Shown: one piece after another, positions 1-64,000 of the stretch
How positions within the stretch are numbered: the first letter of the stretch is position 1
Layout: each line of letters begins with the position of its first letter
Source: Paramacrobiotus metropolitanus
Lineage: Eukaryota > Tardigrada > Eutardigrada > Parachela > Macrobiotidae
Length of the DNA: 64,000 bases
Direction: 5' to 3'
Assembly: GCF_019649055.1 (NCBI RefSeq)
Contig: NW_026570249.1
Span: 744,001 to 808,000 of the forward strand
Notes under the pieces: model-generated
What the model saw: only the letters and a program-made list of their open reading frames with translations
The model's database searches: none
What the model was told of the DNA's origin: nothing
Program-made: the position numbers and the translations under genes

Positions 1-1
1 G

Positions 2-3000
2 TATGGAATTTTCCAGTGTGTGAATCGATCCTTATCCGAGCCACATGGGAAAATTACCGCTCGCCAGGTCACGCAAGCCCTGCGGCATCAAATGTATTCC
101 CGACAATCCAGTTCGACGTTGGTCAGCAGTACCGGAACCGCCAATTTCCTGCTTCCGCTTCTGAAGTTGAATCCCAAAACCGGGAAATTCGAAGTAAGCT
201 GCGTCTACTCACAACAATCATTTTGGTGGTTTAACTGATATGCATCGGACTATGTAAAGTACGGGATTTAAATTCAAATAAATTATGACTTAATGTAGAC
301 CGCGGCCACTTTCGAAACAGAGACTAAAACCTTCACAATCATGAACCCCGATCTATGGAAATGGCATAATTTTACTGATTTCCCCTCCAATCACCCCACT
401 TGCGGTTTTACTGGAACTGATTGTCCCAACATGCTGGGTACATACTGATTAAAATATCACCTTATACCAATCGAAAAAGTAATTTATTTTGACGCTAAAC
501 TATTTCAGGTGAACTCCAGATTTATGTACCATTGGCCGGTGTTTTAGTGTGCGTTCTGACCATCACTGCTGCAATACTTCAAGTGCAAAAGTAAGGGCAG
601 ATTTTTTTCTGCGCAGCTAGAAAAATTTATTTTGCTATAAATCTATAGAAAACAAAACAATTTTACCGGGAAATGGCAATCAATGTTTGAAGCACTAGTA
701 TTGCTCGCATGCATTTAAAATTGACGGTTTAAAATATAATTACTTACCCTTTTCAGAAAGTTTTAGATATTTAAGTACTCCTTAAATGAGATCTACATGC
801 TTGTTAACAATACTTTTCAGAAAAAAGCATCAGAAACAGGAACTACAAGACATGTTATTAGATCACACGGGTACCGCATTGTCTCCCATGACTAGCACCA
901 TTTCGGAGCAGAAATCCTTTGCCGCCATTTTGACTTACACTGGACCGGGACTTAATCTGGAAAACCAAATGGTCATGATAACGCCCTTGCCGGAGAAACT
1001 GCCTATAAAGTCACTGCTCAGTAATCGACCATTCCAAAGAACCGCACTGACGGTATGTGCAATATCTTGGGAAGAAAGACAGCATAGTTGTTGAATCACA
1101 AAAAACTAGCAGATTTATAGATTCGTCACCTTAACCACGTCAATGTGGGGAAATTCTATGGAGTGATTATCGACAATCCTGTCGCATCCCTAGGCCTGTG
1201 CGCGGAGTTCAGTCAGCGCGGAAGTTTATTGGATGCCATCGGTTACGAGAATATCTCTACCGATCTTGCCATCCGCATGTCTTTCTTATACGACCTCATT
1301 AAAGTATGTAAACATTATAGCACCAAATACTGACAGTTCCGATGTCAAAAAAATTCAGTCAATAGCGATATTGAAGTTCTTCTGGGCAAGCAATTATCCA
1401 AGTATAGAATTCTAATTGTTTCGTATCTTGTTGATCACATTTAATTATGTATCACGTATACTGTAGCGGCTCTACCAAGTTATACCACAGAGTTTGTGCA
1501 CGGGAAAACTGCACCCACGCAGCGTGTGTATGCCCGTGCATTCGCCTGCACAGTGAATGCACACACTCTGGGTACCGTTTTCCCGTGCACAAACTCTGTG
1601 GTATAACTTGGTGGAGCCGCTAGCTACAGTATATATTCTACAAGAAACAGCCTCGGCTTCGCCTCCGCGTTTCTTGTGGTCAACGGCCACTTTATTTAGT
1701 TTTCAATGAATATTTATTAAAATAACATATTTCGTCGAAGCCTAATCGGTACATCGTATTAGCGCAAAAAACGAATTTTATGTACAAACACGGATTTGAT
1801 TTTTATACGAGTACGATTTTTTTTAAATCAGTTCATGATTCTCTCAAATCACCATAAATTCCACAACTGAATTCATGGTTGTGTGAACCTTAACCTGATC
1901 AATCTGGGTAGTGGACGCTCGGTCACTGGTTAATGTGACCAATCTGTGCAATGGACAGAACTGTCTGTTTGGTCCTCCGTTCACCTAGCGGTATCCGTAA
2001 ACTGGACAATTCCGGCATGCAGTTCGGTCACTCCTTCACCTGACGGGATCTGTGCACTGGACAGTACCGGTAGCTCGGTCACCCACTCACCTAACGGGTC
2101 CCGTAAACTGGACAGTACCGGTAGTTTGGCCATTCGTTCGCCTAATGGGCTCTGCGCACTGGAAAGTACCGGTTGCATGGTCACCCGCTCCCCTAGCGGG
2201 TCCCGTAGCCTGGGAAGTGCCGGTAGCTCGGTCATTCGTTCACCTAACGGGCTCTTTGCACCCGTTAGCTCGGTCACCGGCTAGCTCGTTCACCTAACGG
2301 GACATTTGCGCTGGACAGTACCGGCAGTTTGGTCATTCGTTCGCCTAATGAGCTCTGTGCACTGGACAGTACCGGTTGCTCGGTCATTCGTTCCCCTAAC
2401 GGGCTCTGTGCACCCGCTAGCTCGGTCACCGGCTAGCTCGTTTGCCTAACGGGCTACTTGCGCTGGACAGTACCGGCTGCTTGGTCACCCGCTCAGCGAA
2501 CCGGTCCCGTACCGTGGACAGTACCGGTTGCTTGGTCAATCGTTTGCTTAACGGGCTCTGTGCACCGGACAGTATTGGTAGCTTGGTCATTCGTTCGCCT
2601 AACGGGCTCCGCACATTGGACAGTATCGGTAGATCGGTCACCCGCTCGCCTAACGAGCCCGTATACTGGACGCTACCGGTAGTTTTGTCGGCTGTCGCTC
2701 GTGCAGAAATTGTCCTCGATGACAACGTTACATGTATAGTCGTTCTTGTCGTAATAACGGTCTGCTAATTAAATTCATTCTGATAGTTTAAATAGTTGAC
2801 ATGACTTTCATTATTTTAGATATATTTTAATTGGTTTACGTGGCAACATTGCCTGGCTAAAAATACCCTGATAATACTCATTATTACGTATAATAATTTA
2901 GTTACATTTGGTGAAGGTAGTCAAAAATCTACCGCTTTGGCGTTCGAAGCGGGAGAGGTTTTGAAAGAAATGAATACTATCTGGCCGGGTTTTCGACTAC

Positions 3001-5211
3001 GGGCTTTCAGAATATAATATTGGTTTGGGTCAGTCTTTTCTGGTTTGCCGGCTCTGGTGTATCCCATTCGTGGCTATATAGATCTGAATGAGGATATGTA
3101 GCCAAAATAATAGCGAGTGTTGGTTACGCCAGTGCTAATCAATATACACCGTTACAAAGTTTTCCTCCCTATGTGCCTGTTATGGAGGGTGCGAGGGTGC
3201 TATGAGGTGTCGTGACTAATGTTTGATGGTTTTCAGGGTCTTTTGTTTATACACAGCTCACCGTTGGAATTCCACGGAAATCTATCCATAACCGGATGTT
3301 TTATTGACAGCCGGTTTACGTTAAAAGTTTCCCAAGCCGGCTACAGTACCCTATTCAATGCCGTCATGCCGAATAAGAGTAATGATCGGAAAGGTCACAT
3401 GCCGGTTACCATCCATCGTGCCAATGATATGCTCCAGTTTGGAACAATCTGTACAACCGTACTAAAATGTACTTTGTACATAATATTATCTAAGAATGAA
3501 AATAAAAATTTGTCGAAATGTTTTAAATGTTTTTCGTTTCTAGTGCTCACGATAAAAGATGGGATGGGAAACAGCAAAAACAACCTGGTCACGGATATAC
3601 AGAATTGTTTGCGTCCGGAACCCAATCTGCGTCCGTCGGCGTTTCGCATGCGGAAAACCTTCCAGGCCATGCGCACTGTGCCGGATAATGTGGTATCGCA
3701 CATGCTGAAGCTGTTGGATCGACAGACATACCAGTTAGAAGAAGCCGTGCAACAGAAGACCGAAAGTCTTCTGGACGAGATGCATAAAACGGATACACTG
3801 CTGGCGGAAATGCTTCCCAGGTTATTCAATAGCAAAATGTGAACTGCTGGCTTTATTAACAGGTGGCAAATTGTAGGTCAATAATAGTACAACTGCGGAA
3901 TAAAGAGTCCATCCCAGCCGAATCGTTCGATAGCGTAACGCTGCTTTTCAGCGACATCCCGGCGTTTGTGGAGATTCTGGCGCGGAATACGCCCATGGAT
4001 ATCGTTAATCTTTTAAATGCGACACATTCGGCTTTTGATGAGATTGTGCCTTTTTATGATGCATATAAAGTTGAGACTATCAACGACTCTTATATGGTAA
4101 GTATGATATGATTAAAATTAATAACTAATTAAAATTCCTTGACTCTACTTAAAGCTTCTACTACCATTGTACCTATGTCAATTTTTCTTTTTACTTTTAA
4201 GTCCATCTGAAATAAAAAGAATAGTTTATTTTGCAGCTAGAGAACTAAAATTAACCTACTAGCGCCGTTGAGTATATCAAATAGGAAATTCGTTGGCAGC
4301 GCCCACAAGTGTTACGCTTTATTTAGGCGACCGATTTAAGCATGACAAATTTTAGCGCTAATTTATAGGGGAGCGATTTAGCGAATGTGATTAAATTTTA
4401 TTTTATTAGATTGCCAGCGGAGTACCGATACGTAACGGTGGCAGACATGCTTCTGAACTGTGCTCACTTGCTAAAGCGTTGCTCAAAGCCTCGAACACAC
4501 TAAGTGCCGGTGTTTCTCAAACAGTTTTTGCCTTTCGAATTGGAATCAATTCCGGTATGCAATTCAGCTTACTTTACTATCTATGTATATTTTTTACAAA
4601 ATACAAAGTGACCGGTTAACTGGTATAATTTCCTTATTTGTAGCCTTAATTAAGCAGACGAAAGAAAATTGTTTATCAGCAAAATGATTAAATTAAAGGC
4701 CCTTGTTAATTTTGCTATCACAGGACCGGTGGTTGCTGGAGTGATTGGAACGAAAGCTCCCCGTTATTGCTTGTAAGACTTTCTGAGGTTTTTGGTAGAG
4801 TAACACAAGAAGTGCAGTATTCGGAATTGTGCGGCTGGACTTCTGATGTTTTTTTTGTGCATAAAATTTTCAGATTCGGAGATACGGTAAATACGGCCAG
4901 TAGGATGGAGTCATCGGGAGAAGGTAGAGAACTGAACTGTTTTAACTACCATAATTATAATACTTGTATTTTCCTAACATTTTAAAGTTTGGCATCTGCA
5001 GCTGGAAAAATCCACATTAGTGCATCGACCGAAGAGCTGGCACGGAAAACTCCCGGTTTTCGATTCGCACCTCGCGGTGAAATCGATATCAAAGTAAATC
5101 GTGATCACGTTTTGTTCGAGCATATATAATTTGCCCCATACCGCAAAAATGACATCAATAACCTGGTTTTTACAGGGAAAAGGCAAAATGCACACATTTT
5201 GGCTTATGTGA
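2..5211 (+). CDS. Receptor (transmembrane) guanylate cyclase, 3' part
   Basis: Makes cGMP from GTP at the plasma membrane in response to an extracellular ligand. Exons read as <2-193, 299-437, 509-590, 821-1052, 1121-1303, 3237-3468, 3544-3820, 3877-4096, 4410-4554, 4724-4772, 4874-4923, 5002-5093 and 5176-5211, all phase-consistent; the 5' end lies outside the window. In order: the end of the ectodomain (P-T-C-G-F-T-G near the membrane), a helix YVPLAGVLVCVLTITAAIL, a basic juxtamembrane stretch, a degenerate kinase homology domain (IRHLNHVNVGKF, IHSSPLEFHGNL, RPEPNLRPSAF), a coiled dimerisation helix and the cyclase domain. Both metal Asp (FSD; ETIND), the guanine-recognition Glu (KVET) and Cys (RYCLFGD) and the NTASRMES Arg are present, so it should be active. 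Odd: the Gly of the usual ETIGD motif is Asn, and the kinase-domain activation region is very short. The 1.9-kb intron 1304-3236 is full of mobile DNA. Confidence 0.88.
1458..1632. mobile_element. Foldback (hairpin) element, family 1, copy 1
   Basis: Two arms of about 50 bp form an inverted repeat around a centre of about 70 bp. The arms read inward as ATACTGTAG..CGGCTC, then ACCAAGTTATACCACAGAG and TTTGTGCACGGGAAAAC; the right arm carries four extra bases (CTAG). It lies in the guanylate cyclase intron next to the minisatellite element. A related but diverged copy is at 45142-45332. No coding capacity is visible. Confidence 0.65.
1650..3115 (+). mobile_element. Non-autonomous element with 51-bp minisatellite, copy 1 (ends lost)
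   Basis: Both flanking parts of this segment (about 1650-1920 and 2930-3110) reappear in reverse orientation at 50597-51497, where the copy has 21-bp terminal inverted repeats. This copy lacks both termini: its left side begins abruptly beside the foldback element, and its right side diverges after about 3105. The middle is an expanded tandem repeat. It sits in an intron of the guanylate cyclase gene, as copy 2 sits in an intron of a GR-like gene. No transposase is encoded, so mobilisation would have to be in trans. Confidence 0.7.
1930..2690 (+). repeat. 51-bp minisatellite, about 15 diverged units
   Basis: Units carry CTGGACAGTACCGGTAG, then TCGGTCA, then CACCTAACGGG. Successive CTGGACAG starts at 2057 and 2108 give a 51-bp period. 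Because 51 is divisible by three, several frames stay open on both strands across the array; these are not genes. The second copy of the host element has only about four units (50950-51130), so copy number is unstable. Confidence 0.85.
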
Positions 5212-5522
5212 TGGTCTGAGTGATTTCGTGCCTACCGATAAATTTGCCAGGATTCAGTAAAATGCATAACGCTCACGCATTACGAGTATACTGGTCGATG
5301 GTCTTTCAATAATATTAATACACAATTGGCAGTTGATACGAATACCTAACTGAAAAACAAGATTCGATTCTCCGAACGCGTCTACCATCCACACTGGAAA
5401 AGGTCACGTACTGGACTGCCGTTTGACCGCCATTTATTAAAAGTTCACTAGTATTAAAGTATTAAGAAACATTTGCTGCAATGATAGACGTATTAAATTC
5501 TTATTGATGAGACTGATGCCAA

Positions 5523-7465
5523 TCAAAAATGAGCAGCTGTTGTGTTGATAGTTAGCGCGCTGACGGTGGTGTTGACCCACAGTGTGTTGGTGGTGTTCTC
5601 GGGTTTTTGAAGAACTTCTCGAGCCAGCACCACGAATGAGATGCATATAGAAAAAGTCTGCGAATAAAATATTACGTAATTACTATACCGGCCTTATTAA
5701 ATTTCGCAAAGACAAGACATAAACTGCAACTCAGAGGTTACAATTTAAAAAGAAAGCATCTACTGCAGTTTTTGTACCGCAATAAAAAGCTGTCGAGTGG
5801 CATGCACAATGTGAAGACCGTCCACCATTATCGGCTGATGCTTGCTAGTCTCCAGGAAAAGATTTAAAATTCTTCGGAGATGGTTGCCCTTTAACAGCAA
5901 AATATATTAATTAACGTTTTTATCGCGCATTTTGTTATGCTGTATAGTCTGTATTGTACTCTTGTGCAGTCCAGAAATGGGTGGCATTGCGCTCATAGGC
6001 GCAAAATTTAAGGTTCATATTTTTGCTGATTAAACTGTTTTTACTGTTCTACTTTTCAATGAGCGTGCTGTCGCAAAACTGTTTTACCTCCATACGCTGG
6101 AGAGTTCCAGCTGCCACATCAGCATATTGGCATAATCCCTCATGGATTCCTAGCGCCTGTAAGAAATACAATAAGCTGGAATAACCCACATATCATAATG
6201 CAAAACATTTGATTCTTTTAAAGGCAACAGCCTTCAAAATAACAAAACTGTAAGCGCGACGATATTATACTCTGAATGTAACTATAAAAAATTACGTTGT
6301 ATTGTTTTTGCTCGATTTTGCGTGGAGGCACGTGCAATAAAACAGTACAGTAATAATAATTACAACTGTGGCGGTATTTTTTACGTGCATTTTCGTGCAT
6401 GTGGAAAAGAGGTATGAGAAATATCCCGGCACATATCGCATGGTTGCACGTCTGTAAAACACCGGCAATGGTCGTAGAGATATTCGACATCAGCGCGTCT
6501 GGATTCATCACCCATGTCGTCATGAATCCGACCAGCGAAATAAAATCACAAGCGTACGACACGGCAAAGGTCAGCCCAAATGTTTCATTGACCTCGTAAC
6601 AGATTTTCACAAGCTGTGAATGAAGATGCAGAATGCTGCGCAGAGAGTTTGCGCTGGCATTACAATTGCCAGCATCCGCCACATCTTTCGTAATACTGTT
6701 CATTTTATGACCTTTCAATTGGAGCAATAAATATCGTTCCTTGGTCAGTTGTTTTTGGATTTCCTCAATACAGCTTTGCAGCATTAGCGACCAGGCAATC
6801 AACAAAATGGATACAAGTACCGATAAAAAATAGGATAATGAACTGGATATTTCAAAGAATGTGACAGCCGCCCAGGGTGGTATTAACAGAGGAACGGAAG
6901 CGAATACGTTTCCGTCGGTGGCCGTCCAACCCAGTGCTGTAAATTCTCCATACCATGTGCTGCAATCCGTTACAACCGTAAATATTAATGCGTATAACGT
7001 CAACCAGGTCATGCGCTGTTTCCATCTGCCGACATGTTCGCGTAGAGAATCGCTGCGGGAAAATACCTCGCCAAGGAACTGATTTGATTTTGCCAATATT
7101 TCCGAAAGTTTTGGTCTTTTCAAAAAGAAAAATATTGTCAGCGGTGCGACACCGCGCAGAGCCATGGCGAGAAATCGCGATAAAAAAACCGCATCCAAAA
7201 GGTTGACCTTTGCTGCTGTATTCGGTGGATATAAACGCAGGTACACCATGGCCACCCTTATTCCCACTAGACACCAACCGGACAATAGAATAGTAAACGC
7301 TATTATTCGTGCCGCGCAGGATGATATTTCCTTTTCGTAAAAGGCAAACCCGGAATATTGCAAAATATTCAGCGGCAGCGAGATGCCGCGTTGCATGGGC
7401 GGTCTCTTGAAACGCTTAGTACTGACCGGTGCATGGTCTTCTTCTTCTAGTTGATGATCCTCCAT
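5523..7465 (-). CDS. Gustatory-receptor-like seven-helix protein A
   Basis: Probable ligand-gated channel-type chemoreceptor of the insect Gr superfamily, in the plasma membrane. Exon 1 starts at 7465 and encodes six hydrophobic helices; exon 2 is 6156-6088, exon 3 5888-5778 and exon 4 5657-5523. The three 3' exons align with those of genes B-E: exon 3 carries PIMVDGLHIVHATRQLFIA (compare PVIFSGADMFHVTRNFLAG in gene C) and the last exon begins TFSICISFVVLAREVL, the position of the Gr motif TYhhhhhQF. It is the most diverged of the five and stands alone, tail to tail with the cyclase gene 311 bp away. Problem: the best donor for exon 1 (after 6385) is phase 1, while exon 2 needs phase 0. Either a weaker phase-0 donor downstream is used or exon 1 carries an error. 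Confidence 0.75.
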
Positions 7466-8147
7466 CTTATCGAGAGTCCAACCACAGATGCAACGTTTTC
7501 TTCGTTCTGTTTACAATAACCAAAAATCATAACGACTGTTAAGTGTTAACCAAAAACGACTGTAACCATAAGTGCCATGCCATGCTTGACTGCTGATTTC
7601 TGTGTATGCATTACCGGAAAGGATCCCGCTAACGTAAGAAACCCTTGAAAGCTGTGTTGACAATGCCTCGAATTCCTGAACACCCAGAACGGATACTAGT
7701 AACCACGAGTAGTAAGTACATCGCGTACTATCCATAAGCACTTAAGAAAACTCCCGGCGCCATCATACATGCCCGATATTCGGATATTTAAGAGTAATGC
7801 ACACAATAGCTTTAATAACATGCAATATTTTACGGGCGACATAATGCGACCGTTTAACAACCTTATCTCTGTTAATTAACCATGTCACTTTTTTTACAGT
7901 AATTGAGATTGTTAAAGGTTACAGTACATTTTGATGGTATCCATCTCTTATACAGAAGTACTGCACTATCATTTACTTCTCAGATTTATTTCCTCTCATG
8001 ATAGGAAATGTTGATGGTTACTTAGTGGTTATCACTTATCAGGTTTCACTTTTCAGTCAATATTCGTAGCCTTTTCTCACGGCCACAGTTTTAGCCTGTG
8101 GTCTGTGCATAATAATAATTTACAATCGAAATAATGTGACATATGAT
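7466..8147. other. Intergenic, no gene seen
   Basis: AT-rich DNA upstream of GR-like gene A. It should contain that gene's promoter, but no TATA box or other site stands out. The short open frame at 7511-7741 has no domain or paralogue support. Confidence 0.5.
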
Positions 8148-8507
8148 TTAATCTTTATGTTTAACACTTTTTTGCAGCCGACTATACTGCTTGCACGTTT
8201 CGTCGACAATTTCCCAACAAATAAAATTTCTCAAACAAAAGGAACAGGTGGTCTTGTTGGTTGGACTGAAATTTGCATTACAAGGATAGGATGCAGCTGC
8301 TGCCACCGGACTGGCGGTGGTATTCCAGTAGGGCTGACGCGTGACCGGCATATGGCTCATATTCAGGCGAGAGTTCTCCGGGAAGCCCTTCTCAAGGTCA
8401 CCGTACTGCTCGAAAGTGGTAGAGTGTTTATTGAGACGTTCGGTGGGAATAAATGGAACAGGCTGAGGACTAGGAAACAACGAGGATGCATGTGAGAAGT
8501 ATGACAT
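8148..8507 (-). CDS. Unrecognised 119-residue ORF (possible exon)
   Basis: Open from a true ATG to a stop. Its N-terminal 90 residues are Ser/Pro/Asn-rich without low-complexity runs (SSLFPSPQPVPFIPTERLN), which looks more like protein than the opposite-strand frame over the same bases. Near the end is a short CxxC motif (TTCSFCLRN), reminiscent of the first zinc knuckle of Nanos, but I found no second knuckle in this region, so I do not assign a function. The last 25 residues may be intron read-through. It could be a single-exon gene, the terminal exon of a longer gene, or chance. Confidence 0.25.
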   Translation of the reverse strand: MSYFSHASSLFPSPQPVPFIPTERLNKHSTTFEQYGDLEKGFPENSRLNMSHMPVTRQPYWNTTASPVAAAASYPCNANFSPTNKTTCSFCLRNFICWEIVDETCKQYSRLQKSVKHKD

Positions 8508-9708
8508 GATAATTGCCAGTATTGAGTATTACCAAAAGGTCGCCGCTAAGAGTTAGCTCTGTGCATGGGCAGTGGAGGCCACACTTTCTAACAGCATGGG
8601 TTCCGTTTCGATATCTGCGTTAAATTACAAAAAGCAGAATACAGAACTTGCACTTATTCTTATTAATAATATTGTAAGTAAGTACTGCAACTTATACAGC
8701 GTTAGCTGCCTACACGTACATACAGTATCCATGTACAATACTTATCGTTAATTAACGAAATGTGTACTACTGAACAACTGATTAATACTAATTCAACATA
8801 CTACATACTACAGTATCTGCGTAAAACAAGTGCAATAACCTTTCCTGCTTCGTCGGCATGCGCCTTATTCGTTCAGTTGCTATAGAGTTCACGGCGATTT
8901 TGCAATTCACTTAAATTTTGCACATAAGTCGTCGTAAATCACAATCAGTACTTCTACTTTACCTTTTTTGCTACCTGATAAGTAGAATATTTATATGTTC
9001 TTATGGCTAGAAATACGAAACTTGAATCGATAGATTCGATTTAACTATAAATTTATAGGTACTTCGTGTAATCTGTATGTACAATTACTTAACCACGGAC
9101 GCGGAGAATCATCAAAAAATATTATTACCGTAGAACAGATTTAAGGTTAATTATGTGCGATTCGTTACTCTAGAGTGCGCTGACTCAGCTACCGGCATAA
9201 GTAAATTTGATTCAACACCCATCTGACTCGTCTCACCGCGAGGCAAAGATTATGTTGTAATTATACACAAAAACGAAGTCAAGTATCTGCTATCGTTAAA
9301 AATCATGAACCCTGTGGGAGCGAACGAGTTTGGAATCATGCCTCAAGCTATAGCTTCGTAAAGAGCAGCGAAGAAAGCATTACTCACTTCCGGAACGAAG
9401 TGAATGCGTATCGCTAGAGTAAACTTCAAAACTTTCACATTCACTCGAAAATAATATCACTGCAACAAACAATACCGCACCTTTAACTGTGAACAAAACC
9501 TTCAGAAGTCTTAGGAACCTACAAGTGTTAGGTTGGGTATACACGTGGAATCGCTGAAAGAGATATCAAGCGCAAAACCATATAAAACAGGATAATCTAG
9601 CTGCTCATTTAATTTCAAGTTGGAACGGTAAACAAACCCAAACTTAGTACCTAAAACGGGAAAAATATCATTTTCTTACATTGATATTTCGTTTCGTTTC
9701 ACAAAAAC
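8508..9708. other. Intergenic, upstream of the Spätzle-like gene
   Basis: Mostly AT-rich with no convincing gene. On the minus strand near 8557-8612 an acceptor-like TTTAACGCAG is followed by about 18 open codons (IETEPMLLESVASTAHAQS) and a stop. This could be a terminal exon, but no upstream exon was found. Confidence 0.4.
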
Positions 9709-11151
9709 ATGGCGAAGCTTGGTTTTTCTATTTTTGCTTTGTGCTCCTGCATAATTCTAATCCTTGTTGAGCAGAAAGCCGGTGTTAGTGCTCGATCACG
9801 AAGCTCGAAACCGGCTACGACCAGCTGCGGAAAATCATTCTGCGAACACGCGTCGAATTATCCACTGTAAGGGTCATCATTTCGATAAATACTTCGTACT
9901 CTTCCGTAAGATACCGGCTTAGTTCAATGGTTTTTTTCCTAGAACGGACACCAACAAAAAATCTCTGGAAAGCGATCCAAAGCTGGCGTTTTTGAAGGGC
10001 GCGGTTCCGACCAAGGGCTCTTCGGGTTTAGCCGATGATGGTATTTCTTTATATGCAGAACCTGTTAAATAAACAGCAGAAGTAATTTCACCATCTTGAG
10101 CTATATATTCGATATGTTGTATTAGACCCCGACATTCCGAACCAAGCTCCTCAACTGCAGTTGTGTCAGTCCAAAGTGGACATCATCTATCCCCAGGAAG
10201 CCGAAAACATTCGTGGTCAGCGGCGTTTCATTATCAATTTCGGTCCGTTCACCCAGGGTCTAACCATCGAACGGTGCACGTAAGTCTTAATGCCGAACTT
10301 TAACGTACTACTACATACCATAACTTTACATAAACCCTGATAATTAAAATAAACTTTACGTAAATCACATAAGTAGATTTTAATAAACTTTACATACTTT
10401 TTAATAAACTTTACATAAACCCTGATAATAATTATAACTTACTAGAACTAACTTAACTAACTTACTAGAACTATCTATTAAATTTTTATTTACGCAGTTA
10501 ATTACCACTCTACATTACGCTTACTTTTTGATTCCATTTACCGGCATAATGTCAAAAAGCTGTTTTATCAAATACAGGGTAGACAACTTTCGTTTACCTT
10601 GCAACTACGTCGGCATCCCGCCCGCCTACCAGTCCATCTGCATCCAGCGGGAATCCGAGCACCGCTTAAACACCATCGAGACGGACGCTTCCGGTCAAGT
10701 GCAGACCAGCGTGGACACCTTCCGCTTTCCCAGCTACTGCGCCTGCAAGATCATCCCGGCCCCCATGGCCGCCACGCTGCAGGCCAACCGCTGCGCTCCG
10801 GAAGCCGCTCCCTTCGCCACCGGCCCGCAGTTTTATGCAGCGCCCGCCACGGCGGTACTGCAGCCGCTGACGACGTCCAATTACGCCCCGGCACCGGTAC
10901 AGGGTGGCTATGGACAGGGTCTGGCTTCCAATGCCGGGTTTGCGGGAGCCGGCGGATACGGACAGATGGGATACGACGGCGCCCCAGTCAGCGGAAGTGG
11001 TGCGAGTTTGACCGGCCGAAGTGATGGGTTGTTCAACAGTCCGTCCAGTGGTTTTAACACCGGCTCAAATGGAGCTGCAGCGCCGGCGAAATCAGGATTG
11101 GCGGGATTCCCCACGTCGTCCAGAGGGTATCCAGGATTTTTCATTCAGTAG
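9709..11151 (+). CDS. Spätzle-like secreted cystine-knot protein
   Basis: Likely ligand of a Toll-family receptor, secreted. Exons 9709-9866, 9943-10040, 10126-10279 and 10578-11151 join in phase to 327 residues. It has an N-terminal signal peptide (FSIFALCSCIILILVEQ) and then SCGKSFCEHASNYP, resembling the prodomain motif of Spätzle 3/5-type proteins. A short linker leads to the knot: CQSKVDIIYPQEAENIRG, FIINFGPFTQGLTIERC, LPCNY, YQSICIQRESEHRL and FRFPSYCACK, with Cys spacing and the pre-knot I-Y-P as in Spätzle. Odd: the knot is followed by about 110 residues rich in Gly, Ala and Pro, whereas the knot is normally C-terminal. No furin-type RxxR is obvious just before the knot. The third intron is full of short AT repeats (10310-10480). 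Confidence 0.8.
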
Positions 11152-11320
11152 AGCGCATACTCTGCTAGTCTGTCTAAAGACTTCCAGCATGGGAACAAAC
11201 TCATGCAACTGCATGTTCTCTTTCTTACTCGGCTATCGAAAGTCTATTTTATAATTTTTCTCTGGCTTTAATGCGTCATTTTCTTATAAACAGAGTGTTA
11301 CTGTTTTCCAAGTTGCCTCC

Positions 11321-11326
11321 AATAAA
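11321..11326 (+). promoter_or_regulatory. Candidate poly(A) signal AATAAA
   Basis: Lies 170 bp after the Spätzle-like stop codon on the same strand, before the end of the convergent carboxypeptidase gene. Such hexamers are common by chance in AT-rich DNA. Confidence 0.4.
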
Positions 11327-11555
11327 ATTATCTGCCACTTGCACACCAATTTATTTTACAAGTTCTCCAAAACTTTTCAAAGTCAGCAAAAGCTAATTTC
11401 GAATAAACGAAGGAATCGAAATACTTACTAGCAGAATTCGACAAAACAATTTACAAAACTGGAAGACACATAAAACTGTAAAGGAACTTGAGCAAAGTAT
11501 CACAAAATTCTAGAATCACCGGGAAGGTAGACAGAATTGTTGCACCGCTTTTCTT

Positions 11556-14500
11556 TCAGTTGTGGAATGTTTGGCCGTAGAGGAAACGATAGATCATGTC
11601 GAAGGCAAAACGCGGTTGATCATAAGGCACCATGTGTCCAGCTGTAAAATGTTCCCCAGGTTAATACATAACAAGAACAACTTAAGTTATCGAAATGTAC
11701 CAAATACCAGTAAAATTATACAGAAATTGGCAGAAACCTAGTTCTTACAGTGTAGCACAAACAGCGCTACAAATCAGTTACCTCGACGAACAGCAACCTG
11801 ATAAAATTCTCCAGAATGTCTCACATAACCAGCTGGTTCCACGTCGCTATCCTCCACTTTCCAAATATATTTTGTGGACTTTTTATAGTCGGCTGCTCCT
11901 TTCCAATCCAGCAGTTCCAAATATTTTTCGGTGAATGGAAGCGCACAAATGATGTCTAACTGACCATTATAAATTAAAACGCGGTAATTTTCCAGTAAAG
12001 GGACCAGATAATTCTTTGCAGTTTGGAAAATATCCTCCAACAAAAACTGTTCAACCTTTACCCCTGACAAACAAAAAAAAATTACTTCGTAAACACCAGA
12101 AGGAGATCGTAAGCTACTTAATTTGTGGACGACTATTAACGTGGTAAGCTACGCCGCTTTTCTGCCATCGCTCTACGCTCATCTATGTATGGTAGTAAAG
12201 ATGCTTTACTTACAGTATTTACTACAGTAATTAGCAAGCATCCACAAATTTGCTCGTTTGGCAAAAGATACTTTAGCTTTACACTTACCGTAATTTAAAA
12301 GCAAAGCCATCGTGACAAAAAAATAAATAAAATTTTATACACCCTGAATTTAATAAATTTAACTCAAAAGAAATTCGCAAATGGCAATAACGGGGTAAAT
12401 TATCTACTCGGTTCTAACTTCTAAGACACTTAACCAAAATCAATGTCTATAGTTATTTGTGGTATGGCATCATAAGTACAGATACATATAGCCAGTATTA
12501 TGTACAAAGTGCTACTGTAACCGTATTATGCACTTATAAAAATACCGCTACAATTAACATTGCCCAGTCCAGCAACAATTCTTGTGGTCCACAAATTACA
12601 AATTATTACTAGTCAGCATTTCTTACCTCCATCAAAAATCTGGTTACCAACATGTAACGCTTTCCGCACATAGCACTGGTTGACATACTGCCAATAATAC
12701 GCCAGCCCTTCGGGATCAGCAGATAAGAGGAAATTATAATAAAACCGCGAGCCGGTAATATTGTAGAAGTAAGTGGGATACTTCCAAATATCGCCATCAA
12801 CAAGCGGATCCTCAATGTTGAAGGCTTCTCGGAAGTTACCTGCCCGAATGGCAGCCTGAATCAGCAGGGTTTCGTTGCGTAAATATTCCGCTTCGTTGAT
12901 ATCGGCCATGCCAAGACTGTATAGAAGATCACCGAAATCCAGCATGTTTTCTGGATCAACAAAGCCGTTCCCCAAAGCAATGCCTACACAGAACAAAATC
13001 CCAGATAATAAAAAGTCCACGAAACAACGCCATTCTGGAAAAAATGTATAGCTAACTGATTATTGAGCGACAAGGGATCAAATTATTAATAACAACCAAT
13101 TAATAACTAGAAAAATGCAAGTTGGCGTGCATTAGCAGACCGGAGCGAGACTTAAACGAAATGTCCGCTGTGGTAGCTATGTAGGTCTCCACAGTGCCCA
13201 CAATAAGTACCATATAATGGGCTTCCGGAAAACGCACATCCTGAAAATATATGCTCCAGAGTTTTTGTACTACAGGGTTGCCCATTTTCTTGTATTAACA
13301 GCTTCAAAATTTCGTGCAAATTGCATATACTTCCTAAGAAATTTTCAAAACGATACGTTTGAGTAAGAAGTATCGTTTTGAAAAATGTGGTCAAAACGTT
13401 AGAGAAATCAAGTTCGGCGCATCAATAGGGCTCATTTTACGTTCGTAACATACCGTAACAATTACTTATTAAACCCTACGAGTAAGGTTACTTTATTTGC
13501 AAAAGGAGACTGCGGAGATGGGTAATGACAACCAACCTTTAAAAGGCAATTTAAGCGGCGCTTTGGGATTATTGACATGGATAGTGTAACCCAGCGCCGG
13601 TACATATTTCCCAGCGTACGATTCTCCGGATACATACAGTGATCCTTGCTGATATTGCGGGAACATCTCATAAAACTGCAAAGATCAATAGGAACAACAC
13701 ATAACTGAATGTTGAATACTTTTCTGCAGATCTTGATGTTTTCTTGTACATACCTGCAACAGGGCCTCGTATAGATTTTTGCCGACTTGATCTTCATTCC
13801 GTGCATATCCGGCGTCCGTCTTGGTAAAGCTGAAACCCGTGCCAACTGGGTTATCAATGTAGATAACGTTGGCTAATAAGCTCCAGCGATAATCACGCGG
13901 CTTCAGCTGAAAATCAGCGGTCAACGACCAGGGGCCGTGTTCGTCGAATAAACCGAACATGGAGGTAGCGCCCGGTCCACCCTGCAGCCACAGTAAGACC
14001 GGAGCGTCTTCCGGGACGGCCACTTCCGCCGGGAAGAACCAGAAGAACAGATTGCTCGAGTCGGACTGGTTCACCGTGAAATAACCACTAAATAAACGGC
14101 ACAAAACATTATGTACCAAAACCGTAAGGAACGTTTGCAACAAAAATCTTCTGTAAAAACTTATTCAAATTTTTGTTCAGCTTTCCAGTTTTTTCCACAA
14201 GATAAGTAACACAATTCATAGTTGTACCAAATGGCTCTGCAAAACAGTACATATGTAACAATATTAATTTTTACTAATTTGTTTTCACTCTTCTATGTCT
14301 AAAAACTCTTTAAATCAGTAGAAATTAAAACAGACGAATAATTTATAAAAATCACCAAACACACTAACAACTAGAGCTAAAGTACATATTACCAAAAATA
14401 TATTGTGAGCGATGCTCGTCTCTGCAAATTAAGGTGAATAAAAGTAAATGTTACCAACCAAAAAAAGTATTATTTTAAATTTTTTAAATTAGATATTACG

Positions 14501-15088
14501 TAAATAATTAATTTAGCTAACATTGCACAACCAAAGTCAGTTTTTCAAGTTTTACCTGTAGCTGACAATATCCGTGCCCGGCAAACGTACTCGCGCCAAC
14601 TGTTGCGCCTCTGAAATATTCCCATTGCGGATCAGCGGCGTTAGAATGAGCGGATCACCAGCCGGACAATCTTTCGCCGTCAGCTGACCGAACTGATGCG
14701 GTTTCCAGGGCTTCCAGAACGGCCGATCCGTGAGCAATTTCGTCTGTCCTTCCTGCGGACGTCCCTTATACAATTTCTCCACGATGTGCTGTGGGAGGAT
14801 GGATCGCTTGTGAACGGTGTGGGGTTTCTCTTCAGACTCGGAGGATGTACCGAGAAGGTGTTTAGGCAACTTAGGAGTTTTCGTATCCTTCCCATGAAAA
14901 TGGAGCTTGGAGGGCGGCCGTGGATTTTCTGCTGGTTTCTCTACATCCTCGCCTCCGATGTGCTTCGGTAACGTCCTATCCTTGGTCGCAACGTTGGGGA
15001 TGGTATCACTGTTTGGGGAAATGGAGGCTAGCAGTAGAGGCACGCACGCGCAGGAGAAATATAGCAACAAAAATCCCCTCGCAGACAT
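11556..15088 (-). CDS. CPVL: Serine carboxypeptidase, CPVL (vitellogenic carboxypeptidase-like) type
   Basis: Family S10 exopeptidase removing C-terminal residues, in the secretory/lysosomal route. Six exons, 15088-14556, 14087-13754, 13675-13537, 12983-12627, 12063-11782 and 11641-11556, join in phase to 576 residues. The first ATG in frame gives a signal peptide (GFLLLYFSCACVPLLLAS). The full S10 core follows: LLWLQGGPGATSMFGLF (oxyanion region), NPVGTGFSF, catalytic Ser in GESYAGKYVPALG, HVGNQ, catalytic Asp in IYNGQLDIICALPF, catalytic His in AGHMVPYDQP. All triad residues are present. Vertebrate CPVL has about 476 residues; here an extra Pro/Lys-rich stretch of about 110 residues lies between signal and core, with LPKH-type repeats (LPKHIGGEDVEKP, LPKHLLGTSS, LPQHIVEKL), probably a propeptide. 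Confidence 0.92.
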
Positions 15089-15704
15089 TCTGCAGCGAAG
15101 CGAGTACTGCAATAAACTTCAGAGAAAGATCCGCTCTATTGAACTAAAATATTACTGTTTAGTGTTTACGATGTAGAAACATTAAAACCGTGCACGCAAG
15201 TTTAACTAATGATAACTGAAATGTACGCTGCCATTTCGGTGAAGACTGAAGATTTCAAAACAAAAATTCCACAACATCGTCTGTTGGAGTTTTGCATACA
15301 AGCGCACCCGCCCCAGATAGACAGTGTGGTGGAGTTTATTGGATAGTGCGATCACTGACTGCGATGCTGTGAACACTGATACTCGTACCGTCGTACGCAC
15401 AGTACGCACTTCCGCCAAGCGGAAGTGAAAATTTGTACAACACTATTTTTGTGGCGAACAGCTGAAGTCAGTCGTCCTGCAGGTCAATGTCAACTTCCAA
15501 GCTAGCGAAATTTGGTCTCAGAATTTTTTTGGCACTTGACATACCAAAGTCTCTTAACAATAACTTTGTCAACAGCTTCAACAGTATCACAAATAAGTAC
15601 AGCGTTTTCCTTTAAAGCTAACAATTATAAGCATGAGCCATACACTGGAAAGTCATAATATTATTACTACCGTGAAATTCCACCTGTACAATGTACGACG
15701 ATCA
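15089..15704. other. Intergenic between CPVL start and the first secreted paralogue
   Basis: Should hold the CPVL promoter. I see no further gene; the open frames here are short and unsupported. Confidence 0.5.
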
Positions 15705-17813
15705 TTAAGCATGCGAATTGAGCACGTCTGGATGAAAGAAGGGAATTTCCGTGTTAACAAAATGATGACCCGGCAGATCGTAATCGCTAACCCGTCCGCT
15801 GTACGGTTTATCCGGATGCATATGGTGTGATCCACTGTGGAAGAATTCCGCGTTCTCCCAATGTCGTTGGCTCTCCTGCGCCCGGAGATTGTGTATGTGA
15901 TCCGCCGGCAGAGGATCTTCAGCGAAGACCGTCTGGTTGCCGATCGCAATGCTGTTGGATTCGGTGGGTAGGGCGGAGCGTTTCCGGCGCCGGTACTGAT
16001 GCTGGTAGGCCTGCGGAATATCCGTCTGCACGGTGTTGTGTGATGCTACGTAGGCCGGGGGCTTGCCTGGCCGCTGGATGACGGGCGGTGGCAGAGCGGT
16101 CACGGCGCCGTATCCCAGGCGGCAGCACTGGACCCAGTCGATGCGGTACTCTTGATGGATTGGGTTGAATTTGGCGGCGGTACCCGTTACCACCTAAACA
16201 TTCGCATTCGAAAGAGGGCATTAGGAGCTTCGAGGTACAGAGTACAGTACAATCTGCACAATTTTGAAAACTTCCTTACGAGATAATGGTTTACATGAAC
16301 GTAACACTAATTATTAATGTATCTTTTTTAATTACCTTAAGCGTAATTATGTAAAATGATACCTTAATGATTAAACTAAAAATCGAGTTTCCAGTAGTAG
16401 GTTAAAAATTAATTCAATTTATCCATGCGCGCCACGAGTTACAAAAACTTCGTTCAGTCATTCTAAAGAGGTTCAGTAACTTAATAATAATTCCAAAATG
16501 ACAATTCGAAAATGACAAATTTATAATTAATCTAGATAAGGAAAGATATGTCGTATAGCCGGTATAGGTAAAAGATGTTTAGACTGTAAATTCGTACGTA
16601 TCCTTACATAGCCAGTAGCGCAGTTCACCAGGAAGTAGTTCCCATCGTAATACTCCCAGTATAAATCGTGAGTCGGAATATAGTAGCATGACACGTAGTC
16701 AATGTAGTATCCCGGTGGCGTTTGGCAGCATTTATATGGCTGGATGAGATCCGTGTTGGGGGTAAATGTCCAGAACACCCAATCGTTGTCCCAGTAGCCT
16801 GAAGAAAAATTTTTGTTGAAATGTGCCACGCCTGGTGCAACATTTTGCAGCGATGCAACCAACATACCGACTACGAATGTGTTGCGTGTTAATGTATGAT
16901 TTCCGGGATCATAGCAGAAGAAGTTTATCCGATAATCATGCATGAAACAATTTCGGTAGTAAGGATACAATCCATTCGATGGTGGTTTATATGGGAACAT
17001 AAACTTGCACCATACATAAGTTAAAGCCTGCAGAAGTAGAACATCATATAATAATTATGCGTTCCAACCGACAGGTTTTCTGTTGTTATTCAGAAGACGT
17101 TGTTCCAAATTAAAAGTACTCGCAGGTGCTTCTGACTTTCAAAACTGTTTTTCATGCATGTACACACTACAATTAATTAACCAAATCAGACTTACTCCAA
17201 AATCCCAGATATTGTCACTAAAAAACCAAACCAGGCACATTTATTACAGGCCATGCGGACACTTTGGAATTTTGGCTTACTTACGAAATACCTGCAAAAA
17301 TTAACATTTTATATAAACCGCACAAAAAGTGTGTTAAATGCACAGTGCGAAATAAAAAAAACGGTTCTTACCAATGACGGCTTCTCCATCGAAACATTCC
17401 ACCGTCCACTTCCGGTTAGGCTGATTTTGTGTGCCGGGTGCTTGTGCTCCATGGTATGTGGAGATGATGTTGTCCCCCTAGGATTTACTGTAGGTTAGAA
17501 CCATTACCGGTGCACACGCCGTCTGTTGGCGCCAACACGACACAGTGACCAAATGATTATCTCTGCGCTAATTTTTTAAAAACAGTTTTTTTAATTACAC
17601 ATAAAATCTGGCAGAAGCAAATTATATATTGTATTGTATTTCGCAAATTGTCCACTGCATGAATGCATAATAGTGATACAAGGCACCGTCCGTTCTTACC
17701 GTTGGATATCCTCTGTACATAGCATAGTACCAATATGTCCCCGACACCAGCGTCCATTGCAATATGCTACATAGCGCTACATAATATAACGAAAGACACC
17801 CACATCTCATCAT
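15705..17813 (-). CDS. Secreted Cys/Tyr-rich protein, copy A, tentatively dermatopontin-like
   Basis: Exons 17813-17700, 17477-17372, 17291-17285 (7 nt), 17217-17196 (22 nt), 17027-16868, 16798-16608 and 16193-15705 join in phase to 362 residues. It has a signal peptide (CLSLYYVALCSILQWTLVSG), then three modules in which Cys alternate with aromatic residues: WTVECFDGEAVIG..WDFG..VWCKF; INFFCYDPGNHT..YWDNDWVFW; PYKCCQTPPGYYIDYVSCYY..NCATGYVVTG..YRIDWVQCCRL. The repeated C-x-G-x-x-I/V-x-G....D-R-x-W-x-x-C pattern recalls dermatopontin, an extracellular matrix family; this is pattern similarity only. After the last module come YRRRKR, a likely proprotein-convertase site, and a His/Pro-rich tail of about 90 residues. 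Copy B lies directly upstream with the same layout. Confidence 0.72.
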
Positions 17814-18701
17814 TATGATCAACAGCTGACGAACCCCTTTAATTGGGATGGACTGCCAATGAGATGCAAAACAAGGGCGCGGTTGTACGGGAGAACTTTA
17901 CATAATTACTATATTGTGATATAATATGATAACGAAATCCAGTTGATAGAAACGATTTTGTTCGAGGTTACTGCAACGTGCCGGCATAGACAACGGCATG
18001 TCTTGTAGTTTGTACATCTGTGATTGTTCATTGTCATGATCAAAGGTGAATACAAGGCCAGTGGCTGTGTTGTGGCACATATTCGCATAACGAAATATAG
18101 GCGTATCATTATTAAGCAACACGCCGACAATGCCCATTAGCTATTTGTAGCGAAAAGGTAAGGATGCAAGATGATGCTCTTCCGCAAATTGCTGACCGTA
18201 ATTCATATTGCAATATTGCTGGTGGTTATTTTACTGCAGCGCTTCGGCACGTTAATTGGCTTTGTTGCCGAAATGAGTGTCTGTTTAACTGACCTCTCGA
18301 AACATATCGAAGTTTGCCGACTTTTCACAGGAGCTCTTAATATATGCATGCACTCGTATAATTAACTACATAGAATTTTTATGCGCACAACTTTTACTTA
18401 TACAAATCTGTGTGCATAAAATTATTACAAATTTAACAATCGGTATTATAAATTCAATGCGGCTGGAATCAATTATACAAAAAGCGAAGCGACAACTCAT
18501 TTTGCATTTCCGACTTTATTTACTTGAAAAGTTTTGACCTGTGCAATGCAAAAAGAATCCAAATTAAGCCTACTCCAATGCACGGGCAATTATTATCACA
18601 CATAAAAATGAACCAACAACACAATAACTGCCAAAAATAATTCAGATCAGCAAAAACCGCAAAACAACTTCTGTTTGAACTTAACAGAAAACAATTGAGC
18701 A
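17814..18701. other. Intergenic between the two secreted paralogues
   Basis: Promoter region of copy A and 3' flank of copy B. No coding exon related to either paralogue was found here. Confidence 0.5.
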
Positions 18702-20579
18702 TCACATGGATTCCATCAAGACCGGGGATTTATCCTGCTCTGTGATTTTCTTGTCCGATACCGACGGCTTGCTAGCGTTACTTGTCCCATCGGCTTCATG
18801 GGCGGTGTCTTCATGGTGACGCCCAGTATCCAAGAAAGGTGACTGCATAAACGGCCCATCTCCCGGAAGTGGGTGTTCCCTTGCGAAGGCCGTGTGGCGT
18901 TTGGTATGCTGAGCCGTCGGGCGATCCGTTGAGCGCTTCCCGCGGTACTGATGGGCGTAGTCGGAGGGAATATCCACCGCGGTCAGGGCGTTGTTGGCTG
19001 AGTAGGCCACTGGGCCACCTTTAGGCGTGGCCACGATGGGCGGTGGTAGGGACACGATGGCACCGTATCCTAACCGGCAGCACTGCAGCCACTCGATGCG
19101 GTATTCCGTTGGGATGATCGGACTAAGCTTCTTGGAAATGCCGGTCATTACGTAGCCGGTCGCGCAGTTCAACAGGAAGAATTGCGAATCGTAATATTCC
19201 CAGTACTAAGAAAAAATAACTAATGGAATATTAATCATTTAAGGGAAAATTGTCCAAACGCAGTTTTTAAGGGGCGGACCTGATCGTGAGTCCATACATA
19301 ATAGCAGGACACATAATCGATGTAATATCCCGGTGGTGTTACGCAGCATTTGTATGGTTGACTGGGATCAATTGCTGTTCGATACACCCAAAATGATAGT
19401 TCGTTATCCCATAATCCTGTAAAATAAAAACTGGGAGCTGATTTCCGTGCCGCAGTTTTATTTTGCTGCTGTGTCACGGCAATTTGTACCGGTTATGAAG
19501 GTATTGGCGCTTCGAGTATGGTTTCTTGGATCATAGCAGAAGAAGTCCACCGTGTAATTTTTTACAATGCAACTAAAACACCACAGCATTTGAAACCGGC
19601 AACACATTTTACCGCATTGACAATTAATTCTGAATCAGACTGCTTACTGGGGGAAATAAGGATACACATTCCTGGTTGATATTTTGTAAGGAAACATAAA
19701 CTTGCACCATAGTTGTGTTATGCCCTGCAATAAAATAATCATTGTTTGCAACATGCACATCACAAACATGGCAGCAATCTCCAATGCAATCGCAAGTTTA
19801 CCAAAAATAATTAGACATAATATATTTAAGCTGGAAACGAAGCGCGCCAGCATAAATGCCATCTTGTGTGAAACAAGAAATTGACGACCAAATTAATTGA
19901 GAAATTTTGCCGTCAACTTACCCCGAAATCAAACACGTTGTCCCTGAAAAATAAAAAAAAGCCATTAACTTTATCAATGCGTACAAATTAACGCTTGTCA
20001 ACAATTGAAAATCCGCTTGGGCCGGCAACACAAAGTAGTCCGTATGCCAAAACCACAATTTGATGGGAATGTCAGTATAAACGATAATCTTGGGAAAAGT
20101 ATACTTACAAAATACCTGCAAACGAAAAAGTTAAAGCAAATCAAACCAGGAGAAATGCTGTAAAACGTTTTCATACCAATGGCAGCTTCTCCATCCAGAC
20201 ACTCCACTTGCCACTTGGAATGAGGCGTATCTGGACCGCCGTTTGCGTGTGATGTTGTAATTACTGTGTCACCCTATAAACATGCCGGCAGAAAAAATGC
20301 GTGATCAAAAATCATGATGCTTGGTAAAAAATCATGATAAAAAATGCGTGGTAAAGGACAACAAGATCTTCATCATTGTGATTTGTATGAGAGAGTAAGT
20401 TCACAATACACAATTACACATTAACTCACCGTGCCATAACTCCTATACGTGCCATAATAAAAAGGTGTGCCGGAAACGGTTGGGAGACAGAGGAACAGCG
20501 CAACTATTATAAAACCAAAAATAGGCCATGAACAGATATTGGTCAGTAATGAGCTGCGTGGTTGTCGTGTAGCCGGCAT
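18702..20579 (-). CDS. Secreted Cys/Tyr-rich protein, copy B, tentatively dermatopontin-like
   Basis: Tandem paralogue of copy A. Exons 20579-20430, 20273-20177, 20115-20109 (7 nt), 19943-19922 (22 nt), 19724-19648, 19572-19490, 19416-19280 and 19205-18702 join in phase to 358 residues. The in-frame ATG gives a signal anchor/peptide (IFGFIIVALFLCLPTVSG). Matching blocks are WQVECLDGEAAIG, DNVFDFG, LWCKFMFPYK, VDFFCYDPRNHT, LWDNELSFW, YKCCVTPPGYYIDYVSCYY, NCATGYVMTG and YRIEWLQCCRLGYGA. RGKR and TKRH follow, then an acidic/His-rich tail unlike A's. Intron positions differ: A's 160-nt exon is split in two here, and A's intron after NCATGY is replaced by one after THDQ. The donor after 19280 (GTCCGC) is weak but phase and homology support it. 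Confidence 0.72.
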
Positions 20580-21776
20580 TGTTGTGCAGGTGAATTGCAC
20601 AATTCTAAACAACTGACACGACCAGTGTCGTCAACAGAAGCATACCGACCTTTCGTCGTGCTGCATAACGAACTGTATGGGCCTATGGCCAGCGGAACTG
20701 TCGAGGTAGTTTTGCGGAGGATTTCGGCAGTTTATTAGTCATTTTTGCAGCATTGCCGGTGTGTTCATGTTGTCGGCTGACCTAGACCTTGTGTTACATG
20801 CTGTTGAGGATGCGCCTCAGCATCAGGTATAATAATTTAGCAAGCCGTTAGTGGTTTAATGCTTATATTTCCTCGGGCAGTACTCGTACACTACGTTCTG
20901 CTTAAAACAGATATTACATTAATTTTGTTATTACTATGCACATTTTAAGATCTGTTGATTCCGGATGAGGATTTGTTAACTTAGCGTGCAATCGATAACC
21001 ATAACGCAATATTTGTTTAATACCTTAACTGATCTACATCGGGTTCAGGACCTAGTCAGTATCGCAACTATATTCATAAAATCAAATGTTGGGGCTGCAG
21101 CAATATACTAAAGTATATTAGAAATCCTGATACCGCAACACGTAAACATGAAATGTCATCAGTTATTCATTATTATTCATTATTCATTTTTGATAATATA
21201 GATTTCGAGAAACCGTTTTGTGGTTAAACTTTTACGGGTAAACCATATACATTCGGCGCTTTGTGGACAAATTAATACGGAACAAGCGCGGACGCCGCCG
21301 ACTCGCCGGGACGTCTTGATAACAAGCAACAAACTCTTTCCAAGAAAAGAATAAGGAATCCTTATATTTCCTAATTAGTAATTAGGATTTTTTGGTTAAT
21401 TATGACTTTGCAGTCATAAGTCAAAGATAAATGTGCTCGTTCATACACTGAACAGTGGACACTGGACACGAAACATAATCAGGAATAATATTCACTGCTT
21501 ATTGTATACGTTGCCAGGTTGCCGGTTGCCGGTTGCCGTTGCCTGCCGGCAGTGCATATTTCACTGACGATGAGGTGGTTGCTACATGAAAAATTCGGTT
21601 GCTTCCGGTTCCTGTCTCACCCGACGCGCACGGCATTTCGAAATTTTGTTTTCTGTGCTTCACTTGTGCAGAAAAATTTCGCAATTTTATAGAAATATCG
21701 TCATAAATTATTACCTGTTGATCGTCATAGTCAATAATTTATAATATAACTTAGTTTGGTTATTTTTCATGGAAAC
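20580..21776. other. Intergenic, divergent promoter region
   Basis: Lies between the start of secreted copy B (-) and the start of DNLZ (+), so it probably carries both promoters. It contains a short GTTGCCG tandem repeat at about 21510-21550. No gene was seen. Confidence 0.5.
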
Positions 21777-22658
21777 ATGTTTTTACGCTTGGCAGGTGGT
21801 ACAGTTTCATTGTGTTCTCGGCATCTAAAGCGACATCTCACGGTAAATCAACCTGCAGAATTTATTCGCCTTCCACTTCGCGCTACCCTGCCTGGAAGTC
21901 AAAATACGGTTCTGAGATACTGCTCCACGTATTCCACCGAGAAACTCCGAGAATCTTCGCAGCCGCTTACCAAAGTTGATACCAAAATCGCTTTGGGATT
22001 CACCTGTAAACCGTGTGGTCAGCGGACTCACCGTTTGATCTCGCGAGCTGGTTACGAGATAGGACTGGTGGTGATAAAGTGCTCGAACTGCAACAACTAT
22101 CACTTGATTGCGGATAATCTTGGTGTGTTTAAAGACCTGGCGCCCGGGGTCAAGTAAGTTTTTAAATTTCGCATCGTACACTTTACAGAATTTAGTTACA
22201 GTACTTCTTTGTAATTTACGACTCGTGATAGCGAATCGCTTACTAAATACACAAATGTAATTAAATTCAAATTTAATTGCTGTGCTGCGGATGAATCTCT
22301 TCATTTCCGTTAGCGGATATTGAAGTTTGTCATTTTTTTTATTTTTGAGCTGGGAAAACTGAGTAATAATTAAAAGGCAATGTGAAGATATTTTTAATCT
22401 AAAGTATTGTTTGTAGAAGCATTCAACATTTTTTATATTTTTAAATGAGGTTTTCAAAACTAAAATACGTGAAAAATGTGAGCATTTTTTAAAACTGAAA
22501 TATGTGGTCTTTTTAAAACTAAAATATTTGTTAATAGAAACATCGAAGATATTCTGGCCGAAAAAGGCGAATCCATTCGCAAGCATTTGGAAACCGACGA
22601 AGTTTTTGAGGTTGGCGATTTCCCTGCTGAGAATCCCGTGAAAGACCCCAAGGCCTAA
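21777..22658 (+). CDS. DNLZ: DNL-type zinc finger protein (Zim17/Tim15/Hep1 family)
   Basis: Mitochondrial escort of mtHsp70 (mortalin) that keeps it soluble during protein import. Two exons, 21777-22153 and 22538-22658, encode 165 residues. The ATG at 21777 gives an Arg/Ser-rich presequence without acidic residues (FLRLAGGTVSLCSRHLKRH), as expected for mitochondrial targeting. The zinc finger has both CxxC pairs: GFTCKPCGQRT and VVIKCSNCNNYHLIADNLG, with the family Arg-Thr after the first knuckle and the DNLG signature in place of the yeast DNL. The C-terminal exon reads NIEDILAEKGESIRKH, the usual family ending. Length matches the family. Confidence 0.93.
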
Positions 22659-22732
22659 TCGTCTTGGTTATCTAACTTATTTTCCCTTTTCCGCAATTAA
22701 TTTCGCCATCACGGAATTTATTTACCTTCACC

Positions 22733-24407
22733 ATGTCTGATGGAGATGGAGACGCTTCGGCTGTCGTACCGGCGGCTGGCGAAAATCCGTGGGAGTTTGC
22801 GGCGGATAAAACCTTCAAAAAACAGATGCTGCGGAAAGGCGTCGGACTGATATGTCCGCGGGATGGCAGTGTGTGCCGTGTACGTATTGATCCCAGTGGA
22901 ACTACAACTGAGGAGTTTTTGAGTGAGCGCAGTTTGCATTTGCGAGCGGGATTATCGGGGGTTGCTGAAATTGTCATCGGTACGAGTTTGTGAGCAGGAA
23001 ACTTATTATTTATCGACTAATCAAACCATGGATGATGATAGTGTAATAGGTTACTCTTTCGTTGTCGGATTGCTCCTGTTGTAATTATACCGCTAATATT
23101 ATACCGCTAATTTCCCCTTTGAAAATTCTGATTTTTTGCTTTTGGAGCTTTAGTCTTTAGGCGGTTACATACAATGCTTGTGGAGCTTTTGTTATTTGAA
23201 TCATTTTTATGTCATTCGTTAAATTTGTGGATTCTAAAATTCGGTTCGATTTTATCCTTTTACAGTAAAGACAGCTAGCTTTACCTAAAGTTCTGGTTTT
23301 ACGTAAAGTTGAGTTTAAGCTGAGTAGAGTTGAGTTCTGCTTAAATCGGTTAGTTTAACGTAAAAAGAGATGGTTTGGAACAGGGCTGAGGTGAAAACAA
23401 AATCGAGATTTATTTGAGAATTACGTTATTTATTGCTGTTTATTTGGGTAGTGTATCGATTATCGTTGTTTATTAATTTTTGGTTGCGTAAATTGACAGT
23501 GTATCGTCACTTTGTATGTGCTCATTTTTATAGGAGAAAGCGACACTGAACTGGATGATATGTTGGACAAAATTCTGCAGCATATGAAACCTGAAGAGCT
23601 CTCTCGGTTCTCATTCCAAATCCACACCAAGGAAAAGACTGCTGTGCAGCCGGCACTAACCGGTTCCTCTCCTGTGTCCGCGGTGGAAGTGCAGATCGAA
23701 TTAATGTCTTTCCAAGAAGTTCCTGAGCTATGGGAGCTCAATCCCGCTCAGTTGGTGGATTCAGCCAAGCATCATAAAGAACGCGGTGTTGGGTGGTTTA
23801 AATCGGGGCAGACAATGTATGCTCTGCGACGGTTTGCACGGGCCATGCGGGCTTTGTTGGTCATTGATCAGGAAGCACTTGATAATCTCGCAAAAGGTAT
23901 GGCTGAGACCGAGACTCTGAGTCGTCCAGAAAATTATTGGTTGCATTTACGCATTTTGATGCGAATATTATTTATGTAAATTGAGAGATTTTACGGTGCC
24001 ATCAGATGTACCATCATGTACGTACGTTGTACGTTTAGCGTGATTTGATCGCTCCGATTTTGCACTTGCAAGATATTTATTGTTGTCTTTTTGTTTTGTT
24101 AGAAAACTCTGGCGCTCGGGAATTACTGGGCGAATTTCGGTCTTTGATATGCTCTTTGTATTTGAATATCGCTGCCATCCAGCTGCAGTCAAGCAGTTAC
24201 AAATCGGTGGTAGATAACTGTACCAAGGCCTTGAAATTTGATCCGCAGAACGTTAAAGCATATTATCGGCGAGGCACAGCTCATGCCAGGCTATTGGACA
24301 AGCAGTCCGCGAAAGAGGACTTATTAATTGCTTTGAAAATGGCTCCTAATGATGCGGATATTCGACGGGAATTACGCCTGCTCGTGGGACCGAATACTGA
24401 GTTGTGA
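22733..24407 (+). CDS. FKBP-like TPR protein (FKBPL/FKBP6 type)
   Basis: Probable Hsp90 co-chaperone of the cytosol or nucleus. Exons 22733-22979, 23534-23896 and 24103-24407 join in phase to 304 residues, close to FKBP6 (327) and FKBPL (349). The N-terminal half holds a very diverged FKBP fold (LRKGVGLICPRDGSVCRVRI; VEVQIELMSFQEVPELWEL). The second part is a TPR array: AKHHKERGVGWFKSGQTMYA, LYLNIAAIQLQSSSYKSVVD, CTKALKFDPQNVKAYYRRGT, LLIALKMAPNDADIRREL. The hallmark A-Y-Y-R-R-G of Hsp90-binding immunophilins is intact. The prolyl isomerase pocket aromatics are not recognisable, so it is likely inactive as an enzyme, as in FKBPL. It starts only 74 bp after the DNLZ stop on the same strand, so its promoter must overlap the DNLZ 3' end or the two share a transcript. 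Confidence 0.82.
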
Positions 24408-25089
24408 AGTAGCGGTGGATGCAGTGCAGATATGATACAAGAACACAAACTGATGTATTTGTTCAGCTGGATGTTTTGACAAGCCTGGGTAGGCGTTTTT
24501 AGAATTTTTGCTGTGTTCTAGAAGTTGTGAATAATGCCTGGAAAATTCCTGTGTTGTTTCCGGGGCTGTGTTTAATTTGGACACTGGATTTGATAAATAA
24601 ATTTTTATTTGGCAAAAGTCAAAACTGTTGGAGATTTGGGGGCGTCGGAGATTACGTGATTTCACTGAATATACCGAGCTTTACCGGTTGAAGTCATGAT
24701 CCTGCTGGGAGTTTTTTGTGATTTTTGGTCTAACATTCAGCTGTACTTATGAATCATCTGGTTGTATAATCTGGGATTTATGTAACTCGGAATTTCATGG
24801 TCATGGCCAGAAAAGTACGATCGCTGTCGATAATCATCTCAAGGTTCGAGAACGATAGTACTTCATAGTAAAATCTTGTCCAGAAAAATTTGAGTTTGAT
24901 CTTCTGTTTCGCCGCAAATGATTTCCAGTCCCTTCAGTGTCTTGTCTGAATATTTGACACCATATGATTTGAAAACGCTGTGTAATCTGGATGTTTTGAA
25001 ACTTTGCGGCCTGATCTGTGCGTTTTAACATAACAGAGTATTAATTATTATTGATTAATGTTGTTAATCGTGTATAGTACTTCATTTTG
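24408..25089. other. Intergenic, no gene seen
   Basis: AT-rich 3' flank of the FKBP-like gene, including an AATAAA near 24595 that could serve as its poly(A) signal. No other supported feature. Confidence 0.5.
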
Positions 25090-26287
25090 ATGCAAAAATT
25101 GCGGAGGATGATATATCAACTGAACGGCCAATTCAAACTGTTGTCACTGTTAATATTAATTTCCCAGGTACGAACTCTGTTCCTTGTTTCAAGACCAAAT
25201 TTGATCGAGAAAATGTTTGATCCCGCGTCTCTTTTTCTGTTAACATTTATGTAGTAAGCACATTCAAACCGCTTTCCTACAGTTTCCAACACCAACAAAG
25301 CCACACTCTTTGGTACGAACACGTCGCCAGGACCATGAAGACGCAGTAGTGGACAACATCCAGGTGTACCATATCGCCAACGGATCAGGACCGTATTATT
25401 TCGCTCCTCCGGTGCAACCGGCTGCACCGGCGCCATACCAACCGGCAACCACACAGTACGCCATGAACCAGCCGTATTATCCTCCGAATTACGGATCTCC
25501 GCAGGTTCCCCCATATAACGGCTATCCCTCGTATTCCGGCATTCCGTTTAGTTCGGGATTATTGGGATCATATCTAACTGCCTTGTTAGCCACTCAGTAC
25601 GGACTGGGTTATAATTATCCCGGTTATGGGTTTGATGGATACCAGCAGTTTCCGTATGACGTACGTAAAACCAGCTGCATAATAGTTAATTATCAATCAT
25701 TGAGGTCACCTATTGGCTGTTGACCAGAGCTGGCAGAACATGATGCTGATCCGCAATGTTGAGGACAAATTAATCTGATTCTTAAACACACAAACGAATA
25801 AATAAATTTAATTATGATAAGTTGATTTTATTTTTAATTATTTTTCAATTTTGTTGTACCATTGTACTTAAAATACTTAATCCTTTCTCTGAACGCGTAG
25901 GCGACATCGTACATTAACAGACCATACGGGTACGCCTCCGCTTATGACACCCGTTTTCGAGGTTATGCGGATGGCTATAACGACCAACTATCATCGTATT
26001 ATTTGCCCTATCCCTTCGGTTATCCACCCCGTAGTGATTACCCCAGTAAATTAGCGGCTAATACCGGATACGGTTACGGAAGCGATTACGGGCCGACGAG
26101 CTATACCGGGTACCGGTATGATGGGGATAATTACGGTTATGGCCGGCGAGGCTACCGGCATCGTCCCCGTACTGCGGACAGTGAAGACGACGTAGTCGAA
26201 GATAGCTTTAGAAACGCCGGGAATATTGTGAATTCAAAATTGGATTCCACAAATATCACCGACACCGGCAACGCGGGCGCAGTATGA
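25090..26287 (+). CDS. Secreted Tyr/Gly/Pro-rich protein, function unknown
   Basis: Exons 25090-25167, 25283-25660 and 25901-26287, all phase 0, give 280 residues. A hydrophobic N terminus (FKLLSLLILISQ) acts as signal peptide; translation could also start at the second Met (codon 7). Shortly after comes LVRTRRQD, a possible convertase site. The mature part is low complexity: Pro/Tyr/Ala runs (YYFAPPVQPAAPAPYQPA, PYYPPNYGSPQVPPYNG), a more hydrophobic stretch (SGLLGSYLTALLATQYGLG), then Tyr/Gly/Asp repeats (GYGSDYGPTSYTGYRYDGD). The tail is acidic (ADSEDDVVEDS) with NxT/S sites. Composition suggests a structural, cuticle- or matrix-type protein, but no chitin-binding consensus is visible, so the role is open. 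Confidence 0.75.
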
Positions 26288-27570
26288 TAATGAAGTATCC
26301 GTAATTGTAGCTCGGTTGCGTCCTATACACCACGGAATAATTTTTTTATATTGTTTATTTTGCAGTGTAACGCTGTCCATATTTTGTAAGTGGATTTTTA
26401 TCTTGTTAATAAAATATCTCGTATTAACTCTGAACGAAAGCAAAAGTGTTTTACAAATAAAAATGCACTTAGACGGTCACACGGCATTAACGCAAATGGA
26501 ATGTTCAATGTTTGTGGGCTCTTGTAATATCAATATTCGTTTTAGTTTTTAAAGACGAAATCAGTTGAATCGTAACCAGTCCCTTAATAATCCTAATACT
26601 TCCGTGTGGCTTTCGTGATTGGGCACATCATTACTTAATTAAAGTCGTCATGAAACTTACAGAATTTGTTTCGACAGTATAATGTACACAAACAGAGGTT
26701 ACAGTTCAATAAAGCTCTTGGGTCGAATGTTACACATAAATGTAAAATCTGCCAGTACTTGTGTAAAATGCCTTTTTAGCTTGCTTGCATGTCAAAATTG
26801 TACGCTGTTTTCGGAGGTGTTTTCGGACGAAGAGCTGTTAGTAGTTAAACAAAAAGTAATTTGATCAGCCTGGTTTATACCTAACGTGTCGCTCTGGCAG
26901 CAGCACAACCCACTTCCTAATTTCGGGCCGAATATCGCTCACCTTCATTGTTTCCATTTGTAGTATGATCGATTATTTATCATATGTGATCAGCTTTACA
27001 AAGAGACATACTATACGAACACTCTAAAAATTTATTTAGCCCGTTTCTTCCGTTCCATTAAAACGACTGCTTGCTCATATGGACACTCTATTCTCATTCA
27101 TACTTTATTAGAAAAAGGTTTCTCTTATGGTGAGACTTGACAACATAAATGTGCAATTCAAGATCCCGATTTGCATTATGCAAGTACTTGCAGAACTTGC
27201 TATACAATTGTGCTGCGCATTTTCAAGAGTAGCGTGGCGGTACTGGCACTGCAGTTGCAGTCTTCCGCACTGGAACCGTATTGAACACGTCCAGATATCG
27301 ACGATCATGATGATGGTAACGGATGTCCGCTGCGGTCTGTAAAGTTACTTTTAACTATCATTTCCCCAGCGAATCTGGCGCCGTCTGGTTGATTGTATTC
27401 TTACCTACTCAGCAAAACAAAGCCGGTGACATTTATCCACAGCACCTTTTTTTTAGCGCACACCTTTGTTTATTTTTATATAGTACCGCCCCGTGAAGGT
27501 TCAACAATAGCCGTTATTTTACGGTTCAAGTAGTTGCTATAGTTTGTTGATTTTCGATGATTTATTCGTG
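26288..27570. other. Intergenic, no gene seen
   Basis: 3' flank of the Tyr-rich gene, with AATAAA at about 26408, and upstream region of GR-like gene B. Short open frames on both strands have no homology or splice support. Confidence 0.5.
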
Positions 27571-29656
27571 ATGACCTCGGCTAAACGCGACCGCACTCTG
27601 CAGGAATCGCGAGTGTTTATCTTGCAAGAGTTCTTCTTAAAGCTTTTTGGATTTCTGGAGAACAACTGCAATGCCGTAACGCAGACACTTACCCTCGCCA
27701 CCGCTATAATACTCTTATTGGGAGGTACATTTTCAGCGGCGCTTGAATTAGCATCCATTGGATGGATATTTGCCACTCCCGATTCAAAAAATTTATTCTT
27801 CCGGGTGTTACCATTTGTCCCATACAGCTTCACTAACATTCGCGGGGTGTTTATTTTATACGTGTGCCGCAAAAACTCACAATCGTGGTTTTATTCCAAA
27901 ACTTGCGCAAACGATATCTTGGCCAACATTTCGAAAAATAACCCATTGAAACAAAAACTAAAAAGACTGTTAGTCGCCTCGGTGGTACTCGGAATTTTAG
28001 CATTCGTTACTGTCGCACTTTTTGAGGTCGGTGATTGGTTGCACTGGCTTGATGAAGATCCGCGACGTCTGAGTTTTCAGTATGATTTACCGTTAGATCC
28101 TCTTCCGCTGCGTTTTCCAATATGGCAGTTCATGATACTGTGGAATCTGTTTAGTGCGTTTCTTTTCGCTTTATCACAGCAAGTTTATATTGGACTGATT
28201 ACGCATGCGGTTCTGATTAAATATGCACTTTTGGACATTGCCGACTGTCTTGAGAGGGAAAGGCAGCATATGCTCCGCTGGTCTCAAACAGGAAAATTAA
28301 ATGAAAAAATATCTGAAGCTGTTTACACGAACATCAAAGGCTTGAAGTTTAGGTACATGCAGGTTGTGACCTTTTGCCACTACTTAAATAAAACGTACGG
28401 ACGCGCACTTTTTATGATGTACGGAATGGATCTGTTTACCATCTGTGGATTCGTGGCTGGCATTGTGTCTGATGATGAGAAGTATTTATCGGCTTACATG
28501 TCGAACTGGTTCAGTGTTGCGATTTTTAGTTTGTATATTTTACTGATGACACCGATGGTGGCGGTCTACGAACATGTAAGTGTACAATACTGAAGCGCGC
28601 TTTTTTGTTGTTGTTGGAGCAACTGATTCTGTAATATAACCCTCTTCTAACGTATTTTTTATGTTCAGTAATTTTGTGGCATTAGAAAGTGCAACACTGT
28701 TTCAGAGTTGTGGAATAAATTTACAACTGCACCAAATCGTGGAAAGTTATCAACTTACCCAGGATATGGAATCCCCCTATTTTGAAAAGGTACTACAAAG
28801 TAAAATAACGATCGTGTCTTGTCATGCATAAAGACTATATAGAGGGACTAACGTCGAACTTCAGCAGAAAACGCAATTTTTAATTAGGTAAATCGCGCAG
28901 TCAAAACATATGTCGCGACATATAATTTTGTACTAATACCTAAATTGTAAAACTATTGGCACTTCTTTCAGCTACTCTACAGGAAGAACGTTAGAAGATT
29001 TTTGTGCGCTACTATTAAACAAATATATAGTTTACCGCGTGATTGGCGTATTTACGATATAACAAATAAATATTTGTCTGCCTGTGCATCGTTTATTAGA
29101 TTATTTATTCAAAAACGTTAGCAGACAAATTTAAATGTTGCTGCTACTGACGCAATGGGCGTAGCAAGCAAAATGACATTATTTTATAAAATACAGGATT
29201 TAATGTAAAGCGGTATTTAATTGTTTGATACCGAGTACAAATGCAAAAGTGGCGTCAGTCAGTGGCAGACGTATACTCTGGCAGAAGCGTTAAGCTTTCC
29301 GAGTGTTGGACTGTGGATAACCAAAGATTGGTTCTATGTTTCAGAGAAATTTCCAATGGCTCTTAACGAGTTTTCTAACTCTTGTTCGGGACCAACCAGT
29401 GATGTTTTCTGGAGCGGAATTAATCCATGTCACTCGCAGCTTTCTTGCCGGAGTAGGTGTCCCTGTTTCGACTTTTTAATTATTGATTCTCAGTTGTTAC
29501 CAAATGCGTGTTGTATATTTACCTAATTAATGCTGCCTTTGGTTTTTGTTGCAGACCTTTACTTTCGTATTATCATGCGCAATTGTTCTGAAAGAAATTA
29601 TACAACGGAACGACGAACTTCTGCAGCGTAGCGAGAACTGCACTCGCACCATATAA
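27571..29656 (+). CDS. Gustatory-receptor-like seven-helix protein B
   Basis: Predicted chemoreceptor, member of the Gr/Grl superfamily. Exons 27571-28575, 28706-28789, 29345-29452 and 29555-29656 give 432 residues. All three introns are phase 0 and lie near the 3' end, the ancestral arthropod Gr arrangement. Exon 1 (335 codons, exactly as in gene C) encodes about six helices with RVLPFVPYSFTNIRGVFIL, EDPRRLSFQYDLPLDPLPLR and YGMDLFTICGFVAG. The third exon, PVMFSGAELIHVTRSFLAG, is in a different frame from the long open frame covering it. The last exon, starting TFTFVLSCAIVLKEIIQR, holds helix seven where insects have TYhhhhhQF. The ATG at 27571 is preferred to upstream non-ATG codons because paralogues start at the same place. 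Confidence 0.82.
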
Positions 29657-30482
29657 TATGGGTCTGACAAAAATTGTGTAAATTATAGAGTTTATTAATT
29701 AAAGTGGCTAAATTTTTCATTTTGGCACTGCATAATGTACCGACTGCATAGTGCACTTAACGTGAGTACATTATTAATGTCACCATATTTTTATTCAATG
29801 TTATCGTGATGTGGCTTGATCGCAAATGGTTTTGCTTTAATGACCGGGTTTTCTACAAACAATTTATTAATATCTGCGAAAATATTTGACATTCAGTGCG
29901 AGCTATTATTATGTTGCGCTATGATTATTATTAAATATTCAAATTTCAAAAGTTCCGAAAAATACACCATAATTGTATGTGTAATCTGCTAAGTAACTTA
30001 CCAGATTTTCCTTTCGAATAGGATAATTACCCGCATGTAATTATTGATGATTATAGATATTACTAAATCAAACCGGTCATGTACAGATAGTGAACACCGA
30101 CACCTGTACGAATCTCCGGAGTCTCACACTCCACATATGCAAAACAACTGCAGCGATTGACTTTTATTTCGGAAAATAGTAGAAGTGGCACCAAGTACAT
30201 ATTTTATTACATAAGGGTAACTATTAGTTAATTACATACCATCTGTGCAAAAAGTTTTCCATCCAGACATTGTACGTGCACACGATCGACCGATACCATT
30301 TACGTCTGAAGGCATAATTATACATTGTACAGTATTCCAAACATATATGCAAAATAAGAGAATTTCACTAGTATAATGTTGAGTTTGGCCTTCGTAATCA
30401 GCTAGTAGTGTATTAAGCTTAAGACTGAACTGGAAAACTTTGACTCACAAGAGCATTGTACAAAATGGGTGATCTGAGATCT
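29657..30482. other. Intergenic with possible decayed exons
   Basis: No complete gene. On the minus strand, VHVQCLDGKLFAQM (about 30300-30240) and TWCHFYYFPK (about 30205-30170) lie in the same order as the ECLDGEAAIG and LWCKFMFPYK blocks of the 15-20 kb secreted pair, but with a stop and no further modules. They may be a decayed relative or chance. Confidence 0.25.
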
Positions 30483-31192
30483 CTAATTTTTACTCTTTCC
30501 AATCCCTTGCTTGCTGCATCTTCCATCATGCGCAGCTGTCACCTCTAAAAAGGATAACGTGCGAACCTGTTACGTAGATGCAATTTGCAATTAATTAACT
30601 AAAACTGCAATATTCATCCTTTGAATATACGATATTGGTTACCAGATAAAGTAAATGGCTGAACAACTATTAAGGAATCAGTTTTCCCAGTTTGCGTACT
30701 TTGGCATTTTGCTATGCAGTCGTTAGAGTATGTTTTTCCGTTGGATCCACAGACTGGTTTGTAAATTTTGGGACAAGGACACTTTCCGTCCGATTCTGGT
30801 GGCGTCTGCCCGCTGTCTTCTTTAGCGGATTGTGCTGATTTGCAAGCGCCTACAAAATATAGATGACTGGCTGGATCATAATCTGCGTAGCGCTGTGGGA
30901 TAAGATATACTGCTTCAGTTTTTGCAAGGAAATGATTATTTACACCGCAGGTACGTGTGTATTCCGTACATTGCAGTCTAGTAATAAAATTTTACAATAA
31001 ACCGGACCGTGCAACTTCGGTCCGGTTTATTGTTAACAGCTCTTCATAACAATCATCGTGCAAAGCTTTGAAATGCTAACAAAAATCGTCAATACAGATA
31101 AATACAGGCAAGTAACTTGTCTCGTACATAACAAACTTACCAAAACAGATTAATACTGCTAGCAGAATCATCCATAATGACGGTAATGACAT
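30483..31192 (-). CDS. Kazal-type serine protease inhibitor K1
   Basis: Small secreted inhibitor. Exons 31192-31141, 30849-30700 and 30544-30483 join in phase 1 to 87 residues. Exon 1 is a signal peptide ([14 protein letters not shown]). Exon 2 holds a Ser/Glu/Gln-rich spacer and then [20 protein letters not shown] with DCIAKC; exon 3 adds the sixth Cys ([10 protein letters not shown]) and a basic tail. The six-Cys pattern C-x-C-x7-C-x10-C-x3-C-x10-C fits a single Kazal domain with a one-residue C1-C2 gap. By the Kazal convention the residue two after C2, Lys, is P1, which predicts inhibition of trypsin-like proteases. K2-K4 share exon structure, phase and strand. Confidence 0.88.
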
Positions 31193-31525
31193 TTTAATAA
31201 GGAAATAGAAGTGTGATAGATAATATTTGCTTAAGTTTAAAATAAAGATTTTTGGTTCTTCCAGCAAAAGAAACGCGAAGAGTAGTCGGTCATGCTGACC
31301 ATGAATAACACAACCGGCTTTACTATCCATCGATATGATATTGCCTCGGGGAAAACTTGTTTTTTTTATGCGGCATGCGTGATTTTAAGCACATCAAAAC
31401 AACCGAAATCAAAAACAATAACAAGGAGTTATGTCATATGATATCCTTAAATTGACAGCGACACGTTCGGAAAGGGCATAATTTAGCTGAGCCAAGCAGC
31501 AAAAACGCTTGCTGCTAAAGCTATG
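31193..31525. other. Upstream region of Kazal gene K1
   Basis: About 330 bp between the K1 start codon and the left end of the mariner element. It presumably contains the K1 promoter; no specific element is recognised. Confidence 0.4.
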
Positions 31526-32236
31526 TACGAGGGCTACTCGGAAAGTAATGATAATCAGTATCAGTTAGTAATCATAAAATTATGCACTAATTTTTTAAAA
31601 ACTGTAGCATTCATAACTAGATCATAGGGCAATGGCCGTGGCCATACCGCCTAAGGTTGGCGGTTAGCAAGACTCTGAACATGGCTGGGTAGCGCTGATT
31701 TTTCACTGATCACTGAAAACGTTGCCTTAATTACTGGCCAGTTTTCATGATATTATTTTGAAAAATTGATTTGCAGAGAGAAGTGTAGAATTTTTTCATG
31801 CTGCATTGCCTGTTCTGTTGCCTTAATAAGGACCATTCTTTGCTGATGTTGCCAGCTGGTTCCAGCGAACTCGCACTGAGAACTCCGTTTTGACAACGGT
31901 GCTCAAATTTTGGAATGTTTTTTGCGTTTTCACTTTCGAAAGTCCTCATAGTCGAAACCCTGATCGGAAGTATTCATTTCCGACCCCGAAGCAATAGCAG
32001 AGGGTCTAAGCATTATGGAAGGAAAGGTGTCGAGGGTGTGCTGCAGCTTCTTACTGATAAAGCAGAAGAAAATGGTTTTGACACGGTATCATCCGTGTGG
32101 TGCAATATCGCGAAAATCCACAGATAAGCACCCGTCATTGCTTTATTTTTTTCTCGGCCTGGAGTAAAAGTATCGTTCCACATTATTTTTCTTAGGTTAC
32201 CACGAAAAATTTCATTTTTGAGGAGTATTAAAATTA

Positions 32237-32680
32237 GCTATAGTTATAGCCTTATGGCCAATGCATTGTTTCGTACTTTAAGCACATTTTACGATTTAAT
32301 ACAAACCACTTCACGTGGTATCGTACGAGGCTTATGTGCGCCAATGGCTTCCCGTTTCTGAAACGGGCTAGTAGATGACAGTTAATTATTTTAAGTTTAG
32401 AGATAATCTGTAGGTCCCCATTACCTTTTTCATGCTAGCGGTATGTGATAAAAATTGATAGCGAATGGAAATGGAAGTATTTACACAATTACAGCTGCTA
32501 ATCTAGCTTTACAAAATATTGTTAAGTACCACGTACAGGCCGTCAGAAACAAAAACGGTTAACGGGGAATATTGGACACACATAGGCCTCGTAATGATAG
32601 CGCATTCAAGTGGTTCGTATTAATTCGTTAATGTGCTTAAAGTAATGAAGCAATGCATTGGCCATAGGCTATAACATAGC
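32237..32680. mobile_element. Foldback element, family 2, nested in the mariner
   Basis: Arms at 32237-32340 and about 32570-32680 are inverted copies: GTTATAGCC..TATGGCCAATGCATTG outside, TGTGCTTAAAGTA and the CACTTCACGTGG/CAAGTGG region further in, ending near ACATAGGCCTCGTA. The centre of about 230 bp is unique and non-coding. No clear target duplication is visible. It interrupts the mariner and so is younger than it. Confidence 0.65.
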
Positions 32681-32856
32681 AAGTTTTGTAACTTCTAAAT
32701 TCTGTTTTGGCCACGCCCTGCCGACCATGGCAGATGAAATTATTTTTTTAAGCATACCCTAGTGTTACTCTGCAATCCTGCAAAAAATGAAGTTTTTCTG
32801 AGAGGGGGGCCTGTGACGCTAGCCTGGTTAGTCCTTTATCTGTTCGAAATATTTCC

Positions 32857-33045
32857 TGGCTTGAAAAAATTGTTGCGTGGCAAAAGTTTGAAAATGATGA
32901 AGAACTGGAAGAAAATATCAGTACACCGATCTCTAAGATACCTCCTAATTTCTTTTCGAAAACGTTTGATGAGTGGCTGTTTAGCTGTTTACGATGTATA
33001 GAGATTAAGGGACATTGTTTTGAGAAAATACGAGGAAAGCGCTGA
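32857..33045 (+). pseudogene. Mariner transposase, C-terminal remnant
   Basis: About 62 open codons ending 50 bp before the right TIR. WLEKIVAWQKFENDEELEEN followed by NFFSKTFDEWLFSCLRCIE and IKGHCFEKIRG matches the usual mariner transposase ending (length-variable LKGxRF, then W-x-x-CI-x-x-x-G-x-YFEK). The DDE catalytic region and DNA-binding part are not recognisable upstream, so no functional enzyme is encoded. Confidence 0.6.
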
Positions 33046-33097
33046 TGCAATAAAAAATCGTGCGATAGTTATCATTACTTTCTGAGTGACCCTCGTA

Positions 33098-33487
33098 TCT
33101 GTAGGTAAAACGTAGCTTTATACATATTTAACAGTATCATGGTATTATGAGTGCTATGTTTAAAGATAATCTACTTGAAAACTTGCAATATTGTTAATTT
33201 ATCCAAGATCAGAAATGTGTGGGGAAGTTGTAGAATCTTGAGAAAGTTGTAGAATCTTTTACTACAGCAGCAATTTTAGATGTTCGCTTCAATTATGTGT
33301 GATCAAACCCAGCAGACTAATTTACGAAAGGTTTAATGCATTACAATCATAATTATCAAGACAAATCATTAAATACAGTATATTCACCGTTTCGCGAAAT
33401 GTATTAGCATAATGTTTAATAGATAGATTAATCGATGTATTTTACGACGACCACAAGTCCTGCACATGAATACTTAATAAGTTTTTA
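33098..33487. other. Spacer between mariner and satellite region, no gene seen
   Basis: AT-rich sequence without supported features. Confidence 0.4.
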
Positions 33488-35515
33488 GTATCTTTATCTT
33501 TATATTCATACAATCTTACCGACCAAAACGTATTTATGCGCCGTTTTTATAGACTCGTCAACGCGTGGTCAGTTTTAGTCCAGCTTGGTCTTAAAAAATT
33601 CCATATTTTCCATAGGTGTGCCAATAGATTTTTGTTTTTTTTAATTAACCAGTGGTCAGAAGATGGTTCCACCAGGTCTTAAGTATAGGAAACGTAAAGA
33701 GCACTCGAAGAAGTATTCACTACTGCAGTCTGCACAGCAACACAAAGTAAGTACTCGTACTTAACATGATGACTGTAACCACGGAGACTATAGCGGATAC
33801 ATATTAATACTTCCTTTTTAGTATAAATAATAATTGTTACGAGGTATGTGAGCAATAAATTAGTACCCAAACGTCCATAAAAGGTACATCGCCCAGTATG
33901 TCGCTTACACAGTATCTATACGTCACAACGTAAAAACATCAGAAGTCAGAACGTCAAAAAAACAGAACGTCAGGTAATCCGAACGTGAAAAATCAAAAAC
34001 GTCAGAAATTTAGAACGTAAGAATATCAGACGTTAGAACGTCAGAAGGTCAGAATGTCAGAACGTGGAAAATTAAAAAACGTCAGAACGTCAGAAATTCA
34101 AAATGTCAGAACGTTAGAACGTCAGAATGTCAGAACGTTAGAACGTCAGAATATCAGAACGTTAAAACGTCAGAAGGTCTGAAAGTCAGAACGTGAAAAA
34201 TGAAAACGTCAGAACGTCAGAAATTCAGAATGTCAGAATATCAGAACGTTACAACGTCCGAATATTAGAACGTTAGAACGTCAGAAGGTCAGAAAGTCAG
34301 AACGTGAAAAATTAAAAACGTCAGAGCGTCAGAAATTCAGAATGTCAGAACGTTAGAACGTCAGAATGTCAGAACGTTAGAACGTCAGAATATCAGAACG
34401 TTAGAACGTCAGAAAGTCAGAACGTGAAAAATTAAAAACGTCAGAACGTCAGAAATTCAGAATGTCAGAATATCAGAACGTTACAACGTCCGAATATTAG
34501 AACGTTAGAACGTCAGAAGGTCAAAAAGTCAGAACGTGAAAAATTAAAAACGTCCAAAATTCAGAACGTCAGAATATCAGAACGTTAGAACGTCAGAATA
34601 TCAGAACGTTAGACCTTCAGAAGGTCAGGAAGTCGAAACGTGAAAAATTAAAAACGTCAGAACGTCGGAAATTCAGAACGTCAGAACTTTAAAACGTTAG
34701 AAGGTCAGAACGTAAGAACGTCCGAAGGAAAAAAATTAAACCTTAGAACGTTATTACGTCTTATGAAATACGACTACGAAAGCGTATATACGATTTCAAT
34801 CTTAGTCTTAAATAAATCACATTTTCCATACCTTCCCAATTATCCAAAATTTTTACAATTTCCTGTGTGCTTATGTCTCATTTGAAAATATTCATAATTT
34901 CCAGTACTTAAGTGCCGAGCGCGAATGCGCGAGGCTACCTTGTATTTAGCGTATTTATGCGCCAAGCGTATTTATGCGCCGTTTTAATAGGCTCGTCAAC
35001 GCGTGGTCAGTTTAAGTCCAGCTTGGTCTTAAAAAATTCCATATTTTCCATAGGTGTGCCAATAGATTTTTGTTTGTTTTTATTACCCAGTGGTCAGAAG
35101 ATGGTTTCACCAGGTCTTAAGTATAGGAAACGTAAAGAGCACTCGAAGAAGTAAGTATTCACTGCACAGTTATGAAAAGCCCATAACACAATGACTGTAA
35201 CCACGGAGACTATAACGGATACATAAATACTTCTTTTTTAATGTAGATTGTAGATGAAAAATTATTATGTGAGCAGCAAATTACGTAAACCTCCATAAAA
35301 GGTAAAGTACATTGCCCAGTATGCCGCCTACACAGTATCTATACGTCAGAACGTAAAAACATCAGAAGTCAGGACGCCAAAAGACAGAACGTCAGGTAAT
35401 CCGAACGTGAAAAATTAATAACGTCTGAACGTGAAAAATCAAAAACGTCAGAAATTCAGAACGTCAGAAATTCAGAACGTCTGAATAGTATCAGAATGTC
35501 AGAATACTAGGAAAG
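33488..35515 (+). repeat. Higher-order satellite, left block
   Basis: Two units of a composite repeat. Each has a conserved core of about 400 bp (33488-33925 and 34901-35340) and an array of degenerate 8-mers, consensus CGTCAGAA (33926-34750 and 35341-35515). Core landmarks are CTTAAGTGCCGAGCGCG at the start (missing in the first core), TATTTATGCGCCGTTTT, CCAGCTTGGTCTTAAAAAAT, ATAGGTGTGCCAATAGATTT, CACCAGGTCTTAAGTATAGG and TGACTGTAACCACGGAGACT. Arrays mix CGTCAGAA, CGTTAGAA, TATCAGAA and GTGAAAAATTAAAAA variants. No core encodes a conserved protein. Confidence 0.85.
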
Positions 35516-36134
35516 TGCCCTTGCTTTTTGCGGGCACTGCAAGACCGAAGCGTAGCAGGACTACGTATGTACAGAGTGATTGGCACCCCTTTTTCTGTCG
35601 GCAATCCTCCTCGATTATTTAATGCTCTCGTCCCGGTTGGTACAATTTTTAGTACAGTGACAAGTGAAATCTCGGCCTCTGCCCCCGGTACGCATTTACG
35701 TAAAATTTTGCAGATAAGTGAATGTTTCGAATACATGTTTTGAAATTACAAAAAATTTTAATTTCTTCAGCTCTTGTGGAATAATTTATGCCGGTTCATG
35801 CAGAGCTGTGGGAGGTCACTGCCACAATATGAACATATGCAAAATAGTCAGTGGTAGAATTATCTGCTGAATACGGTGTAAAGTGTTGGATTTGGTACTG
35901 GACAGTGTCTGGAACACCCCGTTAGGATACTGATGTCTCAAAATGTTTAGCAGACACCGGTATGTTGTTACTGTCACTATCGAATAATGATTTCATTATT
36001 GACAGCTCAATCCATCGCTTGTGAATGGCAAATACGCCCTCATGGACGCTTTTGTAGCGCTCTTTTGCCATTTTTCCCTAAAGGGAAAAGCAATAAGTAA
36101 TCTTTTGATCATATCGGGGAGATGTCCACCGACC

Positions 36135-36425
36135 AATGCATACGGTTAACGTGTATATGTGCGCATCCAGGCTGCAAACATCACCATGCATATTTGCCTT
36201 TCGCGGTGGTTGCCGACGCACAGACACCATGAATTACGCGTGGCTTGAGTATATACGGCCAGCGTGCATATGTGCATCAGGTAAACAAATACCACCGCGC
36301 ATATGTGCATTTGGTGGCGGTGATCGACGCACAGACACCGTGAATTACGTTTGGCTTGAGTATATACGGCAGGCGTGCATATGTGCATCAGGTAAACTAG
36401 GAAAATGCACCGAACTGTGCATTGG
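36135..36425 (+). repeat. 111-bp tandem duplication (about 2.6 units)
   Basis: Two GACGCACAGACACC landmarks at 36215 and 36326 give the period. Units share GTGAATTACG..GGCTTGAGTATATACGGC and GCGTGCATATGTGCATCAGG. A further part-unit (CCACCGCGCATATGTGCATT to GACGCACAGACACC) occurs at about 37667-37715, 1.3 kb away. Even spacing of ORF-like frames over it is a by-product of the period (111 = 3 x 37). Confidence 0.7.
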
Positions 36426-36887
36426 TTGACCGGAGCGCAGCTCTTATTAAGGTTGAAGACTGAAAGTGTCTGTAACGGCTAATTTGTAAAAGTTTGTTTT
36501 TCAATGGGCAGAGCAGAAAATAACATGGCAGATGCAGTGTGGTAGCATGTCCGAATATCACCATTAGGGCCACGGGTTGCCAGTGCCACTCCGGGTTGTT
36601 GGCATGGGGTGTACGGCAGCAAAACATTTTTCCGAGACGGGGAATGGGAGGATTTTGCCGGTCACATACATACAAAGGGCATGCCGCGAGGCGAATGCTT
36701 GCAGCGAAGCGCGGAGGCCATTTTATGGTTGTTCACTTTTTCACCCGGCTGCATTTTGGGAAAAAAATTGCAGAATTTCGACTGTATGCAAAAATCAGGT
36801 ACTGGTGTCACCAACGTCTTGGCAAGCTGGCGGCAGTCTTTGGTGGTTTAAGAAAACAGTGGGGATGAGACGTGTGGTTGCAGTAGC

Positions 36888-37271
36888 CAGTGACTAAACG
36901 AAATTCCATCGACCTCGGACTTTTCTTAAAGCAAATCTGACCTCGGGATAATTTTCAGCGAATTTTTCTGATATAGAAAACCATTTTTTAAACTGTTTTT
37001 TAAAGGAAAAATTTCTGACTGCCGGGGTCCTATAAGCCACCGACTTGTCAAAAGTGTTTGAAATGCAAAAATAAGAGTTTTGTTAGTGGCGCCATTGCAG
37101 CCACCCAAGGTTATTGAGGTGCGTATGGGGCCCCGACAGTCGAAATTTTTTCTTTCAGAAACAATTTTGAAAAATGGTTTCTATATCAGAAAAATGCGCT
37201 GAAAATGATCCCGAGGTCAGATTTGCTCTAAGAAAAGTCCAGAGGTCGATGGGAGTCTCGTTTAGTCATTG
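36888..37271. mobile_element. hAT-like MITE with 8-bp target duplication
   Basis: A 384-bp foldback: the first and last about 100 bp are inverted copies (ATTCCATCGACCTCGG, AATCTGACCTCGG, TTTTCAGCG, TTCTGATATAGAAACCA). Tips read CAGTGACTAAACGA and, inverted, CAATGACTAAACGA. GCAGTAGC is present immediately on both sides (36880-36887 and 37272-37279). An 8-bp duplication and CA..TG tips are the signature of hAT superfamily insertion. No coding capacity. Confidence 0.8.
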
Positions 37272-37765
37272 GCAGTAGCTGAAATATGCTGTGATGAATT
37301 GCCAGTAGCCACTCGATCATCACAGCAGACATGTCCGCTTTTAGGTTTAAAAAAGCTTTAATTTGAGGTATTTGGGATGCCGATGCATGTCGTCGTATTC
37401 ATGACCTATGGCGTAGTTACAATGCTTTTCAATACAGCAGTGTACCTATATAAACAGCGCACATCCACTCATAAAATTTAATCATAATCCCGTATTCGCC
37501 AGGGACGTTTGGAGCAGAACTATGACGTCATTTTTTACTTCCGCTTATGACGTCATCGTTTACTTCCGTAACAAACAGACAGACAGACACTTTTTCATTT
37601 CGCCTGAATTAGATGACCTTCGCTGCGCTCCGGTCGATGACCTTCGCTGCGCTCCGGTCGACAAATACCACCGCGCATATGTGCATTTGGTGGCGGTGAC
37701 CGACGCACAGACACCACATTTTTCATTTTCCTTGAACACAGAAGACCTTCGCTACGCTTCGGTCG

Positions 37766-40700
37766 ATCAGAACGTTAGAACGTCAGAACATTAGAACGTC
37801 AGAAGGTCAGAACGTAAAAAACTAAAAACGTCAGAACGTCAGAAGTTCAGAACGCCAGAATATCAGACCGTCAGAACGTTAGAACGTCAGAACAGCAGAA
37901 CGTCAGAATGTGAAAAATAAAACGTCAAAAGGTCAGAACCTCAGAACGTGAAAAATTAAAAACGTCAAAATGTCAGAAATTCAGAACGTCAGAATAACAA
38001 AACGTTAGAACGTCAGAACATCAGGATGTCAGATTGTGAAAAGTGAAAAAACGTCAGAAAGTAAGAACGTCAGAAGTTAAGAACGTCAGAAGGTCAGAAC
38101 GTTAGAAAATCCGAACGTGAAACATCAGAACGTCAGAACATCAGAGCGTTAAAAATTAAAACCTTAGAACGTTAATACGCCTTATAAAACACTACTACGA
38201 AAGCGTAGATCTGATTTCAATCTTAGTCTATTTTCTTTATATACTTCTATTAATAATGACCTTTCCAAAACAAAGCCAATGCTACCCAGTACTTAAGTGC
38301 CGAGCGCGGATGCGCGAGGCTACCTTGTCTTTATATTCATACAAGCTTACCGACCAAAGCGTATTTATGCGCCGTTTTTAACTCCTCGATAACTCGTGGT
38401 CAGTTTAAGTCTAGCTTGGTCTTAAAAAATTCCATATTTTCCATAGGTGTGCCAATAGATTTTTGTTTGTTTTTAATAACCAGTGGTCAAAAGATGGTTT
38501 CATCAGGTCTTAAGCACAGGAAACGTAAAGAGCAGTAGAAGAAGTATTCACTGCACAGCAATAACAAGTGCTTTAAAACATAATGACTGTAACCACGGAG
38601 ACTATAGCGGATGCATAAATACTCTTTAGGTAGAATTATATATTTTTACTGTACGTCATGCAAAAGTCCATACGTATTTCAGAGCGTCAAAACGTCAGAA
38701 ATTCAATACGTATGAACGTCAGAACGTAACACCGTCAGAACGTCACAAAGTAAAAACATCGGAACGTTAGAACGCCAGAACGTCATAAAGTAAGAACATC
38801 AGAACGTTAGAACGTCAGAACGTCATAACTTTAGAACGTCATATAATCAGAACGTTATAACGTTAGACGTCAGAACGTCAGAACGTTAGAACGTCAGAAC
38901 GTTAGAACGTTACAACGTCAGAACGCCAGAACGTTAGAACGTCAGAACGTTATTAGAACGTCAGAACGCCAGAACGCCAGAACGTCATAACGTCAGAACG
39001 TCATAACGTCAGAAGGGCAAAACGTCATAAAGTAAGAACGTTAGAACGTCAGAACATCAGAACTTCAGAACGTGAAAAATTAAAATTGTCAGAACGTCAG
39101 AAATTCCAAACGTCAGCCTTTATATATTTATAATGGCCTTTCCAAAACATGCCAATACTATCCAATACTTAAGTGCCGAGCGCGGATGCGCGAGGCTACC
39201 TTGTCTTTTCTTTATATTCATACAAGCTTACCGACCAAAGCGTATTTATGCGCCGTTTTAATAGGCTCGTCAACGCGTGGTCAGTTTAAGTCCAGCTTGG
39301 TCTTAAAAAATTCCATATTTTCCATAGGTGTGCCAATAGATTTTTGTTTTTTTTTATTAACCAATGGTCAGAAGATGGTTTCACCAGGTCTTAAGTATAG
39401 GAACGTAAAGAGTACTCGAAGAAGTATTCACTGCACAGCAATAAAAAGTACTTACGACTAACATAATGACTGTAACCACGGAGATTATAGCAGATGCACA
39501 AAAATACTTGCTCTTTAGGTAAAATATGTATATTACGTCATGTAAAAGTTCATATGTATTTCAGAGCGTCGAAACGTCAGAAATTCAAAACGTTAGAACG
39601 TTAAAACTTTAGAACGTCAAACGTTAGAACGTCAGAACATCATAACGTCAGAACGTTAGAACGTCAAACGTTAGGACGTTAGAACGTCAGAACGTCAGAC
39701 CGTCAGACCGTCAGACCGTCAGACCGTCAGACCGTCAGACCGTCAGACCGTCAAGTCAGACCGTCAGACCGTCAGACCGTCAGACCGTCAGACCGTCAGA
39801 CCGTCAGAACGTCAGAACGTCAGAACGTCAGAACGTCAGAACGTCAGAACGTCAGAACGTCAGAACGTCAGAACGTTAGGACGTTAGAACATCATAACGT
39901 TAGTACGTCAGAACATCAGAACGTTAGAACGTCAGAACGCAAGAACATCAGAAAGTCAGAACGTCAGAACGTCAGAGCGTCAGACCGTCAGACCGTCAGA
40001 ACGTCAGAACGTCAGAACGTTAGGACGTTAGAACATCATAACGTTAGTACGTCAGAACATCAGAACGTTATAGAACGTCAGAACGCCAGAACATCAGAAA
40101 GTCAGAAAGTCAGAACGTCAGAACGTCAGAACCTCAGAGCGTCAGAACGTGAAAAAGTAAAATTGTCAGAACGTGAGAAAGTCCGAACGTCAGCCTTTAT
40201 ATTTGTAATGACCTTTGCAAAACAAAGCCACTACTATCCAGTACTTAAGTGCCGAGCGCGGATGCGCGAGGCTACCTTGTATTCATACACGCTTACCGAC
40301 CAAAGCGTATTTATGCGCCGTTTTTAACTCCTCGATAACTCGTGGTCAGTTTAAGTCCAGCTTGGTCTTAAAAAATTCCATATTTTTCATAGGTGTGCCA
40401 ATAGATTTTTGTTTGTTTTTAATAACCAGTGGTCAGAAGATGGTTTCCCCAGGTCTTAAGTATAGCAAACGTAAAGAGCACTCAAAAAAGTATTCACTGC
40501 ACAGCAATAAAAAGTGCTTTAAAACATAATGTCTGTAACCACGGAGACTATAGCGGATGCATAAATACTTGCTCTTTAGGTAAAATTATATATTATTACG
40601 TCATGCAAACGTCCATACGTGTTTCGTACTTTAGAGCGTCAAAACGTCAGAAATTCAATACGTATGAACGTAAGAACGTAACACCGTCAGAACGTTAGAA

Positions 40701-41021
40701 CGTCAGAACGTGAGAATGTTAGAACGTCAGAACGTGATAAAGTAAGAACATCGGAACGTAAGAACGTCATGAAGTACGAACAGCAGAACGTTAGAACGTA
40801 AGAACGTCAGAACGTCAGAACGTCATACAGTAAGAACATCAGAACGTCATAAAGTAATAACATCAGAACGTTAGAATGTCAGAACATCAGAACTTCTGAA
40901 CGTGAAAAATTGTCAGAACGTCAGAAATTCCGAACGTCAGCCTTTGTATATTTATTTAAAACAAAGCCAATACTATCCAGTACTTAAGTGCCGAGCGCGG
41001 ATGCGCGAGGCTACCTTGTAA
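37766..41021 (+). repeat. Higher-order satellite, right block
   Basis: Continues the composite repeat. 8-mer arrays lie at 37766-38165, 38686-39115, 39566-40195 and 40636-40945, with cores at 38286-38690, 39163-39565 and 40235-40640 and the head of another core truncated at 40979-41021. Core starts are about 0.74-1.07 kb apart, so the repeated unit is core plus array. Arrays differ in length and variant content, while cores differ by scattered substitutions and indels. Confidence 0.87.
39680..39875 (+). repeat. Homogenised 8-mer tract: (CCGTCAGA)n then (ACGTCAGA)n
   Basis: The most regular part of the satellite: about a dozen near-perfect CCGTCAGA units, one interrupted by a CAAGT insertion, followed directly by about ten perfect ACGTCAGA units. 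A sharp switch of variant with almost no mixed units suggests recent slippage or unequal exchange. A shorter copy of the pair recurs at about 39955-40020. Confidence 0.8.
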
Positions 41022-42212
41022 TGAATAATTTATTAGCATGTACACTTAAAAATGTGGCAGATATGTATTCTTGTAAAGATGCATGGTTACGTCGTATGAT
41101 GCAGTATCACGATACGCTACCGCCTCATTAAGAGCAAAATTAAAAAAAACGCTTTTATTAAAGGTAGGACCGTTTGGGGGTAAAAAAAAAGCATCAATTA
41201 ACAGGATAAACTATGTCCAGTCAGTCGTGATATGCGTATTCCCATACAGATGACGTGAAGCGTTGGATTTTTTAAAATTTTAAATTGCTACTTGTGTCAA
41301 AAGGCCAGAACGATGAAAGTCTGAAATATCAGATATTTTCGCGAAGCTCGCTTTGGTAATTTAAGATTGCATAGTACACTTTGCTGATTACGACATTGTT
41401 GTAGAGCCTTACTAGTAAATATTCCTGCTGCAGCATAGTGACCTTTGTTGAACAGATAAGGAACACGAACGTAGTCCATATGGATTCAGGCAACTCGACC
41501 TCAGTCCCAAGAAGGTTTGTTGAGGTTCTTTGGACTTTGTGAAGCGGTGTGAGCAACTGAAAGTTGTACTGTATCAACGTTATTCCTTCCTACCCACGAG
41601 AGTGTACGAGTAGTAAGGGGAACGTTGAAGTCAATAGTTATTTTTCGGCGGTTCATCATATTAAATTAGTAAAACTATCCTCCTTGGAGTTTAGATTTCT
41701 ATTCCATACAATTTTTCTGACAGTTTAATATAGTTTGTGCGTTATACACGTGCCGGAAACAATCGGCATCATGGTTTTATATTATCTAAAACTGGCAGTA
41801 TTTGATTTCACTGCATAAACCAAACGCTTTGCAGTTTGTACCGTACTTTGTAGTTTGTAGTACAACGCATGATGCAACAAAGCTTTTAAAGTTTTAAAGC
41901 TTAAAAGGCTAAATTACGATGAATGGATATCCTGATTTTGTACCTGCTGATAGCGTGCTGTTTCACACCATTTGCATTTTGGAGGTGGACTGTTGGACGT
42001 CTCGATTACTCGTTATGAATTTGTATTCTGATTCATTAAAATGTCTTGATCTACGCCAGCTCAACCAGGATCTGTATAGTCTCTTTTTTAACTTTTGGAC
42101 ATTCAGAAATCACATTTATGGTGGATGGGCGGTAGACTGGAAAGCATTTCGATCCCATTCTGCCGAGACGGATTAATCATTGTGATTATTAATCAGCGCG
42201 CCAGTGCACAAT
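41022..42212. other. Intergenic between satellite and Ras gene, no gene seen
   Basis: Unique AT-rich sequence that should contain the Ras paralogue's promoter. The minus-strand frames near 41300-41577 and the plus-strand frame at 41919-42176 match nothing I recognise. Confidence 0.45.
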
Positions 42213-45200
42213 ATGACGGAATATAAGCTCGTTGTCGTCGGTGCCGGAGAAGTTGGCAAAACTGCCGTGACTATACAACTAATTCAAAACCATTTCGCGG
42301 AAGAATACGATCCAACCATAGGAGATGAGTATCACCAGCGAGTGGTGATTGATGGAGAAACCTGCTTGCTGGATATCGTGGACACGGCTGGCCAAGAGAA
42401 ATGCAAAAGTGCGGAGCTTGTAGAACAGTACATGCGGACCGGCGACGGCTTTCTGCTGGTATTCGCCCTCAACGACCCCATATCATTCGAAGACATCTCA
42501 GCGTACCGCGAGCAGATTCGGCGGTAATTAGTAATCACCGTTTGGTCTACAGACGTTTTAGGAAGAGGCCTCACGTACGATGTTTTCCAGTGCGACGGAA
42601 ATGTACTGCATATGACGCAAGCATTACTTTAATGCAAGCAAGCAAGCATTACTTTAATGCTTGCGTCAGATGCAGTACATTAGATTGTGTTCGCCGTACA
42701 GCAACAGTAGACGGTAAACCATATACGGTCCGGTGCGGACCGTATCGGAAGTGCACCGGAGAAGACGTTGTGTGTTCGCAACTGTTTGGGACCGTACGAT
42801 ATACCACGCACGATTACCGTTCTTCATTTTTAATTTTTTGGGAAGATCTTAGACGTAGCAGCATTTTTAACATCTGAGTTCAAATTTCTTTCAGTGAAAA
42901 TGCGTTTCTTTATTATTGCCCATTTATTGAGATCAGGACGAATAGACAGAAGACAATTTACCGCACTAAGACTCCTTAAAAGAAGACAGGATGAAGCGTA
43001 TTACCGTGAAAAGCAGGAGGCTTGGATCGAAAAACCTTTTCATCTCGACCGCTTCTCGGATTTGGATTGTTGGAGGATGTTTCGAGTCCGGAAGGATGAT
43101 ATAGATCGCCTACGGATGGCTTTGCGCATCCCGGATCTCGTTCGTACTGTAGAACGAGATAGAAGTACTGGTGTAGAGGCCTTGTGTATTTTGTTACGAA
43201 GGATGTCGTATCCTAATCGATGGTGTGATCTTCGGAGTATTTTCGGAAGATCTCATGGGTCTCTGGCGCGAATATTTTATCATACGCTGCGATTGGTTGA
43301 CTGTCACTGGTCCCGATTGCTCTCTGCCCTTAACCAGCCTTGGCTAACTCAGGGAGACTTTGACGAGTTCTCTCGGGCTATCACAGCAAAAGGCGTTTTT
43401 TCCGCTTCTGTTTCTTCGGAATCTTTAATAATTTCACACATTTCAGTCAGAAGGGACTCCATCCGCCCGTACTGCTCTTCACTACCACTCCGGCTTTTAT
43501 TCCGCAAATCCTTGGCTTTAAACCAAGCTACCAAATTTGCAAACCGCTCCTTGACGGCTCTGTCTGTGAGAGGTTTTGGGAAAATCTGTAAAACGATAGT
43601 TGTAGTTGCACGTAGCATTGCACGGCTAAAATCTAAATGCATGCAATTTTAGTCAACTGATTTTCTCTTAATTTTTACCTTGGTCTCGTTGAGCGATCGC
43701 ACGATGTCTTTCCAGGCAGCGGTCCTGTTATCAGCAACGTAGGGATTGTAGTGTTTGATCAAATCAAGGAGAGCCAGGTCAGAGGTTGCATTGAACCGAC
43801 ACTTCAGTGGGCGCACATTAGGGATATCTTGATTAGTTTCTCCTGTATCTGCATCCATCGCGATAACTTCATAGTCAGAACCAATCTACAAAACCGTCTC
43901 AAACATCCGACATTCAAATCGTTTCGCATTCGGGCGCCAAATAAATCCACAGGATGTAGCAAGAGTTTTGGTTTAGAAAGAAATCATTAGAGTTTTTCAC
44001 AAAAATCCCATTTCGTCTTTGTTTACACAGCGAAGTACATGAATGTATAAACAACCAATCAGAATTCTGGGATTCGCAAGATCGAGCGGACGGTTTATCG
44101 AAGTATATGCCAGCTAAGGCGGCTGCAGTTTCGCAAGGACGAACGTTACGCCCACGAAAGCATAACGATAGGATCACGACTTACCGTTATTCCTATCGTC
44201 AAACGATCCGATAAGGGTACGCCGTGATGACGTGCACGAGCCTATCGTATATCGTACGGTCTATCGTATGGCTTTTTTTACGTGCGAACACAATCTATTT
44301 CCGTCGCACTGGAAAACATCGTACGTGAGGCCTCTTCCTAAAACGTCTGTAGACCAAACGGTGATTACTAATTACCGCCCCATTGCAATTTTGCATGCCA
44401 TTTCAAAAATTTTTGAAAGGTGCATTGCGAACTATTTACGATGCTTCCTGGAAAATAACTGCTTGTTAAGTGAAAACCAGTTTGGATTCCGTGCCAAACG
44501 TAACACGGAATTGCAGTGTTTGATTTTTTCGAAATTTGTTAAAGACTTTATTGATACCGGAATTAAAGTTGATGCGATAATGTTAGACTGTACTAAAGCT
44601 TTCGATCGGGTAGATCACCGTTCCTTGTTGACAACACTCGGTTTGTTTGGTATTGACCCCGACGTTATTAGTTTGTTGGATAATTATTTGATCGGGAGGC
44701 AACAGATTGTAGTCGTGAATGGTGCATTTTCCAAAAGCGGGATAACTACCAGCGGAGTACCACAAGGTTCAGTATTAGGCCCAATACTGTTTATTTGCGA
44801 AATTAACGGGTTGGTGTTTGTTCTGCTCAATGGTAGCAGGATTTTTATTTTTGCTGATGATGTTTTGAATATTGTGTTCTTATGCAGGCCTTTAATAACG
44901 GGTGACGACTACACGAAATTCCAGGAAGATATTGATGCCGTATATAATTCGGCTCTTGCTAAACGATTGACCTTTAACCCGAAAAAATCAGTGCACATGC
45001 GCTTTTCCATAAAGCGAAGTTTGAATGACGTACATAAATACGTTCTAAACAACGTTGAGATTGAAAATCGGCCTATCGCCAATATTTAGGATTGTTGGTC
45101 GATCGAAAACTACGGTGGAGTGAACACACGAGTAATTTGTGTACTGTATCGGCTCGCACATTTTAATGAAAAGGGTTGATTTATTGGACAGATCCAGAAG

Positions 45201-46376
45201 GAGTGTTCATTAAAATCAAATCGAGCATTATTTTGTAGCCGTGCATTTTGCCCGGAGAGAGTGTGTATATCGGATACACATTTTTCCCGTACACCGACTC
45301 TGTGGTTCAAGATGTGCGAGCCACTACAGTACCAAGATTCGGAAGCGCATAGGCTACATTCTATCGCTTTTTAACCATTATGATTCTGCAGCACTTATTT
45401 GTTTATATAAAGCATTAGTCTTTCCCCTTTTCGATTATTGCAGTCCCGTTGTTAAACCCTTTTTTAAAACTCATAGAAATGATCTGGATAAATGTGCCCT
45501 GAAATTCCTGAAAAGATTGCGAATGGGTAGTGCACTTACAGATTACTGTGGCCGGCTTCGCGAGATAAACTGGGACGGTGTTGAATTGCGTCGCATTAAA
45601 ACCTCTTTGTGTGTTGCATATAAACTCGTATTCGGCACGATACCTTTCGGTAACAACTTTTTCATTAGTTATGAGTCAGTTACTGCCGCTAACACTGTTG
45701 CAGGTAACACTCGGAATGCGGATCGGATGTCGCGCCACCCATTCCCGATTCAAGCCGCCAGGACCAATTTTTGTGGAGCGGAAGTGCCAGCCAGCGAAGA
45801 CTCCTTCGCATGGAGAATCGCTAAAATCTGGAATCGTCGTATCGCTCACTGCAAGCGTTCCAAACAGCTCTGGAAGACGTCTCATGGAAGGAGATCGCAT
45901 CTGCTAAAGACCACCTGCCATCGAATAACCTTGACCTTTGATAAAATCGATGAATTGTTTCATTTCTTTCTTTTAAGAGTTTTAAATTGTTGTTCTTCTT
46001 ATTTTATTATGTTGACCTGTCTATAGATCTCGATAAGGAGTGATTCCTTGTATCTGTAGACATTAAGCAATTAAAACCTAACCTAAACCAAAGCGTGAAA
46101 CATTCGGATACCATCCCCATGGTACTGGTCGGGAATAAACGCGACTTATTGGCAAGGAATGTGAAATCTCAGCACGCCAGCGATTTAGCTCGCAGTTACG
46201 GGATCCCTTTTATTGAAACTTCGGCTAAAACGAGAGCGGGCGTTGCTGAGGCCTTCTACACGCTCGTGAAGGAGATACGGAACGCGCCTAAGCGGGATAT
46301 CAAGCGTAAAAAGGGTAAGGAGGCATCCAAGCCACAGAAGCGTGATGGAGGCACTGCGTGCTGCTCGATTGTCTGA
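42213..46376 (+). CDS. Ras-family small GTPase, diverged paralogue
   Basis: Membrane-anchored GTP switch. Exons 42213-42523 and 46094-46376 join (phase 2) to 197 residues. Canonical parts: [10 protein letters not shown] start, GK-T P-loop, DPTI effector loop, [11 protein letters not shown] with Gln61, [22 protein letters not shown], then a Lys/Arg-rich tail and the prenylation box CSIV preceded by a second Cys for palmitoylation. Unusual: Gly13 is Glu (GAGEVGKT), Ser17 is Thr, Glu37 in the effector loop is Gly, Tyr64 is Cys, and switch II is two residues longer than in Ras. These should alter nucleotide cycling and effector choice. The 3.57-kb intron is filled with transposon sequence. The close match to Ras elsewhere and the clean splice junction argue for a functional gene rather than a pseudogene. 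Confidence 0.87.
42524..42693 (-). mobile_element. Inverted LINE fragment at the Ras splice donor
   Basis: From the exon/intron border, GTAATTAGTAATCACCGTTT and about 75 further bases are the reverse complement of LINE bases at about 44285-44362 (the segment encoding [20 protein letters not shown]). The match resumes after a small hairpin (AGATTGTGTTCGC). The Ras donor GTAATT is itself within the matching stretch, so part of the donor may be LINE-derived. Confidence 0.65.
42601..42680. repeat. Small hairpin insertion inside the inverted LINE fragment
   Basis: GTACTGCATATGACGCAAGC..ATTACTTTAATGC is followed by its near-perfect inverse, ending GCGTCAGATGCAGTAC. It splits the LINE match (..GACGGAAAT / AGATTGTGTTC..), so it is an insertion of about 75-80 bp. 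Confidence 0.6.
42894..43376 (+). pseudogene. PIF/Harbinger transposase, N-terminal fragment
   Basis: About 160 residues matching the start of Harbinger-type (HARBI1-like) nucleases: [20 protein letters not shown], a conserved middle ([20 protein letters not shown]) and the [19 protein letters not shown] helix-turn-helix. The frame then runs antisense into the neighbouring Myb-like gene (from about 43380), and the DDE catalytic part is absent. It is therefore a deletion derivative with no active transposase. It lies within the Ras intron, sense to the Ras gene. Confidence 0.7.
43349..43858 (-). CDS. Harbinger Myb/SANT-like accessory protein
   Basis: Second protein of PIF/Harbinger elements, which binds element DNA and helps the transposase into the nucleus. 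Exons 43858-43679 and 43585-43349 join in phase 0 (NETK then [15 protein letters not shown]) to 138 residues without stops. The Myb-like helices are [34 protein letters not shown] and [20 protein letters not shown], followed by an acidic tail. It lies tail to tail with, and slightly overlapping, the truncated transposase, the usual convergent order in such elements. Whether it is still expressed cannot be told. Confidence 0.7.
44232..46060 (+). mobile_element. Non-LTR retrotransposon (LINE), 5'-truncated, with reverse transcriptase
   Basis: Open frame 44232-45089 is a reverse transcriptase: [29 protein letters not shown], motif A with Asp ([10 protein letters not shown]), motif B ([14 protein letters not shown]) and motif C FADD, so the catalytic Asp residues survive. 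After a hairpin insertion (45142-45332) the thumb/connection region continues ([40 protein letters not shown]) to a stop at 46026. No endonuclease domain was found upstream. RT motifs fit the Jockey/CR1/I group; I cannot place the clade. It sits in sense orientation in the Ras intron, ending about 30-60 bp before exon 2. Confidence 0.8.
45142..45332. mobile_element. Foldback element, family 1, copy 2, inside the LINE
   Basis: TACTGTATCGGCTCGCACAT.. at the left and ..ATGTGCGAGCCACTACAGTA at the right are inverted. The right arm read inward (ACTGTAGTGGCTCGC, then AACCACAGAGT and GTGTACGGGAAAA) matches the arm of the copy at 1458-1632. It interrupts the reverse transcriptase frame, so it inserted after the LINE. 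Confidence 0.65.
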
Positions 46377-47034
46377 ATTTTATTTGAGCTGTGAAGTGTG
46401 AACTGGCCTGGGTTTCCTTGGATTTTCATGTTTTTATCATTTACTGCACGGGCCTGAATTGCTCTTTGTATATTGTAAATCTTTTACTATGCGTAAGCAA
46501 TTTTCTGATAAATAGGAATATGTCAGACACGGGTCGTACCAAAAGAAAGCAAGATCATCTTGTGCTGGAAAATACGGAAGTTTTTTTAATTACAAAGTGT
46601 AAAACTCGTATCATTGTATTTGTCGAATATGAAACACGCGTAATGCAGTCGAAAATACAGTAAGTACACAGACATTACAGATACTTTCATGGCATTAATG
46701 TACGCATGCTAAAGCAAAATATGAGTACAGAAATTATAATATTTGTAGTAGTACAGTACAACAAAACGATGAAATCAAACATCCCCGGCATTCTTAGAGT
46801 TGCTACTGCGGGTAAATTTAGACCGTTTTTCCTCCCGATTTTCCGTCACATGATCCCGTATGAGCAACTGGTTGTTCTGAAAATAAAAACCACGGCTCAA
46901 CGATCCAAAACGGCTGGCTTGCCTAGTATACTACGCGTTATTAAAGTAAGCATTATGCACTGTAATTCGTAAAAAGGGAGAGGCATAATGCTGTAGCCTG
47001 TACGTACAACCTAAACAGTAAAGCGCGCTAAACG
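46377..47034. other. 3' flank of Ras and Kazal K2, no gene seen
   Basis: Convergent intergenic DNA. The plus-strand frames (46391-46663 and 46706-46972) show no family features. Confidence 0.45.
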
Positions 47035-47459
47035 TTAAGGTTGTTTTGTGCAGTCTCGAACTTCTTGATCTGCGATTTACTTAGCAATATAAGCATAATA
47101 CTGATGCAGGATTACTCAAAACTTCATAATTACTTTCACATTTGGCTTTGCATGCGTTCGAGTAGGTTTTCCCGTTTTTTCCACAGACTGGAGAGAAGTC
47201 AGCTGTGCAAATACATCCACCGCCGCCTTCTGCACTCTTTGCTGCCTCCAGAGTTCCTAAAATGTGAACGAAATTCCTTATTCCCGTGGCATGCTAATAC
47301 AATTTAATGTCTGGTTTTTAATTTTCTTTGGATATCATCTTTAGCGCTACATTTTATGCATGTTGATTACGCATCTATTAAGTAAAAGAAATCAGATTGT
47401 TTTCCCAACTTACCAAAGCACAGGATCGACAAGACAACCGCCAAAACGACGAACTTCAT
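47035..47459 (-). CDS. Kazal-type serine protease inhibitor K2
   Basis: Exons 47459-47414, 47256-47134 and 47069-47035, both introns phase 1, give 67 residues. Signal peptide FVVLAVVLSILCFG, a short Ala/Gly-rich spacer, then CICTADFSPVCGKNGKTYSN and ACKAKC. Exons 1 and 2 are certain by comparison with K1, K3 and K4. Exon 3 (NQEVRDCTKQP) supplies the sixth Cys but makes the C5-C6 loop about three residues shorter than in the other copies. If the last intron were retained, translation would end SVLCLYC instead, at 47081. Predicted P1 is Ala, which points to an elastase-like rather than trypsin-like target. Confidence 0.78.
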
Positions 47460-49455
47460 GATGCCGGTACAAAGTACTCTGGAAAATTGCAGTCAAATAC
47501 CACAATTATCGAAACGCGAAGAAGATAAAACGGTTTATGCACTTCTACGGTTTTTCGTAAGTTTCCACATAGGTGCTGTGCTGCGTATGGCACGAAAAAA
47601 ATCTGGTGTTTATATGAACTTCATTAGCAAAGTGTTATTATCAGATCATGATCTGGTCCTATTACCGTAATTACACATAGCACTTAACAGGCTTCTGAGA
47701 ATGCGGGTTTTTTCCATGTGTAAGTGTACTATGTATATAGATATACCGGATTTTCGTGATCAAAACAGTTATCTTTAACAAAAACATAATGATATTTGTC
47801 CGCTTGTGCTATCATTGTGAAACAAGAAATAAAAAACAGTTTGGCAGCCACAGAATCGATGGAAAAGCAACAGAACAGTGGAAATTTATATTAATTGACT
47901 TCAGAACTCTAACATCGACAAATACTGTGAAGAGATAAAAAGTCTAGGATTTTTATCAACTACAACGAAAACTCCCATCTTTTCCCATATTTTAACTAGT
48001 CTACTGGTAACCTTTGGATAGAGTAAAAGACGAAAATCTTGTCGCGCCATCAAATCTGCGTGCATGAAACCGGAACATATATACGAATTGTTCTTAAATT
48101 ATACGTACAGTATAATATGCAGATGCTGCAGTAGTCTAGTACGTAGATGCGCCAAAATGGAGAGTGTACAATACGCCTATCCATGTACATTTGTATGTTA
48201 AGTGTACCTTTATTGTTTTTTATTCGGGCAATAGCCAATTAACAGAACAACAACAAGGTAGATACTAATTAAAAATTTCGAATTTTTAAAAATTTTTATT
48301 GTTTAAAGCAATATCGTTTCTATTCCAGCTAACTGAGGTGTTGACCGCTGCGCTGTCTGGTTTTTTGGCAGTGGAAAACTGATTTCCAGGTGGTCGTACA
48401 TGAACTTCCAAACTGCAAGCAGTCTAGGTATACCGGTACGTTGTCGAAATTCGAAGTATAGCTGCTGTGTGTATCTAAAACTGTTTGTATTCTGTGAAGT
48501 AGCAACAGTAAAATTTGGAGGAACTGAAAGCTATGTACCTGCTAGCTGGTTTTCCAGTATTCGAAGTAAAACTCAGTCAAACGTTAAAGCAAATTGTTTT
48601 CGTATACTTGTCACTTGCAGCTCGAGCCGCGGTTGCAGCTTGCCACCCAATCGCCCTAAATGCACTGCATAGTGCACTGCATAGGGTGGAGTGTGGATTG
48701 CTCACCGGGGTCCAAGGCGTTATCCACCGGTGTATATATGATGCTCAAATGCGTTACTGACCGATTCCGCCGGAATGCTTGGAGCCGGGCACTGCAGCAT
48801 TTTTTGCGGGTCATTAAAACCCGCGCCCGGAATATCACTGAGAAGCGCCTGTTGTGCCAGATGTCCTATGTATGTTTCAATACGAACTGCAAATACACTG
48901 CTCGGGATGATCTGGCGGAAGTTTAGTTAAAACTGAGCGTTGCAGTCCCAAATCAATCTATAAATCTTAAAATTTAAATTTAGATGGCTGTTAAGCAATA
49001 ATGAATTGAATTTTATCTCAGTCACTTTGTCAAATATACAAACTTCGCATTGCATGTTACGTCATTATGGCAGCGTTCTTCACATTAACAGAAACGAATC
49101 GAACGTTTGTTTGACATGGATCGATGTACATGGTTTCTCCAAATTCCCATGATACTCGGGCATGTCAAGCAGATATAAGCGTACATTATACGCCGGAATA
49201 TCAGTGATATCTAGAGTAGTTTTGGTGTTAGGATTTAATCTTTTAACGCTAGAGTTTTAATTAAAGGTCAAGTAGAAGCCAATATGTGCGTACAGGCGGC
49301 ACAACCCGTTGTTCGTTGTCACAAAATTGTTGCGCAAACAGTATTATTTAGGCAAATTTCTTGTTCTGCATGTACATTATGAAATCGCGTTATAATTGTT
49401 GCGATCAAGGATTTGTCACTGCAAACTCTACAGCATCGAGCTAAAATTAATCGCC
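47460..49455. other. Intergenic, no recognised gene
   Basis: Upstream of K2 (-) and of GR-like gene C (+). Overlapping open frames at 48400-48926 match no family I know. A short internal repeat (TGCACTGCATAG twice) lies near 48660-48690. Confidence 0.4.
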
Positions 49456-52400
49456 ATGTCTGCAAATGGCTCTACTTACAATGCCGTGTCCAAAATTTTC
49501 GCTTTCCAGGAACTTTTCCTAAAACTGTTTGGCTTTCTGTGGAACAGCAGCACAAAAACTGGAAGGGCTCTTCATTTTGTCCTCGTTGGAGTTTTTCTGC
49601 TAGGTGGATCGTTCAGTGCATTACTGACTAGCTCATCCAGCGCATATGCTTTGACGTTACCGAATTCCAAAAATATTCTTCTACGTGTGCTACCGCATGT
49701 TCCTTATATCTTTATTGCCGTACGTCCTCTGGCTGTATTGTTTATTTGCCATAAATACTCCAGTTTCTGGATTACTTCGAAACAGTCCATAGCCGACATT
49801 CTGACAAATGTTTCCAATCAAAGTAAATTAACAATCAAATTACACCGATTACGATTTGCATCGATTTTACTCGGAATTTGTTCGTTTGTACTGGTTGGAG
49901 CATTTGAAACCGGCGACTGGCTGCACTACTTTGATCAAGATCCGCGGCGCCGTAATTTCCAGTACGATCTGCCGTTGGATCCGCTTCCAGTGCGTTTTCC
50001 AATATGGCAGTACGTAATTCTTTGGACAGTGTGGACAACACTGCTTTTTGCTTTATCACAGCAGATGTACATCGGTTTAATTTTGCATACTACGCTTATT
50101 CAGTATTCGCTTCAAGACATTCGAGACAGTCTGGAGAAGGAAAGCACTCACCTCCATTTTTTATCAAAAACCGGAAAGGCCAAAAGCAGTGATCTTTGTG
50201 AACATGTCTATGAGAATTTAAAGACATTGAAAACGAGATATTTTCAAATTGTAAGGTTCTGTCATAGCATTAACGGAGCCTACGGGACCGTCGTTTTTAT
50301 CATATATGGAATGGATCTATTTACGGTGTGTGGATTTGTAACTGGGATGGTTTCCAATGACGAAACGTATTTTTCGGCCTATGTGACAAACTGTTTCGGT
50401 ATCGTGGTGTTCAGTTTGTATATTTTATTTTTGATACCAATGATTGGCACATACGAAATGGTAAATATGACAGACGCACAGAGTACAGTCTTGAAATTGT
50501 AAATATTTGTTTAAATTTTTTACGGGGAAATCAGTCATATGGATAACAAAATTATGCGCTATAGAAAAATATCATGGATTTTCTGCGCCACGTGGCCCGT
50601 CCGGAGTTAGAGCACGATAAAGAACAGCGAACGATGTAAATTCATGAGTTACGCCAAACAACATACTACGCCACGACACGCCACACTCTTTAAACACGCA
50701 ATATGCTTTTGGTTGGCTGGTGGCTTGGTGCACGCCATATATTTTAAAGAGTATCCTAATTCAGATCTATTTAGCTACGAATGGGATACACCAGAGCCGG
50801 CAAACCAGAAAATACAGACCAAAACCAATATTATATTCTGAAAGCCCGTAGTCGAAAACCCGGCCAGATACTGTAGTATTCATTTCTTTCAAAACCTCTC
50901 CCGCTTGGAACGCCAAAGCGGAAGAGTTTTGACTACCTTCACCAAATGCGGCACCCGATAGGTGAGCTGGTGACCGAGCTACCGGTATTGCCCAGTCTAG
51001 GGGACCCGTTAGGTGAGCGAGTGACCGAGCTACCGATACTGTTAAGTGCACAGATCCCGTCAAGTGAAGGAGTGACGGAACTGCCGGCACTGTCCAGTTC
51101 ACGGAGACCGTTAGGTTAACGGGGGACTAAGCAGGCACTTCTGACCATTGCACAGATTCGTCACTTGAACCAGTGACTGAGCTTCCACTACCCAGATTGA
51201 TCAGGTTAAGGTTCACAGAATCATGAATTCAGTTGTGAGAATTTATGGTGATTTGAGAGAATCATGAACTGATTAAAAAAAATCATACTCGTATAAAATC
51301 AAATCCGTGTTTTCATATAAAATCCGTTTTTTGCGCTAATGCGATGTACCGATTATGCTTCGACCGAAATATGTTATTTCAATAAATATTCATTGAGAAC
51401 TAAATAAAAGTGGCCGTTGACCACAAGAAACGCGGAGGCGAAGCCGAGAATGTTTCTTGTAATCGTAATTATAGAGCAGTGCTCTAACTCCGGACGGGCT
51501 TCGCGTAGTTTCTTTCGGGTAGCAGCTGAAATGGCTAAATAAGCTACGCGATCATTGATTGTTGATTCTCAAACATTTATAAATTACGATAGCATTTAAT
51601 TCTGCTTACGTAAAATAATAGCTCGAAGTATTTGCATCCTTAAATTAATTACAGGGATTGGAGATTAATCTACAGCTGCACACAATGGTGGAGAGCGGCG
51701 ATGCTCTGCCGGAAGTGCAACTTCTAAACCGATTCAAGGTAGAACTTATAGAGATACTATAAATCGCTTTTCACAATAATAAGAACAGTTATCATAATGA
51801 AATACAAAATAAATTCTTAATATGTATAGGAACGAGCAGCGCTGACAAAAATACAACCAGGTGAAGAGTCTGTTTCAGTTCGCGTGGGAAGGACCTATAA
51901 ATAAAAAAATAAAATAAATAAATTGACTATACCTGTCGTTAGTGAAGTAGTGCAATTCCCATCATGAGAGGGCGAATAAATAATTATTATCGCTGTATGC
52001 GGAGGTGCATTTAAAAAAGCGGTTTCAGCCGTTGAGTTGGTAGGGTAATTTTGATTCTGTTTTGTTGTACGCTTTTACGGTAGTGCTCATGCACCTGCAG
52101 GCTACAGCTTGTTCCAGGGTGCTATGTATTAGTTAATGAATGATTTAAATTGGTGATCTAGCAGTGCTTTCAATCACCCTGAAGGGCGGAAAAACATATA
52201 CAGTTTTCCTTTTTCACAGAAAGTTTTACAAGCACTGCTCTCGCGATTTCTCAACCTCGTTCGAGATCATCCAGTTATTTTCTCGGGAGCCGACATGTTC
52301 CACGTGACCCGGAATTTTCTGGCCGGTGTACGTGAAAGGAAAATTGTTCATGAACTGTGTTTACAGTTTGCCTAACGCAGTTTTGTTTCCAGACATTCAC

Positions 52401-52530
52401 CTTTGTGCTATCGTGCGCAATTGTACTCAAAGAGTTTATCCAGCGAACTGATGAAATACTTGTAAGAGAGTATTCCTGTAACACTACCGGGATGAAGTTG
52501 GACGTTAACGTATCCAGGGAATTTGGTTGA
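49456..52530 (+). CDS. Gustatory-receptor-like seven-helix protein C
   Basis: Closest relative of gene B. Exons 49456-50460 (335 codons), 51655-51738 (84 nt), 52220-52327 (108 nt) and 52393-52530 give 444 residues. All introns are phase 0, and exon lengths 1-3 are identical to gene B. Marker blocks: NSKNILLRVLPHVPYIFI, QDPRRRNFQYDLPLDPLPVR, YGMDLFTVCGFVTGM, INLQLHTMVESG, PVIFSGADMFHVTRNFLAG, TFTFVLSCAIVLKEFIQR. The first intron is enlarged to 1.2 kb by insertion of a 0.9-kb element with terminal repeats (50597-51497). The coding frame and splice sites are intact around it. Read-through of exon 1 into the intron would add only about 14 residues, so a truncated six-helix form is conceivable if splicing fails. 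Confidence 0.83.
50597..51497 (-). mobile_element. Non-autonomous element with 21-bp TIRs and 51-bp minisatellite, copy 2 (complete)
   Basis: The left end GCCCGTCCGGAGTTAGAGCA(C) and the right end are perfect 21-bp inverted repeats. Inside, in reverse orientation, are the same flanking modules as the copy at 1650-3115 and about four units of the 51-bp repeat (50950-51130). About 900 bp, without transposase. I could not find a clear target duplication, so the superfamily is undetermined. The 1650-3115 copy lacks these ends. Confidence 0.75.
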
Positions 52531-53629
52531 AGTTGTGAATGATCTACATTAAACAGCGTTCATCTGCAAGCATGAACAGTGAACACATATCAGCAGAAAA
52601 GTTGACCCACGAGACCGGAAGCGAACTGGCTTATATTGACGAAATTTCGGACTGACGGATGATTTAATGACAGCCGGCATGACACGAGTTGGTTTTTTAA
52701 AACACCGTGCCTCCGTACAAACGCACCAATAATTATTAAAATAATAATCAGTGAGCAATATAAACGAGGAAATGCACCGTTTGCGCTGGCGGCGGATTCA
52801 GACCAAGTTTTTTCGTTCCTACAGCACAGCCGTTGATTGCCGATATCTTGTTTTTATCGTTAATTGCAGCAACATTTTGCTTCATTGTTGTAGATTTTGC
52901 AGACAAAACATATTGCAGTGTATACATAATACAACACTGCACACATGGCGTACAGAGTACGTTATAGTAACGTTGTACGTACAGAGTACGTTATAGTAAT
53001 GTGGACAATGGGACATCAGTTCGATGCGTGGAAATATTCTTGCTTCGTTTTGCGTTATATTTTTAATAGCTTATAACGTGGATTCGTTCTTAGCTTTACG
53101 ATCCTGTGTTCTAGACTTCTAGCAGACGGCTGCTGAAAGACGTTAAACAAGCAGTGAAAAACAAAAGTACTTAAATAATTAAACCTTTACAATAATTCTC
53201 TAGTGTATGGTTTACATACAGCGAAATGCTGTACACTGTAAAGTGCAAACTGGTATAAGAAGTATTTACTGTAGTTTAACACGGACGTTTTATTCCAAAC
53301 TACAGTTATAAAATTTTAGTAGAGTTATACAAATTTGCAGTTTATTTGCATTTCATTCCGCTTACTATGTTCCAACGTTTTCGAAATTGTAGCGTGTACT
53401 TGAAATTGTTATGCATAAACTAACTAATCTGTATGTAACAAACGAAATTTGCGGTTTGCACTTTTTTTTCGGTAATAACTAATGGTAAGTAACAGCAACC
53501 CTGATCTGACATCAGCAGTTCTGTGACTTCTGTCGTAGCGAAATCACAGCGGAAATGACAAATTGCCTCCATCGACAGGGAGAATCAGAAGATCCGTATC
53601 AACTGTCATTTTACGTTCCCAATCTCATT
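52531..53629. other. Intergenic, no gene seen
   Basis: 3' flank of GR-like gene C and of the Kazal K3 locus. A direct repeat of about 30 bp (GTACAGAGTACGTTATAGTA twice) lies at 52945-53000. Confidence 0.45.
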
Positions 53630-53861
53630 CTAGCATTTTCCTTGTTTGGCAACAGTTACTTCTATAACCGAAACACATCAAGGTTTATAAAAGACTTCTT
53701 TTTTTGCTACAAATTAAAGAATTAATATGTACAATTTGTATCACAATCATCTTTACTTTTGCAGTTGGCTTCGCAACTGTTTGGATATGTTTTCCCGTCC
53801 TTCCCGCAGACGGAATTCATATTCTGCGTGCAAAAGCATAGTACGGTAGTACCGGTTCGTT
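53630..53861 (-). CDS. Duplicated Kazal cassette K3b (second exon pair, no own signal exon)
   Basis: A copy of Kazal exons 2 and 3 just downstream of K3: 53861-53757 (ERTGTTVLCFCTQNMNSVCG then [15 protein letters not shown]) and 53661-53630 (KVTVAKQGKC stop). Phases (1 in, 1 out) match K3's, so the K3 signal exon could splice to either pair. It cannot continue in frame from K3's own exon 3. The acceptor proposed at 53862 (CCTAAG) is weak. It may be an alternatively spliced cassette, the stranded remains of a gene duplication, or one half of a gene whose signal exon was lost. Confidence 0.55.
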
Positions 53862-54273
53862 CTTAGGCTTATCCTCACATTTTCCTTGTCTGGCGACAAC
53901 GACTTCTGTAGCCAACCACGTTCCGGGTTATAAAAGACCGCCGATTATTTTTTGCAGCCAATCAGAAATATGTAGCGTGTTCTCTTACTTTTGCATTTTG
54001 CTTCGCAGCTATTCGGATATGTCTTGCCGTCTTTCCCGCAGACGGGATTCATAATCTGCGTGCATAAACATACTGGTTCTGTATTTCCTTTTTGCGGTGC
54101 TGCCGAAGCTCCTAGAAGGTGAATATAATATACGGTACATATATATAATAAACTGCATCTCTGAAAACCGGATTACCACAATCAACATAAAAAAGTATAA
54201 GGTTCAATTTTGTTTTCGAAGCTTTACCGTAATAGAGGACACTGAGAAGAACTGCTAACAAGACAGCCTTCAT
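53817..54273 (-). CDS. Kazal-type serine protease inhibitor K3
   Basis: Exons 54273-54228, 54111-53989 and 53905-53817, both introns phase 1, give 85 residues. Signal peptide AVLLAVLLSVLYYG, spacer SAAPQKGNTEP, then [26 protein letters not shown] and KVVVARQGKC for the sixth Cys. The tail EDKPKNEPVLPYYAFARRI runs into the first part of the duplicated cassette K3b in another frame, so the last dozen residues are probably accidental. P1 by position is Gln. Exon 3 resembles K4's (VA.QG.CEDKPK), so K3 and K4 are the closest pair. Confidence 0.85.
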
Positions 54274-56002
54274 GATGTTTTGTTGGGCGAATAATCGGAA
54301 TTAAACTTACTAGAAAAATTTGTGTCGCTAGATGTATGTACCTCTAGTCTCTACCACAAAAATATTGCAACATCTTATTTTAATAGTGTAATTGCCATTT
54401 ACATTGCTTATTCCCGGAGGGTTTGAGGTGTGTTGATTGCCAGCTTTAATTTACTCGCTGTACGAACATTTTTTATCTACAACATCCATCGGTAGCCAAT
54501 AAAAAGCACTGGCAGTAGCAACGATTTTCGAACTTGTGTTTTGTATTTTTTGCGACCATTCAGGTTTCCGTGCAATTAATTAACAATTTGAATTAGCGTA
54601 TAAACATCAGACTGATAAAAGGTGACAGTTTCCAGTACAGTATGTGTTAATCATAGAAGGCCGTCCGCCTTAATTCCAGGAAATACATGAACAGTCGATA
54701 CGAACAGTTACAGCCGCCGCAATCAGGTAAAACAGGATTATACAGTGGCGACCCCGCCGGCTCTGTGACCGTACTCTGTACTTTTCACCAGAAAATTAAT
54801 TATGGTTTTATTAAGTTTTCCCGAACATTAAGCATCCCTATACGATGCTTACCAGTTAGCAAACTTGCTGGTAGGCTTTTGCGAATTAATTTGAAGTGGA
54901 AAAGTCTCACCGTTTCCATTCCGTTTGTGGCACTCGGTAGGGGGCGAAAATTTTGGGTTATTGCAAGTAACGAAGGACTAATTATGGGGCAGATCGAAAA
55001 GATTTGAAAGCCGGGCTCACAATCAGTAGCTTTTTTATGATTTTAAAAATCTGACAATTTTTGCGCTTGATGTCGGTTGGATAAAATCTGTGGTTACAGT
55101 CAGCACCAGTTCTCTTTTTTAGTTCAGTAAAAGATTATCTGGACGCTTGCCGGCGAAGTTTTGAGAGGTTAACGCGTTCACTGCAATGCATATTCAAGTT
55201 TGAATCTGCCTCGGTGCTGGATTAATTAAGTAATTAAATACCGTACTGACAGTTTCTTATAAAAAAATTTGGCGTAATTAAGCATAATTCAGCATATTAA
55301 AAATCTGACATAATTTGGCAATTTTTGGCATAACTAAGACCTGTAAACAGCAGGCAGCGAGAATATTTTGGGGTAGGTAATTATTAGTAATGTATGGAAT
55401 CATTTTCCATATAATATTAGGAATTGTATAATGTCATCGCAGTCAGTCACTTATGATCCTCTTCGTACTTACTCTCTTCGTGGGATTCTGTTCGTTCTCG
55501 TATTTCTGTAAAAGAATCCGTTCGCTTTTTAATGACTACTTCGACGTTACCCTTGCAAGCGTAGGTATGGCGACGGTGTGGCTGATTCAACTGGCAGATT
55601 TATCGTTTTTCCAAATGTCATGTATTTTTAAGAGCCTTCTTTATAACCAGTAGCTCTAATATGACAACAGTAAACTGCAGAAGAAAATAAATTACGCCCA
55701 AATTACGTATAAGGTGGGGAAATTGTGTACTTGTAACTTCAAATTTTCTTTTATTAAATCGCACTGGTTACAAGTTGACGTCGATAAGAATACACAAATA
55801 CCCACGTGTCAATACTGGTCTATGACCTATGTCATGTCGTTAAATATTTCTAGATTGTACAATATTTTAATCCGGTAACAACAATTTCCATCCGCAAACA
55901 AATATGGCGACATATATATTACATATAGAAAAACTAATATTATGGGAAAATACCCAGTGCTGATTCCGCATCGACAACTAAAGTGGCTGAGAAATCACGC
56001 AT
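54274..56002. other. Intergenic between Kazal K3 and K4, no recognised gene
   Basis: Upstream of K3. Open frames at 54687-55007 (+, basic, 106 codons) and 55453-55653 (+, hydrophobic, about 66 codons) have no recognisable motif, paralogue or splice partner, so I do not call them genes. Confidence 0.4.
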
Positions 56003-56398
56003 TCAGTTTTGTGACTTGGGCTTATCCTCGCATGCTCCTTGGCTGGCGACAAGTATATCTAAAATCGAGCACAAAAGGTTTAGGAAGGTACAAATAATCA
56101 ATTAACGATGCAAATCTGACATTTTAGATGTGCGTGTATAGCAACTTACTTTTGCAACGGGCCTCACAACTGTTCGGGTATGTTTTCCCATCTTTGCCGC
56201 ACACTGGGGTCCTGACCTGTGTGCATATACATCCTGGTGCCCTGTTGTTTCCTCTTCCCGAGACTCCTGAAAGCACAGATGCACCATTAATGAGACAGAA
56301 ATACGAACATAGTTTGGAGTCAAGATATCATGGAATGTGTAGAATGTACCGTAGCATAGGACGCACAAAAGAATTGTCAACAAGACCACAACCTTCAT
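56003..56398 (-). CDS. Kazal-type serine protease inhibitor K4
   Basis: Exons 56398-56350, 56266-56150 and 56058-56003, both introns phase 1, give 73 residues. Signal peptide [15 protein letters not shown], spacer [11 protein letters not shown], then [26 protein letters not shown] and [18 protein letters not shown] with a natural stop. All six Kazal Cys are present with the C1-x-C2 spacing of the other copies; P1 by position is Gln. Confidence 0.88.
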
Positions 56399-57947
56399 GG
56401 CGATATCCCGGGTTTGGAGGCCGCCTTTGTACTGTGATTGCACAGTTTCACCTAAATTTTATGCTGCTACTACTGTAATAAAATTATAAAAACGACTGCT
56501 TCTATTCGTTTAATTTGAAATGTGGCCGTTTAAACTATTACGTGTCTGTACAGATACGTATACGTGTACATCTTTGCTAATCGTAAGTCATTAATCTCTT
56601 CTACAGTATATATAGACCAATGTGGTTCGCGGTTTCATTAACTGCTGTTGACCAATAATAAACTTTGTGCTCACCGCAATGTGTAAACTCAATATTGTTG
56701 TCTTTATAATTGGTATAAATTATGAGCCATCTCAACGTTGCGACCTGACCCACAACAAATTTCTTGGTGTCGACGTGAATCATCGTGCTGTGCGGCTTTA
56801 TTGGCAAGAAAATGATGTTAAATCTTTAAGAATTAACAGGTAATACAGGATTCATCACCGACCCCGCTTTGTAGCTGCTAGATTTTCTTCACGTCAAGCC
56901 AGGAAGTTAACTTTTTATCTTTTTAAAGTCATGATATCACAATATGATGTAGGTATAACAGCTGCTGGATGGTGTACAAACGTAGTTCCGTATACAGTGG
57001 AGTCGGTCCAAGGACCAATACTTAAACGGCAAGACCCACAACAGACCAAAACGCCTGGTTGACAAGTCCCTGGTTTCATGGTTACACAAGTGTAACCATA
57101 ATTATGGCGTCCGCTGCATACGTGTACAGTACTGTGAAATATTGTACGACCATACAAATTATATTTTATTATACAGTGCCTATAATACAAAACGAGAATA
57201 CCATGATTGTGTTACAAAATATATATAATATTTTTTATCGTTTGTGTATTCCTTCAAGATAATGCAGATGCTACCATCCAGTGTGGAGCAGCATAAACCC
57301 TTCGACGGAAAAGGTTTTTTGTAAGTATGTTTAAAATAGATGTACATTGTACATTCACCGATACATGTATTTATGGCAGCGCTCCTGCCTTTATCACTAC
57401 GAGTGGGCCAGTGGCATATATAAGCTTTGCTTTCGCTTCCAGGAGGTTGCAGATGGTTTGTACACCAGGGAATCATTGCAGAAAGGAGTAAAGCTCTACA
57501 ATCCCATTTATAAAAGCGTACGCAAAATTTCTCCTAAATCAAACAACTCTGAAACGTATGGGACACTGTTTTCCCGTCCACGATATCTGGGGATTTGCGG
57601 AATCATGATGGGTAACAGTGACCTTTGCCAATCCATATCATACATTCCACACCTTTCCTTGTAAAATTTGATCATTGTTCCACAGTAAAGCAACCACGAC
57701 CCTCTTAACTGTTATGTTAACGGTTAAGGATAGTATGACTTCAATTAATTAACGTACAAGCTATTGAGTAGGTATAAATCTCCACAATATTACGAAATGT
57801 ATGAGTGTGTAAATGCATGAGCGTTTACATAGTGATGACTTTTTGATGTTGCTATATATGCCGCTGATTATACTTAGCCCTATCTTATTAAATGCAATTA
57901 TATCTATCAAAAGGTTTTGATTGACCGGTGATTTGACTATCTTCGGG
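56399..57947. other. Intergenic, one Cys-rich open frame of unknown status
   Basis: Upstream of K4 (-) and of GR-like gene D (+). A minus-strand frame at 56915-57190 contains CVTMKPGTCQPGVLVCCGSC, a Cys-dense stretch that could be a small exon, but no signal peptide, splice partner or relative was found. Confidence 0.35.
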
Positions 57948-59553
57948 ATGATGAAAACTTTGCCAGAGCATGATCGAGCCAGCCTCCACAAAAACAAGAT
58001 TGCGGCATCATGTAATATCTTCAGTTTCCAAGAAAACATTTTAAAATCGTTTGGTATTTTACCATGGAACAAATCAAGACTTGGGAAAACAGTGAGTGCC
58101 ACTATGATAACCATATTTATTTCCGGTGGTGTTTTCAACATAGCCATCAATGCCGGGCCGTGGATATGGAAACTTGCTTTTACCAAATCCAGCAACATCC
58201 TTCTGCGCATTTTACCCGACATACCTTTCACCTTTATCAATATTCGCTGTCTATTTGTATTATTCGTCTACTGGAAATATGCAGATTACTGGAGTTATGC
58301 GAAGCGCTGTGCAGAGGAAATGGTACTTCACTGCTCCAACCATAATAATTTGCAACAAAATCTCAAAAATCTACGGTGTGTCTCGATAGTATTAGGCGTC
58401 AGCGCGTTTGCTCTTGTGACAATTTTTGAAACCTTGGATTTACTGCATTTTGCTCAGCAAGATCCTCGACGACTGAATGCCACTTTTGACAACCCACTAG
58501 AACCGTTCCCGCTACGAATTACGGTGTGGTTAAATGAATTTCTATGGATTATTTTTTGCGCGCTTCCCTTTGCTTTATCGCAACAGGTTTATATCTCTTT
58601 AATTTTACTTGCACTTCTACTGCGACTTTCACTTACCGATGTTAACAAAAACTTGAAAGATATCAACGCCAGTTTAGGCATAGTACCGGAACTTGGGTCA
58701 CGGCGACAGAGCGATGACCTTTATGAACATACGACCTTGTTTAACCAACTGACATCCCTGAAGACGCGATATTTGAGTAGTCTAAAGTTATGTCATGGTT
58801 TGAATGAAGCGTATGGGAGTATCATATTCGTCATATATGGAATGGACTTGTTTACCATCTGTGGATTCATTTCCGCCACGGTGGCCGATGGAGAAGGATT
58901 TCTTTTGGCATACGTACTGAACTTCTTCACCATCGCTATATTTGCGGCGTACATTGGCCTTATGATTCCCATGGTAAAGGTTTACGAAGAAGTAAGTAGA
59001 TGTCGCTAAACTTTTCTGTGAACTGAAAGGTATAGTATTTCACCCCACGTAAAATTATTTGATGGCATATTTTACAGCGATGGCACTCTTTCAGCGATTT
59101 TTCACTGATCCCATTACACTTTTACAGAGTGTTGCGATTAATTTTCTACTGCACGAAATTATGGATAAATGTCAGGTTCAACAGGTAAATCGTACGTGAT
59201 TCTGATTGTAAGCAGCTGCATATGTGTTTTAATCTTTCTTGACAGGACGCTTCCTCAAAAAATTCCCATTCGCATTATTTGCTGATAAGCAGTTTTATCA
59301 GTCTTACGAAGGAACATCCAGTTGCATTTTCCGGAGCTGATCTTTTTCATATTACGCGGAATTTCCTGGCTGGGGTTTGTAATAAACAAAAAATCCCTGT
59401 GAGTTCAGCTTGTACCTTGTACGCTTTCTGTTGCAGACTCTGACTTTCGTACTATCGTGTGCGATCATTTTAAACGATTTCACACAACGCAGCATTGGTG
59501 ACCCCGGAAAAACGATATGCGGCGATGCCCGGAACGCGTCCCGGGAAAATTAA
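57948..59553 (+). CDS. Gustatory-receptor-like seven-helix protein D
   Basis: Exons 57948-58991, 59128-59184, 59246-59374 and 59437-59553 give 448 residues, three phase-0 introns near the 3' end. Blocks shared with B and C: IFSFQENILKSFGILPWN, SSNILLRILPDIPFTFINIR, QDPRRLNATFDNPLEPFPLR, FALSQQVYISLI, YGMDLFTICGFISA, PVAFSGADLFHITRNFLAG and the final helix TLTFVLSCAIILNDFTQ. Exon 2 is nine codons shorter than in B and C and exon 3 seven longer, so the exon 2/3 boundary has shifted. Two adjacent Met codons (57948 and 57951) could start translation. It is tail to tail with gene E, 273 bp between stops. Confidence 0.82.
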
Positions 59554-59826
59554 CCAAAAAATTTTCCTTATGTATCGTCAGCTGCATATCCTTTGTACGA
59601 GTACAAAGGGGTCGGTTACACGCAGAAAAAGAATGATGCGATGGAATTTTTTAAACAAAAGTACAAAATTCTTTTACTGGTTTGCGATTTTGTCGGACGA
59701 CTGTAAGTGGCTCACCGTATGTGGTATAAAATATAGGATTACATAAATCTTAAAACTGCGCTTGATGATTCCATCGTTGTGAGTCGTGACCATGCTCATT
59801 TTTAAGCAAGCTTAATATCAATTAGT

Positions 59827-61419
59827 CTAAACGCCGGTCGATCTGTTGATACACAGCAGGCGCCCCGCATGGTCCTCCTGATCAACATGGCGTTCTTTGA
59901 ATTCATGGAGAAAAACGGCCCACGACACGACAAAAGTGATGGTCTAATGAAACAAACAGTTAACCAAGAGAATTGCGGGTAATATACATAAAGCGGCTTA
60001 GCAAAGCAACTCTTACTCCAGCTAAACGTTTCCGCGAAATGCTCAATGCTCCCACGCCGTTGAGTGAAATCGGCCTGTCGCGTACTAAGGTCACCATACC
60101 ATCGACCGCCACACGAAGCTGGTAGCTCTGGATGAAATTAAATCTTTTTGTCAAAAGTGATCGCTGAGCATGCACCAGTGCATAAACTTCATATTTGTAC
60201 CTCTTTGTCGTTTTCCAAGAGCGAAAACAAAGAGTCCACAAAACGGTGATACAATGCCGGAATCTTTTGGGCCTGTACATAGCTTTATAAATACACTCGT
60301 CATTTTCAAAAATTGATAGCTTAAGTTATTCAAAGATATTTTTTTGAAAAGGCACTGAATTACCTGCTCTTGAGCTGCAATAATTGGCAGCAGGAGTAAC
60401 ATATATAGAGTAAAGAGCATTAAAGAACAGGTATCCATGGCATATCCAGTGGCAGTTCTTTCGGACGCTTTCAGTACGACAAACTTTGATGTGAATCCAC
60501 AAGTTGCCAATAAATCAAGCCCGTAAATAACTAGCAATACTGATCCGTGAAAATTAACAAATTCTCCACAAAAGGTTACCATTTGCATGTACCGGTTTTG
60601 CATTAGCAGTAGCTTCTCGACGCTTCCATTTCTCACTGCGAATAAAGAAGTCGGCGGAACATGACTGGCAAGTAACGTTTTCATATCTGTGGTTTCACTC
60701 TTTATGCATTTATTGAATTCTTTAAGGCAATCATACAAAATGTATCCCATGATAATTGCCGTTGTGTAGATTTGTTGAGAAAGAAGAAAGGGAAAACTGC
60801 AACACAATGCCCAGAACATAATGTACTCCCAGACGGTCATGCGCAGCGGAATGGGGTCGAAGATGGTGTCATTCCACATGTCCTTGTAAATCGGGTCCTC
60901 TTCTTGATAATGAATCCAGTCTCCAACCTCCCACAACAACACGAAAACCGACAGAGTAACACCAAGCCATCGTGACGCTTTTGTCCATTTACGAATATAT
61001 TGGTTCCTAATCGTTGTACTGGGATATTGGAGACGGATGACCTTTTCCAGTTTCTCTTTAACCACAGCCCATTGCTGCCGTAGAAGAATGCAGATGGATG
61101 GTACAACTACTGCTCGCGTGTTAATGGCAAAATATGGCGCAAAATCCATAAACGATAGCAAAACGCTTTTGTTGTCGGGGACTAGTACAACCTTCCAAAT
61201 TACGGATAGGAGATAAAGTACAATTGATAAGACGCCACCCAGAATAACACCAGTGCCCAATGCCAGGCAGATTAACGCGAGGGTGTGTCTTCCCGTTTTA
61301 TAACCGCAACCATGGTTTGCTACACGAATCGGGTTAAACGGCAGACATCCGGCTGTTTTAAGTATAATTTCTTGCAAAGAAAAAATTAAATGACATTCAT
61401 CCATGATAGTGTTTGGCAT
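59827..61419 (-). CDS. Gustatory-receptor-like seven-helix protein E
   Basis: Exon 1 starts at ATG 61419 (a second Met five codons on would also serve) and carries six helices with IFSLQEIILKTAGCLPFN, NKSVLLSFMDFAPYFAINTR, WEVGDWIHYQEEDPIY, PFLLSQQIYTTAI and IYGLDLLATCGF. Later exons: 60163-60017 (VRDRPISLNGVGALSISRKR then LAG) and 59943-59827 (TITFVVSWAVFLHEFKE), both phase 0. The small exon between them is unresolved: either exon 1 ends at 60364 (CAG/GTAATT) with exon 2 missing from my model, or it reads on through ISLNNLSYQFLKM to a donor near 60290. It is diverged from B-D but clearly the same family and adjacent to D. Confidence 0.75.
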
Positions 61420-63628
61420 TATTGAGTAATCGCAAACAGGTTTTGCTTCTTATCAGTTTTAGCAGAACAGCGTACTTAATCTGCAGTTTCATTTGCTAAA
61501 TAATTATGTCTTGATGAGGAGAAATGCATCGACCAGTTGCATAAATCTGATAGTACAGATACTGTATTAAAACATTATGGAAAGCGGCAGAGCACTGCTA
61601 TATAAGCTGCACCAAAACTGTACTAAGGGGTTAGCACTCCTTGAGTACAGTTTTGGCTGCACACTACAGGCTATTGAAAGAACCGTGCATTGTGCATTAT
61701 ACAGCAATGTAAAGGATAACAGCAATGTGCGCAGGACGCTGCTGATGGAAAAGATAGGAAAAATGGAAACATTGTCAGTTTATTGGAGCACCTGCTATAT
61801 TATTTACAATGCATGCATGCGCAGCTTCTGTGTGTCAGAAAAGGGGTGGATCTAGATGAAGGTAAACTGTATCAAAGGGACAAAACTTCAGAAATTACCA
61901 TCAATAAAGTGTTACCATACCACATAACAAAAGCCTTTCGAGTTGCGAGGTATCTACTTGTATGGGTATATACTGCAAGAAATACTCGAAACCGTGCCGC
62001 AATATTGTTCAAAAAGGTTAATGTTCCCCTTAAGATTAGTAACATGGTTCTTTTTACAATCTTTTGGATTCAGGCTTTGTAGATTACAGTAAAAGAAATT
62101 TACTATTTGAAGTACTGACACGGGATGAAATCGATTTCATAATTGTACGTTTGCAGTTGCAGACATGTGAACACATAAAACGAGTACGCATAACACACCA
62201 TGTAATGGCATGTATAATGCAGTAATACATGCTTCTCGGGTTGGGTGTTCGCACCGATGCGATACTAAAATACATATTTACCGGAATAATAAACAAGCTT
62301 CTATAAAAGTAAACCACACTTAAGCTTTGTAAAATAAAGCTACAATAGGCTGATATAATGCGATTACATTCCTAAACCCTCAGTTAAAAATATCATGTCT
62401 TTTGGCTTTGATAGATTAACCCGACAATGAACTGAAGAACATCTTCACACCACTTTTTGTCGCCACGGTATTGAACTGGAGAGCCGGCATAACAATGAAC
62501 CCGCCCGAGGAAAAAGATGAGGCAATAACACTTTCACTGTCACTTCATTCGCTGATACTTTCACTTTTATCACTAGGAAAATTGTTTTTATATCTGATTA
62601 GTAACGCTGTAGCGTTTCCGGCTTCTTTATTGTCAGTTGCTGATCCGGCATGTGATAAATTTCCAGTTCAGCAATAACATTGCGCAGTAGTTTATATTAT
62701 GCTTTTTTATAAACTTTGCAGTTTTTACTTTTTTACCCAAGCACACATATGCAAATCAAAATTTTGATAAAAGCAGCCATTGCTTAATCTTTGTTTTCTG
62801 AGCGGTTATGCAAATATCTTGGCTCAGATCTGCTGTCTGATGTGATCGATGCTGTTGCGCTGTTGAATCTGAATGATTTATTTCGCACATATCGAGTATG
62901 AACGGTTTTGCTTTCCTTTGTTTATTTGTATGGGTAAGTCTGCAACCTCGTTAAGTTGTTATGATTCGTATGAACTCGAATAAAAGTATGTTTGGTTAAT
63001 AGCGCCCATATTGCTGTCACTTTCATAAATTAACGCTATAGAGGACGTATAAGTTATTTTTTACAAGAATTATAAGTATTTTTTTAATTACGTACTCCTT
63101 TCATAAAAAATTGAAATTATAAAAATTGTCTTGCAGATAAGTGGAACAACAGCCGATATACGGCACTTTATTCCTTTGCAAGCTTCTGCCAGAATAACAG
63201 GTTAATAATACGTTGTTAAAAAATTATAGAAATTAAGATAAGTTAGTAGGATGCTAAGAGAACATGCGTGACCAGGAGGCTGCATACATACGCGTACAAT
63301 GCCTAGAAGAAACATTATAATTTTCAGAAAGCACTTTGCACATTTCCTCGGTTGTAATGATTTTGCATGCTGAGACTTGAAAGTTATTCGGACATATTGG
63401 TATATCGTGCATGTTATTAGTCTTAGTAACAACTTTGTGACACAATACAATATATTGTATCGCCACTACTCGTACTCTTTCGAAATTCCAGTAAAAATAC
63501 GTGATTTGTGTCTCACAACTATTAGTAATGTCAAAGCACGTTTATATAAACGTTTCGTTTACAACTATATGCACAATACCGCAAGAATGCATAATGTTGC
63601 AAATACTTTGTACTTTCGAGACTCTGCG
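61420..63628. other. Intergenic, no recognised gene
   Basis: Upstream of gene E and of the partial gene at the window end. Frames at 61577-62082 and at 62471-62677 (Leu/Ser-rich, hydrophobic) show no family motif. Confidence 0.4.
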
Positions 63629-63854
63629 ATGAGTACCGGCTGTAATGTTTCGTTGTCAGATGACGATATCGTCGTTCTTCACGATGCGGACAACTTTGTC
63701 AGTGAAACGACAACAACACCTGTGTCATTGCCCGATCTCCCGGTTCCCAACTGGTCTTTCGTCATATCTGACGTTGTGCTTATCAGTTATGCCACACCAG
63801 AAGACCGGGATATTGCGCTCCAGCAGATTACCCAAGTCTGGCAGGATGCTCTAG
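63629..63854 (+). CDS. Unrecognised gene, first exon only
   Basis: ATG at 63629 opens 75 codons, ending at a good donor (CTAG/GTAAGG, phase 1). The sequence is acidic (SLSDDDIVVLHDADNFVSET), then NWSFVISDVVLISYATPEDR and LQQITQVWQDALG. Codon use and the absence of low complexity suggest a real exon. No domain recognised; the next exon is outside the window. Confidence 0.5.
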
Positions 63855-64000
63855 GTAAGGCAAACTTTACAGTTTTCCGTCATCATTCAATTAATTGTTT
63901 TTTGTAAAACAAAGCTGCTACAATAACCATTATTTTTCATATAAATAATTTGATGTTATGCTAATTTTCTTAATTATGTTTCGTACGTTCTCATAGCGCC

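Follow-up and report, generated by a model that had tools for sequence, protein, structure and literature searches.

Four small genes (K1-K4) on the minus strand of a 64,000-nucleotide stretch of the Paramacrobiotus metropolitanus genome, here called the window, very probably form a tandem family of secreted, single-domain group II Kazal inhibitors that grew by local duplication, with a probably decaying internal copy (K3b) inside K3 and with neighbouring gustatory-receptor-like (GR-like) genes as a separate local family. They are new genes of a known Kazal type and an ordinary duplicated gene family, occupying positions 30483-56398, bounded by the last base of the K1 stop codon and by the K4 start codon. 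The original prediction had placed four Kazal genes on this strand, and all four could be built there, but it missed the fifth Kazal unit, K3b. The order along the window is GR-B, K1, Ras, K2, GR-C, K3/K3b, K4, GR-D, GR-E, and the exons of the four genes are as follows.

31141..31192, minus strand: K1 exon 1, signal-like peptide, ending within a Gly codon (phase 1)
30700..30849, minus strand: K1 exon 2, encoding a linker and C1-C5 of the Kazal domain, P1 Lys (profile and PDB match of the spliced protein)
30483..30544, minus strand: K1 exon 3, C6, C-terminus and stop (the Kazal_1 alignment reaches the last profile position, 49 of 49)
47414..47459, minus strand: K2 exon 1, signal-like peptide
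47134..47256, minus strand: K2 exon 2, Kazal C1-C5, P1 Ala (profile and PDB match)
46818..46876, minus strand: K2 exon 3, C6 and stop
54228..54273, minus strand: K3 exon 1, signal-like peptide
53989..54111, minus strand: K3 exon 2, Kazal C1-C5, P1 Gln (profile match)
53817..53905, minus strand: K3 exon 3 (3a), C6, then a tail running out of frame into K3b and stopping there
56350..56398, minus strand: K4 exon 1, signal-like peptide
56150..56266, minus strand: K4 exon 2, Kazal C1-C5, P1 Gln (profile and PDB match)
56003..56058, minus strand: K4 exon 3, C6 and stop

All four genes follow one exon plan, in which the signal-like first exon is followed by one encoding C1-C5 and by a short last one encoding C6. 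The eight introns are without exception GT-AG and in phase 1, as the three-exon anatomy proposed originally requires, and the largest exon measures 150 nt, in line with the claim that none is long enough to stand out. The predicted splicing gives proteins of 73-87 residues, and the exon 1 products, judged by eye, are short, hydrophobic and N-terminal in all four. Since picking exon 3 by its C6 might mislead, AG acceptors located 40-1000 nt downstream of exon 2 were checked for a Cys in the right place and for phase 1. Among the 48, 52, 56 and 49 acceptors tested for K1-K4, respectively, 2, 1, 3 and 1 were Cys-compatible, and the modelled acceptor is the nearest Cys-compatible AG in each gene. 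Exon 3 of K1 and K2 was assigned from the C6 position, the splice sites and the Kazal profile, not from strong pairwise similarity.

Kazal inhibitors are secreted with a signal peptide, inhibit serine proteases through the loop after C2 and carry disulfides 1-5, 2-4 and 3-6. In the profile search suggested along with the original prediction (PF00050, PF07648), K1-K4 all exceeded the Pfam cut-offs of both families, with 39.1, 31.9, 33.5 and 27.0 bits for Kazal_1 (cut-off 21) and 34.3, 34.2, 31.3 and 31.7 bits for Kazal_2 (cut-off 22.8); a hypothetical joined K3b model was also above both (30.3 bits for Kazal_2). All five cores (K1-K4, K3b) contain six cysteines in Kazal order with the common spacing C-x-C-x7-C-x10-C-x3-C-x10-C, and all five have, at the level of sequence only, the group II traits C4-x3-C5 and C1-x-C2. 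In the excerpted text of PMC3082530, Cys-x3-Cys is the helix motif defining group II, and the classical Kazal group has pancreatic secretory trypsin inhibitor as its type. The best PDB match of K1 is 1an1, leech tryptase inhibitor (E 1.6e-11), that of K4 is leech-derived tryptase inhibitor (E 6.7e-10) and that of K2 is ovomucoid, followed by silk protease inhibitor 2 and rhodniin. On the strength of the cysteine spacing, and of leech tryptase inhibitor being the top PDB hit for K1 and K4, we place K1-K4 in the non-classical group II.

Leech-derived tryptase inhibitor (LDTI; 1an1, 1ldt, 2kmo), a non-classical group II Kazal protein, has an aligned cysteine spacing identical to that of K1 and K4 and has the stretches CPKI and KPVCGS in common with K1. 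K2-K4 differ from it by P1 Ala or Gln, K1 by an extra N-terminal linker, and all four by the tails after C6. The insect Kazal inhibitors rhodniin, infestin, dipetalin and Aedes AAEL006007 are all found among the K1 PDB matches. Domain 1 of rhodniin has the C-x-C start of K1-K4, but its chain bears two Kazal domains, whereas K1, K2 and K4 are single-domain. Clustered Kazal genes, as here, have already been described in the wasp Pteromalus puparum, in passages that mention no GR association; the likeness is one of clustering. Excerpts of the tardigrade literature also mention Kazal inhibitors.

Scanning the window for the five-cysteine core gave 5 occurrences, against 0 in 100 dinucleotide-preserving shuffles; the pattern was derived from the same sequences it scored, the independent test being the Pfam scan, and the two together rule out a chance cysteine pattern. 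No further Kazal relics were detected by tblastn of the five proteins against the window (E up to 10), no match outside the five loci falling below 0.1 (the lowest, E 0.15, lies at 32755-32814). Comparison of five exon queries with five intergenic stretches (25 local alignments) yielded one pair rarely equalled by shuffles, a 22-column match at 48050-48070 (0/300 shuffles), which was taken as chance given 25 tests; a third C6-like reading at 53520 received no support from these alignments. An Rfam search of the window returned no matches at gathering scores. A Spaetzle profile match is also present in the window and, like the 7tm_7 matches of the GR genes, suggests that the DNA comes from an arthropod or a close relative.

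Within the C1-C6 core, K1-K4 are 46-73% identical (K1/K2 59%, K3/K4 73%). Common descent had been deduced from the C1-x-C2 spacing and the shared intron phases; the common origin stands on core similarity, but those two features are insufficient alone. The spacing does not prove local descent, as leech tryptase inhibitor and other group II relatives have it too, and neither does the phase-1 first intron, as human SPINK1 also has a Gly codon split in phase 1 after its signal peptide. According to the excerpt of PMC10898081, the first SPINK1 intron interrupts the Gly19 codon in phase 1 (c.55/c.56) and the final exon starts late in the protein (c.195), both as in K1-K4; unlike them, SPINK1 has four exons and its last intron is in phase 2 (c.194/c.195), not phase 1. 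The putative local descent of K1-K4 is therefore founded on similarity together with adjacency. Relative ages and selection are poorly measurable, since dS was not computable in 5 of 10 core pairs and exceeded 1.2 in 4 further ones. The family would have grown by local duplication, with K3 and K4 nearer to each other than to K1 or K2.

In a later step, exons 2-3 would have been copied within K3. The resulting unit, K3b, is a tandem copy of these exons that lies out of frame with K3 exon 3a:

53757..53861, minus strand: K3b exon 2 copy, with C1-C5 and P1 Gln; no intron separates it from exon 3a, whose frame differs
53630..53661, minus strand: K3b exon 3 copy, preceded by an AG acceptor and ending in a stop after C6

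The K3 and K3b cores show 18 differences, 11 of them synonymous, compared with a mean of 4.2 in 5000 no-selection simulations, none of which reached 11. With K4 as the outgroup, 7 synonymous and 0 nonsynonymous changes fell on the K3 branch and 4 and 5, respectively, on the K3b branch (Fisher P = 0.029), the changes being assigned by hand with 2 of the 18 sites left unplaced and a noisy K4 polarisation. K3b is apparently relaxed and probably decaying. Alternatively, K3 and K3b could be one gene with alternative 3' exons, in which exon 2 joins either 3a (long tail) or 3b (ending at C6) and exon 1 may also join exon 2b via a second acceptor, giving two or three inhibitors. We find this unlikely, even though none of the six cysteines has been lost from K3b, its donor (GT) and acceptor (AG) are intact, exon 3b continues exon 2 in the right phase with C6 correctly placed, and an AG ending at 53862 provides an in-frame joint of exon 1 to exon 2b. 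Polyadenylation signals (AATAAA/ATTAAA) also occur within 400 nt after the stops of K1, K2, K4 and K3b (two in the last case) and none within 400 nt past the K3 stop, which is consistent with a K3 transcript reading through K3b. However, the exon 2b acceptor, GATAAGCCTAAG, is purine-rich while most other modelled acceptors are pyrimidine-rich, 5 of the 9 changes assigned to the K3b branch are nonsynonymous, and the Pro located two residues before C3, common to K1-K4, has been lost in K3b. That K3 is a single gene producing two Kazal inhibitors through an alternative duplicated exon 2-3 pair (no intron at the fusion), on its way between gaining and losing a second domain, seems to us quite improbable. 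If K3b is a decaying copy, the K3/K3b pair illustrates neatly, on a small scale, an internally duplicated domain that has gone out of frame.

The neighbouring GR-like genes were modelled as follows.

27571..29656, plus strand: GR-B, four exons, three phase-0 introns; 7tm_7 31.1 bits (cut-off 26.6)
49456..52530, plus strand: GR-C, four exons, three phase-0 introns; 7tm_7 34.7 bits (cut-off 26.6)
57948..59553, plus strand: GR-D, four exons, three phase-0 introns; a paralogue, at 41% to GR-B and 43% to GR-C
60151..61449, minus strand: GR-E, long stop-to-stop ORF only; possible further exon in 59963-60325

The 7tm_7 (PF08395) cut-off was reached by three of the five GR-like genes, namely B and C as full models and the long ORF of GR-A (27.4 bits, cut-off 26.6). 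The full GR-D model gave no Pfam family above its cut-off, only Trehalose_recp at 14.5 bits (cut-off 21), and the GR-E ORF matched no Pfam family, even with E allowed up to 1. For GR-B, the stop-to-stop ORF of exon 1 was modelled by itself with AlphaFold2 (pLDDT 70.0, pTM 0.69); the first 15 Foldseek hits of this model are all insect olfactory/gustatory receptors, with a lowest E of 3.2e-4 and query-normalised TM of 0.50-0.64, apart from 0.33 at rank 14. The GR-like label thus holds for the flanking genes through the profile scores of B and C and through the insect olfactory/gustatory receptor fold of the GR-B first exon model. Insect-type gustatory receptors bear the C-terminal signature TYhhhhhQF. 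Near the C-terminal end, GR-B and GR-C have TFTFVLSCAI and GR-D has TLTFVLSCAI, which do not match it, and a downstream scan for the pattern gave nothing for GR-B and GR-D and no plausible exon for GR-C.

The two families had been described as alternating. The GR neighbours are real, but strict alternation is not: the satellite and Ras, without a GR gene, separate K1 from K2, and no GR gene lies between K3 and K4. Spread of Kazal and GR genes as one repeated block, each GR with its partner inhibitor and alternation as the trace, is in our judgement very doubtful. K2/GR-C and K4/GR-D are indeed both divergent pairs, about 1.5-2 kb apart; yet GR-B/K1 is convergent, and no GR gene intervenes in the closest Kazal pair, K3/K4. 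Nor do the stretches between K2 and GR-C and between K4 and GR-D resemble each other convincingly: the strongest of four local matches covers 82 columns at 68% (E 0.009) and pairs opposite strands. In the self-comparison of the window (E 1e-3), 41 of 320 rows lay clear of the satellite on both sides; among the 11 of these that start beyond 26 kb, all matches joining these genes lie on modelled exons or a few bases past them. A block duplication is not sustained, as neither the intergenic alignment nor the self-comparison revealed convincing similarity outside exons. Among the papers listed in one literature search on tandem Kazal and gustatory receptor genes, no title or opening of an abstract deals with the two kinds of gene side by side. 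The GR genes would rather form a local family of their own, mingled with the Kazal genes by chance or through old shared segmental duplications.

The P1 residues differ as predicted, being Lys, Ala, Gln and Gln in K1, K2, K3 and K4. At least three residue types occur in K1-K4 at 5 of 6 loop positions vs 8 of 25 other non-Cys positions (Fisher P = 0.034), or vs 9 of 25 when K3b is included (P = 0.05); against the C3-C5 scaffold (2 of 15 positions, P = 0.006) the comparison is narrower and was picked after the data were seen. These counts support a reactive-site loop more variable than the rest of the core, and diversification against different proteases is plausible, but a loop bias among four genes is not proof of positive selection.

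If expressed, each K1-K4 product would have its signal peptide removed and the mature domain would fold round three disulfides, the loop after C2 serving as a substrate-like bait by which a serine protease would be locked through the standard canonical mechanism. K1, with P1 Lys, would suit trypsin-like enzymes and K2, with P1 Ala, elastase-like ones, while P1 Gln would leave K3 and K4 with no obvious target. The literature excerpts on Kazal inhibitors in general contained none with P1 Gln, so that K3 and K4 inhibit a protease at all is guesswork. Some of the four, most likely K3 or K4, might even be secreted Kazal-fold proteins that have lost protease inhibition, as P1 Gln has no obvious protease partner in those excerpts; we regard such a loss as improbable, given that the K3 core has been kept, with only synonymous changes assigned to its branch since the K3b split, a pattern that is a sign of constraint, not of inhibition.

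Seen as a family of putative inhibitors, K1-K4 leave existing knowledge of Kazal inhibitors unchanged. With no exon above 150 nt, such genes can be missed by automatic annotation, and correct models provide four inhibitors to test.

A six-frame pattern scan of the window returned five Kazal cores, four of them belonging to small three-exon protease inhibitor genes (K1 to K4) and one to K3b, a tandem copy of K3 exons 2 and 3 inside K3.

Kazal cores found by the pattern scan
30704-30781, minus strand, core of K1
47138-47215, minus strand, core of K2
53993-54070, minus strand, core of K3
53761-53838, minus strand, core of K3b
56154-56231, minus strand, core of K4

These cores are not a product of chance, judging first by the Pfam scores given below; the pattern, itself derived from these cores, occurs five times in the window and was found in none of 100 dinucleotide-preserving shuffles. 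Gene models were rebuilt from the sequence by combining each core exon with a signal-like exon and an exon bearing the last of the six Kazal cysteines (C1-C6), which gave coding lengths, stop included, of 264 nt for K1, 228 for K2, 258 for K3 and 222 for K4, with GT-AG borders and phase 1 in all eight introns. As exon 3 was chosen by its cysteine, every AG between 40 and 1000 nt downstream of exon 2 was counted. C6 was placed correctly by 2 of 48 sites in K1, 1 of 52 in K2, 3 of 56 in K3 and 1 of 49 in K4, the modelled acceptor being the nearest such site in each gene and the K3b acceptor one of the three in K3. The rebuilt models bear out the coordinates, strand, intron phases and reactive-site (P1) residues of the original prediction (Lys, Ala, Gln and Gln in K1 to K4), and its assignment to the Kazal profile holds, with K1-K4, as well as a hypothetical joined K3b model, above the curated Pfam cut-offs.

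K1-K4 are likely to follow the standard canonical mechanism, in which the loop following C2 of a secreted, disulfide-held Kazal domain would be offered to a serine protease. Lys at P1 would point to trypsin-like targets. Ala at P1 is taken as a sign of elastase-like ones in a section of PMC5691223. With the loop defined as six positions (P4, P2, P1, P1', P2' and P3'), at least three residue types among K1-K4 were found at 5/6 loop positions versus 8/25 other non-cysteine positions (P = 0.034; P = 0.05 with K3b added), and versus 2/15 in the C3-C5 scaffold (P = 0.006), a comparison picked after the data had been seen. The C5-C6 tail of K1-K4 is also variable. Parts of PMC3082530 describe the Kazal loop as tending to high variability, with specificity dictated by P1; the variation in K1-K4 is this usual canonical-inhibitor pattern and not a test of positive selection.

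All five cores have the cysteine spacing C-x-C-x7-C-x10-C-x3-C-x10-C. The non-classical group II, for which LDTI-C, rhodniin and dipetalogastin are among the examples, is characterized in the introduction of PMC3082530 by a helix with the motif Cys-x3-Cys and two cross-linking disulfides. In a PDB sequence comparison covering K1, K2 and K4, leech tryptase inhibitor was the best match of both K1 and K4, while K2 matched ovomucoid first, silk protease inhibitor 2 and rhodniin next. The short C1-x-C2 spacing is common to known relatives and hence not peculiar to this cluster. Human SPINK1, according to an excerpt of PMC10898081, resembles K1-K4 in its first intron, phase 1 in a Gly codon (c.55/c.56, Gly19), but differs from them in its last, which is phase 2 (c.194/c.195). 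Descent from one gene had been deduced from spacing and intron phases; since the spacing and the first-intron phase recur in relatives and do not serve as proof, a common local origin rests on similarity (46-73% core identity among K1-K4), adjacency and strand, which do favour it.

K3b consists of further copies of exons 2 and 3 (2b and 3b) located behind K3 exon 3 (3a) and joined to it without an intron. The C1-C6 cores of K3b and K3 share 84% identity, in DNA and protein alike, and the similarity extends across the intron between the exons (212 columns at 72%). The exon 3a frame enters K3b and meets a stop at 53817, the K3b cysteines lying in another frame. The copies differ by 11 synonymous and 7 nonsynonymous changes; without selection a mean of 4.2 synonymous ones is expected, and 11 were reached in 0 of 5000 simulations. 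Changes polarised with K4 and classified by hand, 2 of 18 sites staying unresolved, gave the K3 branch 7 synonymous and 0 nonsynonymous changes and the K3b branch 4 and 5, respectively (P = 0.029); so polarised, constraint appears to sit on K3, not on K3b. Alternative use of K3b is possible, as it still has donor and acceptor, exon 3b could stand in for exon 3a, and exon 1 could be joined to exon 2b in frame by one weak acceptor. Judging from sequence, we read K3b as a domain duplication which lost its frame and is probably decaying.

The gene order is GR-B(+), K1(-), satellite, Ras(+), K2(-), GR-C(+), K3/K3b(-), K4(-), GR-D(+), GR-E(-), where GR denotes gustatory-receptor-like genes, whose lettering here need not coincide with that of the original prediction. 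The supposed alternation of Kazal and GR-like genes thus stands as interspersion, not as strict alternation: K3/K3b and K4 adjoin, and satellite and Ras separate K1 from K2. Neither a comparison of the K2/GR-C and K4/GR-D intergenic stretches nor the listed matches of a whole-window self-comparison gave a sign of Kazal and GR genes copied as one block. GR-B, GR-C and GR-D were each modelled with four exons and three phase-0 introns (433, 445 and 449 codons including stop); GR-B and GR-C have exons 1-3 of equal length (1005, 84 and 108 nt) and 54% identity, GR-D being 41-43% identical to both. The 7tm_7 cut-off was passed by GR-B and GR-C, GR-D scoring below it. When the first-exon ORF of GR-B was modelled with AlphaFold2 (mean pLDDT 70.0), the 15 best PDB fold matches were insect olfactory and gustatory receptors. 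The C-terminal signature, a GR hallmark, was absent in its strict form from the GR models, also when sought by a downstream pattern scan. Far from the cluster, a further GR-like ORF (6218-7510, minus strand) scored 27.4 bits against 7tm_7 (cut-off 26.6) and aligned with GR-B at 19% identity.

The Ras gene (plus strand, 42186-42527 and 46044-46376) is split by an intron carrying a reverse transcriptase ORF (RVT_1, 44172-45089), and its P-loop (GAGEVGKT) and effector loop (DPTIGDEY) differ from those of ordinary Ras. It also contains a perfect 83-base inverted repeat (42520-42602 and 44297-44379, about 1.7 kb enclosed), which may bound a young DNA transposon because its arms enclose ORF 42834-43652. 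At 33920-40940 an 8-base unit (TCAGAACG-like) is arrayed in up to 101 copies, inside a region of longer mutual repeats. Segments 1639-3096 and 50752-51461, the latter in the modelled first intron of GR-C, are about 89-93% similar in opposite orientation, a 51-base tandem repeat included. ORF 10438-11151 (plus strand) matches the Spaetzle domain (PF16077, 30.9 bits, cut-off 27) ahead of a Gly/Ala-rich tail. At 15700-20220 (minus strand) two tandem copies of one gene, with matching pieces among the matches listed, contain ORFs with a common CCRLGYGA motif; the two ORFs compared with Pfam matched no family up to an E of 0.01.

Wasp Kazal genes form clusters of 4, 5 and 5 on three scaffolds, as given in a section of PMC5691223. 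K1-K4 add members to an already known Kazal family, of which clustering itself is known from the wasp.
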